From Pseudomonas urmiensis (GTDB taxonomy: Bacteria > Pseudomonadota > Gammaproteobacteria > Pseudomonadales > Pseudomonadaceae), in contig NZ_JABWRE020000001.1 in the NCBI RefSeq assembly GCF_014268815.2, forward strand, positions 2,485,001 to 2,549,000: DNA of 64,000 nucleotides, written 5' to 3'. The stretch's first letter is position 1. Each line of letters opens with the position of its first letter. Under the pieces are notes generated by a model that saw only the letters and a list, made by a program, of their open reading frames with translations, made no database searches and had not been told where the DNA came from. A program made the translations under genes and the position numbers. Of the stretch, positions 1 through 64,000 are shown piece after piece.

Positions 1-971
1 TGCGGGTGTGGAAACCGGCCACGGTGCACACCTCTGCTGCACTCACCGGGCGGGTGGACAATTCCAAGGTCGAAGCCGACCCCAAGGCGCCTGCTGGCGA
101 TACCCTGGCCTTCAGCCAGTCGGACAGGCGCACGGTGCTGCGGGCGTGGATGCCTTGGATCATCCTCACGGTATTCGTCTTCGCCTGGGGCACGGCCAGC
201 TTCAAGAACCTGTTCGATACCCGCCCCGCGCTGGACCCTGCTACAGGCGTGGTGATGATGGACGCGCAGGGCAAGCCGCTGCGTGAAGCCAACCCAATCT
301 TCGCCCCGAGCATCACGTTCGAGGCCATCCACCAGCAGATCGAAAAAGTCCCGCCTGTTGTGCCCACGCCGAAAAAAGAGGACGCGGTGTACAAGTTCAC
401 CTGGCTGACCTCGACCGGTAGCGGGATCTTGCTGGCGGCGATTCTCGGCGGCCTGCTGATGGGCTACTCGCCGCTAGCCCTGGCCAAGCAGTACCTGCGC
501 ACGATCTGGGTGGTGCGTTATTCGCTGATCACCATCGTCGCGATGCTCGCCCTGGGGTTTCTCACGCGCTACTCAGGGCTGGATGCGACCATGGGCCTGG
601 CGTTTGCCGCCACCGGCATTTTCTACCCGATGTTCGGCACCCTGCTGGGCTGGCTGGGGGTCGCCCTGACCGGCTCGGACACCGCCTCCAACGTGCTGTT
701 CGGCGGGCTGCAGCGGGTGACCGCCGAGCAACTTGGCCTGAGCCCGGTACTGATGGCTGCGGCCAACAGCTCGGGTGGGGTGATGGGCAAGATGGTCGAT
801 GCGCAGTCGATCGTGGTCGCCTCCACCGCGACCCGCTGGTATGGGCATGAAGGCGAGATCCTGCGCTATGTGTTCTTCCACTCGGTGATCCTGGCAATTC
901 TGGTCGGCGGCCTGGTGACCTTGCAGGCGTACGTGGCGCCGTTCACGGCGATGGTGGTCGGCGGCGGCTGA
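1..971 (+). CDS. lldP: L-lactate permease, 3' part (LctP/LldP/GlcA family)
   Basis: This is the C-terminal part of a lactate/glycolate:proton symporter of the LctP family; the open frame enters from the left edge, so the N-terminal part is outside the window. Visible are a charged cytoplasmic stretch, a hydrophobic helix (PWIILTVFVFAWG), a loop, and then four or five membrane helices. The block GSDTASNVLFGGLQ followed by AANSSGGVMGKM is the most typical signature of lactate permeases. It would import lactate at the inner membrane. RNase Z follows 42 bases downstream on the same strand. Choosing between lactate and glycolate as substrate is not possible from this fragment. The family call is firm. 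Confidence 0.93.
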   Translation, partial: RVWKPATVHTSAALTGRVDNSKVEADPKAPAGDTLAFSQSDRRTVLRAWMPWIILTVFVFAWGTASFKNLFDTRPALDPATGVVMMDAQGKPLREANPIFAPSITFEAIHQQIEKVPPVVPTPKKEDAVYKFTWLTSTGSGILLAAILGGLLMGYSPLALAKQYLRTIWVVRYSLITIVAMLALGFLTRYSGLDATMGLAFAATGIFYPMFGTLLGWLGVALTGSDTASNVLFGGLQRVTAEQLGLSPVLMAAANSSGGVMGKMVDAQSIVVASTATRWYGHEGEILRYVFFHSVILAILVGGLVTLQAYVAPFTAMVVGGG

Positions 972-1013
972 AAGTCTGGGTAAAATGCCGATTTATCCGT
1001 AGAGGATCCTGCA

Positions 1014-1979
1014 ATGGACCTGCAGTTTCTGGGCACCTCCTCCGGGGTGCCCACCAAGGCCCGCAATGTCAGCGCCACGGCCGTGATCGAGGCCTCCGGC
1101 AAAGGCTGGTACCTGGTCGATTGCGGCGAAGGCACGCAACACCAACTGCTGCACACCCCGCTGTCGATGCGCGACTTGCGCGCCATTTTCATCACCCATG
1201 TGCATGGCGATCACTGCTATGGCCTGCCAGGTTTGCTGGCCAGTGCCGGCATGTCTGGGCGCAGCGAACCACTGCCGATGATCCTGCCGCTGGCCTTGCA
1301 CGACTGGCTACGCCAAAGCCTGGCCGTGAGCCAGACCTACCTGCCCTTCGAGCTGCACTTGCAGGCTGTGGAAACTCTCCAGCACTGGAGCAGCGCCCAG
1401 GTGCAGGTGAGCACCGTCGAGCTGTCGCACCGGGTGCCCAGTTATGGCTTCGTGTTTAGCGAAATCAATCCCGAGCCGCGCCTGGATACCGACAAGCTGC
1501 TGGCCGATGGCATTGCCCGTGGGCCGCTGTGGGGTGAGCTGGCCCAGGGCCGCTCGGTCGAGCACGCCGGCCAACAGCTCGCTGCGCAGGATTACCTGAA
1601 GCCCTCGCGCCCGCCACGACGCGTCATCGTCTGTGGCGACAACGATTCACCGAACCTGTTGGCCGAAGTGGCCAAAGGTGCCGATGTACTGGTACATGAA
1701 GCGACCTTCACCCAGCCCATCCTGGCACGTGCACAGTCGAACTTTGGCCATAGCACTGCCGCCGCTGTCGCACAGTTCGCCCACGCTGCGGGGGTGCCTA
1801 ACCTGGTGCTGACGCACTTCAGTGCCCGCTACCAGGACAATCCGCAGCGCAGCCCCTCGATCGATGATGTGCGTGCCGAGGCGTTGGCCCATTACAGCGG
1901 GCAGCTGATCCTGGCGCGAGATCTACAGCGTTACCACCTGGACCGGGAAGGCCGGCTGCAGCCGATAGCCAGCCTTTGA
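1014..1979 (+). CDS. rnz: Ribonuclease Z / RNase BN
   Basis: Zinc-dependent metallo-beta-lactamase-fold nuclease of 321 residues that matures tRNA 3' ends. The N-terminus [14 protein letters not shown] is the family hallmark, and the metal-binding motif THVHGDH gives H62, H64, D66 and H67. Later ligand blocks are VCGDND, VHEATF and the C-terminal LTHFSARY. Length matches the short bacterial form of about 305-320 residues. The ATG follows an AGAGGAT ribosome site. Its usual partner genes are not fixed; here it simply lies between the lactate permease and a convergent nucleobase permease. Cytoplasmic, housekeeping. Confidence 0.95.
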
Positions 1980-2008
1980 GGCGCATCGCTAACAGCCACG
2001 ACCACCAA

Positions 2009-2025
2009 GGGCCGCAACGCGGCCC
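2009..2025. terminator. Hairpin between convergent rnz and NCS1 permease
   Basis: GGGCCGC-aac-GCGGCCC forms a perfect 7-bp GC stem in the 55-base gap between two convergent genes. There is no clear U-run on either side, so intrinsic termination is only plausible; it may instead be a 3'-end stabilising hairpin. Confidence 0.4.
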
Positions 2026-2034
2026 CTGATCTGC

Positions 2035-3438
2035 TTACTCATTCACACTCAAAGCGCGCGCCGCTCTTTCGCTGCGGCCACGCGTCGCCAGGCAGTAATA
2101 CAGCGGGCACGTCACCAACAAGCCAAATAACCAGGACAGGTCCGCCCCTTCCACCAGGTTCGAATACGGCCCGACATACAGCGCGGTATTGGCAAACGGC
2201 AACTGCACCAGGATCCCGCAGGCGTAGGCAATGATCGCGTGCGGGTTGAACCGGCCATAGATCCCACCATCGGCGCGGAAGATCGAGGCGATGTCATACA
2301 CGCCCTTCTTGATCAGGTAGAAGTCGATCAGGTTGATCGAAGCCCACGGCACCAGCACCAGCAGCAACGCCAGGATCAAGCCGATGAACTGGCCAATGAA
2401 ATCCGCCGACGCGTTCAACGCGACCAGGCCACAACCGAGCAGAATCACCGCTGCGAGGACTACCCGCAGCTTGATGCTCGGCGTCCACTGCGCCACGAAG
2501 GTCTGGATCGCGGTGACGATCGACAGCACCGCGCCATACAGGTTGAGGGCGTTGTGGCTGATGATGTTGAGCAGGAACAGCACCATCAGAATCGGCCCCA
2601 GCCAGCCTGTGGCCTGCTCGACCGCAGCCATGGCGTCGGTGCCTTCCGGCACGCACAGCACGGCAATGGCACCAAAGCTGAAGCACAGGATGGTGCCCAG
2701 GGTGGCCCCCAGGTAAGTGGCCCAGAACGGCTTGGCGATCCCGATTTCACGCGGCAGGTAGCGCGAATAGTCGGAGGTGTAAGGCGAGAAGCTGATCTGC
2801 CAGATGGTGCCCAGCGACACCGTGGCGATAAAGCCCGACAGATTGAAGCTGCCACGGCTGAAGAAGTCTGCCGGCAGGTCCTGGATGAACATCATGGCGA
2901 AGCCAGCCAACAGCGCCGAGCCCATCACCCAAGTGCCGATGCGGTTGAGGGTATGAATGAAGCGATAGCCAATCACGCCAATCGCCGTAGCGCTCAAGGC
3001 GCCGATGACGATGGCCGTCGGCATCGGTACGCTGGGGGCAATGCCATGGATCGACTTGCCAGCCAGGACAATGTTGGAAATGAAGAAGCCGATGTAGATC
3101 AGCGCGGTGAAGAACACGATCAGCAACGCGCCATAACGGCCGAACTGGCCACGGCTCTGGACCATCTGCGGAATGCCCAGCTGCGGCCCCTGCGCAGAAG
3201 CCAGGGCGATGACCACGCCGCCCAGCATGTGGCCAAGCACAATTGCAATCAGCCCCCACAGCAGGTTCAAGTGGAACACCTGGACCACCATGGCACCGGT
3301 GACGATAGGCAGGGGTGCAATGTTGGTGCTGAACCAGAGGGTGAACAGGTCGCGCGCCTTCCCATGGCGCTCGTCAGGTGGGACGTAATCGACCGTGTGA
3401 TTCTCGACAAACTGGTGTTGCGACGACGGTTGGGACAT
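2035..3438 (-). CDS. NCS1-family nucleobase/nitrogen-compound permease (copy A)
   Basis: A 467-residue, roughly 12-helix secondary transporter of the NCS1 family (cytosine, allantoin, hydantoin and similar). Typical features are the N-terminal block DLFTLWFSTNIAPLPIVTGA, GIPQMVQSRGQFG in the second helix region, and SPYTSDYSRYLP in the middle. A closely similar paralogue lies at 17369-18781. The gene is read away from the flavin reductase/monooxygenase operon, and a copy of the shared operator overlaps its promoter (3512-3539). I infer that it imports the substrate of the neighbouring flavin-dependent pathway. The exact compound cannot be read from sequence; cytosine itself is unlikely to be the target because no deaminase is nearby. 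Confidence 0.9.
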   Translation of the reverse strand: MSQPSSQHQFVENHTVDYVPPDERHGKARDLFTLWFSTNIAPLPIVTGAMVVQVFHLNLLWGLIAIVLGHMLGGVVIALASAQGPQLGIPQMVQSRGQFGRYGALLIVFFTALIYIGFFISNIVLAGKSIHGIAPSVPMPTAIVIGALSATAIGVIGYRFIHTLNRIGTWVMGSALLAGFAMMFIQDLPADFFSRGSFNLSGFIATVSLGTIWQISFSPYTSDYSRYLPREIGIAKPFWATYLGATLGTILCFSFGAIAVLCVPEGTDAMAAVEQATGWLGPILMVLFLLNIISHNALNLYGAVLSIVTAIQTFVAQWTPSIKLRVVLAAVILLGCGLVALNASADFIGQFIGLILALLLVLVPWASINLIDFYLIKKGVYDIASIFRADGGIYGRFNPHAIIAYACGILVQLPFANTALYVGPYSNLVEGADLSWLFGLLVTCPLYYCLATRGRSERAARALSVNE

Positions 3439-3511
3439 AGGATTTCAGCTCGAAAGGGTCGTTTTTTATCGTTGTAGGAAACCGCTCTGGGCGGCCTCTC
3501 AGCTGCGGACC

Positions 3512-3539
3512 ATATTATGGTATTCCAAACTTTTGACAA
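3512..3539 (-). promoter_or_regulatory. Predicted promoter and FCD-type operator (site 1) for NCS1 permease A
   Basis: On the minus strand, TTGTCA (3534-3539), a 16-base spacer and TAATAT (3512-3517) make a reasonable sigma70 promoter. The operator, read on the plus strand from 3513 as TATTATGGTATTCCAA, covers the spacer and -10. This is the same arrangement as in front of the ABC importer (21421-21448). A regulator bound here would block polymerase. Confidence 0.7.
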
Positions 3540-3672
3540 CACTGCACCGCCCGAAAATAACCTAACTGATCCGGTTCAGCAGCCCACCGGCAGAGCGTGA
3601 TTCTTTGGCTAAGCCACGTTTTACGCGGCCTTGCGCCGCTCATCGTGATTTTCACCAGGCGGAAAATTCCGC

Positions 3673-3704
3673 TTGCAAATCGAGTATTACGGTATACCAT
3701 CAGA
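3673..3704 (+). promoter_or_regulatory. Predicted promoter and FCD-type operator (site 2) for flavin reductase 1/monooxygenase
   Basis: TTGCAA at 3673-3678 is followed after 16 bases by TACCAT, and the operator TATTACGGTATACCATCAGA lies at 3685-3704. The same layout, TTGCA-N7-operator-CAGACA, recurs at 5613-5646 in front of the next operon. The core GGTATACC is a perfect palindrome with the GT-N2-AC form expected for GntR/FCD regulators. Confidence 0.7.
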
Positions 3705-3757
3705 CACATCAACGATAAAAAGCGGACCACCGCTACCCCTGCGAAGAGGATCACTTC

Positions 3758-4243
3758 ATGATCGACGCAACCGTCTACAAGAACGTTTTGGGTTCCTTCC
3801 CTTCCGGCGTCACTGTCATCACCACCCTGGACGACGACGGCCAGATCGTCGGCCTGACCGCCAGTGCCTTTTCCTCGCTGTCGATGGACCCGCCACTGGT
3901 GCTGTTCTGCCCCAACTACAGCTCCGACTCCTACCCGGTACTGATGCAGAAAAAGCGCTTTGCCATTCACCTGCTTTCCGGTGAACAGCAGGCTGAAGCC
4001 TATGCCTTCGCCAAAAAAGGCAAGGACAAGGCCGCCGGTATCGAGTGGACCTTGAGCGAGCTGGGCAACCCGCTGCTGGCCAATGCCACCGCCATCATCG
4101 AATGCGAGCTGTGGCGTGAATATGAAGGTGGCGACCACGCCATCATGGTTGGCAAAGTGCAGAACCTGATCGTCCCCGAGCAAGCGCCACTGCCGATGAT
4201 CTACTGCCGCGGCAAGATGGCCAGCCTGCCCGCCTTCGCCTGA
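3758..4243 (+). CDS. Flavin reductase-like protein 1 (HpaC/RutF type)
   Basis: A 161-residue NAD(P)H:flavin oxidoreductase of the flavin_Reduct family, the small component that supplies reduced FMN to two-component monooxygenases. The early block SFPSGVTVITT and the following ASAFSSLSMDPPLVLF are the flavin-binding signature. About 70% of residues match flavin reductase 2 at 8663. It is the first gene of an operon with the luciferase-like monooxygenase 95 bases downstream, its obvious partner. An AGAGGA ribosome site precedes the ATG. Transcription probably starts from the operator-bearing promoter at 3673-3704. Whether NADH or NADPH is used cannot be told. Confidence 0.92.
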   Translation: MIDATVYKNVLGSFPSGVTVITTLDDDGQIVGLTASAFSSLSMDPPLVLFCPNYSSDSYPVLMQKKRFAIHLLSGEQQAEAYAFAKKGKDKAAGIEWTLSELGNPLLANATAIIECELWREYEGGDHAIMVGKVQNLIVPEQAPLPMIYCRGKMASLPAFA

Positions 4244-4292
4244 GCGCACCTATCCTGTCGATGGGTGCCGGGCGCGCCCGTCGTGGTTTCTG

Positions 4293-4312
4293 GCGCCTGC
4301 CCAGGCAGGCGC
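4293..4312 (+). other. Perfect hairpin between flavin reductase 1 and monooxygenase genes
   Basis: GCGCCTGCC-CA-GGCAGGCGC is a 9-bp perfect stem with a two-base tip in the 95-base gap inside the operon. There is no U-run after it, so it is not a standard terminator; it could be an mRNA processing or stability element. Confidence 0.4.
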
Positions 4313-4338
4313 GACATTCAAGCTTCGAGGAAAGCCCC

Positions 4339-5382
4339 ATGAAATTTTCGTTGTTCGTGCACATGGAACGTTGGGATGAACAGGTCAGCCACCGCCAGCT
4401 GTTCGAAGACCTCACCGAACTGACCCTGATGGCCGAGGACGGCGGTTTCAGCACCGTGTGGATCGGCGAACACCACGCCATGGAATACACCATCTCGCCC
4501 AGCCCGATGCCATTGCTGGCGTACCTGGCGGCGCGCACCGAAAACATCCGCCTGGGCGCCGGCACCATCATCGCGCCGTTCTGGAATCCGATCCGGGTAG
4601 CCGGTGAATGCGCCCTGCTCGATGTGATCAGCAACGGTCGGATGGAAGTCGGCCTGGCCCGTGGCGCCTACCAGTTCGAGTTCGACCGCATGGCCAACGG
4701 CATGCCGGCTACCGACGGCGGCAAGGCCCTGCGCGAGATGGTCCCGGCGGTGCGCGAACTGTGGAAAGGCGACTATGCCTTTGAAGGTGAGGTGTACAAG
4801 TTCCCCACCTCCACCAGCGTGCCCAAGCCGGTACAGAAAGGCATGCCGCCGATGTGGATCGCCGCACGCGATCCGGATTCGCACAACTTTGCCGTGAAAA
4901 ACGGCTGCAATGTCATGGTCACCCCGCTGATGAAGGGTGACGAAGAAGTGCTGGACTTGAAGAACAAGTTCCAGGCCGCGCTGGACAACAACCCGGACGT
5001 GCCGCGCCCGCAGTTGATGGTGCTGCGCCACACCCACGTGCACAGCCCGGCGGAGCCAGACGGTTGGAAGATCGGCGCCCAAGCCATCTCGCGCTTCTAC
5101 CGCACCTTCGATGCCTGGTTCGGCAACAAGACCACCCCGGTCAATGGCTTCCTTGAGCCGAGCCCTGAGTCGAAATTCGCCGAAGTGCCCGCGTTCGAGC
5201 TGGAAAACATTCGCAAGAACACCATGATCGGCACGCCTGAAGAAATCATCGCGCGGATCAAGTACTACCAGGAACTGGGCGTCGACGAGTTCAGCTTCTG
5301 GTGTGACAACAGCCTGCCGCATGCCGAGAAGAAGAAGTCGCTGGAGCTGTTCATCAAGGAAGTGGTGCCGGCGTTCAACTGA
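4339..5382 (+). CDS. Luciferase-like (LLM class) FMNH2-dependent monooxygenase
   Basis: A 347-residue bacterial-luciferase-fold oxygenase. Typical blocks are TVWIGEHHAMEY near residue 50, RLGAGTIIAPFWNPIRVA near 85-100, and the C-terminal IGTPEEIIARIKYYQELGVDEFSFW. Enzymes of this class use FMNH2 from a partner reductase and O2 to insert oxygen, often cleaving C-N or C-S bonds or nitrogen rings. The start at the ATG after CGAGGAAAG gives a normal N-terminus (MKFSLFVHMERWD); an upstream in-frame extension would add unlikely basic sequence. It follows flavin reductase 1 and ends in a strong terminator. I regard it as the key catalytic gene of the locus; substrate unknown. Confidence 0.92.
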   Translation: MKFSLFVHMERWDEQVSHRQLFEDLTELTLMAEDGGFSTVWIGEHHAMEYTISPSPMPLLAYLAARTENIRLGAGTIIAPFWNPIRVAGECALLDVISNGRMEVGLARGAYQFEFDRMANGMPATDGGKALREMVPAVRELWKGDYAFEGEVYKFPTSTSVPKPVQKGMPPMWIAARDPDSHNFAVKNGCNVMVTPLMKGDEEVLDLKNKFQAALDNNPDVPRPQLMVLRHTHVHSPAEPDGWKIGAQAISRFYRTFDAWFGNKTTPVNGFLEPSPESKFAEVPAFELENIRKNTMIGTPEEIIARIKYYQELGVDEFSFWCDNSLPHAEKKKSLELFIKEVVPAFN

Positions 5383-5412
5383 ATTCCCATTGCCTGATTG
5401 ATTGCGGGAAGC

Positions 5413-5448
5413 GCCCGCTCCGGCTGCTGCAGGAGCGGGCATTTTTTT
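5413..5448 (+). terminator. Rho-independent terminator after the monooxygenase gene
   Basis: Stem GCCCGCTCC (5413-5421) pairs with GGAGCGGGC (5432-5440) and is followed by a run of seven T at 5442-5448, 30 bases after the monooxygenase stop codon. It separates this operon from the next one, which has its own operator. Confidence 0.88.
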
Positions 5449-5485
5449 GCGTGCTTGGCGCAGCAAGATGGCAGCGGCGGTGGAC

Positions 5486-5555
5486 TTTTCGCGGGCAAGC
5501 CCGCTCCCACAGGTCCCGCGCGCTATCCCTGTGGGAGCGGGCTTGCCCGCGAAAA
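5486..5555. repeat. Inverted REP pair (BIME)
   Basis: TTTTCGCGGGCAAGCCCGCT at 5486 and its complement ending at 5555 face each other, each being a P. putida-type REP with core GTGGGAGCGGGCTTGCCCGC. Such pairs are scattered extragenic elements in pseudomonads. Confidence 0.85.
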
Positions 5556-5612
5556 GGCTCAAGCCGACAGAGCACCTTTCATCTTCTGGGCAGAGAAATT
5601 TCCGACCACCTC

Positions 5613-5644
5613 TTGCACTACAAATATTATGGTATACCATCAGA
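5613..5644 (+). promoter_or_regulatory. Predicted promoter and FCD-type operator (site 3) for the AA_synth-hydrolase-ALDH operon
   Basis: TTGCAC at 5613-5618 is followed after 16 bases by TACCAT; the operator TATTATGGTATACCATCAGA is at 5625-5644, 35 bases before the ATG. Apart from one base in the operator it repeats the layout of site 2 at 3673-3704, including the trailing CAGACA. Confidence 0.72.
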
Positions 5645-5679
5645 CAACAAGACCTGATAACCCTTCACAGGAGCTGCCC

Positions 5680-6276
5680 ATGAGTTTCGAAATCCGCAAG
5701 ATCGTCACCTACTCCGAAGAGACCCGCATCGAAGGCGGCAAGGCCACCGACAAACCGGTGACCATGGTCGGCCTGGCCGTGGTGATCAAGAACCCGTGGG
5801 CTGGCCGCGGGTTCGTTGAAGATCTGAAGCCGGAAATCCGCGCCAACTGCTCCGAGCTGGGTGCACTGATGGTCGAGCGCCTGACCGCTGCCATCGGCGG
5901 TGCCGACAAGATCGAGGCCTACGGCAAGGCGGCGGTGGTCGGCGCCGACGGCGAAATCGAACACGCCTCGGCGGTGATCCACACCCTGCGCTTTGGCAAC
6001 CACTACCGCGAAGCGGTCCAGGCCAAGAGCTACCTGAGCTTCACCAACAAGCGCGGTGGCCCTGGCACCTCGATCCAGATCCCGATGATGCAAAAGGACG
6101 ACGAAGGCCTGCGCTCGCACTACATCACCCTGGAAATGCAGATCGAAGACGCACCGCGCGCCGACGAAATCGTCGTGGTCCTGGGCGCCGCTGACGGCGG
6201 CCGCCTGCACCCGCGCATCGGCAACCGCTATATCGACCTGGAAGAACTGGCCGCCGAGAAGGCCAACGCTCAATAA
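5680..6276 (+). CDS. DUF1185/AA_synth family protein
   Basis: A 198-residue protein of the family labelled amino acid synthesis (PF06684, formerly DUF1185), whose biochemical role I do not know; the family name should not be trusted as function. Recognisable blocks are MVGLAVVIKNPWAGRGFVEDL near residue 30, GAAVVG-like sequence near 85, and a C-terminal VVLGAADGGRLHPRIGNR. It has no signal peptide or membrane helix. It opens an operon with the alpha/beta hydrolase, aldehyde dehydrogenase and flavin reductase 2, behind operator site 3. Context suggests that it acts on an intermediate of the flavin-dependent pathway, perhaps a hydrolytic or isomerising step. The AGGAG site six bases before the ATG supports this start. 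Confidence 0.85.
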   Translation: MSFEIRKIVTYSEETRIEGGKATDKPVTMVGLAVVIKNPWAGRGFVEDLKPEIRANCSELGALMVERLTAAIGGADKIEAYGKAAVVGADGEIEHASAVIHTLRFGNHYREAVQAKSYLSFTNKRGGPGTSIQIPMMQKDDEGLRSHYITLEMQIEDAPRADEIVVVLGAADGGRLHPRIGNRYIDLEELAAEKANAQ

Positions 6277-6336
6277 CAACAACCAGAAGCGCTGGGGCAT
6301 TGCCTGCAAGCCCCGGCCTTCAAGGAGCGCCCCACC

Positions 6337-7170
6337 ATGATTCAGCCTGTTGCTGAACGTACACCGGCCGGGACCAGTTACCTGAGCCAAGGCCAGGGCC
6401 AGCCTGTGGTGCTGATCCACGGCGTGGGCCTGAACAAGGAAATGTGGGGTGGGCAGTTCGTCGGCCTGGCCAACGACTACCGAGTCATCGCCTACGACAT
6501 GCTCGGCCACGGCCAGAGCCACCTGCCTGCCGCTGACACACCGCTGGAAGGCTACGCCGCGCAATTGGCCGAATTGCTCGATCATTTGCAGATTACTCAA
6601 GCCACCGTGATCGGTTTTTCCATGGGTGGCCTGGTCGCCCGCGCCTTTGCCCTGAACTACCCGCAGCGATTGTCCGCGCTGGTAGTGCTCAATAGCGTCT
6701 TCAACCGCACCCCAGAGCAGAGCGCAGGGGTTATCGCCCGCGCCGCCCAGGCGGCTGAGCAAGGGCCGGACGCCAACGTCGATGCCGCCCTGGACCGCTG
6801 GTTCAGCCGCGAATACAAGGCCGCCAACCCGGCCCAGGTCGCGGCGATTCGCCAGGTCCTGGCCAGCAACGACCCCCAGGGTTACCACACCACATACTCG
6901 CTGTTCGCCACTCAGGACATGTATCGCGCAGACGACCTGGGCACGATCCAGGTACCGACCCTGATCGCTACCGGCGAGCTCGACCAAGGTTCGACCCCGG
7001 CCATGACCCGCCAGCTCGCCGCGCGCATTCCCGGTGCGCACAGCGTGGTCCTCGCCGAACAACGGCATATGATGCCGGTAGAAGCGCCGCGCGAAGTCAA
7101 CAAGATGCTGCTGGACTTCCTCAGGCAAGCCCGCACCCTCACCGAATCCGCCAAGGGGATTGTTGCATGA
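6337..7170 (+). CDS. Alpha/beta hydrolase (RutD/PcaD-like)
   Basis: A 277-residue alpha/beta-hydrolase. The oxyanion motif VLIHGVG lies near residue 25, the nucleophile elbow GFSMGG gives S95, the acid is probably D216 (TGELDQGS) and the histidine H244 (EQRHMMP). Relatives hydrolyse enol-lactones (PcaD), aminoacrylate or carbamate (RutD) and ester or amide intermediates. It overlaps the ALDH start by four bases (ATGA), so the two are translationally coupled. In this operon it probably hydrolyses an amide, formamide or lactone released by the oxygenase step. Confidence 0.9.
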   Translation: MIQPVAERTPAGTSYLSQGQGQPVVLIHGVGLNKEMWGGQFVGLANDYRVIAYDMLGHGQSHLPAADTPLEGYAAQLAELLDHLQITQATVIGFSMGGLVARAFALNYPQRLSALVVLNSVFNRTPEQSAGVIARAAQAAEQGPDANVDAALDRWFSREYKAANPAQVAAIRQVLASNDPQGYHTTYSLFATQDMYRADDLGTIQVPTLIATGELDQGSTPAMTRQLAARIPGAHSVVLAEQRHMMPVEAPREVNKMLLDFLRQARTLTESAKGIVA

Positions 7171-8648
7171 CCCTCGTTCGTTTCCAGATGTGCATCGACG
7201 GCCAATGGCGCGATGCCCAGAGCGGCAAGACCTTCGACAGCCTCGATCCGGCGACCGCCCAGGCCTGGGCGCAACTGCCCGATGCCGATGAAGGCGACGT
7301 CGAACTGGCCGTACAAGCAGCCCAGCGCGCCTTCGACAGTCAAACCTGGCGTGGCCTTAGCGCCACGGCACGGGGCAAGCTGCTGCGCCGCCTGGGTGAC
7401 TTGATTGCCGAAAACAAAGAGCACCTGGCCCAGCTGGAAAGCCGCGATAACGGCAAGCTGATCCGCGAAACCCGCGGCCAGGTCGGTTATCTGCCAGAGT
7501 TCTTCCACTACACCGCAGGCCTGGCCGACAAGCTCGAAGGCGGCACCCTGCCGCTGGATAAACCCGACCTGTTCGCCTACACCGTGCACGAGCCAATGGG
7601 CGTGGTTGCCGGGATCATTCCCTGGAACAGCCCGCTGTACCTGACCGCGATCAAGCTGGCCCCGGCCCTGGCAGCGGGTAACACCATCGTCCTCAAGCCG
7701 TCCGAGCACGCCTCGGCGACCATCCTCGAGCTAGCCCGCCTGGCCCTGGAAGCCGGCTTCCCGCCGGGTGTGGTCAACGTGGTGACCGGTTACGGCCCAA
7801 GCACCGGCGCTGCCCTCACCCGCCACCCGCTGATCCGCAAGATCGCCTTCACAGGCGGCGCCGCCACAGCCCGTCACGTGGTGCGCAGCAGCGCCGAGAA
7901 CTTCGCCAAGCTGTCGCTGGAGCTGGGCGGCAAGTCGCCGAACATCATCTTCGCCGACGCGGACCTGGACAGCGCCATCAATGGCGCCGTAGCCGGCATC
8001 TATGCCGCCTCCGGGCAAAGCTGCGTGGCCGGCTCGCGCTTGCTGGTGCAAGACGAGATCTTCGATGAATTCGTCGAGCGGCTGATCGAACGCGCCAAGC
8101 GCATCCGCATCGGCAACCCGCAGGACGAGCTCAGCGAAATGGGCCCGATGGCCACCGCCCAGCAACTGGCCGTGGTCGAAGGCCTGGTCGCGGCGGCCAA
8201 CGCCGAGGGCGCCAAGCTGCGCATGGGCGGCAAGCGTGCCGAGGTCGAGGGTGAAGGCTGGTTCTATGAGCCGACCCTGTTCGAGTGCGACAGCAACTCG
8301 ATGAAGATCATGCAGGAAGAGGTGTTCGGCCCGGTCGCGGCGGTGATTCGCTTCAAGACTGAGCAAGAGGCCTTGGCGATAGCCAACGACTCGCAGTTTG
8401 GCCTGGCCGCCGGCATCTGGACTCGCGACCTGGGCCGCGCCCACCGCCTGGCCCGCGATGTACGTTCAGGGATCATCTGGGTCAACACCTACCGCGCAGT
8501 CTCGGCCATGGCGCCGATTGGCGGCTTCAAGAACAGCGGCTATGGCCGCGAGAGCGGCATCGATTCGGTGCTCGCTTACACCGAGCTGAAGACTGTGTGG
8601 ATCAACCTGTCCACCGCGCCGATGCCCGATCCTTTCGTGATGCGCTAA
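7167..8648 (+). CDS. NAD(P)-dependent aldehyde dehydrogenase
   Basis: A complete 493-residue ALDH. It has the cofactor-site block IIPWNSPLYL (N154), the general base E252 in LELGGKSPNI, and the catalytic cysteine C286 in ASGQSCVAGSR, with the C-terminal GGFKNSGYGRE. All key residues are present. Aldehyde dehydrogenases accompany luciferase-type ring-opening oxygenases in the pyridine and trigonelline pathways, where the opened ring carries an aldehyde, which makes the combination here meaningful. It is coupled to the hydrolase upstream, and flavin reductase 2 follows after 14 bases. Confidence 0.94.
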   Translation: MTLVRFQMCIDGQWRDAQSGKTFDSLDPATAQAWAQLPDADEGDVELAVQAAQRAFDSQTWRGLSATARGKLLRRLGDLIAENKEHLAQLESRDNGKLIRETRGQVGYLPEFFHYTAGLADKLEGGTLPLDKPDLFAYTVHEPMGVVAGIIPWNSPLYLTAIKLAPALAAGNTIVLKPSEHASATILELARLALEAGFPPGVVNVVTGYGPSTGAALTRHPLIRKIAFTGGAATARHVVRSSAENFAKLSLELGGKSPNIIFADADLDSAINGAVAGIYAASGQSCVAGSRLLVQDEIFDEFVERLIERAKRIRIGNPQDELSEMGPMATAQQLAVVEGLVAAANAEGAKLRMGGKRAEVEGEGWFYEPTLFECDSNSMKIMQEEVFGPVAAVIRFKTEQEALAIANDSQFGLAAGIWTRDLGRAHRLARDVRSGIIWVNTYRAVSAMAPIGGFKNSGYGRESGIDSVLAYTELKTVWINLSTAPMPDPFVMR

Positions 8649-8662
8649 GAGGGCCTGCCAAG

Positions 8663-9148
8663 ATGATCGAACCTGGCATCTACAAAGACGTGATGGGCTC
8701 GTTCCCCTCCGGGGTCACGGTAGTAACCACCCTGGACGCCGACGGCGGCATCGTCGGCATCACCGCCAGCGCCTTCAGCGCGCTGTCGATCGAACCGGCG
8801 CTGGTGCTGTTCTGCCCCAACTACGCCTCGGACACCTACCCGATCCTGCGCGACAGCAAGCAATTCGCCATCCACTTGCTGTCTGCCGAACAGACGGCCG
8901 AGGCCTATGCCTTTGCCGGCAAGGGCAAGGACAAGGCCAAAGGCGTTCAATGGCACCTGAGCGAGCTGGGCAATCCGCTGCTGAGCAAGGCTACGGCGAT
9001 CATCGAGTGCGAGCTGTGGCGCGAGTACGACGGCGGTGACCACGCGATCATCGTCGGCGCGGTGAAGAACCTGGTGCTGCCGGCCGAGCCGGTGACGCCG
9101 ATGGTCTACCACAAAGGCAAGCTGGGCGCCCTGCCCCCACTTGGCTGA
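8663..9148 (+). CDS. Flavin reductase-like protein 2
   Basis: A 161-residue flavin reductase with SFPSGVTVVTT and ASAFSALSIEPALVLF, nearly collinear with flavin reductase 1 (same length, about 70% identical by eye). The ATG at 8663, 14 bases after the ALDH stop, restores the same N-terminus as copy 1 (MIxPxIYKxVxGSFPSG); an in-frame start further upstream lies inside the ALDH gene. It gives the locus a second FMNH2 source in the operon that lacks a monooxygenase, so either both feed the single oxygenase or the copy serves another enzyme elsewhere. Confidence 0.92.
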   Translation: MIEPGIYKDVMGSFPSGVTVVTTLDADGGIVGITASAFSALSIEPALVLFCPNYASDTYPILRDSKQFAIHLLSAEQTAEAYAFAGKGKDKAKGVQWHLSELGNPLLSKATAIIECELWREYDGGDHAIIVGAVKNLVLPAEPVTPMVYHKGKLGALPPLG

Positions 9149-9160
9149 TCGACCTTTGAG

Positions 9161-9311
9161 TCGGCGGTGGCTTTTTCGCGGGCAAGCCCGCTCCCACAGG
9201 GATCGCACAGATCCCAAGTTCTGTGAAGTACCTGTGGGAGGGATCACGCAGATCCCAACTTCTGTGAAGTACCTGTGGGAGCGGGCTTGCCCGCGAAAAA
9301 GCCACCGCCGA
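9161..9311. repeat. Long perfect inverted repeat built on REPs, with internal direct repeat
   Basis: Bases 9161-9200 are an exact 40-base inverted copy of 9272-9311, each containing a REP core and extending well beyond it (GGCGGTGGC arms). Inside, a 40/41-base unit containing CTGTGAAGTACCTGTGGGAG is present twice in tandem (about 9201-9240 and 9241-9281) with a few differences. It separates the flavin reductase 2 gene from the next gene. Confidence 0.85.
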
Positions 9312-9384
9312 TGACCCTGTTTTTAGGGGCCGCGCTACCCTCTCACCAATGGTTGCTGCCCCTGTTTTGATTCGGAGCTAGACA

Positions 9385-9774
9385 ATGAGCAACGAAAAGT
9401 ACGAGAAAGGCCTGCAGATTCGCACCCAGGTGCTGGGCGAGGACTACGTCAAGCGCTCGATCGAAAACGCCGACGAGTTCACCCAGCCGCTCCAGGAGCT
9501 GGTTACCGAGTACTGCTGGGGCCATGTCTGGGGCCGCGATGGCTTGTCGCGCAAAGAGCGCAGCATGATAAACTTGGCCATGATTTCCGCGCTCAACCGG
9601 CCCCACGAGCTCAAGCTGCATATCCGCGGCGCACTGCGCAATGGCCTGAGCCGAGAACAGATTCGCGAGATCCTGCTCCAGGTCGGCATTTACTGCGGCG
9701 TGCCCGCGGCGGTGGACAGCTTCCGCCTGGCCCGCGAAGCGTTCGCCGAAGCCGACACGGAGTCAACCCGTTAA
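9385..9774 (+). CDS. Carboxymuconolactone decarboxylase (CMD) family protein
   Basis: A 129-residue PcaC-like protein. The conserved stretch EYCWGHVWGRDGLSRKERSM, then ALNRPHELKLHIRGALRNG and the C-terminal ILLQVGIYCGVPAAVDSFR, match 4-carboxymuconolactone decarboxylase. It lacks the CxxC of peroxidase-active AhpD types. Lying in the catabolic locus and just before the GntR gene, it may decarboxylate a pathway intermediate rather than serve the protocatechuate route, since no other pca gene is present. A CGGAG ribosome site precedes the ATG. A REP-rich gap splits it from the upstream operon, so it may be transcribed separately. Confidence 0.88.
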   Translation: MSNEKYEKGLQIRTQVLGEDYVKRSIENADEFTQPLQELVTEYCWGHVWGRDGLSRKERSMINLAMISALNRPHELKLHIRGALRNGLSREQIREILLQVGIYCGVPAAVDSFRLAREAFAEADTESTR

Positions 9775-9864
9775 CAACGGGCTGTTCGAACCACCGCAAG
9801 GAGCAGCGCCCGGTTCGGGGGTGCCCTTCGGGTTGGCGCAACAGCCTCATAAAGAGCGCACCTG

Positions 9865-10617
9865 ATGAAACGCCAGCCACTCGACGACAGCTTCAAGGTC
9901 AACCGCAACCCAGTCACCCTGCGTGAAATCGTGCTCGATAAACTGCGCGGGGCGATCATGAACTTCCACCTGCTGCCCGGCGACCGCCTGGTCGAGCGCG
10001 ACCTCTGCGACCGCCTCGGCGTCAGCCGCACCTCGGTGCGTGAAGCCCTGCGCCACCTGGAATCCGAAGGCCTGGTCGAATTCGCCGACGCCAAAGGGCC
10101 GCGCGTGGCGATCATCACCCTGGAAGACGCCTGCGACATCTACGAGCTGCGCTGCGTGCTCGAAGGGCTGATCGTCCAGCTGTTCACCCTCAATGCCAAG
10201 GCCAAGGACATCCGCGCCCTGGAGCGCGCCCTGGAGGTGAACCGCGAGGCACTGGAAGAAGGCGAGCTGCAGCAAGTGCTCGAATCGGTGCAAGGCTTCT
10301 ATGACGTGCTGCTGGAAGGTTCCGGCAACCGCGTCGCCGCCACCCAGCTGCGTCAGCTGCAAGCACGCATCAGCTACCTGCGCGCCACCTCGGTGTCGCA
10401 GGCCAATCGTCGTGGTGCCAGCAACCAGGAAATGGAAAAGATCGTCGCGGCGATCAAGAGCGGCGACCCGCAAGCGGCGCACCAAGCCTCGGTCGACCAC
10501 GTACGCGCCGCCGCCAAGGTCGCGCTGGACTACCTGCGCCAGAAGCAGGATGACAACGCCAAGGTGCGCGAAATCATCGAGCCCCTGGTCCTGAAGGACC
10601 CTCGCATAGGCCGCTAA
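9865..10617 (+). CDS. GntR family regulator, FCD subfamily
   Basis: A 250-residue one-component regulator. The N-terminal winged helix shows REIVLDKLRGAIMNFHLLPGD, RLVERDLCDRLGVSRTSVREAL and LESEGLVEF, and the C-terminal all-helical FCD ligand domain begins near ACDIYELRCVLEG. FCD regulators typically repress catabolic operons and are released by a pathway metabolite; they bind palindromes of GT-Nx-AC form. The repeated TGGTATACCA sites in this window have that form and flank the genes around it, so this is the best candidate regulator. It follows the CMD gene by 90 bases. Confidence 0.93.
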   Translation: MKRQPLDDSFKVNRNPVTLREIVLDKLRGAIMNFHLLPGDRLVERDLCDRLGVSRTSVREALRHLESEGLVEFADAKGPRVAIITLEDACDIYELRCVLEGLIVQLFTLNAKAKDIRALERALEVNREALEEGELQQVLESVQGFYDVLLEGSGNRVAATQLRQLQARISYLRATSVSQANRRGASNQEMEKIVAAIKSGDPQAAHQASVDHVRAAAKVALDYLRQKQDDNAKVREIIEPLVLKDPRIGR

Positions 10618-10619
10618 GC

Positions 10620-11183
10620 ATGCCCAACGCCCCGCGCTATTGCCCGCACTGCACCACAGAGCTTGCCCGGGGCGTTCCCACTGGCGATACCCACGAACGC
10701 CTGCACTGCACTGGCTGCGGTTACATTCACTACATCAACCCGAAGATCATCGCCGGCTGCATCATCGAACGCGATGGCAAGTACCTGTTGTGCCAGCGCG
10801 CCATTCCCCCGCGCCCTGGCACCTGGACCTTGCCGGCGGGCTTCATGGAAGCGGGTGAAACCACCGAACAGGCGGCGCTGCGTGAAGTGTGGGAAGAAAG
10901 CGGCGTGCATGCCGAAATCGTCTCGCCCTACTCGATCTTCAGCGTGGCCAAGATCAGCGAGGTGTACATCATCTTTCGCGCCATCGCCACGCAGGAGACT
11001 GGCCAGTTCGGGCCGGAGACGCTTGCCTACAAGTTCTTCGAACCTGATGAGATCCCCTGGGATGAGATCTACTACCCGGCGATTCGGCAGATCCTCGAGC
11101 GCTATATCCTTGAGCGGCAGGCGGGGGTGTATGGGATCTACATGGGCAATGACGACACCGGCAAGGTGCATTTCATTCGCTGA
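10620..11183 (+). CDS. Nudix hydrolase with N-terminal zinc ribbon
   Basis: A 187-residue protein. Two CxxC pairs (YCPHCT and LHCTGCGY) make a zinc ribbon, followed by the Nudix box GFMEAGETTEQAALREVWEESGV-type sequence, complete in its G, E and REVWEE residues. Relatives hydrolyse NADH, ADP-ribose or other nucleoside diphosphate derivatives. It starts two bases after the GntR stop codon, so it is probably co-transcribed with it, although the same gene occurs in other genomic settings as a stand-alone housekeeping enzyme. Substrate not assigned. Confidence 0.88.
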   Translation: MPNAPRYCPHCTTELARGVPTGDTHERLHCTGCGYIHYINPKIIAGCIIERDGKYLLCQRAIPPRPGTWTLPAGFMEAGETTEQAALREVWEESGVHAEIVSPYSIFSVAKISEVYIIFRAIATQETGQFGPETLAYKFFEPDEIPWDEIYYPAIRQILERYILERQAGVYGIYMGNDDTGKVHFIR

Positions 11184-11279
11184 TCTGTGCACTGCCCGCA
11201 CTGCCAACACAAATCTCTCGCCAGCAAGCCAATCTCAGGGCACCCTTATCACTCCCTGATGCAAGGACCAGCAAACCCC

Positions 11280-13451
11280 ATGGCGAAATGGTTGGAAGGC
11301 GGCGGATCCATGGCCGAGCGAATCCGCAACCACGACTGGCCAGCCACCCCGCTCGGCCCGCTCGAGTCCTGGCCAGACGTGCTCAAGACCACCGTAGCAC
11401 TGTGCCTGGGCTCACATTTTCCGCAGGCCGTGCTCTGGGGCGATGAGCTGATCACCCTGCACAACGATGCCTTCAGCGCGATTCTCGGCGAAAAACCCTT
11501 AGCCCTGGGGCGGCCATTCAGCGAGGTGTGGCAGGAAGCCTGGAGCGACATCAAGGCGATGGCCGACCGCGCGCTGGCAGGCGAAGCGGTGTTCATCGAG
11601 AATTTTCCGCTGCTGATCAACCGCAGCGATGGTCCGGAGCGGGCCTATTTCACCTTCTGCTACAGCCCCATCCGCGATCAGTATGGGCAGATCGTCGGCA
11701 TGATCGACACGGTAACGGAAACCACTGCCACCGTAGTTGCCAACCAGCGCCTGAACTTCCTCGACAATCTCAGCCGCGCCCTGGCCGATGCCAATGACCC
11801 CGATCGGATCATGGCCACCACCACCGGTATGCTGGTCGAGCACCTGCGCCTGTCCAGTTGCGCCTACGCGGTAATGGACGCCGACCAGGACGGTTTCACC
11901 ATCTGTGGTGACGCGGTAGCGCCAGGTTCACCACGCCTGGTCGGACAATACCGCCTGGCCGATTTCGGCACCCTGGCGGTCAAGCAACTGCGCGCCGGCT
12001 TGCCGCTGGTGATCAACGACAACCTCAATCAGCTCGAACCGCAGGAAGCGGCGACCTTCCAGGCCATCGGCATCACCGCGACCATCTGCATGCCGCTGAT
12101 CAAGGAGGGTCGGTTGACCGCGCTAATGGCCATCCATGACCGAGTACCGCGCCAGTGGACCAGCTATGAACAAGCGTTGATCAGCGAAGTGACCGAGCGC
12201 TGCTGGGCGCATATTCAACGCGTCCAGGCCTACGCCGAAGTGCGCGAGACGGCGGCTGCGCTGGAGGCGCTGAACGCCACCCTGGAGCATCGCGTACAGG
12301 AGCGTACCGAGCAGTTGCTGCACACCGAGGCGATGCTGCGCCAGACCCAGAAGCTGGAAGCCATCGGCCAGCTGACCGGCGGCGTTGCCCATGACTTCAA
12401 CAACCTGCTGACCATCATCCGCTCATCCCTGCACTTTCTGCAGCGCCCGGATCTGGACGACAACCGCCGCCAGCGCTACCTCAAGACCATGGCCGACACC
12501 GTCGATCGCGGCGCCAAGCTCACCGGTCAGCTGCTCGCCTTCGCTCGCCGCCAAGCGCTCAGCCCGCAGGTGTTCGACGCCGGGCCAAGGCTGCAAGGCA
12601 TGGCGGAAATGCTCGATACCGCCACCGGGGCGCGCATCCAGGTCAGCCTGGAACTGCCCGAGTCGCCCTGCTACATCCGCGCCGACCTTGGCCAGTTGGA
12701 AACAGCGCTCATCAACCTGATGATCAATGGCCGCGATGCCATGGCCGGCGAAGGCACCCTGCACTTGCGCCTGGTTGCCGACCAACGCATGCCCGGCGCA
12801 CCCGGGCGCTTTGCAGCGATTTCGGTGAGCGACAGTGGCGTGGGGATTGCTCCTGAACTGCTTGAGCGCATTTTCGATCCGTTCTTCACCACCAAGGCTG
12901 CGGGCGAAGGGACGGGGCTTGGCTTGTCCCAGGTGTTTGGCTTCGTCAAGCAATCGGGCGGTGATGTGCAGGTGAACAGTGTTGCCGGCCAAGGCACCAC
13001 GTTTACCCTGTACCTGCCCCAGGAAAGCGCGGCAGATTCGCCGCAAACCGCCCTGCCGAGCAGTGCCCCTGTGGCCCTGGCCGGCAGCAGCAAACGGCGC
13101 ATCCTGGTGGTCGAGGACAACGCCGATGTCGGCAGTTTCACCACCCAGATGCTCAAGGAGCATGGCTATCAGGTCAGTTTGGCGCTTTGCGCCGAGGATG
13201 CCCTGGCGCAATTGAGTGGCGCCCAGGGACAGTTCGATGCGGTGTTCTCTGATGTAGTGATGCCCGGCATGGGCGGCCTGGCCTTGGCCAAGGAGCTGCG
13301 TCGCAGCCGCCCACAGACGCCAGTGATCCTCACCTCTGGCTACAACGAGGCCATGGCTGAAGGGGGGCATCAGGGCTTCGCGTTCCTGGCCAAGCCCTAT
13401 TCGGCCGAGCAGGTGTGCCAACTGCTGGAAAAAGTGCTGGGGGCCGCCTGA
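11280..13451 (+). CDS. Hybrid sensor kinase: PAS-GAF-HisKA-HATPase-receiver
   Basis: About 723 residues with no membrane helix. Order: PAS-like domain (from [17 protein letters not shown]), GAF domain, coiled coil, HisKA with the phosphohistidine in [11 protein letters not shown], HATPase with DPFFTTK and GTGLGLSQV, and a receiver whose phospho-aspartate is in FSDVVMPGM. The receiver is C-terminal and there is no output domain, so signal must pass to another protein. The start is uncertain: ATG 11280 or 11259 are both possible and AAGGA lies before the former. It converges on a second kinase of the same layout. Confidence 0.88.
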
Positions 13452-13454
13452 GTC

Positions 13455-15665
13455 TCAGGCGCTGATCCGCAGCAGCCGCGCCAGGCTTTCAGCCAGCTCT
13501 GCGCGGCGAAAGGGTTTGCGCAGCACCTCGAAACCGTAAAGCTCACGCGGCGAGAGGTTGGCGTAGCCGGTGATGATCAACACGGGCAGGTCCTGATGCT
13601 GCTGGCGCAGTTGATGGGCGAACTGGGCGCCGGTCTCGTCACTCATGATCTGGTCGGTGACCAGCACATCCATGACCAGCCCCTGAGCGATCAAGGCGCG
13701 TGCCTGCGCCGGGCTGGCGGCCTCGCTCACCTCGTAGCCCAGGTCGCGCAACTGCAGCGCGGTGGCATGGCGCACGATCTCTTCGTCATCCACCAGCAGC
13801 ACCCGCGTAGCCTCACGAGCCCGTGGCGGCTCTTGAGCTGGGCTGCCCGCGTCGACCACATGGGGCTCTCCCTGCGGCAGCCAGAGCGTCGCCTGGGTGC
13901 CCTCGCCCGGGCGCGAATGAATGGCAAAACCGCCCCCCGATTGCCCTGCCAAGCCCTGCACCATCGGCAGGCCGAGCCCCGTCCCCTTGCCGACACCCTT
14001 GGTCGAGTAGAACGGCTCAAAGCAGCGAGCCAGGACTTCTTCATCCATGCCACAGCCGTTATCAGCCACTTGCAGCCACAGCTGTTGTCCGGCCACACCC
14101 TCTGGCCGCGGCGGGCCTGTGTCGGCGCCACCGGCAGAGATCAGCAGACGCCCGCCACTGTTCATCGCATCGCGGGCATTGACCACCAGGTTGAGCACTG
14201 CCAGCTCCAACTGGTGCGGGTCGACCAGCACGCTGGGCAGTCGCGCATCGATCTGCACCACCACCTCGATGGTTGGCCCCAGCGAACGGGCAATCAACTC
14301 GCGCATGTCACCGACCAGCATGGCCAGTGACACTGCCTGGGGTTTGAGGGTCTGCCGGCGCGCGAAGCTGAGCAGGCGGCCGACCAGGTTGCGCGCGCGA
14401 TCCGCCGCTTGCAGCGCCCCATCGATCAGTCGGGTCGAGCGGCCGATATCGTCCGGGCGGCGGCGGATCAGCTCAAGCGAAGCGATGATCGGGGTGAGCA
14501 TGTTATTGAAGTCATGGGCGATGCCACCGGTCAGCTGGCCGATCATTTCCATCTTGCGCACTTCGTGCAGTTGCAGCATCGCCGCTTCGCGCTCGCTGAG
14601 CATGCTGGCGACGCGCTCCTCCAGGCTCTCATTGAGCGCCATCAGTTCGGCAAAGGTCGCCTCCAGGTGTGCAGCACTGGCGCGCAAGGCCCGCTCGGCG
14701 CGGGCGTGGGTAATGGCCTTCCAGACCTGCTTGGCGGTTTCCTGGACCAACAGGCACTCGTCCTCGACGAACACATGAGGGGTATGAAATTGCACCGTCA
14801 GCATCGCCTCCAAACCGCTCGCCTGGAGCACGGGCACATGCAAGCTGGCGCACAGATCGGCCGAAGTACCGGCGGGGAAATCGCTCTGGACGCTCATGCC
14901 GCTGGCCAGTTGATCGTGCAATTGCGCAGCGAAGGCCTGGTAGTTCTGCTCACCGGTCAGCGAGGTCACGCCATCGACCCAGTCGCGGGCAACCCGCAGG
15001 TGCTGACCATCGCCGAGATCTTCGCCAAAAAATACCCGTGAGGCGCCAAGCTCCTCGCCCAGCCGGCGCAGCGCGTAGGCTTCGATGGCCTCAGGCTCAT
15101 CCATGCCCGGCAACGCCTGCCCCAGCTCCAGCAGAAAGGCCTGGCGGCGCTGGAACTGCACCCGTTCGGTGGTTTCGGTAACGATACAGAGCACGCCGCC
15201 AACGCTGCCATCGGCCTCGCGCACGGCTGAGTAGGAGACATCGAAGTAGGCCGTTTCACCTAAGCCTCGGCGTTCGATATAGAACGGCCGATCATTGGCC
15301 GAAAAGGTTTCGCCGGTTTCGCGCACGCCGCGCAGCAGCGGTTCAAGATCGTCCCACAGCTCGCTCCAGTTCTCCTGCCCCGCTCGGCCCAGGGCACGTG
15401 GATGCTTGGCTCCGATAGTCGGCGCATACGCCTCGTTGTACAGCGCTACGTAGTCGGCGCCCCAGAACAACACGATCTGCGCCTTGGCCGGAAGAATAGT
15501 GGCCATGAGCGTTTTCAGGCTGGCGGACCAATCGGCCGGCGCCCCTAATGGCGAGGTGTCCCAGTCCAACGACTGCAGCAACGTGCTGACCGTGCCGCCA
15601 CCGAGCAAGAAGCTCGGCATCGGGCTATGCGGGGAGTTTGCGTCGTTGTCCGAAACTGATTTCAT
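13455..15665 (-). CDS. Hybrid sensor kinase: PAS-GAF-HisKA-HATPase-receiver (second of convergent pair)
   Basis: About 736 residues, soluble. PAS domain near residues 25-170, GAF near 180-320, coiled coil, HisKA GGIAHDFNNML, HATPase (DNGCGMDEEV, FYSTKGVGKGTGLGLPMV) and a C-terminal receiver with VTDQIMSDE. The receiver motif is slightly unusual in having Q after the aspartate. ATG 15665 is preferred because AGGA sits just upstream; a GTG at 15695 would add ten residues. Only three bases separate its stop from the stop of the facing kinase. Confidence 0.87.
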   Translation of the reverse strand: MKSVSDNDANSPHSPMPSFLLGGGTVSTLLQSLDWDTSPLGAPADWSASLKTLMATILPAKAQIVLFWGADYVALYNEAYAPTIGAKHPRALGRAGQENWSELWDDLEPLLRGVRETGETFSANDRPFYIERRGLGETAYFDVSYSAVREADGSVGGVLCIVTETTERVQFQRRQAFLLELGQALPGMDEPEAIEAYALRRLGEELGASRVFFGEDLGDGQHLRVARDWVDGVTSLTGEQNYQAFAAQLHDQLASGMSVQSDFPAGTSADLCASLHVPVLQASGLEAMLTVQFHTPHVFVEDECLLVQETAKQVWKAITHARAERALRASAAHLEATFAELMALNESLEERVASMLSEREAAMLQLHEVRKMEMIGQLTGGIAHDFNNMLTPIIASLELIRRRPDDIGRSTRLIDGALQAADRARNLVGRLLSFARRQTLKPQAVSLAMLVGDMRELIARSLGPTIEVVVQIDARLPSVLVDPHQLELAVLNLVVNARDAMNSGGRLLISAGGADTGPPRPEGVAGQQLWLQVADNGCGMDEEVLARCFEPFYSTKGVGKGTGLGLPMVQGLAGQSGGGFAIHSRPGEGTQATLWLPQGEPHVVDAGSPAQEPPRAREATRVLLVDDEEIVRHATALQLRDLGYEVSEAASPAQARALIAQGLVMDVLVTDQIMSDETGAQFAHQLRQQHQDLPVLIITGYANLSPRELYGFEVLRKPFRRAELAESLARLLRISA

Positions 15666-15845
15666 TTCATCCTGACCATCGGTTGCCCTAGGCACAGTGC
15701 CATCTACCTGATGGATAAGAAATCAGAGAACGCCAGACGTTCCGCTGGGCTCAACAGTTAGTTGTCGACAGCCAATACGCCAGCGATAGATGTCGCCCCA
15801 GGGGGCTGCCTTGCAGCCCATCGCAGGCTGCGCCAGCGCCTACCG

Positions 15846-16460
15846 TTAGATCAGTTGCCCAGCTATCAAACTCACCCCGATCACCATCATCGCCGAACCC
15901 GACACCCTGCCGACCAGCCTCGCCGCCGCCGGGCGGCTGCGCAATACAGCCTTGGCGCCGTAGCCGACCAGCAGGTAGACCACCAGCGAGCTGAACAGGT
16001 GGACCAACCCCAGCAGCAGAATCTGCAGCGGTAGCGGCCAAGTTGAGGATGGATCGGTGAACTGTGGCAGCAAGGCCAGAAACAGCAAGAACACTTTGGG
16101 GTTCAGACCGCTGACGCAAAACCCCTTGAGCGCCCAGCGTGCCCCCGATCCTGCTTCATCGGCCTGGGCCGCTTCGGGCGCTGCCGGGCGCAACAGCAGA
16201 TTACCGCCCAACCACAGCAGGTAAGCGGAGCCAGCCAAGGTCAGCAGCGACAGTGCCAGCGGATGCCCGGCGATCAGGCTACCGACCCCGGCGGCCACCA
16301 CCAGTGTCGCGAGAAAGTGCCCCGAGAGCATGCCAGCTACCGCAGGCATCACCCAGCGTCCACGCATACCGGCCGAGATGGCGTAGGCCCAATCGGCACC
16401 CGGGGTAATGACAAACAGCAACGATACGGCCCAGAACGCCGCCAACACACTGATAGCCAC
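15846..16460 (-). CDS. LysE/RhtB family amino-acid exporter
   Basis: A 204-residue, six-helix inner-membrane exporter with the family's N-terminal FVITPGADW motif and the central GLNPKVFLLFLALLPQF block. Divergent from an Lrp/AsnC regulator across a 111-base gap, a common arrangement in which the regulator senses the exported amino acid. The substrate is not predictable. Confidence 0.92.
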   Translation of the reverse strand: MAISVLAAFWAVSLLFVITPGADWAYAISAGMRGRWVMPAVAGMLSGHFLATLVVAAGVGSLIAGHPLALSLLTLAGSAYLLWLGGNLLLRPAAPEAAQADEAGSGARWALKGFCVSGLNPKVFLLFLALLPQFTDPSSTWPLPLQILLLGLVHLFSSLVVYLLVGYGAKAVLRSRPAAARLVGRVSGSAMMVIGVSLIAGQLI

Positions 16461-16571
16461 TTGAGTCTTCCTTCAGATCAGCTTTGGATGAAGAAAGATT
16501 ACGGATATCGCCGAGGGATTTTCTTTCGTATATTCCCTCCCTGCGAACAATTACTGGAAGATTCTTCCCCA

Positions 16572-17024
16572 ATGGACAGAACCGATCGCAAGATCCTTGC
16601 CGAGCTGCAACAAGACGGTCGCTTGTCGGTAACCGACCTGGCCGAGCGCGTCGGCTTGAGCCTCTCGCCCTGCCATCGACGCTTGAAAGCACTGGAGGAA
16701 TCTGGCGCCATTGTGGGCTATCACGCACGCTTGGCGCCGGCGGCGCTAGGCTTGAACTTCGCCGCGTTGGTCTTCGTGACCTTGCGCGAAGTCACCCGCC
16801 AGCCGGTGGCGGACTTTGAAGCGGCGCTGGCGCAGATTCCGCAGATCGTCGAGGCGCAGCGCTTGTTTGGCGATCCGGACTACCTGCTGCATGTGGTAGC
16901 GCGTGATCTCCCGGCGTTTCAGAAACTCTATGACGAGCAGTTGACCAGCATCCCCAACGTCAAGCGGCTGAGCTCGACGCTGGTGATGAAAGAAGTGATT
17001 CAGGATCGATTGTTGCCAATGTAG
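16572..17024 (+). CDS. Lrp/AsnC family regulator
   Basis: A 150-residue regulator: helix-turn-helix (MDRTDRKILAELQQDGRLSV, then AERVGLSLSPCHRRLKALEE) plus a RAM ligand domain with the GDPDYLLHVV motif. The ATG start gives the typical N-terminus, with the divergent LysE-type exporter next door as its probable target. An in-frame stretch upstream has no Lrp-like sequence and was not included. Confidence 0.93.
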   Translation: MDRTDRKILAELQQDGRLSVTDLAERVGLSLSPCHRRLKALEESGAIVGYHARLAPAALGLNFAALVFVTLREVTRQPVADFEAALAQIPQIVEAQRLFGDPDYLLHVVARDLPAFQKLYDEQLTSIPNVKRLSSTLVMKEVIQDRLLPM

Positions 17025-17368
17025 TTGGCAGCTGCACGGCTTGTGTCGACTGCCAGCGAAAGGCCCGCCCAAACCCGCTTTTTACTCGCCCTCTGAGCGT
17101 GCAGTGCGCACCAACACGGCTCACTGCGTGCTGACGCCAACCCGCTTGAAGCCCCAACCCCGTGGCCTTCAGCCCGGTGGCCCGTTCCTTGCTGCCAGCG
17201 ACCTCTTAACCTTTTGTCAGCCTTAGGTTTTTTAAGGTTCATGAGCACATATTTACTAATTTCTCGATCCCTGCGCACCCCGCATCATCCCTCCAACAAG
17301 AACGCGTCGCCCCTTGCCGGCACGCACCCGGGCACTCCCCCGTGCCCCACCTTGCCTTGGAGTCAGTC
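17025..17368. other. Intergenic gap before NCS1 permease B
   Basis: About 340 bases without a convincing gene. TTGTCA at about 17216 and an AT-rich stretch to 17260 may hold the permease promoter. I found no copy of the TGGTATACCA operator here, in contrast to NCS1 permease A. Confidence 0.4.
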
Positions 17369-18781
17369 ATGACCAGTGCAGCCAACTCGGCACCTCTAAT
17401 AGAAAAACACACGATCGGCTACGTGCCCCCGCAAGACCGCCATGGAAAGGTAAGGGATCTGTTCACCCTGTGGTTCGGCGGCAACATCGCGCCCCTGCCC
17501 ATCGTCACTGGCGCCCTGGGCGTGCAGTTGTTTCATCTGAACCTGGTGTGGGGCATCGTCGCCATCCTGGTCGGTCATCTGCTCGGAGGCGTGCTGATGG
17601 CGCTGCACTCGGCGCAAGGCCCGCAGATGGGCATTCCCCAGATGATCCAGAGCCGCGCCCAGTTCGGCTCGCTCGGCGCGTTGCTGGTGGTGGTCATCGC
17701 TGGGGTGATGTACATCGGCTTCTTCGCCTCCAACATCGTCCTGGCCGGCAAGTCGCTGCATGGGGTCGCCGAGTCGGTTCCAGTGCCGGTCGGTATCGTG
17801 ATCGGTGCGCTGGGCTCGGGCATCATCGGCATCATCGGCTACCGCTTCATCCACGTGCTCAACCGCATTGGCACCTGGGTCCTGGGGGTCGGCATCGTGG
17901 TCGGTTTTGGCTACATCTTCAGCCATGTCCAGAGCGATGATTTCCTCACCCGTGGCGGTTTCAACCTCGCCGGCTGGCTGGCCACCGTATCGCTGGCGGC
18001 GCTGTGGCAGATCGCCTTCGCGCCGTATGTGTCGGATTACTCGCGCTACCTGCCGGCAGACGTGAAGGTGTCGTCGACGTTCTGGACCACCTACCTGGGC
18101 TCGGCCCTGGGTTCGAGCCTGTCGTTCGTGTTCGGCGCGGTGGCGGTGCTGGCGATCCCGGCGGGCATGGACACCATGGACGCCGTCAAACTCGCCACCG
18201 GCGCAATTGGCCCGTTGATGCTGGTGCTGTTCCTGCTCAGCGTGATCAGCCACAACGCCCTCAACCTGTATGGCGCAGTGCTGTCGATCATTACCCTGAT
18301 CCAGACCTTCGCTTATCGCTGGATCCCGACCGCAAAGAGCCGCGCGGTGCTGTCGCTGATCGTCCTGGCCGCCTGCTGCGTGGTGGCGGTGTTCGCCTCG
18401 GCGGACTTCATCGGCCACTTCGTCGATATGGTCCTGGTGCTGCTGGTCGTGCTGGTGCCGTGGACGGCGATCAACCTGATCGACTTCTATGTGATCCACA
18501 AGGGCGACTACGACATCGACTCGATCTTCAAGGTCGATGGCGGCATCTACGGGCGCTACAACCCGCAGGCACTGATCGCCTATGCCGTGGGCATCGTGGT
18601 GCAGATCCCATTCATGAACACGCCGCTGTATGTCGGGCCGGTAGCCGAGCACATCAACGGCGCCGATCTGTCGTGGCTGGTGGGCCTGGCGATCACCTCG
18701 CCGTTGTACTGGTGGCTGGCCAGCCGCGACAGTGCCTATCGCCGTCGGCAGACCAGCGCCAAACTGGCAGCGGCAGCCTGA
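17369..18781 (+). CDS. NCS1-family permease (copy B)
   Basis: A 470-residue, about 12-helix permease, strongly similar to copy A over the whole length (DLFTLWFGGNIAPLPIVTGA, GIPQMIQSRAQFG, APYVSDYSRYLP, SINLIDFY-like block). The ATG after TTGGAG gives an N-terminus matching copy A (IEKHTIGYVPPQDRHGKVRD). It stands alone, with a LysR gene downstream on the other strand and no shared operator, so it may import a related compound under different control. Substrate class nucleobase or similar; not resolved. Confidence 0.9.
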   Translation: MTSAANSAPLIEKHTIGYVPPQDRHGKVRDLFTLWFGGNIAPLPIVTGALGVQLFHLNLVWGIVAILVGHLLGGVLMALHSAQGPQMGIPQMIQSRAQFGSLGALLVVVIAGVMYIGFFASNIVLAGKSLHGVAESVPVPVGIVIGALGSGIIGIIGYRFIHVLNRIGTWVLGVGIVVGFGYIFSHVQSDDFLTRGGFNLAGWLATVSLAALWQIAFAPYVSDYSRYLPADVKVSSTFWTTYLGSALGSSLSFVFGAVAVLAIPAGMDTMDAVKLATGAIGPLMLVLFLLSVISHNALNLYGAVLSIITLIQTFAYRWIPTAKSRAVLSLIVLAACCVVAVFASADFIGHFVDMVLVLLVVLVPWTAINLIDFYVIHKGDYDIDSIFKVDGGIYGRYNPQALIAYAVGIVVQIPFMNTPLYVGPVAEHINGADLSWLVGLAITSPLYWWLASRDSAYRRRQTSAKLAAAA

Positions 18782-18846
18782 TAGAGACAGCACCTGCGCG
18801 CTCCCACAACCCCGCTCTGACGCGCCACAGCGCGATGCACGACGGG

Positions 18847-18880
18847 GCCTCTGTGGGAGCGGGCTTGCCCGCGAAGAGGC
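18847..18880. repeat. Single REP palindrome
   Basis: CCTCTGTGGGAGCGGGCTTG followed by CCCGCGAAGAGG folds into a stem between the 3' ends of permease B and the LysR gene; it may also serve as the end hairpin of both transcripts. Confidence 0.75.
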
Positions 18881-18893
18881 CGGCACAGGCAAC

Positions 18894-19778
18894 CTATAGC
18901 CGCCCCAAGCGCTCACGCAAAAACGCCACGAACGCCTGCACCGGCCGGGCCACTTGCCGGTGCTGTGGGTACACCGCCGACAGCTGCAGCGCTGGCGGTG
19001 TCCACGGCTCCAGCAGTGCGACCAACCTGCCCTCTGCCAATGCCCGCTCGACGATGAACGCTGGCAGATAGGTAATGCCCATCCCGGCAATCGCCGCATC
19101 CCTGAGCAGCTCGCCATTGTTCGCGCGCATTCGCCCCGTCACCGCAATGGCCAGGGCCTTGCCCTGATGCTTGAACTGCCACTGCACCTGCCGTGCATGC
19201 CCATAAGGCAGGCAATCATGCTCACGCAGCGCTTCAGGCACTGCTGGCGTGCCGCGTCTCGCCAGATAATCGGGGCTTGCGCAGTAGACCCGTTCGATAT
19301 CGGCAATCCGCCGCGCAATCAGACTGGAATCCTCCAAGCTACCAATGCGCAGTGCCAGGTCATAGCCCTCGCCAATCAGGTCCACCGCCCGGTCACTCAG
19401 GTCGACTTCGACGTCCAGTTGCCGATGCAGTTGCAAGAACTCCGTCAATAAACAGCCCAGATGGCTCATGGCGAATGACAGCGGCGCACTCAAGCGCAAG
19501 GTGCCACGCAACGCCTGGGTCTGGCCGCTGATGTCTTGCTCGACCTGCTGCACTTCGCTGAGCAAACGCAAGGCCGACTGGTAGTACTGCTGGCCCAATG
19601 GCGTGGCATCCAGACGCCGCGTCGAACGGTTGAGCAGGCGCACGCCCAGGCGCTCTTCGAGTTGCATCACGCGGCGGCTGACGAACTGCTTGGACAGCCC
19701 CAGGCGCTCGGCAGCGGCGGTGAAGCTGCCGGCTTCCATGACCTGGGCAAAAATACGCATGTCTTCGTAAGGGTTCAT
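18894..19778 (-). CDS. LysR-type regulator
   Basis: A 294-residue LTTR with the HTH ASFTAAAERLGLSKQFVSRRVMQLEERLGVRLLNRSTR and a C-terminal effector domain (SMDVEVDL-like and ALRIGSLEDSSLIAR blocks) of the CrgA-like branch. It faces away from the DUF1330 gene upstream and converges with permease B. Its target is unknown; it might control permease B, but their 3' ends, not promoters, face each other. Confidence 0.9.
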   Translation of the reverse strand: MNPYEDMRIFAQVMEAGSFTAAAERLGLSKQFVSRRVMQLEERLGVRLLNRSTRRLDATPLGQQYYQSALRLLSEVQQVEQDISGQTQALRGTLRLSAPLSFAMSHLGCLLTEFLQLHRQLDVEVDLSDRAVDLIGEGYDLALRIGSLEDSSLIARRIADIERVYCASPDYLARRGTPAVPEALREHDCLPYGHARQVQWQFKHQGKALAIAVTGRMRANNGELLRDAAIAGMGITYLPAFIVERALAEGRLVALLEPWTPPALQLSAVYPQHRQVARPVQAFVAFLRERLGRL

Positions 19779-19910
19779 TGTCGCTATCCAGTTGACAGTG
19801 AACGCTTTATACCGGCTTTTCCCTAGCGAGGCAGCTGCCTAATCCCTGCACAGCTGGCAGCGCTGGCCCTAACGCCAGGCAAGCCACCTGAACGGCATGC
19901 GAGTAGCGAG

Positions 19911-20201
19911 TCAATCTACCCCTTCGACGATGATCACCTCAGCCGTCGCCACCCCCTGGCGATGGCAGCAGGCCTGTTGATACTCGGCCGAGCGATAGCA
20001 GGCCAGCGCCTGTTCATACGACTCGAACTCAATGACCACACTGCGCTGCGGGGTTGGTCGCCCTTCCAGCGCTTCGCTACGCCCGCCCCGCGCCAGCAAC
20101 CGCCCGCCATACGCCTGGAACGCCGCCGGTGCGCGCTGGGTGTATTGCTGGTACTGCTCAGGATCGGTCACATCGACATGGGCAATCCAATAGGCCTTCA
20201 T
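19911..20201 (-). CDS. DUF1330 protein
   Basis: A 96-residue dimeric alpha/beta-barrel (ferredoxin-like) protein of the DUF1330 family: starts MKAYWIAHVDVTDPEQY, central GGRLLARGG, and VIEFESYEQALACYRS. Function of the family is unknown. Its promoter region is shared, divergently, with ribB, and operator site 4 (20232-20251) lies 30 bases from its start codon, so it belongs to the predicted regulon. It may act on a small pathway metabolite. Confidence 0.85.
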   Translation of the reverse strand: MKAYWIAHVDVTDPEQYQQYTQRAPAAFQAYGGRLLARGGRSEALEGRPTPQRSVVIEFESYEQALACYRSAEYQQACCHRQGVATAEVIIVEGVD

Positions 20202-20231
20202 CCACTGCTCTCCTGTCTTCAGGTATTTGTG

Positions 20232-20251
20232 TATTATGGTATACCATAAAA
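20232..20251. promoter_or_regulatory. FCD-type operator (site 4) between DUF1330 gene and ribB
   Basis: TATTATGGTATACCATAAAA is the most symmetric of the five sites: ATTATGGTATACCAT plus the flanks reads almost alike on both strands. It lies between two divergent start codons (20201 and 20279) and could control both. I see no clean -35 here. Confidence 0.72.
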
Positions 20252-20278
20252 ATCAAACCACCACAGCGAGCGTGCAGC

Positions 20279-21400
20279 ATGGCTTTCAACAGCATCGAAG
20301 AACTACTCGAGGACTACCGGCAAGGCAAGATGGTCCTGCTGGTGGATGACGAAGACCGTGAGAACGAAGGCGATCTGTTGATCGCCGCCGAACACTGCGA
20401 CGCCGCCGCCATCAACTTCATGGCCCGCCAGGCGCGTGGGCTGATCTGCCTGACCTTGACCGACGAGCACTGCCAACGGCTGGGCCTGGAGCAGATGGTG
20501 CCAAGCAACGGCAGCGCCTTCAGCACTGCCTTTACCGTGTCGATCGAGGCTGCCAGCGGCGTCACCACCGGCATCTCGGCGGCCGATCGCGCCCGCACCG
20601 TGGCTGCCGCCATGGCGCCCAACGCGCGGCCTGAGGACCTGGTCCAGCCGGGGCATATCTTCCCCCTACGCGCCCGTGAAGGCGGCGTACTGACCCGTGC
20701 CGGGCATACCGAAGCGGGTTGCGACCTGGCCCGCCTGGCCGGTTTCAGCCCGGCCTCGGTGATCGTCGAGGTGCTCAACGATGACGGCAGCATGGCCCGC
20801 CGCCCGGACCTGGAGGTGTTCGCCGCCCAGCACGGGATCAAGATCGGCACCATCGCCGACTTGATCCACTACCGGTTGAGCACCGAGCAGACCATCAAAC
20901 GCATCGGCGAACGTGAACTGCCGACGGTGCATGGCACCTTCCGCCTGGTGACCTACGAGGACCGCATCGAGGGCGGGGTGCACATGGCCATGGTGATGGG
21001 CGAGATCCGTCGCGAACAGCCAACCCTGGTGCGCGTGCATGTGATCGACCCGCTGCGTGACCTGGTCGGCGCCGAGTACGCCGGGCCGGCCAACTGGACC
21101 CTGTGGGCGGCGCTGGAGAAGGTCGCCGACGAGGGTGCGGGGGTGGTGGTGATCCTGGCCAATCACGAGTCTTCCCAAGCCCTGTTGGAGCGGGTGCCGC
21201 AACTGACCCAGCCGGTGCGTGCGTATCAGCGTGGGCAATCGAAGGTGTACTCGGAGGTCGGCACCGGGGCGCAGATTCTGCAGGACCTGGGCGTGGGCAA
21301 GCTGCGTCACCTGGGGCCGCCGCTCAAGTATGCGGGGCTGGCGGGGTATGAACTGGAGGTGGTGCAGAGCATCCCGTTCGAGCCTGCAATTACAGGGTGA
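20279..21400 (+). CDS. ribB: 3,4-dihydroxy-2-butanone-4-phosphate synthase with degenerate GTP cyclohydrolase II domain (RibB-RibX type)
   Basis: A 373-residue flavin-synthesis protein. Residues 1-205 form a complete RibB domain ([17 protein letters not shown]-like [26 protein letters not shown]). The C-terminal half aligns with GTP cyclohydrolase II but lacks the C-x10-C-x-C zinc ligands: the equivalent stretch reads [20 protein letters not shown] with no cysteine. It is therefore predicted to make 3,4-DHBP but not to open GTP, as described for RibBX proteins of proteobacteria. Pseudomonas usually has another ribB in its main riboflavin operon, so this copy is probably a second one, induced with the FMN-dependent catabolic genes through operator site 4. 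ATG 20279 was chosen because upstream sequence is intergenic. Confidence 0.92.
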
Positions 21401-21420
21401 TGGCCGGTCGCCCAGAGTGC

Positions 21421-21448
21421 TTGCCAAAATCTTGGAATACCATAATAT
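21421..21448 (+). promoter_or_regulatory. Predicted promoter and FCD-type operator (site 5) for the ABC importer
   Basis: TTGCCA (21421-21426), 16 bases, TAATAT (21443-21448), with the operator CTTGGAATACCATAATA overlapping spacer and -10. Read on the other strand it is TATTATGGTATTCCAAG, sharing 18 consecutive bases with site 1 of NCS1 permease A and the same promoter geometry. Confidence 0.72.
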
Positions 21449-21586
21449 GATATCCCGTAGACCTTAAATTATCGGCCGCATCCTAAACTCACAATCGGCC
21501 CCACGACGTCGTTGAAATAGCTGCTCCCCGAACACATGGCGGGTGACAGACCCGCCTCGAATAACAAAAGTAACGAGGGCGTAACC

Positions 21587-22612
21587 ATGCTGTTGAGCAA
21601 ACGTGTAACCGCAGTGCTGTCCGCCAGCCTGCTGACCCTGGCCTGCCAGGCCAGCCAAGCCGCCGACAGCCTGAACTTCGTCAGCTGGGGTGGAACGACC
21701 CAGGATGCGCAAAAACAGGCATGGGCCGAGCCCTTCTCCAAAGCCAGCAACATCAAGGTCGTGCAAGACGGGCCCACCGACTACGGCAAACTCAAGGCCA
21801 TGGTCGAGAGCGGCAACGTGCAATGGGACGTGGTCGATGTAGAAGCGGACTTCGCCCTGCGTGCCGCCGCCGAGGGCCTGCTCGAACCTTTGGACTTCAA
21901 CACCATCCAACGCGAGCGCATCGACCCGCGCTTCGTTTCCGACCACGGCGTCGGCTCGTTCTTCTTCTCCTTCGTCCTGGGCTACAACGAAGGCAAGCTC
22001 GGGGCCAACAAGCCGGTGGACTGGTCAGCGCTGTTCGACACCAAGACCTACCCTGGCAAGCGCGCCCTGTACAAATGGCCAAGCCCAGGCGTGCTGGAAC
22101 TGGCGCTGCTGGCTGACGGCGTGGCGCCCGACAAACTCTACCCACTGGACCTCGACCGGGCCTTCAACAAGCTCGACACCATCAAGAAAGACATCGTCTG
22201 GTGGGGCGGCGGCGCGCAGTCGCAGCAGCTGCTGGCCTCTGGTGAGGCGTCGCTGGGGCAGTTCTGGAACGGCCGGGTCTACGCCCTGCAGCAAGATGGC
22301 GCGCCGGTTGGGGTGAGCTGGAAGCAGAACCTGGTCATGGCCGACTTCCTGGTCATTCCCAAAGGCGCCAAGAACAAGGATGCGGCCATGAAGTTCCTGG
22401 CCAACGCCGCCAGCGCCAAGGGCCAGGCCGAGTTCGCCAACTTGACGGCCTACGCCCCGGTCAACCTGGACAGCGTCAGCCAGCTCAAACCCGAGCTCGC
22501 CTCCAACCTGCCGACCGCCTACGCTCAAGACCAGGTGACGCTGGACTTCGCCTACTGGGCGAAGAACGGCCAGGCCATCGCTGCCCGCTGGAATGAGTGG
22601 CTGGTCAAATGA
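21587..22612 (+). CDS. ABC importer substrate-binding protein (spermidine/putrescine-like family)
   Basis: A 341-residue periplasmic protein with signal peptide (KRVTAVLSASLLTLACQASQA, cut after SQA) and the start of the mature form DSLNFVSWGGTTQDAQKQAW typical of PotD/PotF/opine-type binders. Middle blocks DVVDVEADFALRAAAEGLLEPLD and WWGGGAQSQQLLASGEA are characteristic. It leads a four-gene importer operon behind operator site 5. Because of the shared operator, I predict it binds the same nitrogenous compound as the catabolic locus or a charged relative, rather than polyamines as such. Confidence 0.92.
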   Translation: MLLSKRVTAVLSASLLTLACQASQAADSLNFVSWGGTTQDAQKQAWAEPFSKASNIKVVQDGPTDYGKLKAMVESGNVQWDVVDVEADFALRAAAEGLLEPLDFNTIQRERIDPRFVSDHGVGSFFFSFVLGYNEGKLGANKPVDWSALFDTKTYPGKRALYKWPSPGVLELALLADGVAPDKLYPLDLDRAFNKLDTIKKDIVWWGGGAQSQQLLASGEASLGQFWNGRVYALQQDGAPVGVSWKQNLVMADFLVIPKGAKNKDAAMKFLANAASAKGQAEFANLTAYAPVNLDSVSQLKPELASNLPTAYAQDQVTLDFAYWAKNGQAIAARWNEWLVK

Positions 22613-23526
22613 AAGTCGCCATCAATGCCCTGCACAACGCGCAAGGTGCCGCCAGCGGCAGCGGCGCACCAGGAGCGGCCATGCACCGTCCGAGCTTGAG
22701 CCAACGCTGGCGTGGCAGCCGCAACCTGCTGCCGGCTCTGTTGTTCCTTGGCCTGTTCTTCTTCGCCCCGCTGATCGGCCTGCTGCTGCGCGGGGTGCTG
22801 GAGCCAGTGCCGGGGCTGGGCAACTACGAGCAGCTGTTTGCCAACTCGGCCTATGCGCGGGTGCTGTTCAACACCTTCTCGGTGGCCGGCCTGGTGACCC
22901 TGATCAGCGTGCTGCTGGGCTTCCCACTGGCCTGGGCGATCACCCTGGTGCCCAAGGGCTGGGGCCGCTGGCTGCTGAACATCGTACTGCTGTCGATGTG
23001 GACCAGCCTGCTCGCGCGCACCTACTCATGGCTGGTGCTGCTGCAGGCCTCGGGGGTGATCAACAAGGCGCTGATGGCCATGGGGATCATCGATGCGCCG
23101 CTGGAAATGGTCCACAACCTCACGGGCGTGGTGATCGGCATGAGCTACATCATGATCCCGTTCATCGTCCTGCCGCTGCAGGCGACCATGCACGCGATCG
23201 ACCCGATGGTGCTGCAGGCCGGTTCCATCTGTGGCGCCAGCCCTTGGACCAACTTCTGGAAAGTGTTCCTGCCGCTGTGCCGCTCGGGGCTGTTCTCCGG
23301 TGCCTTGATGGTGTTCGTCATGTCGCTCGGTTACTACGTCACCCCGGCCCTGCTCGGCGGCGCGCAGAACATGATGCTGCCTGAGTTCATCGTCCAGCAG
23401 GTGCAGTCGTTCCTCAACTGGGGCCTGGCTAGCGCCGCTGCTGCCCTGTTGGTACTGATCACCCTGGTGCTCTTCTACTTGTACCTGAAGCTGCAACCGG
23501 AATCGCCGGTTGGTAACGCGAGGTAA
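22609..23526 (+). CDS. ABC importer permease 1 (PotB-like)
   Basis: A 305-residue, six-helix inner-membrane subunit with the EAA motif region AGSICGASPWTNFWKVFLPLCRSG. It begins at an ATG overlapping the binding-protein stop (ATGA), and carries an unusually long cytoplasmic N-terminus of about 35 residues before the first helix (LLPALLFLGLFFFAPLIG). Permease 2 follows after six bases. Confidence 0.92.
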   Translation: MKVAINALHNAQGAASGSGAPGAAMHRPSLSQRWRGSRNLLPALLFLGLFFFAPLIGLLLRGVLEPVPGLGNYEQLFANSAYARVLFNTFSVAGLVTLISVLLGFPLAWAITLVPKGWGRWLLNIVLLSMWTSLLARTYSWLVLLQASGVINKALMAMGIIDAPLEMVHNLTGVVIGMSYIMIPFIVLPLQATMHAIDPMVLQAGSICGASPWTNFWKVFLPLCRSGLFSGALMVFVMSLGYYVTPALLGGAQNMMLPEFIVQQVQSFLNWGLASAAAALLVLITLVLFYLYLKLQPESPVGNAR

Positions 23527-23532
23527 GCCGCC

Positions 23533-24342
23533 ATGCTCCTGACGCCCAATGCCATGGGCCGCCCGCTGCGGGTTGGCCTGTACCTGACCACCGGGGTGAT
23601 CGCAGCCTTCCTGTTGCTGCCGATCCTGTTCATCGTCCTGCTGTCGTTCGGCTCGTCGCAGTGGCTGGTATTCCCGCCGCCGGGCTGGACCTTCAAGTGG
23701 TACGGCCAGTTCTTCTCCAACCCTGAGTGGATGGAGGCCGCCCTGGCCAGCCTCAAGGTCGCCGTGCTGACCACGATCTGTGCAGTGGCGCTGGGCCTGC
23801 CCACCGCCTTCGCCCTGGTACGCGGGCGCTTTCCTGGCCGGGAGATGCTCTACGGGCTGTTCACCCTGCCGATGATCGTGCCGCTGGTGATCATCGCCGT
23901 GGCGGTGTACGCGCTGTTTCTCAAGCTTGGCTACACCGGCACGCTGTTCGCCTTCGTGGTCAGCCATGTGATCGTCGCCCTGCCGTTCACCATCATCTCG
24001 ATCATCAACTCGCTCAAGCTGTTCGACCAGTCGATCGAAGACGCCGCGGTCATCTGCGGCGCCTCGCGGCTGCAAGCGATCTTCAAGGTGACCTTCCCGG
24101 CCATTCGCCCAGGGATGATCGCCGGCGGCCTGTTCGCCTTTTTGGTGTCGTGGGACGAAGTGGTGCTGAGCGTGATGATGGCCAGCCCCAACTTGCAGAC
24201 CCTGCCAGTGAAGATGTGGACCACCCTGCGCCAGGACCTGACCCCCGTCATTGCGGTGGCCTCGACCCTGCTGATCGGCCTGTCGATCCTGGTCATGCTC
24301 ATCGCCGCCGCCCTGCGCCGGCGCAACCCAGCCAGCGCCTGA
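23533..24342 (+). CDS. ABC importer permease 2 (PotC-like)
   Basis: A 269-residue, six-helix permease. EAA loop DAAVICGASRLQAIFKVTFPAIRPGMIAGGLFAF-like sequence and SWDEVVLSVMMA mark the family. Pairs with permease 1 to form the membrane channel. The ATPase gene follows after 19 bases. Confidence 0.93.
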   Translation: MLLTPNAMGRPLRVGLYLTTGVIAAFLLLPILFIVLLSFGSSQWLVFPPPGWTFKWYGQFFSNPEWMEAALASLKVAVLTTICAVALGLPTAFALVRGRFPGREMLYGLFTLPMIVPLVIIAVAVYALFLKLGYTGTLFAFVVSHVIVALPFTIISIINSLKLFDQSIEDAAVICGASRLQAIFKVTFPAIRPGMIAGGLFAFLVSWDEVVLSVMMASPNLQTLPVKMWTTLRQDLTPVIAVASTLLIGLSILVMLIAAALRRRNPASA

Positions 24343-24361
24343 ACGCCCGGAGACAATAACA

Positions 24362-25510
24362 ATGAGTGCAGTGAGCAAAGACAACGCGCCCAACCAGACC
24401 TTGGTCAGCTTGCGCAACCTGAACAAGCACTACGGCGAATTCACCGCCGTGGACAACATCAACCTGGACATCCAGGATGGCGAGTTCCTCACCTTCCTCG
24501 GCTCCAGCGGCTCGGGCAAGTCCACCACGCTGTCGATGCTGGCCGGCTTCGAGACGCCCAGTAGCGGCGAGATCCTGGTCGATCAGCTGTCGCTGGTCAA
24601 CGTCCCGCCGCACAAGCGCGACATCGGCATGGTGTTCCAGCGCTATTCGCTGTTCCCGCACCTGTCGGTGCGCGACAACATCGCCTTCCCCCTGGCGATC
24701 CGCAAACTCAGCGCTGGCGAGATCGCCAAGCGGGTCGATGCGATGCTCAAGCTGGTGCAACTGGAGCCGTTCGCCCATCGCCGCCCTGCTCAGCTCTCCG
24801 GTGGCCAGCAGCAGCGGGTGGCAATCGCCCGGGCGCTGGTCTACGAGCCACGGATCCTGTTGATGGACGAACCGCTCGGCGCGCTGGACAAGAAACTGCG
24901 CGAAGACCTGCAGGACGAACTACGTCAGCTGCATCGCCGGCTGGGCATCACCATCGTCTACGTCACCCACGACCAGGAAGAAGCCATGCGCCTGTCACAG
25001 CGCATCGCCATCTTCAGCCACGGCAAGATCGTCGGACTGGGCAGTGGCTATGACCTTTACCAGAATCCGCCGAATGCCTTCGTCGCCTCGTTCCTGGGCA
25101 ACTCCAACTTCCTGCGCATCAAGGCCAGCAGCAATGGTGCCGGGCGCTTTGAGGGGCAAGCACTGGCAATTCGCCTGACCCCAGGGCTGGTCGCCGAACA
25201 GGACGCGCTGATCATGGTGCGGCCGGAAAAAGCCCTGGCCTTGAGTGCCGAGCAAGCTGCGCGCGAGCCACTCCCGGCGGGTTGGAACGAGGTCAGTGCC
25301 AAGGTCGCCGAGGTGTTGTTCCTGGGTGAGAGCCAGACGTGCCATGTGGTCACTGCCGGCGGCACTGAAATGACGGTCAAGGCCTTGTCGGCGGCGGGGA
25401 TGCCGATGCAGCCAGGGGAAACGGTCAAGGTACGCTGGGCGGTGGCCGATGCCTGTATCTATACCGAGTGGGCCGAGAGCGATCTGAGCAAGGCTGCTGG
25501 GGCACACTGA
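24362..25510 (+). CDS. ABC importer ATPase (PotA-like)
   Basis: A 382-residue nucleotide-binding subunit: Walker A GSSGSGKST, Q-loop VFQRYSLFPHL, signature LSGGQQQRVAIARAL, Walker B ILLMDEPLGALD, H-loop YVTHDQEEAM, then a C-terminal TOBE domain (RPEKALAL, VLFLGESQTCHV). Complete. The last codons lie in the first copy of an imperfect tandem duplication that continues into the intergenic region (25486-25776). Confidence 0.95.
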   Translation: MSAVSKDNAPNQTLVSLRNLNKHYGEFTAVDNINLDIQDGEFLTFLGSSGSGKSTTLSMLAGFETPSSGEILVDQLSLVNVPPHKRDIGMVFQRYSLFPHLSVRDNIAFPLAIRKLSAGEIAKRVDAMLKLVQLEPFAHRRPAQLSGGQQQRVAIARALVYEPRILLMDEPLGALDKKLREDLQDELRQLHRRLGITIVYVTHDQEEAMRLSQRIAIFSHGKIVGLGSGYDLYQNPPNAFVASFLGNSNFLRIKASSNGAGRFEGQALAIRLTPGLVAEQDALIMVRPEKALALSAEQAAREPLPAGWNEVSAKVAEVLFLGESQTCHVVTAGGTEMTVKALSAAGMPMQPGETVKVRWAVADACIYTEWAESDLSKAAGAH

Positions 25511-25776
25511 TCGGCCACCTTTCGCGGGGCAAGCCCGCTCCCACGCTTGGCTCATGAGGCGAAGAACCTGAGCCAAGCATGGGCGCCACGCTTGGCTAGG
25601 CGCCAGAGGACGTGGCAACCAAGCAACGTGGGAGCAAGGCCGCTGGGACGCATTGATCGGCGACCTGTCGCCGGGCAAGCCCGCACGCTTGGCTCATGAG
25701 GCGAAGAACCTGGGAGCCAGGCATGGGCGCCATGCTTGACTAGGCGCCAGAGGACATGGCAACCAAGCAACGTGGG
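25486..25776. repeat. Imperfect tandem duplication (about 145-base period) with REP-derived parts
   Basis: A unit beginning GAGCAAGGCTGCTGG at 25486, inside the end of the ATPase gene, is repeated from GAGCAAGGCCGCTGG at 25632. Both copies then read TGATCGGC, CACCT or GACCT, GGGCAAGCCCGC, CGCTTGGCTCATGAGGCGAA and end in AGCAACGTGGGAGC, with small indels. A REP core follows at about 25773-25797. The non-REP half also contains CGCTTGGCTxAG motifs repeated within each unit. Confidence 0.8.
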
Positions 25777-25816
25777 AGCGGGCTTGCCCCGCGATGAGGC
25801 CAGCAAGTACAACGTT

Positions 25817-27769
25817 TCATCCTGCGGCCAGCTGCCCCAAGCTGCGCCGCACCTTGTCCAGCAACTCACCAATCTGGAACGGCTTGATCAGCATATCCAT
25901 CCCCGTGCCAAGAAACGCCTGGCGATCCAACGCGGTCTCGGCGTAGCCGGTCATGAACAGCACCGGCAGCCCTGGTCGGTAGGTGCGGGCCATGTCCGCC
26001 AGCTCCCGGCCACTGATCCCTGGCAAGCCGACATCGGTCAGCAACAGCTCGATCCCGGCGTCTTCGCGCAAATGGTCCAGCGCCTGCTCAATGGTCTCGG
26101 CCAAGGTGCAGCGATAGCCGGCATCGGCCAACGCCTCGGCCACCGACAGGCGCACCGAAGCCATGTCCTCGACGATCAGCACATGCTCGCCGGCGCCCTT
26201 CTGGTCGACCTGGGGTGCGCGATCAGCACTGGCCGCTTGTTGGGTACTGGCCGGCAGCAGCAGGGTCACTTCGGTGCCCTGCCCTGGCAGGCTTCGAATC
26301 GCCACATGCCCCCCAGACTGGCGAGCGAACCCATAGATAGTCGACAAGCCAAGCCCGGTGCCTTGACCGACCGGTTTGGTGGTGAAAAACGGATCGAAGA
26401 CTTTTTCCAGCAACTGCGGCTCGATGCCGCTGCCATCATCGCGCACCGTCACCGCCACATAGGGGCCGTCCTGCAAATTGGGGTCGCCATGCGACCAGGT
26501 CGCGGCAGTATTGACCCAGATATGCCCGCCCTTGGCCAAGGCATCCCGGGCATTGATCACCAGGTTGAGCACTGCGCTTTCCAGCTGGATCGGATCGACC
26601 AGGGCAATCGCCGGGCGGCTGGAGAGCTGCAGTTGCAGTTCGATGCGCTCGCCGATGGTGCGGGTAATCAACTCCTCCAGCGAGCGCACCCGTTCGTTGA
26701 CATCTACCGGCCGGGTATCGAGCGGCTGCTGGCGGGCGAAGGCCAGCAAGCGATGGGTGAGCGATGCCGCGCTCATTGCCGAGCTCAAGGCAGCCTCGGC
26801 GTAGCTTGGGACTTTCTCCACACGGTTTTCCGCAACCCGTTTGCGGATCAATTCCAGGCTGGTGATGATGCCGGTGAGCAGGTTGTTGAAGTCATGGGCG
26901 ATACCGCCGGTGAGGCTGCCCAGCGCATCCATCTTCTGTAGTTGCAACAACTGCGCTTCGCTGCGTGCGCGCTGGGCGACTTCATGGGCCAGCTGGGTGT
27001 TGGCGTCATCCAGGCGGGCCAGGTGCGAACGCTCGCGATGGCGGTGCTCGGTGACGTCCTCGACGAACACCAGGCACAAGCCGGGCGCGCGATAAGGCGA
27101 CAGCTGCCACTCGGTATCCCGCGGCAGGCCTTGCACGGTCATGGCCAAGGTGCCACGCCAGCGCTGGCCATCGGCAAGGTGCTGACGCAACAGCGCCAAT
27201 TCGCCTTGCTGATCGCTGGCAAAGCACTCACGCAAGGTTTCCGGGTGGCGGTTGTCCTGGATCAGCTGGGCGAAGGCCTGGTTGCATTCATGCACCTTGA
27301 GGGTGGCGTCCAAGACTGCAATCGGTGCCGAAACATTGCTGAAGATCTCACGAAAACGCGCTTCGCTCTCGCGCAGTGCACGCTCGGTGTCGCGCACCCG
27401 CAGCAAGGTGCGCAGGGTCGCCAGCAGCACGTCCGGATCGACCGGGTGCACCAGGTAGGCGTCGGCGCCCGCTTCCAGGCCAGTGATGATGTCACCGGTC
27501 TGGATCGACGCGGCAGACACGTGGATCACCGGCAGCAACGCGGTTGCCGGATCGGCGCGCAGCAGGCGCACGATGTCGAACCCACTCATGTCCGGCAGGT
27601 TGACATCGAGAATCAGGGCATCGATCTGCTCGTTGCGGATCATCGCCAGGCCGTCGCCACCGGTGCCTGCTTCCAGCACCTGGTAGTCGTGCAGCGCCAG
27701 CCGCCGGCGCAGCGCGTAACGCGTGGCGGCGTTGTCGTCGACGATCAGCAGGCGGATGTCAGGGTTCAT
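25817..27769 (-). CDS. Receiver-PAS-HisKA-HATPase-receiver hybrid kinase (stressosome operon)
   Basis: A 650-residue soluble protein, last gene of a six-gene operon starting with RsbR. N-terminal receiver (LLIVDDNAATRYAL; acceptor aspartate in LILDVNLPDM), PAS domain (residues 135-255), coiled coil, His[13 protein letters not shown], HATPase (DPFFTTKPVGQGTGLGLS), and a second receiver (LIVEDMASVR; LLTDVGLPGI). The N-terminal receiver could accept phosphate from the preceding kinase. No output domain. Its start overlaps the preceding kinase gene by 11 bases. Confidence 0.92.
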   Translation of the reverse strand: MNPDIRLLIVDDNAATRYALRRRLALHDYQVLEAGTGGDGLAMIRNEQIDALILDVNLPDMSGFDIVRLLRADPATALLPVIHVSAASIQTGDIITGLEAGADAYLVHPVDPDVLLATLRTLLRVRDTERALRESEARFREIFSNVSAPIAVLDATLKVHECNQAFAQLIQDNRHPETLRECFASDQQGELALLRQHLADGQRWRGTLAMTVQGLPRDTEWQLSPYRAPGLCLVFVEDVTEHRHRERSHLARLDDANTQLAHEVAQRARSEAQLLQLQKMDALGSLTGGIAHDFNNLLTGIITSLELIRKRVAENRVEKVPSYAEAALSSAMSAASLTHRLLAFARQQPLDTRPVDVNERVRSLEELITRTIGERIELQLQLSSRPAIALVDPIQLESAVLNLVINARDALAKGGHIWVNTAATWSHGDPNLQDGPYVAVTVRDDGSGIEPQLLEKVFDPFFTTKPVGQGTGLGLSTIYGFARQSGGHVAIRSLPGQGTEVTLLLPASTQQAASADRAPQVDQKGAGEHVLIVEDMASVRLSVAEALADAGYRCTLAETIEQALDHLREDAGIELLLTDVGLPGISGRELADMARTYRPGLPVLFMTGYAETALDRQAFLGTGMDMLIKPFQIGELLDKVRRSLGQLAAG

Positions 27770-28634
27770 CGACGCTCTCCTGGGCGATGGCCAATGGAAT
27801 GATCACAAAAAACGCCGAACCCTCCCCTGGCACGCTGTCCACCCCCACTTCGCCCCCCAGCAAGGCGGCGAAACGCTTGCACAGCGACAACCCCAAGCCA
27901 GTGCCGCGCAGACGCTTTTGCAGTGGCGAGTCGAGCTGGGCGAAGTCCTCGAACAGGCCTTCGAGCAGCTCTGGCGCAATGCCGATGCCGGTATCGGTAA
28001 CGGCGAAGCGAATCTGATCGCTGCCATGCAACTGGGCCGAGACCCGCACTTCGCCTCGGGTGGTGAACTTCAGGGCATTGGAAATGAAGTTACGCAGAAT
28101 CTGGGTCAGCTTCTTGTCGTCGGTATACAGCTGGGGCAGGCCCTGTGGTTCTTCGAAAATCAGATCGACAGACCCGGTATCGACAATCGGCCGGAACATC
28201 CCGCGCAAGGCGGCGAACAGGTCGAGCATGTCGAACCAGGCCGGCGAGATGGTGATGCGCCCGGCCTCGATCTTGGCCAGGTCCAGCAGGTCATCGACCA
28301 TGTCGCTGAGCTCGCGAGTCGCGGTGCTGACGAACGCCACCTGCAACTGCTGCTCTTTGCTCAGCGGCCCGTCCACTTCGTCGGCGAGCAGGCTGGTAAT
28401 GCTCAGGATCGAGCCCAGCGGCGTGCGGAATTCGTGGCTCATGTAGGAAAGGAAGCGGCTTTTCAGGTCCGATGCCTGGCGCAATTGCTCAGCCTGGATA
28501 TCCAGCTCGGCATACAGCGCCAGCACGCCCTGGTTGGTTTCTTCCAACTCGCCGCGCAAGGCCTGGTTCTCCGCCTGCAAGCGCGCCACCAGGGCGGCCT
28601 GCTCGGCGGTGGTGTGGGGCGACGGCTCAGGCAT
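27759..28634 (-). CDS. Sensor histidine kinase without input domain (stressosome operon)
   Basis: A 291-residue soluble kinase: an N-terminal coiled coil (AALVARLQAENQALRGELEETNQ), HisKA with SYMSHEFRTPLGSIL, and HATPase (N box FISNALKFTTRGEV, DTGIGI, GTGLGLSLCKRFAALLGGEV). With no sensor domain, it probably receives its signal by contact with RsbT or the RsbX-like protein encoded upstream. ATG 28634 overlaps the RsbX-like gene end by eight bases; an earlier in-frame start would lie deeper in that gene. Confidence 0.9.
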   Translation of the reverse strand: MPEPSPHTTAEQAALVARLQAENQALRGELEETNQGVLALYAELDIQAEQLRQASDLKSRFLSYMSHEFRTPLGSILSITSLLADEVDGPLSKEQQLQVAFVSTATRELSDMVDDLLDLAKIEAGRITISPAWFDMLDLFAALRGMFRPIVDTGSVDLIFEEPQGLPQLYTDDKKLTQILRNFISNALKFTTRGEVRVSAQLHGSDQIRFAVTDTGIGIAPELLEGLFEDFAQLDSPLQKRLRGTGLGLSLCKRFAALLGGEVGVDSVPGEGSAFFVIIPLAIAQESVDEP

Positions 28635-29643
28635 GCACTGTCTCCAGGTCGATAACCAGCACCGTGACATCGTCCCGCCCGCGGCAGAAGTCGCGGTGCA
28701 GCACGGTGGCGATCACGGCCGGGTGGCGCGAGGCCAGGCCGGGGTAGGCTTGAAGGTTCCAACGCGATTGCAGGCCGTCGCTGAACATGATCAACAGATT
28801 TCCCTTCACGTGAGCGTAGTCGAACACCTGGCCCTTGCGGTATTGACCCCCGACGATGCCGGGGTGCGAGGCCAGGCCCCGCGGCCGTTCGCCGCCCACC
28901 AAGGTGGCGCCGATATTGCCGATGCCAATGAACGCCAAGCTGTCGGCGCAGGCATCGTACTGAGCGATGGCCACCGCGCCGCCGCGGGTGCCAGCCATGG
29001 CGTGGTGCAGCTCGCCAAGCAAGCCTTGCGGCTCACTGAACGGGTTGCCGGCAAACTCCTGGGCCCCGGCCTTGGCGGCTCGCTCGGCCTCCTCACCGTG
29101 ACCCAGACCATCTATAAGCAGTGCGCTCAGTCGTTGCTTACCCAGGGTCACGTGCCAAGTATCACCACAGGCGGGGTCATCATGCAGTGAATGCTGGCTG
29201 ACCCCGACCCGCACATCCGGCCCACTGGCGTCCTCGCGGTACAGCCGCGCCAAGACCACTGCGCCACGCTCATCGGCATGCACATCGAACACCTGTGCCA
29301 GGCGACTGACCGCCCCCAGGCCAATGCCCTGGGTGCCGCCGGTCGAGTAGCCATCGGCCAGGCAAGCGTGTACATCGAACCCCTTGGCGCGATCCACCGC
29401 CAGCAGCTCAAGGCCGTGCCCGTCACCATGAGGCAGTACCCGCAAATGCAACTCGCCGCGCTCGGCATGTTTGAGCACATTGCTGGCAAGCTCGGTAGCG
29501 ACCAGCGCGGCTCGACCAGCATCGGCTGGATCAAAACCATGCTGTTCGGCCAGTTTCTGCACCACCCGGCGGGCGTGGCCCACCTGGCTGTGATCATCCA
29601 GGCGCAATACCTGGGTCAGGCTGGCGGCAAGGTTCATGTCCAT
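28627..29643 (-). CDS. rsbX: RsbW-like ATPase fused to RsbX-like PP2C phosphatase
   Basis: A 338-residue protein with two parts. Residues 1-150 resemble an RsbW/RsbT-type ATP-binding domain (LVATELASNVLKHA, QGIGLGAVSRLAQVFDV). Residues 150-335 are an RsbX/SpoIIE-type serine phosphatase (LSALLIDGLGHGEEAERAA, GIGNIGATLV, LLIMFSDGL, RDDVTVLVID). RsbX resets stressosomes by removing phosphate from RsbR and RsbS. It overlaps rsbT by ten bases, indicating coupled translation. Confidence 0.88.
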   Translation of the reverse strand: MDMNLAASLTQVLRLDDHSQVGHARRVVQKLAEQHGFDPADAGRAALVATELASNVLKHAERGELHLRVLPHGDGHGLELLAVDRAKGFDVHACLADGYSTGGTQGIGLGAVSRLAQVFDVHADERGAVVLARLYREDASGPDVRVGVSQHSLHDDPACGDTWHVTLGKQRLSALLIDGLGHGEEAERAAKAGAQEFAGNPFSEPQGLLGELHHAMAGTRGGAVAIAQYDACADSLAFIGIGNIGATLVGGERPRGLASHPGIVGGQYRKGQVFDYAHVKGNLLIMFSDGLQSRWNLQAYPGLASRHPAVIATVLHRDFCRGRDDVTVLVIDLETVHA

Positions 29644-30038
29644 CGAGTTATCGTTACCCGGGTGCCTTGCCCGGGAGCGGTGTCGAGTTCGAATTCATCG
29701 ACCAGCCGGCGCGCGCCGGTCAGCCCCAGGCCCAGGCCCGAGCCGGAGGTCCAGCCATCGGTCAACGCCAGCTTGACGTCAGCGATGCCGGGGCCTTCGT
29801 CGCGAAATACCAGGCGCAAGCCAACCCTGCCGGCGTCCTCGATGACCTGCCAGTCCATATCGCCGCCACCGCCATACACCACGGTGTTACGGGCCAGTTC
29901 GCTGACCGCCGTGACCAGCTTGGTCAAGTCGACCAGGCGCATGCCGCAGTCACTGGCGATCCTGCGCGCCAGCTGTCGGGCCAGTACCACATCCTGCTCC
30001 AGGCGCACCGGTTGGCTGCCGCTGTCGCGAATGCTCAT
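29634..30038 (-). CDS. rsbT: RsbT-like serine/threonine kinase
   Basis: A 134-residue GHKL kinase: VSELARNTVVYGGGG is the N box, FRDEGPGIADV the G1 box, and GLGLGLTGARRLVDEFEL the G2 region, all as in RsbT. In a stressosome it is held by RsbR/RsbS, phosphorylates them on signal, and is then free to act on a downstream partner. Start overlaps the rsbS stop by four bases (ATGA). Confidence 0.92.
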   Translation of the reverse strand: MSIRDSGSQPVRLEQDVVLARQLARRIASDCGMRLVDLTKLVTAVSELARNTVVYGGGGDMDWQVIEDAGRVGLRLVFRDEGPGIADVKLALTDGWTSGSGLGLGLTGARRLVDEFELDTAPGQGTRVTITRWT

Positions 30039-30397
30039 GGCCGACCTACCCGCTGACGCAGCAGATTCATGCCGCGGTCAACGTTGAGCGCGGTGCTCAC
30101 CCCTGGCAGGGTCAGGCCGAGTTCGACCAGGGTGATGGCTACCGCCGGCTGCATGCCGACCAGCACGGTTTCGGCGTCCATGATCCGCGACAAGCCGGAG
30201 ATGCTGGCGATCATCCGGCCGATGAACGAGTCGACCATGTCCAGCGCCGAGATATCGATCAACACGCCCCGCGCCGAGGTGTGGTCGATACGCGCGGTGA
30301 GGTCGTCCTGCAGGCGCAGGGCCAGTTGGTCGTGCATGTCCACCTGGATGGTCACCAGCAGGAACTCGCCCATCTGCAAGATAGGGATACGCTCCAT
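30035..30397 (-). CDS. rsbS: RsbS-like STAS protein
   Basis: A 120-residue single STAS domain. The phosphoacceptor region ISALDMVDSFIGRM contains S57, equivalent to the serine phosphorylated by RsbT in Bacillus RsbS. The stop/start spacing to rsbR is four bases. Structural component of the stressosome shell. Confidence 0.93.
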   Translation of the reverse strand: MERIPILQMGEFLLVTIQVDMHDQLALRLQDDLTARIDHTSARGVLIDISALDMVDSFIGRMIASISGLSRIMDAETVLVGMQPAVAITLVELGLTLPGVSTALNVDRGMNLLRQRVGRP

Positions 30398-30401
30398 CGG
30401 C

Positions 30402-31253
30402 TCACACTCGCTCGTCTGGGCGGTTGCCTAGACGGGTCAGCGCCAATTTGAGGGCATCGGCAAGATTGGACTTGGTGGTCAGCGTGCCCAGGTCCAGGCC
30501 CAGGTGAACGATGGTCTGGGCGATCTGCGGACGCACGCCGCTAATGATGCAGTCGGCGCCCATCAGGCGGATGGCAGTGACGGTCTTGAGCAGGTGCTGG
30601 GCCACCAGGGTATCGACCGTGGGCACGCCGGTGATGTCGATGATGGCGATTTCCGAGCCGGTGTCGACGATACGCTGCAGCAGTGACTCCATGACGGTCT
30701 GGCTGCGTTGCGAGTCGAGGGTGCCGATCAGCGGCAAGGCGAGCACTCCATCCCACAGTTTGACCACCGGGGTGGACAGTTCTAGCAGCTCTTCCTGCTG
30801 GCGCTTGATCACCCCTTCGCGGGTTTTCTGATAGGTGCGGATGGTGTGCACTCCAAAGGCGTCGAGCAGCTCGGAGACCTCCCACAGCTGCTCGGCCAAC
30901 AGCGCCGGCTGCTCGCGGTAGTGACTTTGCAACAGGGTGAACAGCGGGCCTTTGAGGGCAAAGATGAAGTAGGCGGTCTGGTGCGACTCCTGGCCCGCCT
31001 GGGCACGGCTGCTGGAGAGTTTCTCCAGGAAGCGGCGGGTTTCTTCCCAACCTGCTGCGCCAATGTTGCCGCCGCTTTCGCTGCGCAGGCCATCGACTAC
31101 CAGTTGGAGAAAATCACGGGTTTCCTGACGCAAGTCCTGCTCTTTGATATTGCGGGCGGCGCCATTGGCTTCCAGTGCTGCGATCCAATCGCCGATCAGC
31201 TGGGACTGGTTGCTAGCAATTGCTTCCAACGTACTGTTCTGCAGTGCTGCCAT
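30402..31253 (-). CDS. rsbR: RsbR-like STAS protein
   Basis: A 283-residue RsbR paralogue. Residues 1-155 are a helical N-terminal sensor domain of the RsbRD type; residues 160-275 are a STAS domain with DITGVPTVDTLVAQH and SGVRPQIAQTIVHLGLDL, retaining both conserved threonines (T215 and T247) that RsbT phosphorylates in the family. The ATG at 31253, with AGGAG ten bases upstream, gives a normal start; an in-frame extension to 31436 looks non-coding. First gene of the rsbR-S-T-X-kinase-hybrid kinase operon. Confidence 0.92.
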   Translation of the reverse strand: MAALQNSTLEAIASNQSQLIGDWIAALEANGAARNIKEQDLRQETRDFLQLVVDGLRSESGGNIGAAGWEETRRFLEKLSSSRAQAGQESHQTAYFIFALKGPLFTLLQSHYREQPALLAEQLWEVSELLDAFGVHTIRTYQKTREGVIKRQQEELLELSTPVVKLWDGVLALPLIGTLDSQRSQTVMESLLQRIVDTGSEIAIIDITGVPTVDTLVAQHLLKTVTAIRLMGADCIISGVRPQIAQTIVHLGLDLGTLTTKSNLADALKLALTRLGNRPDERV

Positions 31254-31581
31254 GTGCCTTGCTCTCCTGAAAATGCCTGCCGGCGCCCGATAGAAATTAC
31301 CGGCCCCAAAAAATGACATCCACCAGTGAAAATAGTTGTGGCAACCACCCAATAATTGCATTGGGCTATCCGCCGTGCTGCTAACTCTAGGCCAAGATCG
31401 CCCGGTCCGTGGTAGACAGCGACTCAGCAACTGCATAGCGGTAGAGAGGCACCGGCACAGCGCAACAACGCAATGCAGGACAGATAGAACGCATCCGTTT
31501 AGGCCATCAGGTAGGCTTGCTCACGCACACTCCGATTAGTCCACCCTCCTCCAGCCCGCTTTATCGCCCTCAATCTGCGCG
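31254..31581. other. Upstream region of the stressosome operon
   Basis: A 328-base gap with no gene that I can support. It must hold the rsbR promoter (minus strand). TTGCCA with CTATTTT nearby around 31330-31345 on that strand is a weak possibility only. Confidence 0.35.
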
Positions 31582-32454
31582 TCAGGGCTTGAGAAAAGCC
31601 ATTACCTGCTCAGCTGCCAATGCTGGATTTTCTTGCATGAAGCAATGCCCGCCCGGCATCTGCTGCGCCGTCACGCTCGCATTGAGCGCCGCCAGGCGGC
31701 GCACCGAGTGAGGCACGAAGGGATAGGTCTGCTCGCCGTAGAGAATCCGCGTGGGCGTGCGGATTCGGCCCAGCTGTGTCCACATACGCTCGGGGAAGGA
31801 GCTGAAGATCTCCACTTCGCGGCTAGGCCGGCATTTGAGCACCACCGCTTCACCGCAGTCGCCAATGGCATGCTCGACATACGCCTGCAACGCCTCGTCG
31901 CTCCAGCCTTTGAAGATGCCCCGCCCCTGCAGCGAGGCATGTGCCGCCGCGCGATCAGGCCAGTGGCTGCGCCGCGTGGCCGCCTTGCGCGCCAAGGCGT
32001 GTCGCCGGTGCAGGCCAACCAGCGCGGCAGCGCCCATAACCCCGAGCATGCGCCGGCTGAACAGCACCGGATCGAGCAACACCGCGCGTTCGAACAGCTG
32101 CGGCTCATTGGCCAGGATCAACCCGGTCAGCACCCCGCCAAAACTGTGCCCAAGGGCATACCGGGGGACATCGCCATACTCGCCTCGACCCGCCTCGAAA
32201 GCCTCCACGGCCAACGCAGCCGTGCGGTTCCAACCACGAAATGCGCCGCCATGGTCACTGTCGCCATGGCCCTGCACATCGCTCAACCACAGGTCGTAAT
32301 GCTCGCCCAAACGCATCAGCAGCGGCTGGTAGGCCAGGCTGCAAAAGCCGTTACCGTGAAGAAAGTGCAGCAGTGGCCGGCCACTGGCGGGCGAGCGCCA
32401 ACCGCGCAGGGTGAAGCCTTCAGGGCAATCATGGGACCAAGGGATCAATTGCAT
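31582..32454 (-). CDS. Alpha/beta hydrolase
   Basis: A 290-residue hydrolase with oxyanion motif HFLHGNGFCS (near residue 30), DVQGHGDSD, nucleophile elbow GHSFGG and a C-terminal histidine in MPGGHCFMQENP. The long middle insert (FSRRMLGVMGAAALVGLHRRHALARKAA) is a helical lid. No operon partner is obvious; the LysE-type exporter lies 22 bases upstream on the same strand. Substrate unknown. Confidence 0.88.
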   Translation of the reverse strand: MQLIPWSHDCPEGFTLRGWRSPASGRPLLHFLHGNGFCSLAYQPLLMRLGEHYDLWLSDVQGHGDSDHGGAFRGWNRTAALAVEAFEAGRGEYGDVPRYALGHSFGGVLTGLILANEPQLFERAVLLDPVLFSRRMLGVMGAAALVGLHRRHALARKAATRRSHWPDRAAAHASLQGRGIFKGWSDEALQAYVEHAIGDCGEAVVLKCRPSREVEIFSSFPERMWTQLGRIRTPTRILYGEQTYPFVPHSVRRLAALNASVTAQQMPGGHCFMQENPALAAEQVMAFLKP

Positions 32455-32476
32455 CAGCCGGCTGCGCTCATCGGGA

Positions 32477-33097
32477 TCAGGAAAACGCCGATTCTACAAA
32501 CAGCAGCGGGTACAGCGAAATCACCAGCAGCAGGGCCATCAGGACATTGAACAGCATCAGCCAACGTGGATTTTGCAAAAGGCTGCGCAAAGCACTGCCG
32601 AACATCACCCAAATCCCGACACTGGGCAGGTTGACCAGGGCGAATACCGCCGCGATGACGATCACATTGACGACATAACCCTGCGCTGGCGTGTAGGTGG
32701 TAATCGCCCCAACGGCCATCACCCAGGCTTTGGGGTTGACCCACTGGAACGCCGCCGCGCCCAGGAAACTCATCGGCTTGGCCGAGCCATTGCCGCTGGC
32801 AGAGATCGGCCCAGAAGTGGCGATCTTGTAGGCCAGATACAGCAAGTACGCAGCGCCGAGGTAGCGAAGGATGCTGTACAACGGCGGCCAGGCCTTGAAC
32901 ACTTCGCCTAGGCCAAAGCCTACCGCCAGCACCATGACCATGAAGCCAATGCTGATGCCCATGGCGTGCGGAATCGAACGACGCACCCCAAAGTTCACCC
33001 CCGAAGCGAGCAACATGGTGTTGTTCGGCCCCGGGGTGATCGAGGACACGAAAGCAAAAAGCACAAAGGCAGTCAGCAGGTCGAGAGAGGCAAGCAT
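32477..33097 (-). CDS. LysE family exporter
   Basis: A 206-residue six-helix exporter with SSITPGPNNTMLLASGVNFG at its N-terminus and FQWVNPKAWVMAVGA in the middle, as in RhtB/LysE proteins. The ATG at 33097 puts the first helix at residue 3; a longer frame adds non-hydrophobic residues and was rejected. May be co-transcribed with the hydrolase downstream. Confidence 0.92.
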   Translation of the reverse strand: MLASLDLLTAFVLFAFVSSITPGPNNTMLLASGVNFGVRRSIPHAMGISIGFMVMVLAVGFGLGEVFKAWPPLYSILRYLGAAYLLYLAYKIATSGPISASGNGSAKPMSFLGAAAFQWVNPKAWVMAVGAITTYTPAQGYVVNVIVIAAVFALVNLPSVGIWVMFGSALRSLLQNPRWLMLFNVLMALLLVISLYPLLFVESAFS

Positions 33098-33197
33098 GGC
33101 GTGGTTCCGCAGCGTGGAGTAGTTATCGTGCAACCACAGTAGCGGAGTAGCGCCTGCCAACCACCAGTACAGTTACCTTATATTTTGCAGATACACA

Positions 33198-33401
33198 TCA
33201 CTGTACCGATTGTTCTGGCTGGAAGATTTCTTCGATGCTCAGGCCAAACACCCTGGCGATGGTAAAAGCCAGCGGCAGGCTGGGATCGTAACGGCCGGTT
33301 TCGATGGCGTTGACGGTCTGGCGCGAGACACCCAGGCGCTCGGCCAGCTCGGCCTGCGACCAGCCCTGCTCGCCGCGCAGGGCGCGGATGTGATTGTTCA
33401 T
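33198..33401 (-). CDS. Small XRE-type (Cro/CI) HTH regulator
   Basis: A 67-residue protein that is nearly all helix-turn-helix: RALRGEQGWSQAELAERLGV, then SRQTVNAIETGRYDPSLPLA and FGLSIEEIF. Its ATG overlaps the stop of the membrane-protein gene upstream (33398-33401), a common regulator/membrane-protein pair. Likely autoregulatory. Confidence 0.92.
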   Translation of the reverse strand: MNNHIRALRGEQGWSQAELAERLGVSRQTVNAIETGRYDPSLPLAFTIARVFGLSIEEIFQPEQSVQ

Positions 33402-33772
33402 CGGTAGCGTCTCACCCCAACCACCGCGCCGATTGCCCACAGCGAGCCCATCAGGCTCCAGACCATGAACATCGACAAACGCGGGTAGCCTGCCGTCTCC
33501 AGGAAGCCGTAACTGAAGGTCAGCAGCGCGGTGCCCACGAACGCCAAGCCAAGGGCTTCGAGCTGGATGCGCCGGGCCAGCTCATCCAGGCTGCGCAGGT
33601 GCCCAATGACCACCCCGGCCATCATCAGCATCGCCGGCACCGGCAGCAGGGCCAATGCCGTTTTGCCAGCGCCGGTAGGCAGGCTCGGCAGGTAGTGGCT
33701 GCTGACCAGCACGCAGCCGGCATAAGCCAGCAGCGTCAGGATGAAATTGCCCAGGAAGCGTCGTTGCGCCAT
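33398..33772 (-). CDS. Four-helix membrane protein, partner of XRE regulator
   Basis: A 124-residue inner-membrane protein with four predicted helices (ILTLLAYAGCVLVSS; TALALLPVPAMLMMAGVVIG; ALGLAFVGTALLTFSYGFL; MFMVWSLMGSLWAIGAVVGV). ATG 33772 is supported by the overlap with the following regulator gene and the start of hydrophobic sequence soon after. I do not recognise a function. Confidence 0.85.
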   Translation of the reverse strand: MAQRRFLGNFILTLLAYAGCVLVSSHYLPSLPTGAGKTALALLPVPAMLMMAGVVIGHLRSLDELARRIQLEALGLAFVGTALLTFSYGFLETAGYPRLSMFMVWSLMGSLWAIGAVVGVRRYR

Positions 33773-33905
33773 GGTCGGACCCTCGATGTAAAGTGTGCTT
33801 GACATTGAAGGCGATCGCGCCCGCCATGTCAAGCTAACTTTACATCTCGGCAAGCCCTGCCCTTGCCGCGTAAGATGAGCATCTCCAACCCAAGGAAGCC
33901 CCAGC

Positions 33906-34385
33906 ATGAGCCTGACCATCCGCCCCGCCGCGCGCAGCGATGCCGCGCAGATCCTGGCCTTCATCACCGAGCTTGCCGACTATGAACGGGCCCGCCATGA
34001 GGTGGTGGCCAGCCTGGCTGATATCGAGCGCAGCCTGTTCGACGAAGGCAGCACGGTGAGCAGCTTGATCTGCGAACGCAATGGCCAGGCGATTGGCTTT
34101 GCCGTGTACTTCTACAGCTATTCGACCTGGCTGGGGCGCAACGGCATCTACCTGGAGGATCTGTACATCACCCCAGAGCAACGCGGCGATGGCGCCGGGC
34201 GCCAGTTACTGCGCTTCATTGCTCGGGAAGCGCTGGCCAACCAGTGCGGACGGCTGGAATGGAGCGTGCTGGACTGGAATGAGCCGGCGATTGGTTTTTA
34301 CCAGTCGCTTGGGGCCCAGGCGCAGGATGAGTGGATTCGGTATAGGTTGGAAGGTGAGCGGCTGGCGGCGTTCGCCCAGGGCTAG
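33906..34385 (+). CDS. GNAT family N-acetyltransferase
   Basis: A 159-residue acetyltransferase resembling the diamine/thialysine acetyltransferase branch: LTIRPAARSDAAQILAFI at the start, NGIYLEDLYITPEQRGDGAG acetyl-CoA loop, and LDWNEPAIGFYQSLGA. AAGGAAG precedes the ATG. The substrate is uncertain but a small amine is plausible. Confidence 0.9.
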   Translation: MSLTIRPAARSDAAQILAFITELADYERARHEVVASLADIERSLFDEGSTVSSLICERNGQAIGFAVYFYSYSTWLGRNGIYLEDLYITPEQRGDGAGRQLLRFIAREALANQCGRLEWSVLDWNEPAIGFYQSLGAQAQDEWIRYRLEGERLAAFAQG

Positions 34386-34500
34386 GCTGGCGTTGGCAAG
34401 GCCCTCAATCTGCCGGCAGATTGCAGCGCTTGTACAAGGGTTGCCATCAGCCCGCGCAGCGACTGCCTGAGGTCGCTGCAGGGCAGCATTTATGCCGCGG

Positions 34501-34908
34501 TCAGTGGCGCTCCGGCGCTGGCATCACCTGCACATGCCCATGCTCCACGCCACGCTCAGCCATCAGCTGACGCGACAGTTCAACGACCTCGCCGCTGGCC
34601 CCCTGCAATACCGATACCTCCAGGCAATGCCCGGCATCGAGGTGTACATGCAGGGTCGAGCGGGTCAGGTCGTGGTGGGCGTGGAAGGTTTGGTTCAGGC
34701 GCTTTGGCAGCTCACGGGTGTCATGGTCGTACAGATAGCTGACCACCGCCACGCACGGAGCAGCCTCTGCCAGCGGCTCAGACTCGAGCAGACCATTGCG
34801 CAGCAGGTCGCGAATGGCCTCGGAGCGGCCTTGATAACCATGCTCAGCCACCCGCCGGTCGATGACCTCGAGCAACTCCTCGTCCAGCGTGATGGTGATC
34901 CGTTGCAT
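34501..34908 (-). CDS. nikR: Nickel-responsive repressor NikR
   Basis: A 135-residue ribbon-helix-helix repressor: MQRITITLDEELLEVIDRRV and YQGRSEAIRDLLRNGL form the DNA-binding part. The C-terminal ACT-like domain carries the nickel ligands in LTRSTLHVHLDAGHCLEV (H-x-H and C, plus a histidine in HAHHD). ATG 34908 is chosen because it gives the standard N-terminus. Divergent from nikA, with the operator between them. Confidence 0.95.
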   Translation of the reverse strand: MQRITITLDEELLEVIDRRVAEHGYQGRSEAIRDLLRNGLLESEPLAEAAPCVAVVSYLYDHDTRELPKRLNQTFHAHHDLTRSTLHVHLDAGHCLEVSVLQGASGEVVELSRQLMAERGVEHGHVQVMPAPERH

Positions 34909-34921
34909 TTTGTTACTTCCA

Positions 34922-34949
34922 GTAAGATCATTTTGCCTAGACATCATAC
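34922..34949. promoter_or_regulatory. NikR operator
   Basis: GTAAGA-N16-TCATAC at 34922-34949 matches the known NikR operator GTATGA-N16-TCATAC except for one base, with exact 16-base spacing, in the nikR-nikA divergent promoter region. Confidence 0.88.
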
Positions 34950-34996
34950 CTGCCACCTCTCTAGGCTAGCGCCTCCGTTGAAGTGGGGGACGCAGT

Positions 34997-36571
34997 GTGA
35001 AGCAGCAGCCAGGTAAACGAAAGCTCGCCCGCTGGGGCGTGTTGCTACTGGCCGTAAGCCTCTGCGCGCAGGCAGGCGACGACACCGATCCTGGTCCTAC
35101 GCTGAGCTACTCCTGGCCGGTCAATGCCGGCCCCCTCGACCCGCGCGGCTACTCGCCTAATCAGATGTATGCCCAGGCCATGGTTTACGAGCCGCTGGTG
35201 CGCTACAGCGCCTCAGGAACCCTGGAGCCTTGGTTGGCCACCGCCTGGCAGGTCTCGCAAGACGGCAAGACTTACACCTTCACCCTGCGCGACGGGGTGC
35301 GTTTCGCCGACGGTACGCCGTTCGACGCCGCCGCAGCCAAGGCCAACCTGGATGCGGTGCTGGCCAACCCCCAGCGTCACCGCTGGATGGAGCTGGTGAG
35401 CACACTCGATCATGTCGAGGCCGCGGATCGACTCACGCTGCGTCTGGTACTCAAGCATCCGTACTACCCGACCCTCATGGAGCTGGCCCAGGTGCGCCCA
35501 TTGCGCTTCGCCTCACCGCAGGCCAAACCCGGCCAGGCAGTGGGCACAGGCCCGTGGATGCGGGTCGAAAGCCGGTTGGGAGAATTCGACCGTTTCGCCC
35601 GCAACCCCAATTACTGGGGAGCACAACCTGCCTACAGCCAAGTCTTGGTCAAGGTTATCCCCGATCCGAACAGCCGCGCGCTGGCCTTGCAAGTCGGCCA
35701 ACTGCAGTTGATCCAGGGCGCCGCCGGCGAGATCACCGCCGGCACCTTCGTGCGCCTGCGCGATCAAGGCTTTGCCACTGCGCTGTCGGCGCCATTGGCC
35801 ACCAGGACCTTGGCGATGAACACCGGCCGCGGCCCGACGCGGGAGCTGGCGGTGCGCCAGGCGATCAACCATGGGCTGGACAAGCAGGCGATCATCGACA
35901 AGATCCTCTACGGCCTGGAGCCGCGTGCCGACACCCTGTTCGCGCGCAACATGCCCTACGCCGACCTCGGCCTGAAACCCTACGTCTACGACCCTGCCGT
36001 GGCCGTCAAGCAACTGGAGGCTGCTGGCTGGACCCTGGCCCCGGGCGCAGTCGTGCGCAGCAAGGCCGGTGAGCCGCTGTCGATTGAGCTGGTGTTCCTC
36101 GGCACCAGTGCGCTGCAAAAAAGCTTGGCCGAAGTGTTCCAGGGTGAGCTGGCCAAGCTTGGCATCCACATCGCCCTGCGCGCGGTGGAAGACGGCGCAT
36201 TAGTACGCCGCCAGCGCGACGGCGACTTCGGCATGATCTTCGCCGACACCTGGGGCGCGCCTTACGACCCGCACTCGTTCGTCAGCTCCATGCGCTACGC
36301 CGGCCACGCCGACTACATGGCGCAACGCGGCCTGGCAATCAAGGACGAACTGGACCGACGCATCGCCCAGGTGCTGGCCAGCACCAATGAGCAGCAGCGC
36401 GCCGAGCAGTACCGGTTCATCCTCGCCACGTTGCACGAACAGGCGGTCTACCTGCCGATTTCTTACCTCACCGCGATCAGCGTACGGCGCGCATCAGTGG
36501 CCAACGTGCAGTTCGGCAGCACCCTGTTCGATGTGCCGTTCGAAGCCATGACCCCGACCCAGGAGCACTGA
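34997..36571 (+). CDS. nikA: Nickel ABC importer, binding protein NikA
   Basis: A 524-residue periplasmic binding protein of the SBP5 family. Signal peptide KLARWGVLLLAVSLCAQAGDD, then TLSYSWPVNAGPLDPRGYSPNQMYAQAMVYEPLVRY, typical of NikA. GTG start, close after a purine-rich site. nikB follows three bases downstream. In E. coli it binds nickel chelated by small organic acids. Confidence 0.93.
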   Translation: MKQQPGKRKLARWGVLLLAVSLCAQAGDDTDPGPTLSYSWPVNAGPLDPRGYSPNQMYAQAMVYEPLVRYSASGTLEPWLATAWQVSQDGKTYTFTLRDGVRFADGTPFDAAAAKANLDAVLANPQRHRWMELVSTLDHVEAADRLTLRLVLKHPYYPTLMELAQVRPLRFASPQAKPGQAVGTGPWMRVESRLGEFDRFARNPNYWGAQPAYSQVLVKVIPDPNSRALALQVGQLQLIQGAAGEITAGTFVRLRDQGFATALSAPLATRTLAMNTGRGPTRELAVRQAINHGLDKQAIIDKILYGLEPRADTLFARNMPYADLGLKPYVYDPAVAVKQLEAAGWTLAPGAVVRSKAGEPLSIELVFLGTSALQKSLAEVFQGELAKLGIHIALRAVEDGALVRRQRDGDFGMIFADTWGAPYDPHSFVSSMRYAGHADYMAQRGLAIKDELDRRIAQVLASTNEQQRAEQYRFILATLHEQAVYLPISYLTAISVRRASVANVQFGSTLFDVPFEAMTPTQEH

Positions 36572-36574
36572 TCG

Positions 36575-37516
36575 ATGCTGCGCTATATCTGCCTGCGCCT
36601 GCTATTGCTGGTACCGGTCATGCTTGGCGTGTCGCTGCTGGTGTTTTTCCTGCTGCACCTGGGCAGCACCGATCCTGCACTGGACTACCTGCGCTTGTCG
36701 CATATCCCACCGACCGACGCGGCCATTGCCGAGGTCCGACAAACCCTGGGGCTTGATCAGCCACTGTATGCGCAGTACCTGACTTGGCTGGGCAAGGCCG
36801 TGCAATTGGACTTCGGTATTTCCTACCTGACCGGTCGCCCAGTGCTCGACGACTTGCTCTATTACCTGCCAGCAACCCTGCAACTGGGCGGCCTGGCCCT
36901 GGTCTGCACGCTGGTGTTGTCGGTGCCACTGGGGCTGCTGGCGGCCCGCTGGCAGGGGCGCTGGCCCGATCATGCGGTGCGTGCAGTAACCTTTCTCGGC
37001 GTGTCGATGCCGAACTTCTGGCTGGCGTTCTTGCTGATCGCACTGTTCTCGCTGTGGCTCGGCTGGCTACCGCCACTGGGGCGTGGCAGCGCTGGCCAGT
37101 TGGTGATGCCGGTGCTGGCCATCGCCCTGATGTCGATGTCGATCAACGCCCGCTTGCTGCGCGCCAGCCTACTGGAAGCCAGCGGCCAACGTCACGTCAC
37201 CTATGCCCGCGCCCGTGGCCTGGGCGAGCGCCAGGTGTGGCGCGATCATATCTTGCGCAACGCCTGGCTGCCGCTGGTCACCGCCACCGGCATGCATGTC
37301 GGCGAGTTGATCGGCGGTGCGTTGGTGATCGAGACTATTTTCGCCTGGCCCGGGGTCGGCCGTTTTGCCGTCTCGGCGGTGCTCAATCGCGACTTCCCGG
37401 TGATGCAGTGCTTTACCTTGCTGCTCACCGCGCTGCTGATGCTATGTAACCTGCTGGTGGACGTCTGCTATGCCTGGCTCGACCCGCGCAGCCGCCTGCA
37501 AGGGGTGAGCGCATGA
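36575..37516 (+). CDS. nikB: Nickel ABC importer permease NikB
   Basis: A 313-residue DppB-type permease. [21 protein letters not shown] at the start, [40 protein letters not shown] (EAA region) and [22 protein letters not shown]. Overlaps nikC by four bases. Confidence 0.94.
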
Positions 37517-38358
37517 AGGCGTTGTCGCGGCTACGCCACCCCGCGCTGGCGGGTAATTACAGCCTGGTCGTGGGCATGGTACTGGTCGGCCTGCTGGCGC
37601 TAGTGGCGGTTTTCGGCCAGTGGCTGGCGCCGCACGATCCCGATCTGGTCGACCTCAGCCAGCGCCTGTTGCCTCCCGACGCCAGTCACTGGCTAGGCAC
37701 CGACCACCTGGGTCGCGACCTGCTCTCACGGCTGATCGTCGGCACCCGACTGTCGCTGGGCAGCGTGATGCTCACCCTGGCGCTGGTGCTACTGCTGGGC
37801 ATCGTGATCGGTGGCGTGGCAGGTTTTGTCGGGGGCAAGCTCGATCTGCTGATCATGCGCCTGTGCGATATGTTCATGACCTTCCCGACCCTGGTGCTGG
37901 CGTTCTTTTTCGTGACGTTGCTGGGTACCGGCTTGAGCAATGTGATCGTCGCCATCGCCCTGTCCCACTGGGCCTGGTATGCGCGCATGGTTCGCGGCCT
38001 GGTGATCGCCCAGCGCGGTCGCGAATACCTGCTGGCCTCGCGCCTGGCTGGCGCCTCACGCTGGATGCGCCTGCGCCAGCATGTGCTGCCGAATATTGCC
38101 GGGCCAATGCTGGTACTCGCCACCCTGGATATCGGCCACATGATGCTGCATGTCTCGGGCCTGTCATTCCTCGGCCTCGGGGTGACGCCGCCAACCGCCG
38201 AATGGGGGGTGATGATCAACGATGCCAAGGAGTTCATCTGGACCCATCCACAGCTATTACTGTTGCCTGGGCTGATGATTTTCTTCTCGGTGATGGCCTT
38301 CAACCTGCTCGGCGATGCCCTGCGCGACCGCCTCGATCCGACCCTGGAGACGCGCTAG
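37513..38358 (+). CDS. nikC: Nickel ABC importer permease NikC
   Basis: A 281-residue DppC-type permease with [24 protein letters not shown], then [26 protein letters not shown] (EAA region) and the periplasm-facing [15 protein letters not shown]. nikD starts on the base after its stop codon. Confidence 0.94.
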
Positions 38359-39129
38359 ATGGTGGGCTCAATCCTGCAGGTGCGTGGGCTGTGCATCGAG
38401 GGTCGCAGCGGCCTGTTGGTCGATGACGTCGACCTGCAGCTGCGCCGCGGTGAAGTCTGTGCACTGGTCGGCAGCAGCGGCTCAGGCAAGTCGCTTAGTT
38501 GCCTGGGACTACTTGATTTACTGCCTGGCGGCCTGGTTCGCAGGCATGGTCAGCTGTCGCTGGACGGCCAGCCACTGCACCCCAACCAGGTACGCGGACG
38601 CCTGGCCAGCCTAATCCTGCAGAACCCGCGCAGCGCCTTCAACCCGGTACGCGACATGGCCAGCCATGGCCTGGAAACCCTAAAGTTGCGCGGGATTACC
38701 GGCGCCGCCGCGCGCCAACGGCTGGACGAATGCCTGGACGCCGTGGGCCTGAGCGAGCGCCAGCGGGTATTACAGTCATTCGCCTTCCAACTCAGTGGCG
38801 GCATGCTCCAGCGGATGATGATTGCCCTGGCGTTGATGGCTGAAACACCGTTCCTGTTAGCCGACGAGCCCACCAGCGACCTCGACGCGCTGAGTCAGGC
38901 GCGCTTTCTCGATCTGCTGATGCAACTGGTCGAACAGCATGCTCTGGGCGTTTTGCTGGTCACTCACGATATGGGGGTGGTGGCACGCTGCGCTGATCAG
39001 GTGGTGGTGATGGAGGCCGGACGCATCGTTGAACGCCAGAGCGTGCAGGGTTTGTTCGACAGCCCAGCCAGCAGCAGCGCGCGCACCCTGCTTGAAGCCC
39101 ATCAAATACTCGGCCGGAGACACCCATGA
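38359..39129 (+). CDS. nikD: Nickel ABC importer ATPase NikD
   Basis: A 256-residue ATPase: Walker A GSSGSGKSLS, Q-loop LILQNPRSAFNPV, signature LSGGMLQRMMIALAL, Walker B LLADEPTSDLD, H-loop LVTHDMGVV. The serine after GKS replaced by S-L is as in some NikD. Overlaps nikE by four bases. Confidence 0.93.
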   Translation: MVGSILQVRGLCIEGRSGLLVDDVDLQLRRGEVCALVGSSGSGKSLSCLGLLDLLPGGLVRRHGQLSLDGQPLHPNQVRGRLASLILQNPRSAFNPVRDMASHGLETLKLRGITGAAARQRLDECLDAVGLSERQRVLQSFAFQLSGGMLQRMMIALALMAETPFLLADEPTSDLDALSQARFLDLLMQLVEQHALGVLLVTHDMGVVARCADQVVVMEAGRIVERQSVQGLFDSPASSSARTLLEAHQILGRRHP

Positions 39130-39947
39130 GCCAGCTCGATATCTGCCAAGTCGCCCATGGCTACCGCACCGGTGGCCTGCTGCGCCGAGGTGGCTGGCTA
39201 CAGGTACTCGATGGCATCGACCTGACGTTGTCGGTGGGCCAATCGGTCGGTCTGCTGGGCAGCAGCGGCAGCGGCAAGAGCACCCTCGCGCGGCTGCTGC
39301 TGGGCCTGGAAAAACCGCGACAAGGTCAGGTGCGGTTTGCCGGGCAAGATGTCAGCCAGCTTCGCGGCGAACCGGCCCGCGAATTCCAAAGGGCGGTGCA
39401 GTTGGTGTTGCAGGATGCGCCAAGCGCCTTCAACCCTCAGCGCTCGATTGCCTGGAGCATTGCCGAACCACTGCGTCACCTGAGCCAAATGAATCAAGCG
39501 GCGCAGCACAAACGGGTGCTGCAGTTACTTGAGCAGATGGGCTTGCGCGCCGAACATGCCGAGCGCTTGCCGCACCAGCTCAGTGGCGGTCAGCTGCAGC
39601 GCGCCAACATCGCTCGAGCCTTGGCCATCTCGCCGCAATGGGTGGTGCTCGATGAGGCCCTGTCCAACCTCGATCGAGTGCTGCAATTGCAGTTGCTGCA
39701 ACGCCTGGACGCACTGCGTCGTGAAACCGGTACTGGGTTTGTCCTGATCAGCCATGACCTGAGCCTGGTGCGCTATTTTTGCCAGCGGGTCGTGCTGATG
39801 AGCGAGGGGCGAATCGTCGAGGATCGCCCGGTTGACCAGGCCTTGGCGTTCGAGCATCCCGTGGGCCAACAGCTGCAACGCGCCATGCTGCCAGAGCGCC
39901 CTAAGCAGCGCTTGCCAGCTGCGCAGCCAGCCACTGCGCAAGCGTAA
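39126..39947 (+). CDS. nikE: Nickel ABC importer ATPase NikE
   Basis: A 273-residue ATPase with Walker A GSSGSGKST, signature LSGGQLQRANIARAL, and Walker B WVVLDEALSNLD; DEAxSNLD in place of DEPTSALD is characteristic of NikE-type subunits. Last gene of nikABCDE. Confidence 0.93.
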   Translation: MSQLDICQVAHGYRTGGLLRRGGWLQVLDGIDLTLSVGQSVGLLGSSGSGKSTLARLLLGLEKPRQGQVRFAGQDVSQLRGEPAREFQRAVQLVLQDAPSAFNPQRSIAWSIAEPLRHLSQMNQAAQHKRVLQLLEQMGLRAEHAERLPHQLSGGQLQRANIARALAISPQWVVLDEALSNLDRVLQLQLLQRLDALRRETGTGFVLISHDLSLVRYFCQRVVLMSEGRIVEDRPVDQALAFEHPVGQQLQRAMLPERPKQRLPAAQPATAQA

Positions 39948-40007
39948 GATTGCACCTTCATCGATCCGTAGGGCTACCCATTGGCCGCCTGGACAGCCCT
40001 AGGCGGA

Positions 40008-40910
40008 TCAATCCTCTCTGAAAAAGCTGCGGCCGTTATCGCGCAGCAGGTCGACCATCGCCCCAGCAGCAGGCGGCAGATAGCCTTCGGCGCGTACCGA
40101 TACCGCGACGGTACGGCTCATGGTGGTTTCCAACAGCGGCACTTCGCGCAAGCGCGACATGCCCTGGCCATGTTCCAGGGTTTCGCGGGCGACGAAGCTG
40201 AGCAGCCCGGTACGGGCGATCAGACGTGGCAGCAGCGAGACCGTGTTGGTCTCGATCTGCACCTGCGGCGCTGGCATTTGGCGGGCGATGAACACATTGT
40301 CGAGCCAGCGCCGGGAGGTCACCGTGCTGCCTGGCAGCACCCAGCGGTACTGACACAGATCCTTGAGGGCAAACGCTGCGCCGAATACCGGGTGATCGGC
40401 GCTGGCGACCACTACCGCTTCATCCTCCAGGATCGGGTAGCTGCGAAATTGCGGGTCATCGACGATCAGCGGGCAGATGATCGCGTCCAGGCGGCCGGTG
40501 CGCAGGGATTCGCGCAGCACATCGTCTTGGGCGATCGACAGCTGCAAGGTCAACTGCGGCGCGCGCTGCAGCAACGATTCGGTGAGCTGTGGCAACAGGT
40601 ACTCGGCCATGCTCGCGGCGCAGCCCAGGCGGATGTTACCGACCAGGCCACCGGCGAAGTCGCGCACCTCTCGTTCGGTTTCGGCAATGCTCAGCTGCAA
40701 CTGCCGGCCGCGCTCGAGCAACAGCTGGCCGACGTCGGTCAACTTGATGCGCCGACCGTCGCGCTGGAACAGCCGCGTGCCCAGCGACTCCTCCAGGCGC
40801 TGGATGCTTTTACTCAACGCTGGCTGGCTGCGGTTGAGCTTCTCGGCAGCCCGCCCGAGGTGGCCCAGTTCGGCGATGGTTTCAAAATAGGTAAGGTCGC
40901 GTAGATCCAT
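40008..40910 (-). CDS. LysR-type regulator
   Basis: A 300-residue LTTR: HTH TIAELGHLGRAAEKLNRSQPALSKSIQRLEESLGTRLF, effector domain with GNIRLGCAASMAEYLLPQL. Divergent from the AbrB-family transporter gene; the 105-base gap holds dyads around ATTCATGAAT (about 40911-40940) that are candidate LTTR sites, so the transporter is its likely target. Confidence 0.92.
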   Translation of the reverse strand: MDLRDLTYFETIAELGHLGRAAEKLNRSQPALSKSIQRLEESLGTRLFQRDGRRIKLTDVGQLLLERGRQLQLSIAETEREVRDFAGGLVGNIRLGCAASMAEYLLPQLTESLLQRAPQLTLQLSIAQDDVLRESLRTGRLDAIICPLIVDDPQFRSYPILEDEAVVVASADHPVFGAAFALKDLCQYRWVLPGSTVTSRRWLDNVFIARQMPAPQVQIETNTVSLLPRLIARTGLLSFVARETLEHGQGMSRLREVPLLETTMSRTVAVSVRAEGYLPPAAGAMVDLLRDNGRSFFRED

Positions 40911-41015
40911 GATTCATGAATTTTAGTTATCGATTCATCGAAAGTAGAAAATAGACTTGATCAATTGCCACGTCGATAATTTTCTCCGTCAAACGCGTTC
41001 TGGAGCATATCGACC

Positions 41016-42086
41016 TTGCAGACCTTCTTAGCTGGCCTGGCCTCCCCTTCACGAATCCTGCTCTGGCTGGCGCTCATCGTTTGTGCAGGCGGGGTCGGCC
41101 AGTTGCTGCATAGGTTGGCGGTGCCGGCCGGTCTATTCCTCGGGCCGATGCTGGTGGCGATAGCCTTTGGCGTATCTGGCGCGCAACTACGCGTGCATCG
41201 GCACGTGTTTCGCTTGAGCCAGGGCTGCGTAGGGTTGATGGTCGCTCATTCGGTGACCTGGACCGTGTTGGCTTCGCTGGCGCAGTCTTGGCACGTCATG
41301 CTGCTGGCCACCGCGCTGACTGTGCTGCTGAGCGCGCTGGTCGGCTTGGGCACTGTGCGTTATGGCGGCATCTCGGCTACTACCGCCGCCTGGGGTACCG
41401 CACCTGGCGCAGCCTCGGCGATGGTGTCGATGGCCGAGGAGAACGGTGCCGATGCACGGGTGGTCGCCACCATGCAGTACGTCAGGGTGGTGTGCGTGGT
41501 CATGATCGGCGCGCTGGTCAGCCACTTGCTCGGCGCAACCAGCGGCGCGGGCGTTGCAGCCAGCACTGGCGCCAGCCTGCCGGGGCCGCAAGTAGGCCAA
41601 CTACTGCTGAGCCTGGGGGTCGTTGTGCTGGGCGTGGCCCTCGGCACCAAGCTACCGGCTGGGGCGCTGTTAGTGCCGCTGGTGCTCGGTGCAGTACTGC
41701 AACTGAGCGGGCTGCTGCTGATCACCCTGCCCGCCTGGTTGCTGGCTTGCGCCTATGGCGCGATCGGCTGCTATATCGGACTGCGCTTTGACCGGCCAAC
41801 GGTGCGCTACGTGTGGCGTCGGTTGCCGAGCATGATAGCCGGGGCAGTGGTGCTGATCATATTGTGCGCCGGCTGCGCCTGGCTGCTGGCGCGGGCGACC
41901 GGCAGCGACTTTCTCTCGATGTACCTGGCGACCAGTCCCGGAGGGCTGGATGCGATGGCGATCATTGCCGTGGAAACCCATGCTGACGTCGGCCTGGTGC
42001 TGGCAATGCAAACCTTGCGCTTGTTTGGGGTCATTGTGACAGGTGCCTATTGTGCCAGGCAGATCATCCGTTTCACCCGCGCTTGA
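41016..42086 (+). CDS. AbrB family membrane protein (Transport_AbrB/PF05145)
   Basis: A 356-residue membrane protein with two repeats of about 150 residues, each of four or five helices (GGVGQLLHRLAVPAGLFLGPMLVAI and LGTKLPAGALLVPLVLGAVLQL). Such proteins are often mislabelled ammonia monooxygenase; role probably transport of a carboxylate or regulation. Starts at TTG with GGAG upstream. Divergent LysR suggests substrate-induced expression. Confidence 0.88.
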   Translation: MQTFLAGLASPSRILLWLALIVCAGGVGQLLHRLAVPAGLFLGPMLVAIAFGVSGAQLRVHRHVFRLSQGCVGLMVAHSVTWTVLASLAQSWHVMLLATALTVLLSALVGLGTVRYGGISATTAAWGTAPGAASAMVSMAEENGADARVVATMQYVRVVCVVMIGALVSHLLGATSGAGVAASTGASLPGPQVGQLLLSLGVVVLGVALGTKLPAGALLVPLVLGAVLQLSGLLLITLPAWLLACAYGAIGCYIGLRFDRPTVRYVWRRLPSMIAGAVVLIILCAGCAWLLARATGSDFLSMYLATSPGGLDAMAIIAVETHADVGLVLAMQTLRLFGVIVTGAYCARQIIRFTRA

Positions 42087-42170
42087 CGTTCGATACAACT
42101 TTTTGCCATCAGTCCCCGTCCAACAGACACTGGGTCTTTTTTCAGCTCAGACCATTCCAGGAGGTTGCCG

Positions 42171-42725
42171 ATGTCGATGCGAACCACGTTGCTGCTCTCA
42201 TGCCTGACCCTGGCTTTAGTGGGTTGCGCAAGTTCAAGCGATGACCCGAAACCGCCGAGCACCATGCAGGTAGACCTGCAGCAGTACCAGGGCACCTGGT
42301 ACGAACTGGCGCGGTTGCCGATGTTCTTCCAGCGCAACTGCGTGCAGTCAGAAGCGCGCTATAGCTTGCGCGAGGATGGGCGGATCGGCGTCGACAACCG
42401 TTGCCGGGAAGCCGATGGCCAGTGGAATGAGGCCCAAGGCGTCGCCGAGCCGCAGCAAGCGGGCAAGACCGACAAGCTTTGGGTCAGGTTCGACAACTGG
42501 TTCAGCCGCCTGGCGCCAGGGTTGACCAAGGGCGAATATTGGGTGCTGTACCACGATCAGGATTATCGCGTGGCGCTGGTTGGCCATCCCAATCGTGAGT
42601 ACCTCTGGCTGCTCTCGCGTACCCCGACGGTCAATGGAGAAACTCGAGATAAATTGTTGGCGATTGCCCGTGAGCAGGGTTACGACACTTCGGAGCTGGT
42701 GTGGCGGCAGGCAGACAAACCATAA
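42171..42725 (+). CDS. blc: Bacterial lipocalin (Blc-like lipoprotein)
   Basis: A 184-residue outer-membrane lipoprotein. Lipobox LVGC after an LLLSCLTLALV signal, then YQGTWYELARLPMFFQRNC, the lipocalin GxW motif, and YWVLYHDQDYRVALVGHPNREYLWLLSR. ATG 42171 follows AGGAGG at the right distance. Stores or traffics lipids in the envelope. Confidence 0.93.
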   Translation: MSMRTTLLLSCLTLALVGCASSSDDPKPPSTMQVDLQQYQGTWYELARLPMFFQRNCVQSEARYSLREDGRIGVDNRCREADGQWNEAQGVAEPQQAGKTDKLWVRFDNWFSRLAPGLTKGEYWVLYHDQDYRVALVGHPNREYLWLLSRTPTVNGETRDKLLAIAREQGYDTSELVWRQADKP

Positions 42726-42748
42726 CCAGGGTTCATTACAGGCAGCCT

Positions 42749-42784
42749 GGCCTCTTCGCCGTTGCGGTTGAGCGCGAAGAGGCC
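42749..42784. terminator. Hairpin between convergent lipocalin and pvdQ genes
   Basis: GGCCTCTTCGC (42749-42759) pairs with GCGAAGAGGCC (42774-42784), an 11-bp stem between the two gene ends. No U-run, but its position suits a shared end hairpin. Confidence 0.55.
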
Positions 42785-42799
42785 ATCGCGGCTGACTGA

Positions 42800-45115
42800 C
42801 TAGCGTAGAGAACTGGCCAGCGCGGCCTTGTCTCGCTCGCTGATCACGTACTGACGGTACTGCGGGTCGGCCTTGATCTGCGCTTCGGTAAACGCAATTG
42901 GCGCCAACTGCTTGGCCGAGAATGCCCGCGTCTGGTCGGCAGAATGCGCCGAGCCCGCCTCACTGGACTGGGAGAACGCCAACAAGCCTCGGGCCTGCGG
43001 CCCCTGCTCAGTGAAGCTGACCACCTGCAAATAGCTGGTACCACTGACCACCAGGCGCTTGCCCTGCCCTTGCGCAACGCTGTACATCGCGTTGTACACC
43101 CCAAGCGCCTGCGGGCCGCCAGGCACCGGCGTACCATCGAGCGAATGCTGGATCTGCCCCCAGCGACTGTCATTGCCCACACCGGCCTCGGCCAGTTGCT
43201 GCAAAGAGTCCAATGCCGCCTGATGCAACAGCTTGCGCACCGCCGCCTGTTCAACCGCAAGGCCGCGCGGTGTGTGCTGCGGATCAGCCGGATCGAAGGC
43301 TACACGCCAGCTTTGCGGATGCTCGGCAAGTGCGGTGAAGAGGTTGTGGAAGTGCAACAAACCAATGCCGGCATCCAGATCGGCCTTGCCATTCCAGGCG
43401 TTCAGGCTGGCACACAGCGCCGCCACGTCAGCCTCGGCTGATTTGCACCAGTTCAGCAAGTCGGGCAAGAGCAGGCTTGCGGCGTATACCTCATCATCGA
43501 GCACCATGTCCTGCAGCTGTTGCACGCCGAGCTTTTGCTTACCTTGCAAGCGCTGCAGGGCAAATCGGCCGCGCAGGCTCAACGCTTGATCATCGCGGCT
43601 GATCAACGGCGAGAAGCCAGTCAGCGGTTGCGCAGGATTAGCCATCCACGCCGGGTCGTTGGAGTTCTGCACGAAATCGCGACGCTCCAGGCTCGGCAAC
43701 AGATGTGCCGGGGTGATGCCGGGCTGCGCTGCCTGCGGGTCGACCTTCCATTGGCAGGCACTGCGCGAACCATCCAAAACCACCGCAGGGCCTGTGAGCG
43801 CTGGATTGCTGCACTGGGCAAGGAGGTCTTTGTCGACAAACGGGACCACCGACTGGTTCAGGTACAGCGCCTGGCCAGCCTCGTCCACTGCCAGTGTGTT
43901 GACCCAGGGAATCCCCTGAAGCTGCGCCACGGAGGCCTTCAGCGCCTGGAGGCTGTCGGCACGGTTGATCTGATACCACTGCTGCAGCACCCGCGAGTTG
44001 TCCAGGTTGGCATCGCGCAAGCTGTAGGCATGGCGATTATCCCAGTCCAGCTTGCCTGGCCACTGCACCACCGGACCGAAACTCGATGCGTAGACCTCGC
44101 GCTCGACCTGGCTGAGCGCACCATCCTGGCCTTTGACCGAGACAGTCAAGGTCTGGCGGGCAAGCGGCAACGACTTGCCGTCCAGCAGGTAACGGGTCGC
44201 GTCGTTCGGGTCGAGTTCCAGCCGGTACAGGGTAAAGTGCTTGGAGGTGTCGACGGTGTGGGTCCAGGCCAGATGACGATTGAAGCCGATGTTCACCAAC
44301 GGCAGCCCCGGCAACGCAGCGCCCATGACATCGAGCTTACCTGGGATGGTCAGCTGCATTTGATAGAAGCGCATGCCGCCCATCCATGGGAAGTGCGGAT
44401 TGGCCAGCAACAGGCCGCGGCCGTTGGCCGAGCGCTGCGAGCCCACCGCAACTGCGTTGCTGCCACGCTCCGAGGCAAATCGCTGCTGGCGCTCCAAGGC
44501 CAGGCTGAAGTCGCTTACCGGACGCTGCGCGGCAAGTTTAGGCGGCGCAGCGCCGACCAGCGCCTCGACGAACTGACCGGCGCCCCCTTCTACCAGCAAC
44601 CGGCGCGTCAACTTCACCAGGTCAAGGCTGGTGATCGGCCGCACCCAATCGCCTGCACCACATTCGGCGGGCAGGCCCTGGGCCTTGCGTTCGCCCAGGG
44701 CGCGGTTGAAGCCGCTGGCATACCCCTCGAGCAAATCGCGCACCGACGCCGGCTGCGCCTGGAGGAAGCCGCTGACCGCAATGGGCGTATTCAACCAGGT
44801 GAAGAACAGGTCGCTATCGAGATTATCGCGCTGCTCGAACGTCTTGCCCTGCGCGCCAAGGAAACGTGAGCGCTCACCGTTGACGGTAAGCACTTCATTG
44901 GCCAACAGGCAGAGGTTGTCCTGGGCATAGGCATAGCCAATGCCGTAACCCAGGCCGCGTTCGTTGTTGGCCAGGATATGCGGGACCCCAAAGCTGGTGC
45001 GGCGGATTTGTGCGGTGGCATCGCCTGCGGCTTCCTTAGCGTGGGCGACGATGCTGCTGGCCACCAGGGCAGCCGCCAGGCAGAGGTGAGTCAAGGGGCG
45101 CGAAAGTGGGTACAC
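42800..45115 (-). CDS. pvdQ: PvdQ-type N-terminal-nucleophile acylase
   Basis: A 771-residue periplasmic Ntn hydrolase closely resembling P. aeruginosa PvdQ, which removes the fatty acyl chain from the pyoverdine precursor and also cleaves long-chain acyl-homoserine lactones. Signal peptide LTHLCLAAALVASSIVAHA; alpha chain; autocleavage site G218-S219 in FASERGSNAVAVGSQ, where the serine is the nucleophile; beta chain with LLANPHFPWMGGMRFYQMQL and VNIGFNRHLAWTHTVDTS. GTG 45115 is preferred to the in-frame ATG 45184: it follows GAGG, it puts the nucleophile within two residues of the known position (S217), and a PvdS-like promoter lies between the two starts. Confidence 0.92.
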   Translation of the reverse strand: MYPLSRPLTHLCLAAALVASSIVAHAKEAAGDATAQIRRTSFGVPHILANNERGLGYGIGYAYAQDNLCLLANEVLTVNGERSRFLGAQGKTFEQRDNLDSDLFFTWLNTPIAVSGFLQAQPASVRDLLEGYASGFNRALGERKAQGLPAECGAGDWVRPITSLDLVKLTRRLLVEGGAGQFVEALVGAAPPKLAAQRPVSDFSLALERQQRFASERGSNAVAVGSQRSANGRGLLLANPHFPWMGGMRFYQMQLTIPGKLDVMGAALPGLPLVNIGFNRHLAWTHTVDTSKHFTLYRLELDPNDATRYLLDGKSLPLARQTLTVSVKGQDGALSQVEREVYASSFGPVVQWPGKLDWDNRHAYSLRDANLDNSRVLQQWYQINRADSLQALKASVAQLQGIPWVNTLAVDEAGQALYLNQSVVPFVDKDLLAQCSNPALTGPAVVLDGSRSACQWKVDPQAAQPGITPAHLLPSLERRDFVQNSNDPAWMANPAQPLTGFSPLISRDDQALSLRGRFALQRLQGKQKLGVQQLQDMVLDDEVYAASLLLPDLLNWCKSAEADVAALCASLNAWNGKADLDAGIGLLHFHNLFTALAEHPQSWRVAFDPADPQHTPRGLAVEQAAVRKLLHQAALDSLQQLAEAGVGNDSRWGQIQHSLDGTPVPGGPQALGVYNAMYSVAQGQGKRLVVSGTSYLQVVSFTEQGPQARGLLAFSQSSEAGSAHSADQTRAFSAKQLAPIAFTEAQIKADPQYRQYVISERDKAALASSLR

Positions 45116-45150
45116 GGGCAATCCTCGGATTCTGGAGTCATCCCGTTCAG

Positions 45151-45174
45151 ACGAATGGCCCGATGAAAATTTTA
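45151..45174 (-). promoter_or_regulatory. Candidate PvdS (iron-starvation sigma) promoter of pvdQ
   Basis: On the minus strand TAAAA-N16-CGT, close to the PvdS-type consensus TAAAT-N16/17-CGT, at 36 bases from the GTG start. It would make pvdQ iron-starvation induced, as expected. One mismatch in the first element. Confidence 0.55.
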
Positions 45175-45314
45175 CGGCTGGCAACGCCCTGGAACGTCTT
45201 CATCTAGGCGCGTTGGATTTTTTTTCATCCAGGACTGCAGTTTTGCCAATCTCATTCGTCTTTATAAGTGAGGCACCCATGAATTCGGGACAGTCCACGA
45301 AAAGGAGCATTCAC

Positions 45315-45689
45315 ATGTACAACTCCCAAGCGTCACTGCAGACCGCTCACGGCCCTGGCAACGTCGGCGCTGCGCGGCTTGTCGAGGGCGAAGAGCGCGT
45401 CGGTAACGGGCAGATTCGCGAACTGCTGCGCACCTATGGCCTGCGCACCAGCCTGATCAGGCTCAAAGTCATCGACGCCCTGCACTCGGCCGACCGCAAT
45501 GGCCGCAGCATTGGCGTGCGTGGCATTCATGCGCAACTTGAGCAGTTGGATATTCCGCTGTCGTTTCTAAGCGTCCGTGAAGTGCTCAAGCGCCTGTGCG
45601 CCGAAGGCGTGATTACCCTCGGCTCGGATAAATGCTACAGCCTCAATCCCCAGGCCCGCGCCGTGCTGGAACAGCCCGCCGCCCGCTGA
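45315..45689 (+). CDS. Fur-like winged-helix protein lacking the dimerisation domain
   Basis: A 124-residue protein whose residues 35-115 (IRELLRTYGLRTSLIRLKVIDAL, VRGIHAQLEQLDIPLSFLSVREVLKRLCAEGVI) resemble the DNA-binding half of Fur/Zur. The histidine/cysteine-rich C-terminal metal-binding half is absent. Pseudomonads carry such short proteins annotated as Fe/Zn uptake regulation proteins. AAGGAG eight bases before ATG 45315 sets the start. Next to pvdQ, but on the other strand. Confidence 0.78.
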   Translation: MYNSQASLQTAHGPGNVGAARLVEGEERVGNGQIRELLRTYGLRTSLIRLKVIDALHSADRNGRSIGVRGIHAQLEQLDIPLSFLSVREVLKRLCAEGVITLGSDKCYSLNPQARAVLEQPAAR

Positions 45690-45725
45690 GCGCATGGCCG
45701 GCCAAGGTAGGCCGGCCGGCCAGGT

Positions 45726-45914
45726 TCAGGGCTTGACCTTGCGCCGCAAGATCCCATTGATCACCACCACGATTACCGCGATGGCAATCGCCAGGTACTG
45801 GAAGGTTTGCTCGCTGATCGTCCCCTGCTTTTGCAGATGGGACAGACCCAGCATCAGCCCCAATACCACCAGGATGATCAGGATCGAATATTTAAGGCGC
45901 TGCACGTGTGTCAT
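45726..45914 (-). CDS. Small two-helix membrane protein
   Basis: A 62-residue protein with two hydrophobic helices (ILIILVVLGLMLGLSHL and YLAIAIAVIVVVINGIL) and a basic C-terminus. No family recognised. Converges with the Fur-like gene. Base composition and reading frame look coding, but the call rests on pattern only. Confidence 0.7.
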   Translation of the reverse strand: MTHVQRLKYSILIILVVLGLMLGLSHLQKQGTISEQTFQYLAIAIAVIVVVINGILRRKVKP

Positions 45915-46374
45915 GGAAAGTTCCTTGCAACATCAGGGACATGTGGCTCGCAACGAGCCGCGGCAATGATACAACGCCATCGGCCACAGGCGTGTATTTC
46001 CTGCTGAACGTGCCTGCTGCCTAGCAGCTGCGTGCGATTTTCACCCTGCACAACCCCTACGACACTTTGCCCCTGGCTGGCGAGCGCCCCCGCTGCCGGA
46101 GGGTAGTGCTACCCATGAGCACCATCGTCCAATGCATGCACCGAAAATCAAGGCCTGCAGCAGGGTGCCGTGGAGTTGTCCTACATAGGGCTCCCTCATT
46201 CCCTTCACGCTGCATTCACTCAGGCTACAGCCTCTGGCTCGCTTGTCGCCTAGCGGCCGAGTTTGACGCTCACCGACAATCGAACCGAGCCACGGCCAAG
46301 GCCAGTGGCAATCGCTCTACCGGTCCTGGATGCCCAAGCGCGGCGCCACCACAACAATTCTGAGGGAGCCTCAC
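45915..46374. other. Gap without a supported gene
   Basis: About 460 bases of lower coding character between the small membrane protein and the Mor-like gene. I see short dyads (e.g. CTGCTGCCTAGCAG near 46013) but no clear RNA gene or promoter. A small RNA is possible and cannot be judged by eye. Confidence 0.3.
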
Positions 46375-46755
46375 ATGGATTTTCCAAACCTGACTTGCAT
46401 CGACGTCACCCAACTGCCGCATTCGTTGCAGGCCCTGATCGACTGTATCGGCATCGACAACGCCTACCAATTGACCTGCGCTTATGGTGGACGGCCAAAG
46501 TACATTCCCAAGCACCGAGAACGCACCAAGCTGGCTGACGTACTGCCACCCGCAGCGCTGGACGCCTTGATCAAGCGTTTTGCCGGCGTGGCCCTGGAGA
46601 TTCCCAAGGCCGATCATTTCCTGCGCCAACTGCGCAACCAGCAGATCCAGAAGGAAAGTGCCAACGGCTTGTCGCGCAGCCTGTTGGCCGACAAGTACGG
46701 CCTGAGCCTGCGCCAGATCGGCAACATTCGTCGGCAAGAAGCGCACGCGCGCTAA
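46375..46755 (+). CDS. Mor-family transcription activator-like protein
   Basis: A 126-residue protein of the Mor/Mu middle-operon activator family: IDCIGIDNAYQLTCAYGGRPKYIPKH, then a C-terminal HTH (NGLSRSLLADKYGLSLRQIGNIRRQE). Family members are usually phage regulators, but no phage gene is near. GAGGGAG before ATG 46375. A strong terminator follows 19 bases after the stop. Confidence 0.75.
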   Translation: MDFPNLTCIDVTQLPHSLQALIDCIGIDNAYQLTCAYGGRPKYIPKHRERTKLADVLPPAALDALIKRFAGVALEIPKADHFLRQLRNQQIQKESANGLSRSLLADKYGLSLRQIGNIRRQEAHAR

Positions 46756-46773
46756 GCCACGTTCAGACAGGTA

Positions 46774-46826
46774 CACTCAGCCCGCCTGGATAACGATGCT
46801 GTTATCCAGGCGGGCTGAGTGCATTT
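46774..46826. terminator. Strong bidirectional terminator between Mor-like gene and tamB
   Basis: A perfect 21-bp inverted repeat (CACTCAGCCCGCCTGGATAA plus one base, and its complement) around a six-base loop GATGCT, followed by CATTTT. Lies between two convergent genes. Confidence 0.85.
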
Positions 46827-46839
46827 TCAAGGTATTTGG

Positions 46840-49800
46840 TCAGAAGTCGCGCTTGTAGAAGATATCCAAAGAGCTGGCCAAACCACTGGCAGCTTCAAGA
46901 TAAACCTTCTTGCTCAGCTTGTAGCGCAGCGCGATGGTGTTGGCTGGCTCGAACACCCCCACCCCATAGCGTAGGCTCAGACGCTCGGTCAGATTGCCGC
47001 TGGCGACTACGCTGGTGCTGTTACCCGAGCCTTCGGTGTCGAGCTGGAAATCCTCGATACCCAGGCCCGAGGCCAAGCTGCCGGTAATCCCCGCACTGCC
47101 CGCCAGGCCCAAGCCCAATGCGGCCTGGGCAAGCATGTTGTTGTCTTCACCGGTATTCCCCAGCGGCCGCCCGAGAATCAGGTAAGACAGGGCTTGCTCC
47201 TGGCTCATCGCCGGCTCGGAAAACACCTGAGTGGTCGGCTGCTCGGCGCTGCCGCTCAGACGAATACCGGCGATAACGTCATCGACCTGGCGGATCGCTT
47301 CGATGTCCAGATAAGGCTGGTCGATAGGCCCTGCGAACAACAGCCGGGCGCGCCGGATGGTCAGGCGCTGGCCATAGGCGCGGTAGCGACCATCAGCCAG
47401 GCTGAGCTCGCCGCGGGTGTCCATGTTGTCGCCAATATGAACGTGGCCAAGCAAGTTGGCGGTGAGCCCGAAGCCGCTGAAGGAGAGTTTTTCCCGGCCC
47501 ACCTCGACGTCAATATCCATGGCCACTGCCATGGGGGGCGCACCCTGTTCGGTCTGGTGACCGATGATCACGGTATCGTCCGAGACCTTGACCGTCGAAG
47601 GCGGCAGCTCGCGCACGGTGATTTTACCTTTTGGCACATGCACCTTGCCGGTGATCGCCAGTTTTTCGCCTGCCAAGCGAATGGTCAGGTCTGGCGCCAC
47701 CTCGAGCGCGGCGTAAGGCTCGACCGTCACCGGCAATTGCTGGCCTTGCAGGCGTAGGTCCATGTTCAGCGCCTGGCCCCAGGTGAGGTTGCCACTGAGC
47801 TGGCCACGACCCGCCGCACCACTGCGCCAGCCACCTTGCAATTGCACTTGCTCGCCGGCGATCAATGCTTGCAGCGACAAATCCTCGAGGCTGACCGGCA
47901 ACTCGGCACCGCTCACCTCGCCCCCGGTGAGCGCCAGGTTGCCATTGACCTGGGGCGCCAGCAGCGAGCCGGACAAGCGACCACTGCCATTGAGCTGCCC
48001 AGCAAGGCGCTCGACCATCGGCACGAATGGCCGGGCGATCGACAGATCCAGGCCCGACAGACGGAAATCACCTGACAGCGGTTTATTCTTGCCAAGCGGA
48101 TCAAGTCGGGTCGACAGGGCCAGCTCGCCGAGGCGCTCACCGCGGAAATTCAGCACGGTGTCGACCCGACGAGGATTAAGGGTGCTGTCCAGGCGCAGCA
48201 CCTGATAAGGGAAATCGAGCCAACGCTCACCGTCACGTACCCGCAAGGTGCCGCCGCTGGCATCGACACGAATGCTGCCCTTGGGGCCGCTGGCAGGGAT
48301 ATCCAGATTGATGTCCGCATTCAGCTGGCCCTGCCAGGCGAAATCCTTGGGCAACCACTGGGCCAGGCTTTCGATCGGGAATTGCTTGAGGTGATAGCGC
48401 AAGCGCGGCTCCGGCGCCAGGCGCTGATCCTCGCCGCACAGGCTGGCCTGACCGGCACGCCAGCAGTGCGCACCGAAGTCCAGCTGGCCGTTGGCCAAAC
48501 GCTGCAGGCGTGCCGGGGCTTGCAGCTGCCAGTCCTGCCCACCGGCCTGAATGCGCCCACTGGCCAGCCTGCCGCGCCAGTCACCCTTGGCTAACTGGCC
48601 GTCTGCGGCCAGGTCGAGTTTGAGCTGAGGGCCATTGAGCGCCAGGGTCACAGCCTGCTGGCGGATATCCCCTTTGCCCGCGACATCCAGGTTGCCCAGC
48701 GAGGTGTCACCGAGGCGGATGTTGCCGGCCTTCAAGCTGATCTGGGCGCGCTGGGCGCTGTCCAGGCGTGCATCCAGGTCAAGCCGCTGCAGGCGGTTGT
48801 CGGCTTGAGCCAGCTGCTGACCTTGCAGGGTCAGGGTGCCTTGCGGCGCCGCCAGGGTGCCGGCCAGGTCCAGGCGACCTTTGACTTGCCCTTGCAGGCG
48901 TGGCCAGAGCTGACCAAGGCGCGGCAGATCCAGGTCGATACGCCCCGCCAGGCGCTGCTGCAAGCTGCCACTGCCATTGATGCGGTTGTCACCTAGTTGC
49001 ACCGCCAGCGTGCCCAGGGTCCAGCTTTCACCGGCGCCTTGGGCCTCGGCCTTGAGCACAGCCGGCTGACCGCGTAGGCGCCCCTTGAGGTCCAGTTGCG
49101 CTTGCAGCTGTAATTGCTGGTTGTTCAACTCGCCTTTTGTGCGCAATGGCCCCGCCAGCGTGCCTGGCAACTCGGCCAGCCAGTAAGCCGGATCGAGCGC
49201 CGACAGCTGCAGGTCGACATCCCAAGCCAAGGTATCGGCAAAGCGCACCGCCACGCTGCCGGCGGCCTTGCCCTGCCCTGCGCTCAGGGCCAGCTGGGGC
49301 AGGCGCACTTGAGTCAGATCACCCTCGAACGGACTGGCCAGGTTGAAGGCACCTGCCGGCCCGTCGAGATCGCCCTTGAATGCGCCCTGATAATTGCCAT
49401 CGCGGTAGTTCACTTGGGCATTGAAGCGCTTGAGGGTAACTTGCGGCGCCTCTTGCAGTGGGTAGAGCCGCAGCCAGGGGAAATCCACCCAGTCGATCTG
49501 CGCATCGGCTACCAGCCCCTGCTGCCAGTCGGCATTGGCTTGCAGCTTGACCCGCTGGGTCTCGCTGGCTGTGAGGTCAAGGGCGGCAAGCTGTGCCCCT
49601 TTGGCATCCACCTGCCCAGCCAGGGCCAGGGCTATAGGGCCCTGCTCGGCGGGCAGATTAGCCGAACCTGTCAGTTGGTAACCTTTGCGCAAGTCGCCGC
49701 TGGCATCCAGGCGCAGTTGATTCAGCTGCAAGGTGTCAGGCAATGAACCGGCAGGTTTGAACGCGTCGGAACGGATGCTCAATTTCGCCGGCAAGTGCTC

Positions 49801-50514
49801 CGCCAGCGCTTGTAACTCACCCGTCAAATGGGCGTTCAGATAGCCGCTGCTGGTGGCGTCGAGGTTGAGAGTTTTCTGCAACTCGCCTTTGGCGGTCAGT
49901 GCCAGCTGCCAGGCCTGCCCTTCTACCGCAGGCAACTGCACGCTGCCATTAAGCTGCAATGGCCAGTCACCCTCAGGCAGCAAGTCACCTTGCAGGCTCA
50001 GGTGCAGGTCTTCGCGCTGCACCTGCAGGCTGTCGATGCGCAAGCCGTTGGCTGTCCAGTGCGCGGCCAGTTGCAAGTCGCCCAGCAGGTCGCTGCCATC
50101 CAGGCGTAATTGGCCCAACTTGACCTCGCCCAGCTCGATCGCCAACGGCAAGCGCAAACCGGGCAGTTGGATCGGGCCGCTGTCCGCCGGCACTTCACTT
50201 GGGGCGAACGCCATGTCGACGCGCTCTGCCTGCAGCCTGTCGATACACAAGGTCGCGCGCAGCAGGCACGCCGGTGACCACGCCAGTTGTGGCGCCAGGA
50301 CTTCAACCCGGCTACCACCCTCGACCCAGTTCAAGCGACTGGCCTGCCAGTTTGCGCCCAGGCGGCCCTCAAAGTCGCTGACCTCAAGCCCGGGCACCAA
50401 CCCCAGCACCCAACGGCTGCCAGCCTGGGTGCCCAGCACCAGGCCAAGCACCAGGGTGATCAGCAGCACCAGGCCGAGCAAGGTCAACAACACATAGTTC
50501 AAAGCACGCGTCAC
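46840..50514 (-). CDS. tamB: TamB, inner-membrane-anchored AsmA-like lipid transport protein
   Basis: A 1224-residue protein: N-terminal membrane anchor (NYVLLTLLGLVLLITLVLGLVLG), a very long stretch of beta-strand-rich repeats, and the conserved C-terminal DUF490 region ending in LSLRYGVGVFEPANTIALRY and a final KRDF. It bridges the periplasm and, with TamA, handles phospholipid transport and autotransporter assembly. Its start overlaps the tamA stop by four bases. Confidence 0.95.
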   Translation of the reverse strand: MTRALNYVLLTLLGLVLLITLVLGLVLGTQAGSRWVLGLVPGLEVSDFEGRLGANWQASRLNWVEGGSRVEVLAPQLAWSPACLLRATLCIDRLQAERVDMAFAPSEVPADSGPIQLPGLRLPLAIELGEVKLGQLRLDGSDLLGDLQLAAHWTANGLRIDSLQVQREDLHLSLQGDLLPEGDWPLQLNGSVQLPAVEGQAWQLALTAKGELQKTLNLDATSSGYLNAHLTGELQALAEHLPAKLSIRSDAFKPAGSLPDTLQLNQLRLDASGDLRKGYQLTGSANLPAEQGPIALALAGQVDAKGAQLAALDLTASETQRVKLQANADWQQGLVADAQIDWVDFPWLRLYPLQEAPQVTLKRFNAQVNYRDGNYQGAFKGDLDGPAGAFNLASPFEGDLTQVRLPQLALSAGQGKAAGSVAVRFADTLAWDVDLQLSALDPAYWLAELPGTLAGPLRTKGELNNQQLQLQAQLDLKGRLRGQPAVLKAEAQGAGESWTLGTLAVQLGDNRINGSGSLQQRLAGRIDLDLPRLGQLWPRLQGQVKGRLDLAGTLAAPQGTLTLQGQQLAQADNRLQRLDLDARLDSAQRAQISLKAGNIRLGDTSLGNLDVAGKGDIRQQAVTLALNGPQLKLDLAADGQLAKGDWRGRLASGRIQAGGQDWQLQAPARLQRLANGQLDFGAHCWRAGQASLCGEDQRLAPEPRLRYHLKQFPIESLAQWLPKDFAWQGQLNADINLDIPASGPKGSIRVDASGGTLRVRDGERWLDFPYQVLRLDSTLNPRRVDTVLNFRGERLGELALSTRLDPLGKNKPLSGDFRLSGLDLSIARPFVPMVERLAGQLNGSGRLSGSLLAPQVNGNLALTGGEVSGAELPVSLEDLSLQALIAGEQVQLQGGWRSGAAGRGQLSGNLTWGQALNMDLRLQGQQLPVTVEPYAALEVAPDLTIRLAGEKLAITGKVHVPKGKITVRELPPSTVKVSDDTVIIGHQTEQGAPPMAVAMDIDVEVGREKLSFSGFGLTANLLGHVHIGDNMDTRGELSLADGRYRAYGQRLTIRRARLLFAGPIDQPYLDIEAIRQVDDVIAGIRLSGSAEQPTTQVFSEPAMSQEQALSYLILGRPLGNTGEDNNMLAQAALGLGLAGSAGITGSLASGLGIEDFQLDTEGSGNSTSVVASGNLTERLSLRYGVGVFEPANTIALRYKLSKKVYLEAASGLASSLDIFYKRDF

Positions 50515-52262
50515 AGCTCAGGCCCCATGGAAAAGTGCAGGCGAATACCACCGTCGTCGTCCAACGCCTTGGCCAGGTCCAGGCGCAACGGCCCAACCGG
50601 CGAAACCCAGCGTACGCCAAAGCCGACACCGGTCTTGAGACTCGGCAGCTCCAGCGAATTGAACGAGTTGCCCTGGTCGATAAAGGTCGCCACTCGCCAC
50701 TTTTCGGTCAGCGAGTACTGGTACTCGGCACTGCCAGCGACCATATAGCGACCGCCAATGCGGTCGCCATCGCTGTTTTTTGGCGACAGGCTCTGATAGT
50801 CGTAGCCGCGCACGCTCTGGTCGCCACCGGCGAAGAAGCGCAGCGACGGGGGGATGTTGTTTTGATAACCGTTGGTGGCACTGCCACCGAACTGCACCCG
50901 GGCGAGGAAGCGGTGATTCTCGCCCAGCGTGGTCAGCCCCTTGAGTAGCACGTTGCCGTGCAGCAGGTTGGTGTCAGAGAGCAACCCTTCCTTGGCAGCT
51001 TGCAGATCGAACTGCAAGCGATAGCCATTGTGCGGATCAATGCGGTTGTCACTGCGCAAGTAGGAAAAGCTCACGCCAGGCATCAGCAGATTGCTCAGTC
51101 CTGAGTCATCGCCCAACTTGTACTCTTCACGCTGGTACTTGAGCGAGATCACCCGCTGCCAGCCGCTCGGTAGTTTGCTATGCCACTCAGGACCTACCGT
51201 CAAAAGTTTGCTGAGCGTGTCGGTGCCAGCGATCTCTTCATTCTGATAGCCGCCGGCGAAGCGCAGTTTGTCGGTCAGGGGCGGATCGAGCGGCACGTCG
51301 TACCACAGGCCGACGTTCTGGCGTGGCGCCGACAGCTCGGTTTCCCAGCCATAGCTGTGGCCTTGCGGGTTGACCCAGTGGCGGGTCCAGTTAGCCTTGC
51401 CGCGTGGGCCGACATCGGTCGAAAAGCCCAGGCCCAGGCCCATGGTCCGAGGCTTGCGGATTTCCAGCTGGACCGCCACCGGAATGTCTTCAGCCACCGC
51501 AGCGGTGGGCGCAGCGTCGACCCGCACGCCTTCGAAATAGCCGCTCGATTGCAGGTCATTGTTGAGTTCGGCGATCAGCTGCGAGTCATAAGGCGTACCG
51601 GGCTTGAACGACACCATGCGCTGCAACAGGTCATCGTCCAGCGGTGAGTCGTCACTGAAGGTGACAGCGCCCAGGCGATAGCGGGGCCCGCTTTGGTAGA
51701 CCAGGTCGATATCCGCCACCCCCGCCTGGGGGTCCACCGCCAGCTGCTGCTGGGTAAATTGCCCCCTGAAAAACCCGTAGCGCGAGGCCTGGTTCTGGAT
51801 CAGCCGCTTGGCATCTTCATAGTGCCCATGGTTGAGCGGCTCGCCAGCCCGCAAGGCGCTGCTGCTGGGGATTCGGAAGGCTTTGAGTTCAGTGGCCGGG
51901 CCCTCGATGCGCACAGTCACGTTGCGCAAGCGCACCGGCTCGCCGGGCTCAACACGAATGATCAATTGCGGGGATTTGTCTTTATCGGTTGGCGGCTTGA
52001 CCTCGGTATCGATCTGCGCCTGGTAGTAGCCCAAGGCCTGAGCGGCCTTGCGCGCCTGCTCCTCGGCACCACGACTAAAGCGCAGCAGGGCCTCTTCATC
52101 GCGCTCGCCAAGGCTACCGATATAACCTTCGATATTGGCCTTGAGCGCCTTGTTGGCCGGCTTCACCCGCACCAACAATTCGCTCTGCGCCCATACTGTG
52201 CTGCTGGCGGCCAACAAGAGCAGGCCCCAGCTTAATCGTCCTGAATACGTCATGCGGGGCAT
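50511..52262 (-). CDS. tamA: TamA, outer-membrane BamA-like protein
   Basis: A 583-residue Omp85 protein: signal peptide (LSWGLLLLAASSTVWAQ), POTRA domains to about residue 260, and a beta-barrel with the L6 motif FFAGGDQSVRGYDYQSL and a C-terminal GPLRLDLAKAL...LHFSMGPEL strand. Two adjacent in-frame ATGs (52262 and 52253) are possible starts. Operon with tamB. Confidence 0.94.
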   Translation of the reverse strand: MPRMTYSGRLSWGLLLLAASSTVWAQSELLVRVKPANKALKANIEGYIGSLGERDEEALLRFSRGAEEQARKAAQALGYYQAQIDTEVKPPTDKDKSPQLIIRVEPGEPVRLRNVTVRIEGPATELKAFRIPSSSALRAGEPLNHGHYEDAKRLIQNQASRYGFFRGQFTQQQLAVDPQAGVADIDLVYQSGPRYRLGAVTFSDDSPLDDDLLQRMVSFKPGTPYDSQLIAELNNDLQSSGYFEGVRVDAAPTAAVAEDIPVAVQLEIRKPRTMGLGLGFSTDVGPRGKANWTRHWVNPQGHSYGWETELSAPRQNVGLWYDVPLDPPLTDKLRFAGGYQNEEIAGTDTLSKLLTVGPEWHSKLPSGWQRVISLKYQREEYKLGDDSGLSNLLMPGVSFSYLRSDNRIDPHNGYRLQFDLQAAKEGLLSDTNLLHGNVLLKGLTTLGENHRFLARVQFGGSATNGYQNNIPPSLRFFAGGDQSVRGYDYQSLSPKNSDGDRIGGRYMVAGSAEYQYSLTEKWRVATFIDQGNSFNSLELPSLKTGVGFGVRWVSPVGPLRLDLAKALDDDGGIRLHFSMGPEL

Positions 52263-52306
52263 GCTACCAGAGCCCGGCCGTCAAGGGAGCCGCCTGCGGC
52301 TGCAGG

Positions 52307-52957
52307 TCAGGCAATTACTGACTTTGATGACAAAGGATTCGGGTGAAAGAACACTCTTTCTCGGATTGGTCCTACAGCAATTTCACCAATCTCCTGATAG
52401 CCCTGCCGTTGATAGAACGCCAGGTAGTGGGCGTTGCCGGTATCGAGCACTACGCCCTGGGTATGCGGATCGTCGGCGCACCAATCATGCACGGCCTGTA
52501 ACAATTGCTCACCATGGTGCTGGCCCTGGAACTGTGGATGCACCCCCAGCAAGGGCAGCACGTGCACTTGGTCAGAAGGCAGGCACGCCGCCAACGCCGC
52601 CTGGTAATCCAGATAACGCCGCGTGCAGCGCACCCCGGTGCCAAGGATCATGCGCAGACGCCACAGCCAACTGTCAGCCACGCCCAAGCGCCGCAATGGC
52701 GGGACGATCAGCGCGACACCCGCCAAGCGATCCTCGACCAGCAGGCCAATGGCTGGCAGCTTCAAATAAAAGTGCTGGCGTACCCACTCACGCACCATGA
52801 CCCGCAAGCGCCGCTCGTAGCCCGGGCGCTGGGCCTCGAACAGGTAGGCAAAGGTCGGCTCGTGTCGATAGGCGTGATACAGCAGCGAGCGCACTTCGCG
52901 GCTGTAGCCCTCGTCGAGCTGACAGATGCGGGCCGCAACAGGGGTTTGATCGGGCAT
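52307..52957 (-). CDS. GNAT family acetyltransferase
   Basis: A 216-residue GNAT protein with the acetyl-CoA loop LPLLGVHPQFQGQHHGEQLL and the C-terminal VVLDTGNAHYLAFYQRQGYQEIG. ATG 52957 has AGGAGG ten bases upstream; the GTG nine bases earlier is directly against that site and less likely. Substrate unknown. Confidence 0.86.
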   Translation of the reverse strand: MPDQTPVAARICQLDEGYSREVRSLLYHAYRHEPTFAYLFEAQRPGYERRLRVMVREWVRQHFYLKLPAIGLLVEDRLAGVALIVPPLRRLGVADSWLWRLRMILGTGVRCTRRYLDYQAALAACLPSDQVHVLPLLGVHPQFQGQHHGEQLLQAVHDWCADDPHTQGVVLDTGNAHYLAFYQRQGYQEIGEIAVGPIRERVFFHPNPLSSKSVIA

Positions 52958-53120
52958 TGCAGACACTCCTCCTTGAATTAGGCATACGCGCCTTGGAGGT
53001 GCATCAGCACTGCTTGGTTCACCTCACCAAGCACGTTAGCAGTGTCCACCATTGGCCGCCATGCTGGTGGCCGCGGCCGATGTCGGCTAGCATCGCCGCT
53101 TTTACCAGGAATGGCTTGCC

Positions 53121-53933
53121 ATGAAGATCGTCTCGTTCAACATCAACGGCCTGCGCGCCCGCCCGCACCAGCTGGCGGCACTGATCGAGAAGCATCAACC
53201 CGATGTGATCGGCCTGCAGGAAACCAAGGTCAGTGACGAGCAGTTTCCCCTGGCTGAGGTCCAGGCCCTGGGCTATCACGTGCATTTTCATGGCCAGAAA
53301 GGCCACTACGGCGTCGCCTTGCTCTCGCGCCAAGCGCCGCTGTCGCTGGTCAAAGGTTTTGCCAGCGATGAAGAAGATGCCCAGCGCCGCTTCATCTGGG
53401 GCACCTTCGCTGATGCCGATGGCACGCCCATCACCATCATGAACGGCTACTTCCCACAAGGTGAAAGCCGTGACCACCCCACCAAGTTCCCCGCCAAGCA
53501 ACGCTTCTATAGCGATCTGCAGACGCTGCTGGAAAGCCAGTTCGACAACCAGCAGCCACTGGTGGTGATGGGTGATGTGAACATCTCGCCGCAGGACTGC
53601 GACATCGGTATCGGTGCCGACAACGCCAAACGCTGGCTGAAGACCGGCAAGTGCAGCTTCCTCCCTGAAGAGCGTGAATGGATGGAACGCCTCAAGGGCT
53701 GGGGCCTGATCGACAGTTTCCGCCACCTGCATCCGGACGTCGACGACCGCTTCAGCTGGTTCGACTACCGCAGCCGCGGTTTTGAAGACGAACCCAAACG
53801 CGGCCTGCGCATCGACCTGATCATGGCCTCCCAGGGTTTGCTGCCGCGACTTAAAGCCGCAGGCGTGGATTACGACCTGCGTGCGATGGAAAAGCCGTCG
53901 GACCATGCGCCGATCTGGCTGGAACTGGGCTGA
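53121..53933 (+). CDS. xthA: Exodeoxyribonuclease III
   Basis: A 270-residue AP endonuclease/3' exonuclease: [27 protein letters not shown] (catalytic glutamate), [36 protein letters not shown] and the terminal [10 protein letters not shown]. All catalytic blocks are present. Base excision repair. Confidence 0.95.
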
Positions 53934-54104
53934 GCCTGCAATACGCAAACAAAATGAGTGTTGGCAACCCGTCCAGCACTCATCGCGCTGTAGGAAAACA
54001 CCCATAAAACCGACGAAAAATCTCGTATCTGATAGTCATTCGCCATTATCTCGGTTCTCGGCCCCCCCCCTGCAAGGGTAGAATGCGCAAAACCGGGAGC
54101 CGCA

Positions 54105-55106
54105 ATGAACCAAGACCGCCTCAGCCCCAATGAAGAAGATGCCATTACCGATGCCGCCGCGCATTGGTGCATGCGCCTGAACGCCGAAGACTGCACGGCG
54201 GCTGAGCGCGAGGCCTTCGATCAGTGGTTGGCGGCAGACCCTCGGCATGTCGAAGAATACCGGGCGATGCAGGACATCTGGTGCACCGCCGACCTGCTGC
54301 CACGCCACCCGCCAGTGGTCGACCTTGCCGCACGCCGCCCTCGCCCCAGCCGTAGTTGGCGGCCATTGGCCTCGGCCGCTGCGCTTGCCTTGCTGGCGCT
54401 GCCCCTGGCTGGCTGGGTCGGCTGGGAACAAGGCTGGTTGCCCAATCACTATCAGCACTTCGAGGCCAGTGACCGCCAGCAACAGGTCAGGCTCAGTGAC
54501 GGCAGCGTGGTCGAGTTGAACCTGAACAGCGAATTGCGTTACTTCAATTTCAAGGACCAACGCCAGGTCACCTTGATCAAGGGTGAGGCATTCTTCAAGG
54601 TCAGCCACGACAGCAACCACCCGTTCATTGTCCGAGCAGGTCACGGCCAGACCCGGGTCACTGGCACTCAGTTCAACGTGTGGAAGTATCAGGATCAGGT
54701 CAAAGTGACGTTGGTGGAAGGCTCGGTGCTGGTCAGCAGCAACGGTGCCGAGGGTGGCTATCGCCTTGGCCCCGGCATGCAGGCCAGCTATCACCTGGGC
54801 GATTTCGAGCCGCAGTTGGCGCAAAGCGACGATTACGACAACAGCTTGGCCTGGCGTAACGGCAAGTTGATCCTGGATAACCTCAGCCTGTCCCAGGCCC
54901 TGCCGGTGATCAACCGCTATCTGGACAAACCTTTGCTGCTGGCCGATGAAAGCACCGGCACGATTCGCGTCAGCGGTGTCTACAACACCCGCGAAGTCAG
55001 CCGCCTGGTAGACAACCTGCCCAAGGTGCTGCCGGTCTACCTGACCCGCAGCAAGGACGGCAGTACCGTCCTTAACCGCATCTCGCCGTTCAGCAACAAA
55101 GGCTGA
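54105..55106 (+). CDS. FecR-family transmembrane anti-sigma factor
   Basis: A 333-residue sigma regulator: cytoplasmic FecR_N domain (DAAAHWCMRLNAEDCTAAEREAFDQWLAADPRHVEEY), one membrane helix (PLASAAALALLALPLAGWVGW), FecR domain (LSDGSVVELNLNSELRY, VTLIKGEAFFKVSHD) and a C-terminal DUF4974 (LSQALPVINRYL). Normally next to a FecI-type ECF sigma gene and a TonB receptor; neither is in the neighbourhood, so its partners are elsewhere or lost. The ATG follows GGGAG, and nine Cs (54062-54070) stand in the probable promoter. Confidence 0.92.
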   Translation: MNQDRLSPNEEDAITDAAAHWCMRLNAEDCTAAEREAFDQWLAADPRHVEEYRAMQDIWCTADLLPRHPPVVDLAARRPRPSRSWRPLASAAALALLALPLAGWVGWEQGWLPNHYQHFEASDRQQQVRLSDGSVVELNLNSELRYFNFKDQRQVTLIKGEAFFKVSHDSNHPFIVRAGHGQTRVTGTQFNVWKYQDQVKVTLVEGSVLVSSNGAEGGYRLGPGMQASYHLGDFEPQLAQSDDYDNSLAWRNGKLILDNLSLSQALPVINRYLDKPLLLADESTGTIRVSGVYNTREVSRLVDNLPKVLPVYLTRSKDGSTVLNRISPFSNKG

Positions 55107-55120
55107 CGCTCGCTTTCACC

Positions 55121-56440
55121 TTACAGCACCATCGCTGCTATCCAGCCAAAGGCCAGCAGCGGCAGGTTGTAGTGGATGAAGGTCGGCACCACGGTGTCCC
55201 AGATGTGGTGGTGCTGGCCATCGACGTTCAACCCCGAAGTAGGCCCCAAGGTCGAGTCCGATGCCGGTGAACCCGCGTCGCCCAGGGCGCCGGCAGTGCC
55301 GACGATGCACACCGTGGCGATCGGGTCGAAGCCCAACTGCACGCACAGCGGTACGAAGATCGCGGCCAGAATCGGCACGGTGGAAAACGAAGAACCGATG
55401 CCCATGGTCACCAACAAGCCCACCAACAGCATCAGCAAGGCACCGATGCCCTTGCTGTGGTCGATCCACTGCGCTGAAGTTTCCACCAGGCTTTTGACTT
55501 CGCCAGTGGCTTTCATCACGTCAGCAAAGCCTGAAGCGGCAATCATGATGAAGCCAATCATGGCCATCATCTTCATGCCCTCGGTGAACAGGTCGTCGGT
55601 GTCTTTCCAGCGCACGATGCCTGAAAGCGAGAAGATCAAGAAGCCGACCATGGCGCCGATGATCATCGAGTCCAACCACAGCTGGATGATGAACGCCGCA
55701 CCGATGGCCCCCAGCGCGACCAGCAGGGTCAAGGGGTTGTAGCTGACGCTGACCTGCTCGACCTGCTCGATTTTTGCCAAATCGTAATCACGCTTCTTGC
55801 GATAGCTGAACAGCACCGCCAGCAACAACCCAGCCAGCATGCCGGCCGCAGGAATGGCCATGGCGTGGGTGACATTGACCGCACTGACATCGACACCGGC
55901 ACGGGCGACGTTGGCCAGCAGGATTTCATTGAGGAAGATGTTGCCAAAACCGACCGGCAGGAACATGTAAGGGGTGATCAGGCCGAAGGTGATCACGCAG
56001 GCGATCAAGCGCCGATCGATGCGCAGGCGCGTCAATACATACAGGAGTGGCGGTACCAGCAGCGGAATGAAAGCGATGTGGATAGGCAGGATGTTCTGCG
56101 AGGAAATCGCCACCACCAGCATCAGGCCGATCAGCAGCCATTTGACCTTGCCGCCATTGCTGTGGCCTTGCCGATCGATCATCGCCAAGGCGCGATCGGC
56201 CAAGGCATGGGCCAAGCCTGATTTGGCGATGGCCACGGCGAACGCACCGAGCAGGGCATAAGACAGGGCCACCGTCGCACCACCACCCAGGCCGCCATTG
56301 AACGCCTTGAGCGTACCTTCGATACCCAGGCCGCCGACCAGGCCACCGGTCAGGGCGCCAATGATCAGGGCGATGACCACATGCACGCGGGACAGGCTCA
56401 ATATCAGCATGATGCCGACCGCGGCAATGACTGCATTCAT
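55121..56440 (-). CDS. Na+/H+ antiporter-family transporter (YuiF-like)
   Basis: A 439-residue, 10-12 helix transporter: [68 protein letters not shown] and [25 protein letters not shown], a signature of the NhaC/YuiF group. May export amino acids or exchange sodium. ATG 56440 places the first helix at residue 2; a small charged extension upstream was left out. Ends 15 bases from the fecR stop, convergent. Confidence 0.85.
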
Positions 56441-56722
56441 GGTGTGGCTTACCTCGTTTACGACAGACAAAAAGCGACGGTTCCGGCGACAAGCTGCCCA
56501 AAGCAGTGGCCGGACCAGGGGATATTGTTATGAAGGGCGCACACTCTGAAGCAGCCATGCGCGCTTGTCAAAGCGCTCAAGGTGGCCGCTTGTAACTATT
56601 TCGATTGACGGTAGATCGGCGTCGCTTGGCAATACGACTTTTATATTGAACGTTTGAATAAAGAAAAACAGGCAGACGCCGACACAGTCGGCAGCCCCAG
56701 AATTATTAGAAGGGATTTGCCA

Positions 56723-58867
56723 ATGCCTTTGCGACAACTGTCTATCCAGTGGAAGATCACCCTGCTCGCCGGCCTGTGCCTGGCAGGCATCGTCAGCTTG
56801 CTGGTCGGCCTCTCGCTGTACCGCATGGACCACAGCTCCGACCTGGTCAAGGCGAGCAGCATGAAGATGCTCTCCGAATCGGCCCAGGCCCGCATCGAGT
56901 CGCAGGGTGAAGTACAAGCCCTGAACATTCGCCGCCAGTTCATGGATGCCTACCAGTACGGCGCAGGCTTCGCCCGCCAGGTGCTGTTCCTGCGCGAGCA
57001 GGCGGAAAAACGCTTCCTCGACGCCTTTGACCTGCGCCAGGACATGACCGCCCAGGTGCGCGCGGCGCTGCAGGCCAACCCGGATTTGCTCGGCCTGTCG
57101 CTGGTGTTCGAACCCGGTGCACTGGACGGCAAAGACAGCCTGTTCGCCGGCCAAAGCGAGTTGGGCAGTAACGAAACCGGGCGATTCGCCTTGTATTGGT
57201 CGCAGCCGCGCGCCGGTCAGCTGACGTCCATGGCCCTGCCGGAAGCGGACATGGCCAACACTGAAGTCGGCCCCAGCGGTCAGCCGGCCAACACCTGGTG
57301 GGTATGCCCGCGCAGCACCGGCAAGGTCTGCGTGGTCGAGCCGTACTTCTATAGCATCGACGGCCAGCAAGTGCTGATGACCAGCATCGTCTTCCCGCTG
57401 TCGGTCAAGGGCAAGGTCATCGCTACCCTGTCCATCGACATCAACCTCAACAGCCTGCAAGCGCTCAGCCAGGACGCCAGCCGCAACCTCTATGACGGGC
57501 GCACCACCGTCGGCATCCTCAGCCCAGTGGGCCTGCTGGCTGGCTACAGTGCCGATGCCAGCAAACTGGCCCAGCGCTTCGACCAGGTCGACCGCAGCCA
57601 AGGCGCAGAGCTGGTACGCAAGCTGGCCGAGGGCAAGTTGCAGATCCTCCACGATCAACAACGCCTGAAAGTGCTGGCCGCCTTCACCCCGATCCCGGAT
57701 GCCAAGCCTTGGGGCGTGCTGCTCGACGTACCGGAAAGCGCCCTCACCGGCCCTGCCGAGGCGCTCAAAGCCGAACTCGATGCCCTCAATACCAGCGGCA
57801 CCCTGCTGGAACTGGGCCTGGGCTTGGCCGCGGCGATTGCCGGTTTGTTGCTGGTGTGGCTGATGGCCCGTGGCGTAACCCGGCCAATCCTTGGCGTGGC
57901 AGCCATGCTCAAGGACATTGCCAGCGGCGAAGGCGACCTGACCCGCCGCCTGCAATACGACAAACGCGATGAGCTGGGTGAGCTGGCCGGTTGGTTCAAC
58001 CGCTTCCTGGACAAACTGCAACCGACCATTGCCGAGGTCAAACGCTCGGTGCAAGCCGCTCGCGGTACTGCTGACCAGTCGGCGGCGATCGCCAGCCAGA
58101 CCAGCGCCGGCATGGAGCAGCAGTATCGCCAGGTCGACCAGGTGGCTACCGCCTCGCACGAGATGAGCGCCACTGCCCAGGACGTCGCCCGCAGCGCCGC
58201 CCAGGCCGCCCAAGCGGCACGGGAAGCGGACCAGGCAACCCGCGACGGCCTGGCGGTGATCGACCGTACCACCAGCAGCATCGATGCCCTGGCCGCCGAC
58301 ATGAGCAGTGCCATGGGCCAGGTCGAAGGCCTGGCGCAAAACAGCGAGAAGATCGGCTCGGTACTCGAAGTGATCCGCTCGATCGCCGAGCAGACCAACC
58401 TGCTGGCGCTCAACGCCGCGATCGAAGCGGCCCGTGCCGGGGAAGCCGGGCGCGGTTTTGCCGTGGTCGCCGACGAAGTGCGCAACCTCGCCCGCCGCAC
58501 CCAGGAGTCGGTGGAAGAAACCCGCCAGGTCATCGAAGCCCTACAAGCTGGCACCCAGGAAGTGGTCGGCGCCATGGACAGCAGCTATCGCCAGGCCCAG
58601 GGCGGTGTCGAACAGGTTGGCCAGGCGGTCACCGCACTGCAGCGCATCGGCCAGGCGGTAACGGTAATCACCGACATGAACCTGCAAATCGCCTCGGCCG
58701 CCGAAGAACAAAGCGCGGTGGCCGAGGAGATCAACAGCAACGTGGCGACCATCCGCGATGTCACCGAATCGCTGTCAGGCCAGGCCAACGAATCGGCGCG
58801 GGTCAGCCAGTCGCTGAACAGTCTGGCCAACCAGCAGCAAGGGCTGATGGATCAGTTCCGGGTTTGA
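56723..58867 (+). CDS. Methyl-accepting chemotaxis protein
   Basis: A 714-residue chemoreceptor: first membrane helix ([21 protein letters not shown]), a large periplasmic sensor (residues about 32-370, probably dCache), second helix ([22 protein letters not shown]), HAMP, and the signalling domain with hairpin tip [35 protein letters not shown]. The ligand is not predictable. ATG 56723 follows AGAAGGGA. Ends directly against the subtilase gene on the other strand. Confidence 0.95.
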
Positions 58868-60820
58868 TTACAGCTCATCCCTGGGCGCATGGAAGCGCCC
58901 GCCGCCGAGGATCCGATCGAGCAACTGCAAGGCGCGCTGCACATCGGGCCGCGCACCCATGGGCAGGACATCGCTGTGCGGCAAGATCGCTTCCTTGTGG
59001 CCTGAAGCCATGACCAGCAGGTGCATTTGGTCGGCATTGAGGTAGACATGATGCTGTTCCATCGCATACGACTGAATCAAGCTCAGCGCCCCAGCCACCA
59101 ACGGCGTAGCGCTGGAGGTGCCACCGTAATTTCTGCTGTAGTCACGCTCATCCGCCGATTTGTCTTGCAGGTCGCCACCACTGAGGGTGGCCACGCTGTC
59201 GCCCCAGGAATTGAGCATTCGGTAGGGATAGGAGAAATTCGAGTATTGATGGGGTTTGCCATCCCATGACTGGCTGGCCCCAACCAGGATTGCATCCGCC
59301 TCACCATGCTCGCGAAAATAGCGCCATTGCGAGAGATTGACGCCGTAACCCCTCGTAACGCCTTTGATGGCGTCGGTCTCATTGCTACCGTTTCCTGCGG
59401 CGAAGAGCACCACGGCACCGCGCTCCGTCAGTGCTTTGGCCGCGTCCCACCACGCCTGCTCATGGATCGAAGGTAAAAAAACGCCTAGCGCATCAAGATG
59501 CGCCGATTGGCGATTGATCGCCACGATATCGCCGGGTTCGACGTGACGCAGCAGGTCTTTCGGGGTCTGGTGGCGGCCTGATTCATCTTTGGCGTAATTG
59601 TTGTACAGGTACAATTCAGCGGCGTGGCAAATGCCGGTCATGCCAAAGCCATTAGGGGTAGCGAGCAAAACCCCCACTGATTTCGTGCCATGACGGGGAT
59701 CACCGTTAGGCTGCAGCGTGACAATTTTCAGCTTAGGGTTACCTTTGAGGTCTTCGTGGTTAGGGAACAGACCGCCATCAGAAAAGTGCACACGCGCACC
59801 CTTTCCATTTACCTGCTTATCCCATGCCTTGCGGATATTCATACCCCGATAGCGCGGGCCCGGCTCATCCAGATAGTGCTGCAACGGCTCGAAGTCTGGG
59901 GTTGGCTGTGCATCGTCAAAAGCCCGATTGCCCGCCACTACTGCAACCCCAGTAATCAGGGTTGCCAGTGCAACCGCAGCGCCGGCGAGCAACAACTCAG
60001 CAGAATCGACATCCGCCGGCACGAACTGCAGTGACTCGACGTACTCCAGCGCCGCCAGCGTCTTGAGCAAAGCGACATAGGTATCGTTGAGCATGCTTGC
60101 GGGTTGCTTGAGGTAGCAGTAGTTGCGCAGCGCCTGCAGCTTGTCGTCATTGCGCTCCTGCGGGGCCAGCAAAGGCTGCAGCTCGATCACTGACTTGAGT
60201 GTTGGCCACAGGCCGACCAATCGCGAGCCTGAGCCTGGCTCCAGCTCAGCCAGCAGTCGGTCGAAGCCGCCCTCGACGAATTTGACCAGTAGCGTCGGAT
60301 AAGACGTGCCGGGCGGCAAATCAGGAAATGGCTCCAGCGTTTCAGCGTACGGGTCGACCACCCTGGGCGCCTCGCCCGCCAGATCGATTGCAGGTTCATC
60401 GGCAACCGAACGCCGCCGCCTGGACGCTGTACCTGGCAGAGGAACAGTGTCGAGTATCCCCCTGCTCAGCTCGCCCTCATCGATAACAACCTGCAACGCT
60501 GCGACTACGACCGCACCACTGCCATCGACAGTCACATCTGCCACGCCCTCGCGCAGCGTGACACGCGGCTTGATCGTGTAGGTTCCGGCTGCCACGTCGC
60601 AGCGCAATAGCGCAGGGCAGCCATGGTCGCTCAGCACACCACTTTGGGCTTGGGAGTACACCGACATCGCATCGACTTGTCGTGGTCCATCAGGCCCGCT
60701 CTTTTCCAGCTCGTAGCGAATGCTCTTGACCTTTTCCAGGCCAGCTCCGATACAGCGCACGTGGAATTTGCCGTCGAAGCGGAAGTTGCGGTAATAGACA
60801 AAGTGCACATCAAGATTCAT
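58868..60820 (-). CDS. Subtilisin-like serine protease (S8) with internal membrane segment
   Basis: A 650-residue protein with a complete S8 catalytic set: D348 (HFSDGGLFPNH), H377 (DPRHGTKSVG), N477 (LFAAGNGSN) and S569 (GGTSSATPLVAGAL). There is no N-terminal signal peptide; residues 1-120 look like an immunoglobulin-like beta domain, 150-270 are a helical linker, and 275-297 (LLLAGAAVALATLITGVAVVAG) is a clear hydrophobic segment. The protease part is lower in GC and has different codon use than its neighbours. Its cell location and substrate are unknown; an effector or toxin role is conceivable. Confidence 0.85.
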   Translation of the reverse strand: MNLDVHFVYYRNFRFDGKFHVRCIGAGLEKVKSIRYELEKSGPDGPRQVDAMSVYSQAQSGVLSDHGCPALLRCDVAAGTYTIKPRVTLREGVADVTVDGSGAVVVAALQVVIDEGELSRGILDTVPLPGTASRRRRSVADEPAIDLAGEAPRVVDPYAETLEPFPDLPPGTSYPTLLVKFVEGGFDRLLAELEPGSGSRLVGLWPTLKSVIELQPLLAPQERNDDKLQALRNYCYLKQPASMLNDTYVALLKTLAALEYVESLQFVPADVDSAELLLAGAAVALATLITGVAVVAGNRAFDDAQPTPDFEPLQHYLDEPGPRYRGMNIRKAWDKQVNGKGARVHFSDGGLFPNHEDLKGNPKLKIVTLQPNGDPRHGTKSVGVLLATPNGFGMTGICHAAELYLYNNYAKDESGRHQTPKDLLRHVEPGDIVAINRQSAHLDALGVFLPSIHEQAWWDAAKALTERGAVVLFAAGNGSNETDAIKGVTRGYGVNLSQWRYFREHGEADAILVGASQSWDGKPHQYSNFSYPYRMLNSWGDSVATLSGGDLQDKSADERDYSRNYGGTSSATPLVAGALSLIQSYAMEQHHVYLNADQMHLLVMASGHKEAILPHSDVLPMGARPDVQRALQLLDRILGGGRFHAPRDEL

Positions 60821-61058
60821 CAGTTAGTCCTTAACTGGTTGCACGTGTACCCAGCAAGGGCACCCATGGCGCTATGCTCTCAGCCAACAAGGCAAGGCAT
60901 GCAGCCAGAAGCCATTCCATGCCCGTTGTCCAGCCCCCCATAGGCCCGATCAGATCAACTGCTGCGAAGCGGCCGGTGCTGACACACCCGCAAAGCTTGC
61001 GGCCCGCCACCGCAAGCTTGTAGCGTTGCCCCACCCCCGCTGCTGGAGCACTGCCCGC

Positions 61059-61925
61059 GTGTCCCTCAAAGCCCTGCGCACCCTGGTGACCATCGCCCGT
61101 CACGGCACCTTCGCCCGCGCCGCCGATCTGCTCAGCCTTACGCCCTCGGCTGTCAGCCTGCACATCAAGACCCTGGAGGATGAACTGCAGGTGGAGCTGT
61201 TCGACCGCAGTCGCCGCCAGGTGATGCTGACCGAAGCCGGGCAACTGGCGGTGGCCCGCGCCGAGAGCATCCTCAGCGCCTATGACGAACTGGCCGACAC
61301 CCTGGCCAGCGGCCCCAGCCTGCGCGGGCGCCTGCGCATCGGCGCGATCCACACCGTGCTGGCCCGGCGCCTGCCCAAGGCCCTGCTGTGGATCAAGGCC
61401 CATCACCCGCAGCTGCATGTCAGCGTGGTCTCGGGCATGTCGGCCGAGCTTGCACGGCGGGTCGAGGACGGCGAGCTGGATGCGGCGATCACCACCGAAC
61501 CGGTCAGCCCGTATCCGCAGTGTCTGAGCTATACGCCGTTGTTCGAAGACCGTTTCTGGGCCATCGCCAGCCCCGAACTGGCAGGCCAAAGCCTGCCGCA
61601 ACTGCTCGCCAGCCAGCCGTTCCTGCGCTTCGACAAGCGCGCCTGGGCCGGCCGCCAGATCGAACAAGAGCTGCGCAAGCAGCACCTACAGGTCAACGAG
61701 CAAATGGAATTGGACAGCCAGGAGGCCCTGGCACGCATGGCCGCGATGGGCCTGGGTGTGGCCATCATCCCGATCGCCGACGATGATCTGGAGCGTTTGC
61801 CCGCTGCAACCCGGCTGCCCTTCGGCGAACCGCAACTGACCCGGCGCATGGTGTTGCTGGAGCATGACAAGAGCCAACGACGGCACCTGAGTGCAGTGCT
61901 CAAGACCGCTCTTGACGCTACATGA
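61059..61925 (+). CDS. LysR-type regulator
   Basis: A 288-residue LTTR: KALRTLVTIARHGTFARAADLLSLTPSAVSLHIKTLEDELQVELFDRS and an effector domain with RIGAIHTVLARRLPKALL. GTG 61059 gives a normal N-terminus, with CTGGAG upstream. The AEC transporter gene follows on the same strand after 93 bases; a co-regulated pair is likely. Confidence 0.9.
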   Translation: MSLKALRTLVTIARHGTFARAADLLSLTPSAVSLHIKTLEDELQVELFDRSRRQVMLTEAGQLAVARAESILSAYDELADTLASGPSLRGRLRIGAIHTVLARRLPKALLWIKAHHPQLHVSVVSGMSAELARRVEDGELDAAITTEPVSPYPQCLSYTPLFEDRFWAIASPELAGQSLPQLLASQPFLRFDKRAWAGRQIEQELRKQHLQVNEQMELDSQEALARMAAMGLGVAIIPIADDDLERLPAATRLPFGEPQLTRRMVLLEHDKSQRRHLSAVLKTALDAT

Positions 61926-62018
61926 AGTTTTTCTCAACGATGGATGCAGAAAACAACGTTTTTTTCTGCTGACTGCACGCAGTAGGCTGCTCCGGTACCC
62001 GACCACGGAACCCCGCCC

Positions 62019-62936
62019 ATGCTTGAGCTGCTGCTGACCACACTGGTGCCGATCATCCTGCTGATTGCCCTTGGCACCTGGCTGCGAGTGCGGGGTTTTC
62101 TCGCCGAGAGCTTCTGGCCTGGCGCTGAGCGCCTGAGCTATTACGTGCTGCTGCCGTCCCTGTTTCTACACGGCCTGGCCACTGCCAACCTCGATGGAGT
62201 ACCGGTGCTGGGCATGGTGGGGGTACTGATGCTGTCGACCTTGCTGGGCGCGGCCTTGCTGGTGTTGTATCAGGGGGCGGTGAACCATGACGGCGCCGAC
62301 TTCACCTCGGTGTTCCAAGGCGGCGTGCGCTTTAACAACTACATCGGCGCTACCTTGGCCGCCGGTATCTACGGCAGCGCCGGGATCGCCCTGGCCGCCG
62401 TGGCCAATGCTGCCATCGTGCCGCTGGTCAACCTGCTCTGCGTGCTGGTGTTTGCCCGATTCAGTGCCCGCCACAGCTCACCTGCCACGGTACTGCGGGC
62501 GATCTTCGCCAACCCGCTGATCATCGGCTGTGCCGGCGGGCTATTGCTGCGGGTCGCCGGGGTTGGCCTGCCGGCGGGGCTGGAGCCGACCATCAAGGCC
62601 CTCGGCCAGGCCGCCCTGCCCCTGGGGCTGCTGTGTGTCGGTGCAGCGCTGGGTGGTGCGCGCCTGGGGCAACAGGTCCGGCCGCTGCTGGCGGCGTCGC
62701 TGTTCAAGTTTCTGGTGTTACCGTTGACGACCTGGGGCTTGTGCCGCCTGCTCGGCCTGAGCGGCCAGGCGGCGGTGGTGGCGGTGTTGTTCCAGGCGCT
62801 ACCGACCGCCTCATCGTCCTATGTAATGGCCCGGCAGATGGGCGGCAATGCGCCGTTGATGGCGACCATCATCGCCTTGCAGACGGTCGCTGCAGCCTTG
62901 ACCCTGCCGGTGATGCTAAGCCTGACGCTGAGTTGA
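62019..62936 (+). CDS. AEC-family (auxin efflux carrier-like) transporter
   Basis: A 305-residue, ten-helix carrier: TTLVPIILLIALGTWLRVRGF, GGVRFNNYIGATLAAGIYG, NPLIIGCAGGLLL, ASSSYVMARQMGG. Members export malonate, malate or other carboxylates. Likely regulated by the upstream LysR gene. Confidence 0.9.
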   Translation: MLELLLTTLVPIILLIALGTWLRVRGFLAESFWPGAERLSYYVLLPSLFLHGLATANLDGVPVLGMVGVLMLSTLLGAALLVLYQGAVNHDGADFTSVFQGGVRFNNYIGATLAAGIYGSAGIALAAVANAAIVPLVNLLCVLVFARFSARHSSPATVLRAIFANPLIIGCAGGLLLRVAGVGLPAGLEPTIKALGQAALPLGLLCVGAALGGARLGQQVRPLLAASLFKFLVLPLTTWGLCRLLGLSGQAAVVAVLFQALPTASSSYVMARQMGGNAPLMATIIALQTVAAALTLPVMLSLTLS

Positions 62937-62984
62937 AAAGTCGCAGCTAGACTGAGATTCAGCTCACATTTCGGAAGCTTGACC

Positions 62985-63596
62985 ATGCGCCTATCGTCGC
63001 TGCTGCTCGGCTTGGCCCTGACCCTGCTTGCAGGCCCACTCAATGCCGCTGACAGCGCCAAGGCCGCGGTCGTTGAAGACAAGGCCCAAGCCCTGGAAGA
63101 GAAGGTGGTCGAGGAGGCGCCACCGCCGAAAAAGAGCGAGACCTTAAGCCCCAGTGAAGTCAAAGCGGTCGATCCCGCTGGCCAATCGCCGATGGACGAC
63201 AGCATCACTTGCCTGGCGCGCACCATCTATTGGGAAGCCAAGGAGGCGGATGCCCGCGACATGAGTGCGGTGGCCAGCGTGGTGATCAACCGCTTGGGCC
63301 ACGATGGCTTCCCGGACACCATCTGCGGGGTGGTCAAGCAAGGAGTGGAAACCAAGAGCTGCCAGTTCTCCTGGTGGTGCGACGGGCGCTCTGATCAGGT
63401 CGAGGAAAAGCAGCGCTATGACGTTGCCAAAGAAATCGCCCGCAAAGCGCTCAACCAGCAGCTCAAGGACCCCACCGGGGGGGCGCTGTACTTCCATGAC
63501 CGTACAGTGCGACCGGACTGGGCCAAGGCCTATCGCAAGACCGCCGAGACCAAGTTGTTTCTGTTCTACAAGCCAAATCCGGCGCTGGCCCGCTGA
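62985..63596 (+). CDS. Cell-wall hydrolase, SleB-like (Hydrolase_2)
   Basis: A 203-residue exported protein. Signal peptide LSSLLLGLALTLLAGPLNA, a charged linker, and a SleB-like domain (SITCLARTIYWEAKEADARDM, VASVVINRLGHDGFPDTICGVVKQ, CQFSWWCDG, GGALYFHDRTVRPDW). It probably cleaves peptidoglycan in the periplasm. Confidence 0.92.
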   Translation: MRLSSLLLGLALTLLAGPLNAADSAKAAVVEDKAQALEEKVVEEAPPPKKSETLSPSEVKAVDPAGQSPMDDSITCLARTIYWEAKEADARDMSAVASVVINRLGHDGFPDTICGVVKQGVETKSCQFSWWCDGRSDQVEEKQRYDVAKEIARKALNQQLKDPTGGALYFHDRTVRPDWAKAYRKTAETKLFLFYKPNPALAR

Positions 63597-63627
63597 GGTT
63601 CTGTATGGAAATTACCTGCCGAATCGT

Positions 63628-63656
63628 GGCGTGGGAGCGGGCTTGCCCCGCGATGA
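63628..63656. repeat. Single REP palindrome
   Basis: GCGTGGGAGCGGGCTTGCCC followed by CGCGATGAC, a REP of the same type as elsewhere, between two convergent genes. Confidence 0.75.
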
Positions 63657-63686
63657 CGCCAGCACTGCCCCCTGCAACCTCTCACC

Positions 63687-64000
63687 TCACACCGCAATCC
63701 GCCGCACCCACAGCGGCTGCGCCGCTGGCAACCCCGGCACCGCGTCCAGCAACGCACGGGTGTAAGGATGACGCGGCTGACCGAGCACCTGCCCCGCCTC
63801 ACCTTGTTCCACCACCCGCCCCCCCTGCATCACCAGCACCTGGTCACTGACCTGCTCAACGACCCCCAGGTCATGCGAGATGAACAGGCACGCCAGGTTC
63901 AACTCAGCCTTGAGCTCTGCTAACAGCGCCAGAATCCGCGCCTGTACCGACACGTCCAACGCCGACACTGGCTCATCACACACCAACACCCGCGGCTTCA
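63687..64000 (-). CDS. Oligopeptide/dipeptide ABC transporter ATPase, C-terminal part
   Basis: The 3' part of a Dpp/Opp-type ATPase gene that continues past the right edge. Seen are Walker B and D-loop ([14 protein letters not shown]), H-loop ([29 protein letters not shown]) and the C-terminal oligo_HPY extension ([14 protein letters not shown]). The upstream domains lie outside. Confidence 0.92.

Follow-up and report, generated by a model that had tools for sequence, protein, structure and literature searches.

Trigonelline degradation in Acinetobacter baylyi ADP1 is reportedly encoded by the tgn cluster (Perchat et al. 2018). In the Rut pyrimidine pathway, a flavin monooxygenase and a flavin reductase open an N-heterocycle, accompanied by a hydrolase and a nucleobase-type permease, and the regulator RutR is of the TetR type. 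Rhizobial genes for trigonelline catabolism on pSym (Goldmann 1991) are cited in PMC6297676. As for regulation, operators of the FadR subfamily have TKGT/ACMA boxes with a GT-AC distance of 2 or 3, according to PMC4494728; trigonelline, riboflavin and monooxygenase are absent from the main text of that article.

Gene content of the locus

The window, that is, the whole stretch of 64,000 nt analyzed here, contains the following genes of interest (coordinates, strand, product and Pfam family).

2035..3438, minus, NCS1-family permease, probable substrate uptake (PF02133)
3758..4243, plus, flavin reductase 1, TgnA-like (PF01613)
4339..5382, plus, luciferase-like monooxygenase (LLM), TgnB-like (PF00296)
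5680..6276, plus, DUF1185/AA_synth protein, TgnF-like (PF06684, E 7.7e-72)
6337..7170, plus, alpha/beta hydrolase, candidate for the TgnD role (PF00561)
7167..8648, plus, aldehyde dehydrogenase, candidate for the TgnC role (PF00171)
8645..9148, plus, flavin reductase 2, provisional start, scanned from 8597 (PF01613)
9385..9774, plus, carboxymuconolactone-decarboxylase-family (CMD) protein (PF02627)
9865..10617, plus, GntR/FCD regulator, proposed repressor of the five sites (PF00392, E 3.3e-17; PF07729, E 1.6e-24)
10620..11183, plus, Nudix hydrolase, kept beside the regulator gene in synteny (PF00293)
18894-19778, LysR gene, an unlikely candidate for the regulator
19911..20201, minus, DUF1330 protein (PF07045)
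20279..21400, plus, third DHBP-synthase gene, RibBA-like (PF00926, PF00925)
21587..22612, plus, ABC importer solute-binding protein (PF13416)
22597..23526, plus, ABC importer permease, provisional start (PF00528)
23533..24342, plus, ABC importer permease (PF00528)
24362..25510, plus, ABC importer ATPase (PF00005, PF08402)

At the level of protein families, the A. baylyi ADP1 tgn cluster reportedly shares with the window a luciferase-like monooxygenase, a flavin reductase, an aldehyde dehydrogenase, a hydrolase and a DUF1185 protein. The window differs from it in having a second flavin reductase, in carrying a DHBP-synthase gene and an ABC importer under the operator described below, and in having an operon without a second aldehyde dehydrogenase. 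The proposed pathway would also work like the Rut pathway, by analogy of its two-component ring opening, hydrolase and permease; the scores of its hydrolase and reductases, however, fall well short of the RutD and RutF cut-offs. Loci of Sinorhizobium, Agrobacterium and Mesorhizobium (L197, L144 and L158) carry genes for DUF1185, hydrolase, reductase, monooxygenase and dehydrogenase, together with an operator-like site, an FCD protein and an ABC importer. These gene sets are candidate counterparts of the rhizobial pSym trigonelline genes (Goldmann 1991).

Five predicted operator sites in the window

Five copies of TATTATGGTATWCCAW, one of them with 1 mismatch, are found in the window. The form that best represents the operator core is ATGGTATACCAT, which is palindromic (TGGT-N2-ACCA type).

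Operator 1, 3513-3528, plus, TATTATGGTATTCCAA, 5′ of the NCS1 permease
Operator 2, 3685-3700, plus, TATTACGGTATACCAT (TATTAC, 1 mismatch), 5′ of flavin reductase 1 and the monooxygenase
Operator 3, 5625-5640, plus, TATTATGGTATACCAT, 5′ of the DUF1185 operon
Operator 4, 20232-20247, plus, TATTATGGTATACCAT, between the divergent DUF1330 and RibBA-like genes
Operator 5, 21432-21447, minus, TATTATGGTATTCCAA, 5′ of the ABC importer

Operators 3 and 4 carry TGGT-AT-ACCA, operators 1 and 5 carry TGGT-AT-TCCA, and in operator 2 one of the two boxes reads CGGT. The earlier note had described a five-copy motif close to start codons with no other copy in 64 kb, and this description is borne out. The spacing to the start codon, read from the sequence, is 30-139 bp over all five operators: 74 bases for the NCS1 permease, 57 for flavin reductase 1, 39 for DUF1185, 30 and 31 on opposite sides of operator 4 for DUF1330 and the RibBA-like gene, respectively, and 139 for the ABC binding protein, whose start was picked after a likely ribosome site. 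At ≤3 mismatches the window gives 8 matches, none of them outside the five sites, the surplus being due to the palindromic core; shuffled sequence gives a mean of 0.10 and a maximum of 1.

Across the 5.79-Mb genome, the window holds every exact 16-mer (four) as well as the site with one mismatch, and the scan found no further place within 1 mismatch of the operator. The nearest other candidates have 2 mismatches (C1:3051355 and C2:15426). They look like noise, since at ≤3 mismatches the genome gives 23 matches against 14 for the reversed control. A random genome-wide frequency, which had been named as grounds for refutation, is thus not what is seen; within 1 mismatch, the site is confined to the regulon.

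Resemblance to trigonelline ring cleavage

The pathway had been left unnamed in the earlier note. Judged from its proteins, it resembles the ring cleavage of trigonelline (N-methylnicotinate) in Acinetobacter. An Acinetobacter baumannii locus (L199) has an FCD protein and an operator with one mismatch, and its monooxygenase shares 94% identity with an Acinetobacter protein that NCBI names trigonelline monooxygenase. The monooxygenase of the window has 50% identity to this NCBI-named protein, and five homologs among the matches listed, at 74-81% identity, bear the JGI name trigonelline monooxygenase. The NCS1 permease is 57% identical to the permease of the Acinetobacter trigonelline-type locus, and the CMD protein 76% identical to its counterpart there.

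In the tgn pathway, the ring-opened product is processed by a dehydrogenase (TgnC) and a hydrolase (TgnD). No TgnD-type name occurs among the 120 hydrolase homologs listed, so the homolog names gave no support to a TgnD identity of the hydrolase. A second aldehyde dehydrogenase, the SSADH/TgnE candidate, is absent from the operon in the window and present in several relatives (L063, L052, L112, L113 and L115). TgnF is described as homologous to the DUF1185-family protein of PMC7913881, and the PF06684 match places the DUF1185 protein of the window in the TgnF family. TgnR is named without explanation in a metagenome paper (PMC13408031), and the literature matches listed contain nothing on the FCD regulator of the window. 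A weak tblastn match had hinted at a Nudix-flavin reductase fusion in Psychrobacter; in this 303-aa protein, as in three relatives, Pfam shows a flavin reductase domain only.

The identity of only 50% to the NCBI-named monooxygenase means that the substrate may be another N-methylpyridinium. The same FCD regulon could then serve a different pyridinium or N-heterocyclic betaine, such as homarine or N-methylnicotinamide. The identity leaves room for such a shift, and the transporter set varies among genomes (NCS1, BCCT, ABC). The five JGI-named homologs and the identities of the NCS1 permease and the CMD protein to the Acinetobacter locus point instead to trigonelline, and a marine study deems homarine an unlikely TgnAB substrate (PMC8269262). 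We regard a substrate other than trigonelline as possible but unlikely.

Operator form and promoter placement

The GT-N2-AC palindrome had been proposed to be of the GntR/FCD type. This assignment agrees with the literature, in that the operator matches the TKGT/ACMA form of the FadR subfamily with 2-nt spacing (PMC4494728). The UxuR, HpxS, MdcY and PrpR regulons, which belong to this subfamily and have the 2-nt spacing, share with the window an FCD regulator and TKGT-N2-ACMA but differ in substrate class and gene content.

A CTTG conserved upstream of the site was recognized by eye in the aligned DUF1185, NCS1 and ABC units, suggesting that the operator lies within or adjoins the -10 region. 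The site runs opposite to the gene for NCS1 (24/24) and ABC (31/32), for both of which the script favored opposite-strand matches, and in the same direction for LLM (12/12) and DUF1185 (23/29). Reductase 1 was left uncounted, the script having mostly taken the neighboring NCS1 site. This variable orientation is what might be expected if the FCD protein were an activator, or had a dual role, instead of being purely a repressor. Judged by eye, however, the sites coincide with the presumed -10 region or the spacer, a position at which polymerase would be blocked by a bound dimer. A role in activation appears improbable.

Co-occurrence of regulator and operator

Within the genus, 119 genomes were compared, and orthologs of FCD and of the DUF1185 operon are found in an identical set of 65, the DUF1185 count omitting seven genomes that have only 38-56% identical paralogs. 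The operator core is present in 62 of these 65 and in 1 of the other 54, and the three cluster-bearing genomes outside the strict core pattern carry operator variants. One genome (G099) has a single core site but yielded no FCD, no DUF1185 and no 16-mer within 1 mismatch. At the order level, ten further genomes have the monooxygenase; FCD and the site occur together in nine of them, and the tenth has neither. In 81 loci of other genera, spanning alpha-, beta- and gammaproteobacteria, the operator precedes DUF1185 in each of the 53 that have the regulator and whose region upstream of DUF1185 could be scored (mean for permuted motifs, 0.02); in the loci without a detected FCD it is absent in 22/24 and present in 2/24. 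Three control matches arise in distant genomes at 1 mismatch. The single exact 16-mer of another distant genome (G151) was dismissed as chance, the shorter core at one mismatch giving 84 and 82 matches versus 75 and 59 for controls.

The scattered genes also keep the operator in relatives. A site is found at the matched start of DUF1185 in 31/33 loci, of NCS1 (≤300 bp upstream, window included) in 24/25, of DUF1330 in 36/38, of the RibBA-like gene in 36/37 and of the ABC binding protein in 32/33; these counts mix FR1 with FR2 and two binding proteins through paralog cross-matches, and no FR1 count was used. Many relatives likewise have the TATTAC variant of operator 2 ahead of flavin reductase 1, and where the monooxygenase gene is separated from reductase 1 in the loci seen (L091-L093, L099, L100 and L109), it is preceded by a site of its own. 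BCCT betaine transporters have operators in some genomes. All 35 regions hand-picked for holding a site apart from the DUF1185 operon carry regulon genes at that site. Among 169 merged sites, one lies inside a Psychrobacter monooxygenase gene, and another (L082) has no matched gene start and lies near the end of its sequence stretch. The FCD gene has no operator of its own within 300 bp in 29/31 loci, suggesting that any autoregulation would act through the operon.

Operator 1 is identical to operator 5, and operator 3 to operator 4, as might be expected of promoter elements that are simply repeated, or of copies that recombination has spread, without a common regulator. This explanation is hardly credible given that the core occurs in only 1/54 genus genomes without FCD. 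The site columns are also better conserved (mean information, 0.89-1.97 bits) than their flanks (0.27-0.91), a comparison that is partly circular as the sites were picked by motif.

That the FCD protein is a mere neighbor and another regulator, the LysR protein or an unlinked one, binds the sites might be argued from the distance of the FCD gene from operators 4 and 5, which it does not adjoin in its own genome. We consider this very unlikely. The operator is tracked by FCD over the 119 genomes and 81 loci and has the FadR-subfamily form, and in other loci the FCD gene either belongs to the controlled operon or is transcribed divergently from it. Compact clusters (such as L054-L057, L067 and L068) place the DUF1330-RibBA pair beside Nudix-FCD, and no ortholog of the LysR protein of the window was matched between those genes. 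The earlier proposal of a single FCD/GntR regulon is thus supported by these counts, and the FCD-domain GntR protein fits as the regulator of the five predicted sites.

A third DHBP-synthase gene in the proposed regulon

The RibBA-like gene at operator 4 is the third DHBP-synthase gene of the genome. No FMN riboswitch was found 5′ of it, which sets it apart from an FMN-riboswitch-controlled ribB; the single RF00050 match in the genome (C1:4354663) lies beside another DHBP-synthase gene. The Cys motif C-x(8-12)-C-x-C was not found in the GTP cyclohydrolase II part of the protein, whose activity is therefore probably limited to that of a DHBP synthase (RibB). The link that the earlier note had drawn from the catabolic genes to flavin synthesis and both transporters is supported.

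Proposed mechanism and implications

We propose that the GntR/FCD protein is a local repressor, whose dimer would bind the ATGGTATACCAT-type palindromes overlapping the core promoters of the downstream units. A pyridinium betaine, most likely trigonelline or a breakdown intermediate, would release the repressor. Release would allow production of the uptake systems (NCS1 permease and ABC importer), and of the two-component ring-opening flavin monooxygenase with the downstream operon. The DHBP synthase, being outside FMN-riboswitch control, would at the same time raise the flavin supply for the monooxygenase. The sites, the gene content, their conservation and the co-occurrence of regulator and operator are observed, whereas binding, the direction of control, the inducer, the substrate and the purpose of the extra DHBP synthase are inferred; we give the model as a whole a probability of about 0.72.

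In a wider frame, we lean slightly toward the view that FCD and the TGGTATACCA operator are an ancestral mobile control of pyridinium-betaine ring cleavage in alpha-, beta- and gammaproteobacteria. In Pseudomonas and near relatives this control may have been extended to a riboswitch-free DHBP synthase, so that the substrate itself would raise the flavin supply.

The kind of regulon is already known; the Pseudomonas member and the flavin link look new. The results provide a regulator, an operator and a gene list for the widespread use of a probable plant and coffee betaine, and the operator flags distant transporter and enzyme genes as likely members of the pathway. If the model is true, it would explain the extra DHBP-synthase gene kept by some pseudomonads, and a pathway that needs free reduced flavin would bring along a flavin supply that escapes the customary feedback through the riboswitch.

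Operator sites in the window and in its genome

An earlier note had placed a palindromic operator near start codons at five places and had read these as one regulon. All five places are confirmed with TATTATGGTATWCCAW; four sites match exactly, the one at 3685 (TATTAC) carries one mismatch, and a start codon lies 30–139 bp from each. The features concerned are as follows.

3513, 3685, 5625 and 20232: operator sites
21447, minus strand: operator site
4339–5382: luciferase-like monooxygenase
9865–10617: GntR/FCD regulator (FCD), the proposed repressor
11187–13451: hybrid histidine kinase with GAF and PAS domains, 3′ of the Nudix gene
20279–21400: RibBA-like gene (DHBP synthase)

At up to three mismatches, TATTATGGTATWCCAW has no additional place within the window (shuffle expectation 0.10), and at up to one mismatch only the five window places are found in the whole genome (5.79 Mb). 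The genome gives 23 matches at up to three mismatches, including three second-strand readings of palindromes, versus 14 for the reversed control, so the weaker matches look like noise. The core ATGGTATWCCAW alone has exact matches only at four of the five places.

Pfam and NCBIfam assign the left part to the NCS1 permease, followed by flavin reductase 1 and the monooxygenase. The operon comprises DUF1185, an alpha/beta hydrolase, an aldehyde dehydrogenase, flavin reductase 2, a carboxymuconolactone-decarboxylase family (CMD) protein, FCD and a Nudix protein. In the right part lie DUF1330, divergent from the RibBA-like gene, and a polyamine-type ABC importer. The operator is absent within 300 bp upstream of the hybrid histidine kinase in the six loci with a matched start.

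Aligned upstream regions of DUF1185, NCS1 and the ABC importer contain the site columns and, upstream of them, a conserved CTTG element. Inspected by eye, the DUF1185 promoter shows TTGCA and then TACCAT 16 bp after the hexamer; the NCS1 and ABC promoters show TTG and, equally spaced, TAATAT. In our reading of these alignments, the operator is predicted to overlap the −10 region or the spacer, and hence would confer repression. For reductase 1, the alignment took mostly the neighbouring NCS1 site and is uninformative on its promoter.

Co-occurrence of regulator and operator

DUF1185 is matched in 72 of 119 genus genomes, and 65 of the 72 are orthologs (at least 86% identity, plus one fragment at 81%). 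FCD matches (E 1e-60 or better) fall in the identical set of 65 genomes. The core pattern TNATGGTATWCCATNA occurs in 63/119 genomes, 62 of them inside this set, though the genomes share kinship and the 62/65 split does not represent independent events, so its Fisher value is not read as such. The reversed control of TNATGGTATWCCATNA occurs in 0/119, and the three genomes of the set without the pattern (G001, G043 and G080) have variant sites upstream of DUF1185. One FCD gene (G076:C145:11710-12458) was matched as two overlapping pieces, possibly owing to a frameshift or an assembly error.

Between the window FCD and 13 distant partners selected by hand, the DNA-binding part shows 55–85% identity and the FCD part 23–53%. 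This contrast is consistent but not decisive, because DNA-binding parts in general diverge less. The window operator form agrees with the FadR-subfamily consensus, for which a 2-nt spacing is known in UxuR, HpxS and others (PMC4494728).

Of 390 genomes at the order level, 11 contain the monooxygenase (E 1e-100 or better): the window's own and ten others, two of which belong to the genus. Nine of the ten have both an FCD homolog (37–89% identity) and a site at up to one mismatch; in the tenth, G396, neither was found. The control motif at one mismatch gave one match each in G248, G478 and G242.

A scan with a Psychrobacter enzyme returned at least 570 relatives, the best 80 of which were examined together with an Acinetobacter locus. 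A site counted if it lay no more than 250 bp upstream of DUF1185 and had at most two mismatches, with either the motif base or G accepted at position 12. FCD and such a site coincide in 53 of these 81 loci, which include 13 Psychrobacter and many Rhizobiaceae and thus are not independent. Neither was found in 22, a group containing most Rhodobacteraceae loci; two (L152 and L177) have the site without a detected FCD, and none with a scorable DUF1185 upstream region has FCD without the site. The unscorable loci are two without a DUF1185 match (one, L135, has FCD) and two cut by contig ends. When sixty permuted motifs were tried on the same 53 loci, the mean was 0.02 and the highest value 1.

Operator sites at scattered genes

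Sixty regions were taken from genus genomes for inspection, 35 of them (15 + 20) hand-picked among the matches listed because their site lay elsewhere than at the DUF1185 operon; regulon genes lie at the site in all 35. Sites persist at the RibBA-ABC block even where it lies 143 kb away in G057 and about 940 kb away in G003, and a monooxygenase gene separated from reductase 1 carries a site of its own in the loci seen (L091–L093, L099, L100 and L109). A BCCT betaine transporter has an upstream site in L063 and L052, and in four of the five loci with a matched BCCT start. Over 70 loci and the window, 167/169 merged sites precede a matched gene start, a biased rate since loci were selected by gene or by site. 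In silico, the one-regulon interpretation is supported.

In the single locus with a matched chemoreceptor start, the site is 123 bp away, and the receptor may belong to the regulon, i.e., mediate chemotaxis to the substrate. A chemoreceptor gene adjoins the monooxygenase in L092, L093, L099, L100 and L109, with 32–35% identity to the HBM-domain receptor of L063.

Probable pathway and proposed flavin link

Five of 120 listed monooxygenase homologs (74–81% identity) bear the JGI name "flavin-dependent trigonelline monooxygenase, oxygenase component"; the remaining names shown are general. The pathway steps are taken from trigonelline degradation in ADP1. According to the literature, TgnF is a DUF1185 relative (PMC7913881), TgnAB is ring-opening (PMC8269262) and TgnB is a luciferase-family enzyme (PMC11354265, figure legend). 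The Acinetobacter baumannii locus L199 matches FCD, DUF1185, hydrolase, reductase, monooxygenase, dehydrogenase, NCS1 (57% identity), a second aldehyde dehydrogenase, CMD (76%) and DUF1330, and has two one-mismatch operator sites. The L199 monooxygenase shares 94% identity with a protein that carries the NCBI name trigonelline monooxygenase; the window enzyme shares 50% with that protein. Given the regulon, the substrate is probably trigonelline, at roughly seven chances in ten. The L199 record (NZ_CP104448.1) is labelled a plasmid, yet at 4.09 Mb is chromosome-sized.

Actinobacterial proteins among the matches listed (from Streptomyces, Nocardia, Rhodococcus and others) share 74–79% identity with the window monooxygenase, versus only 50% for the NCBI-named Acinetobacter enzyme, which suggests gene transfer.

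Two other DHBP-synthase genes in the genome encode proteins 59% and 45% identical to the window copy. Since the sole FMN riboswitch of the genome lies ~110 bp before the 45% paralog, the window copy has the operator and no riboswitch control. The C-x(8–12)-C-x-C stretch, taken here as the GTP cyclohydrolase II zinc site, is absent from the window RibBA-like protein and the 59% paralog; the window protein is therefore expected, from its sequence, to act solely as a DHBP synthase. Outside the family, too, the operator accompanies a RibBA-like gene (G312, locus L111). In locus L083, the RibBA-like gene of G007 was matched in two pieces and may be broken.

This kind of regulon is already known. 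In a literature comparison made without the key 2018 paper, the regulon member, the breadth and the flavin coupling appear to be new.
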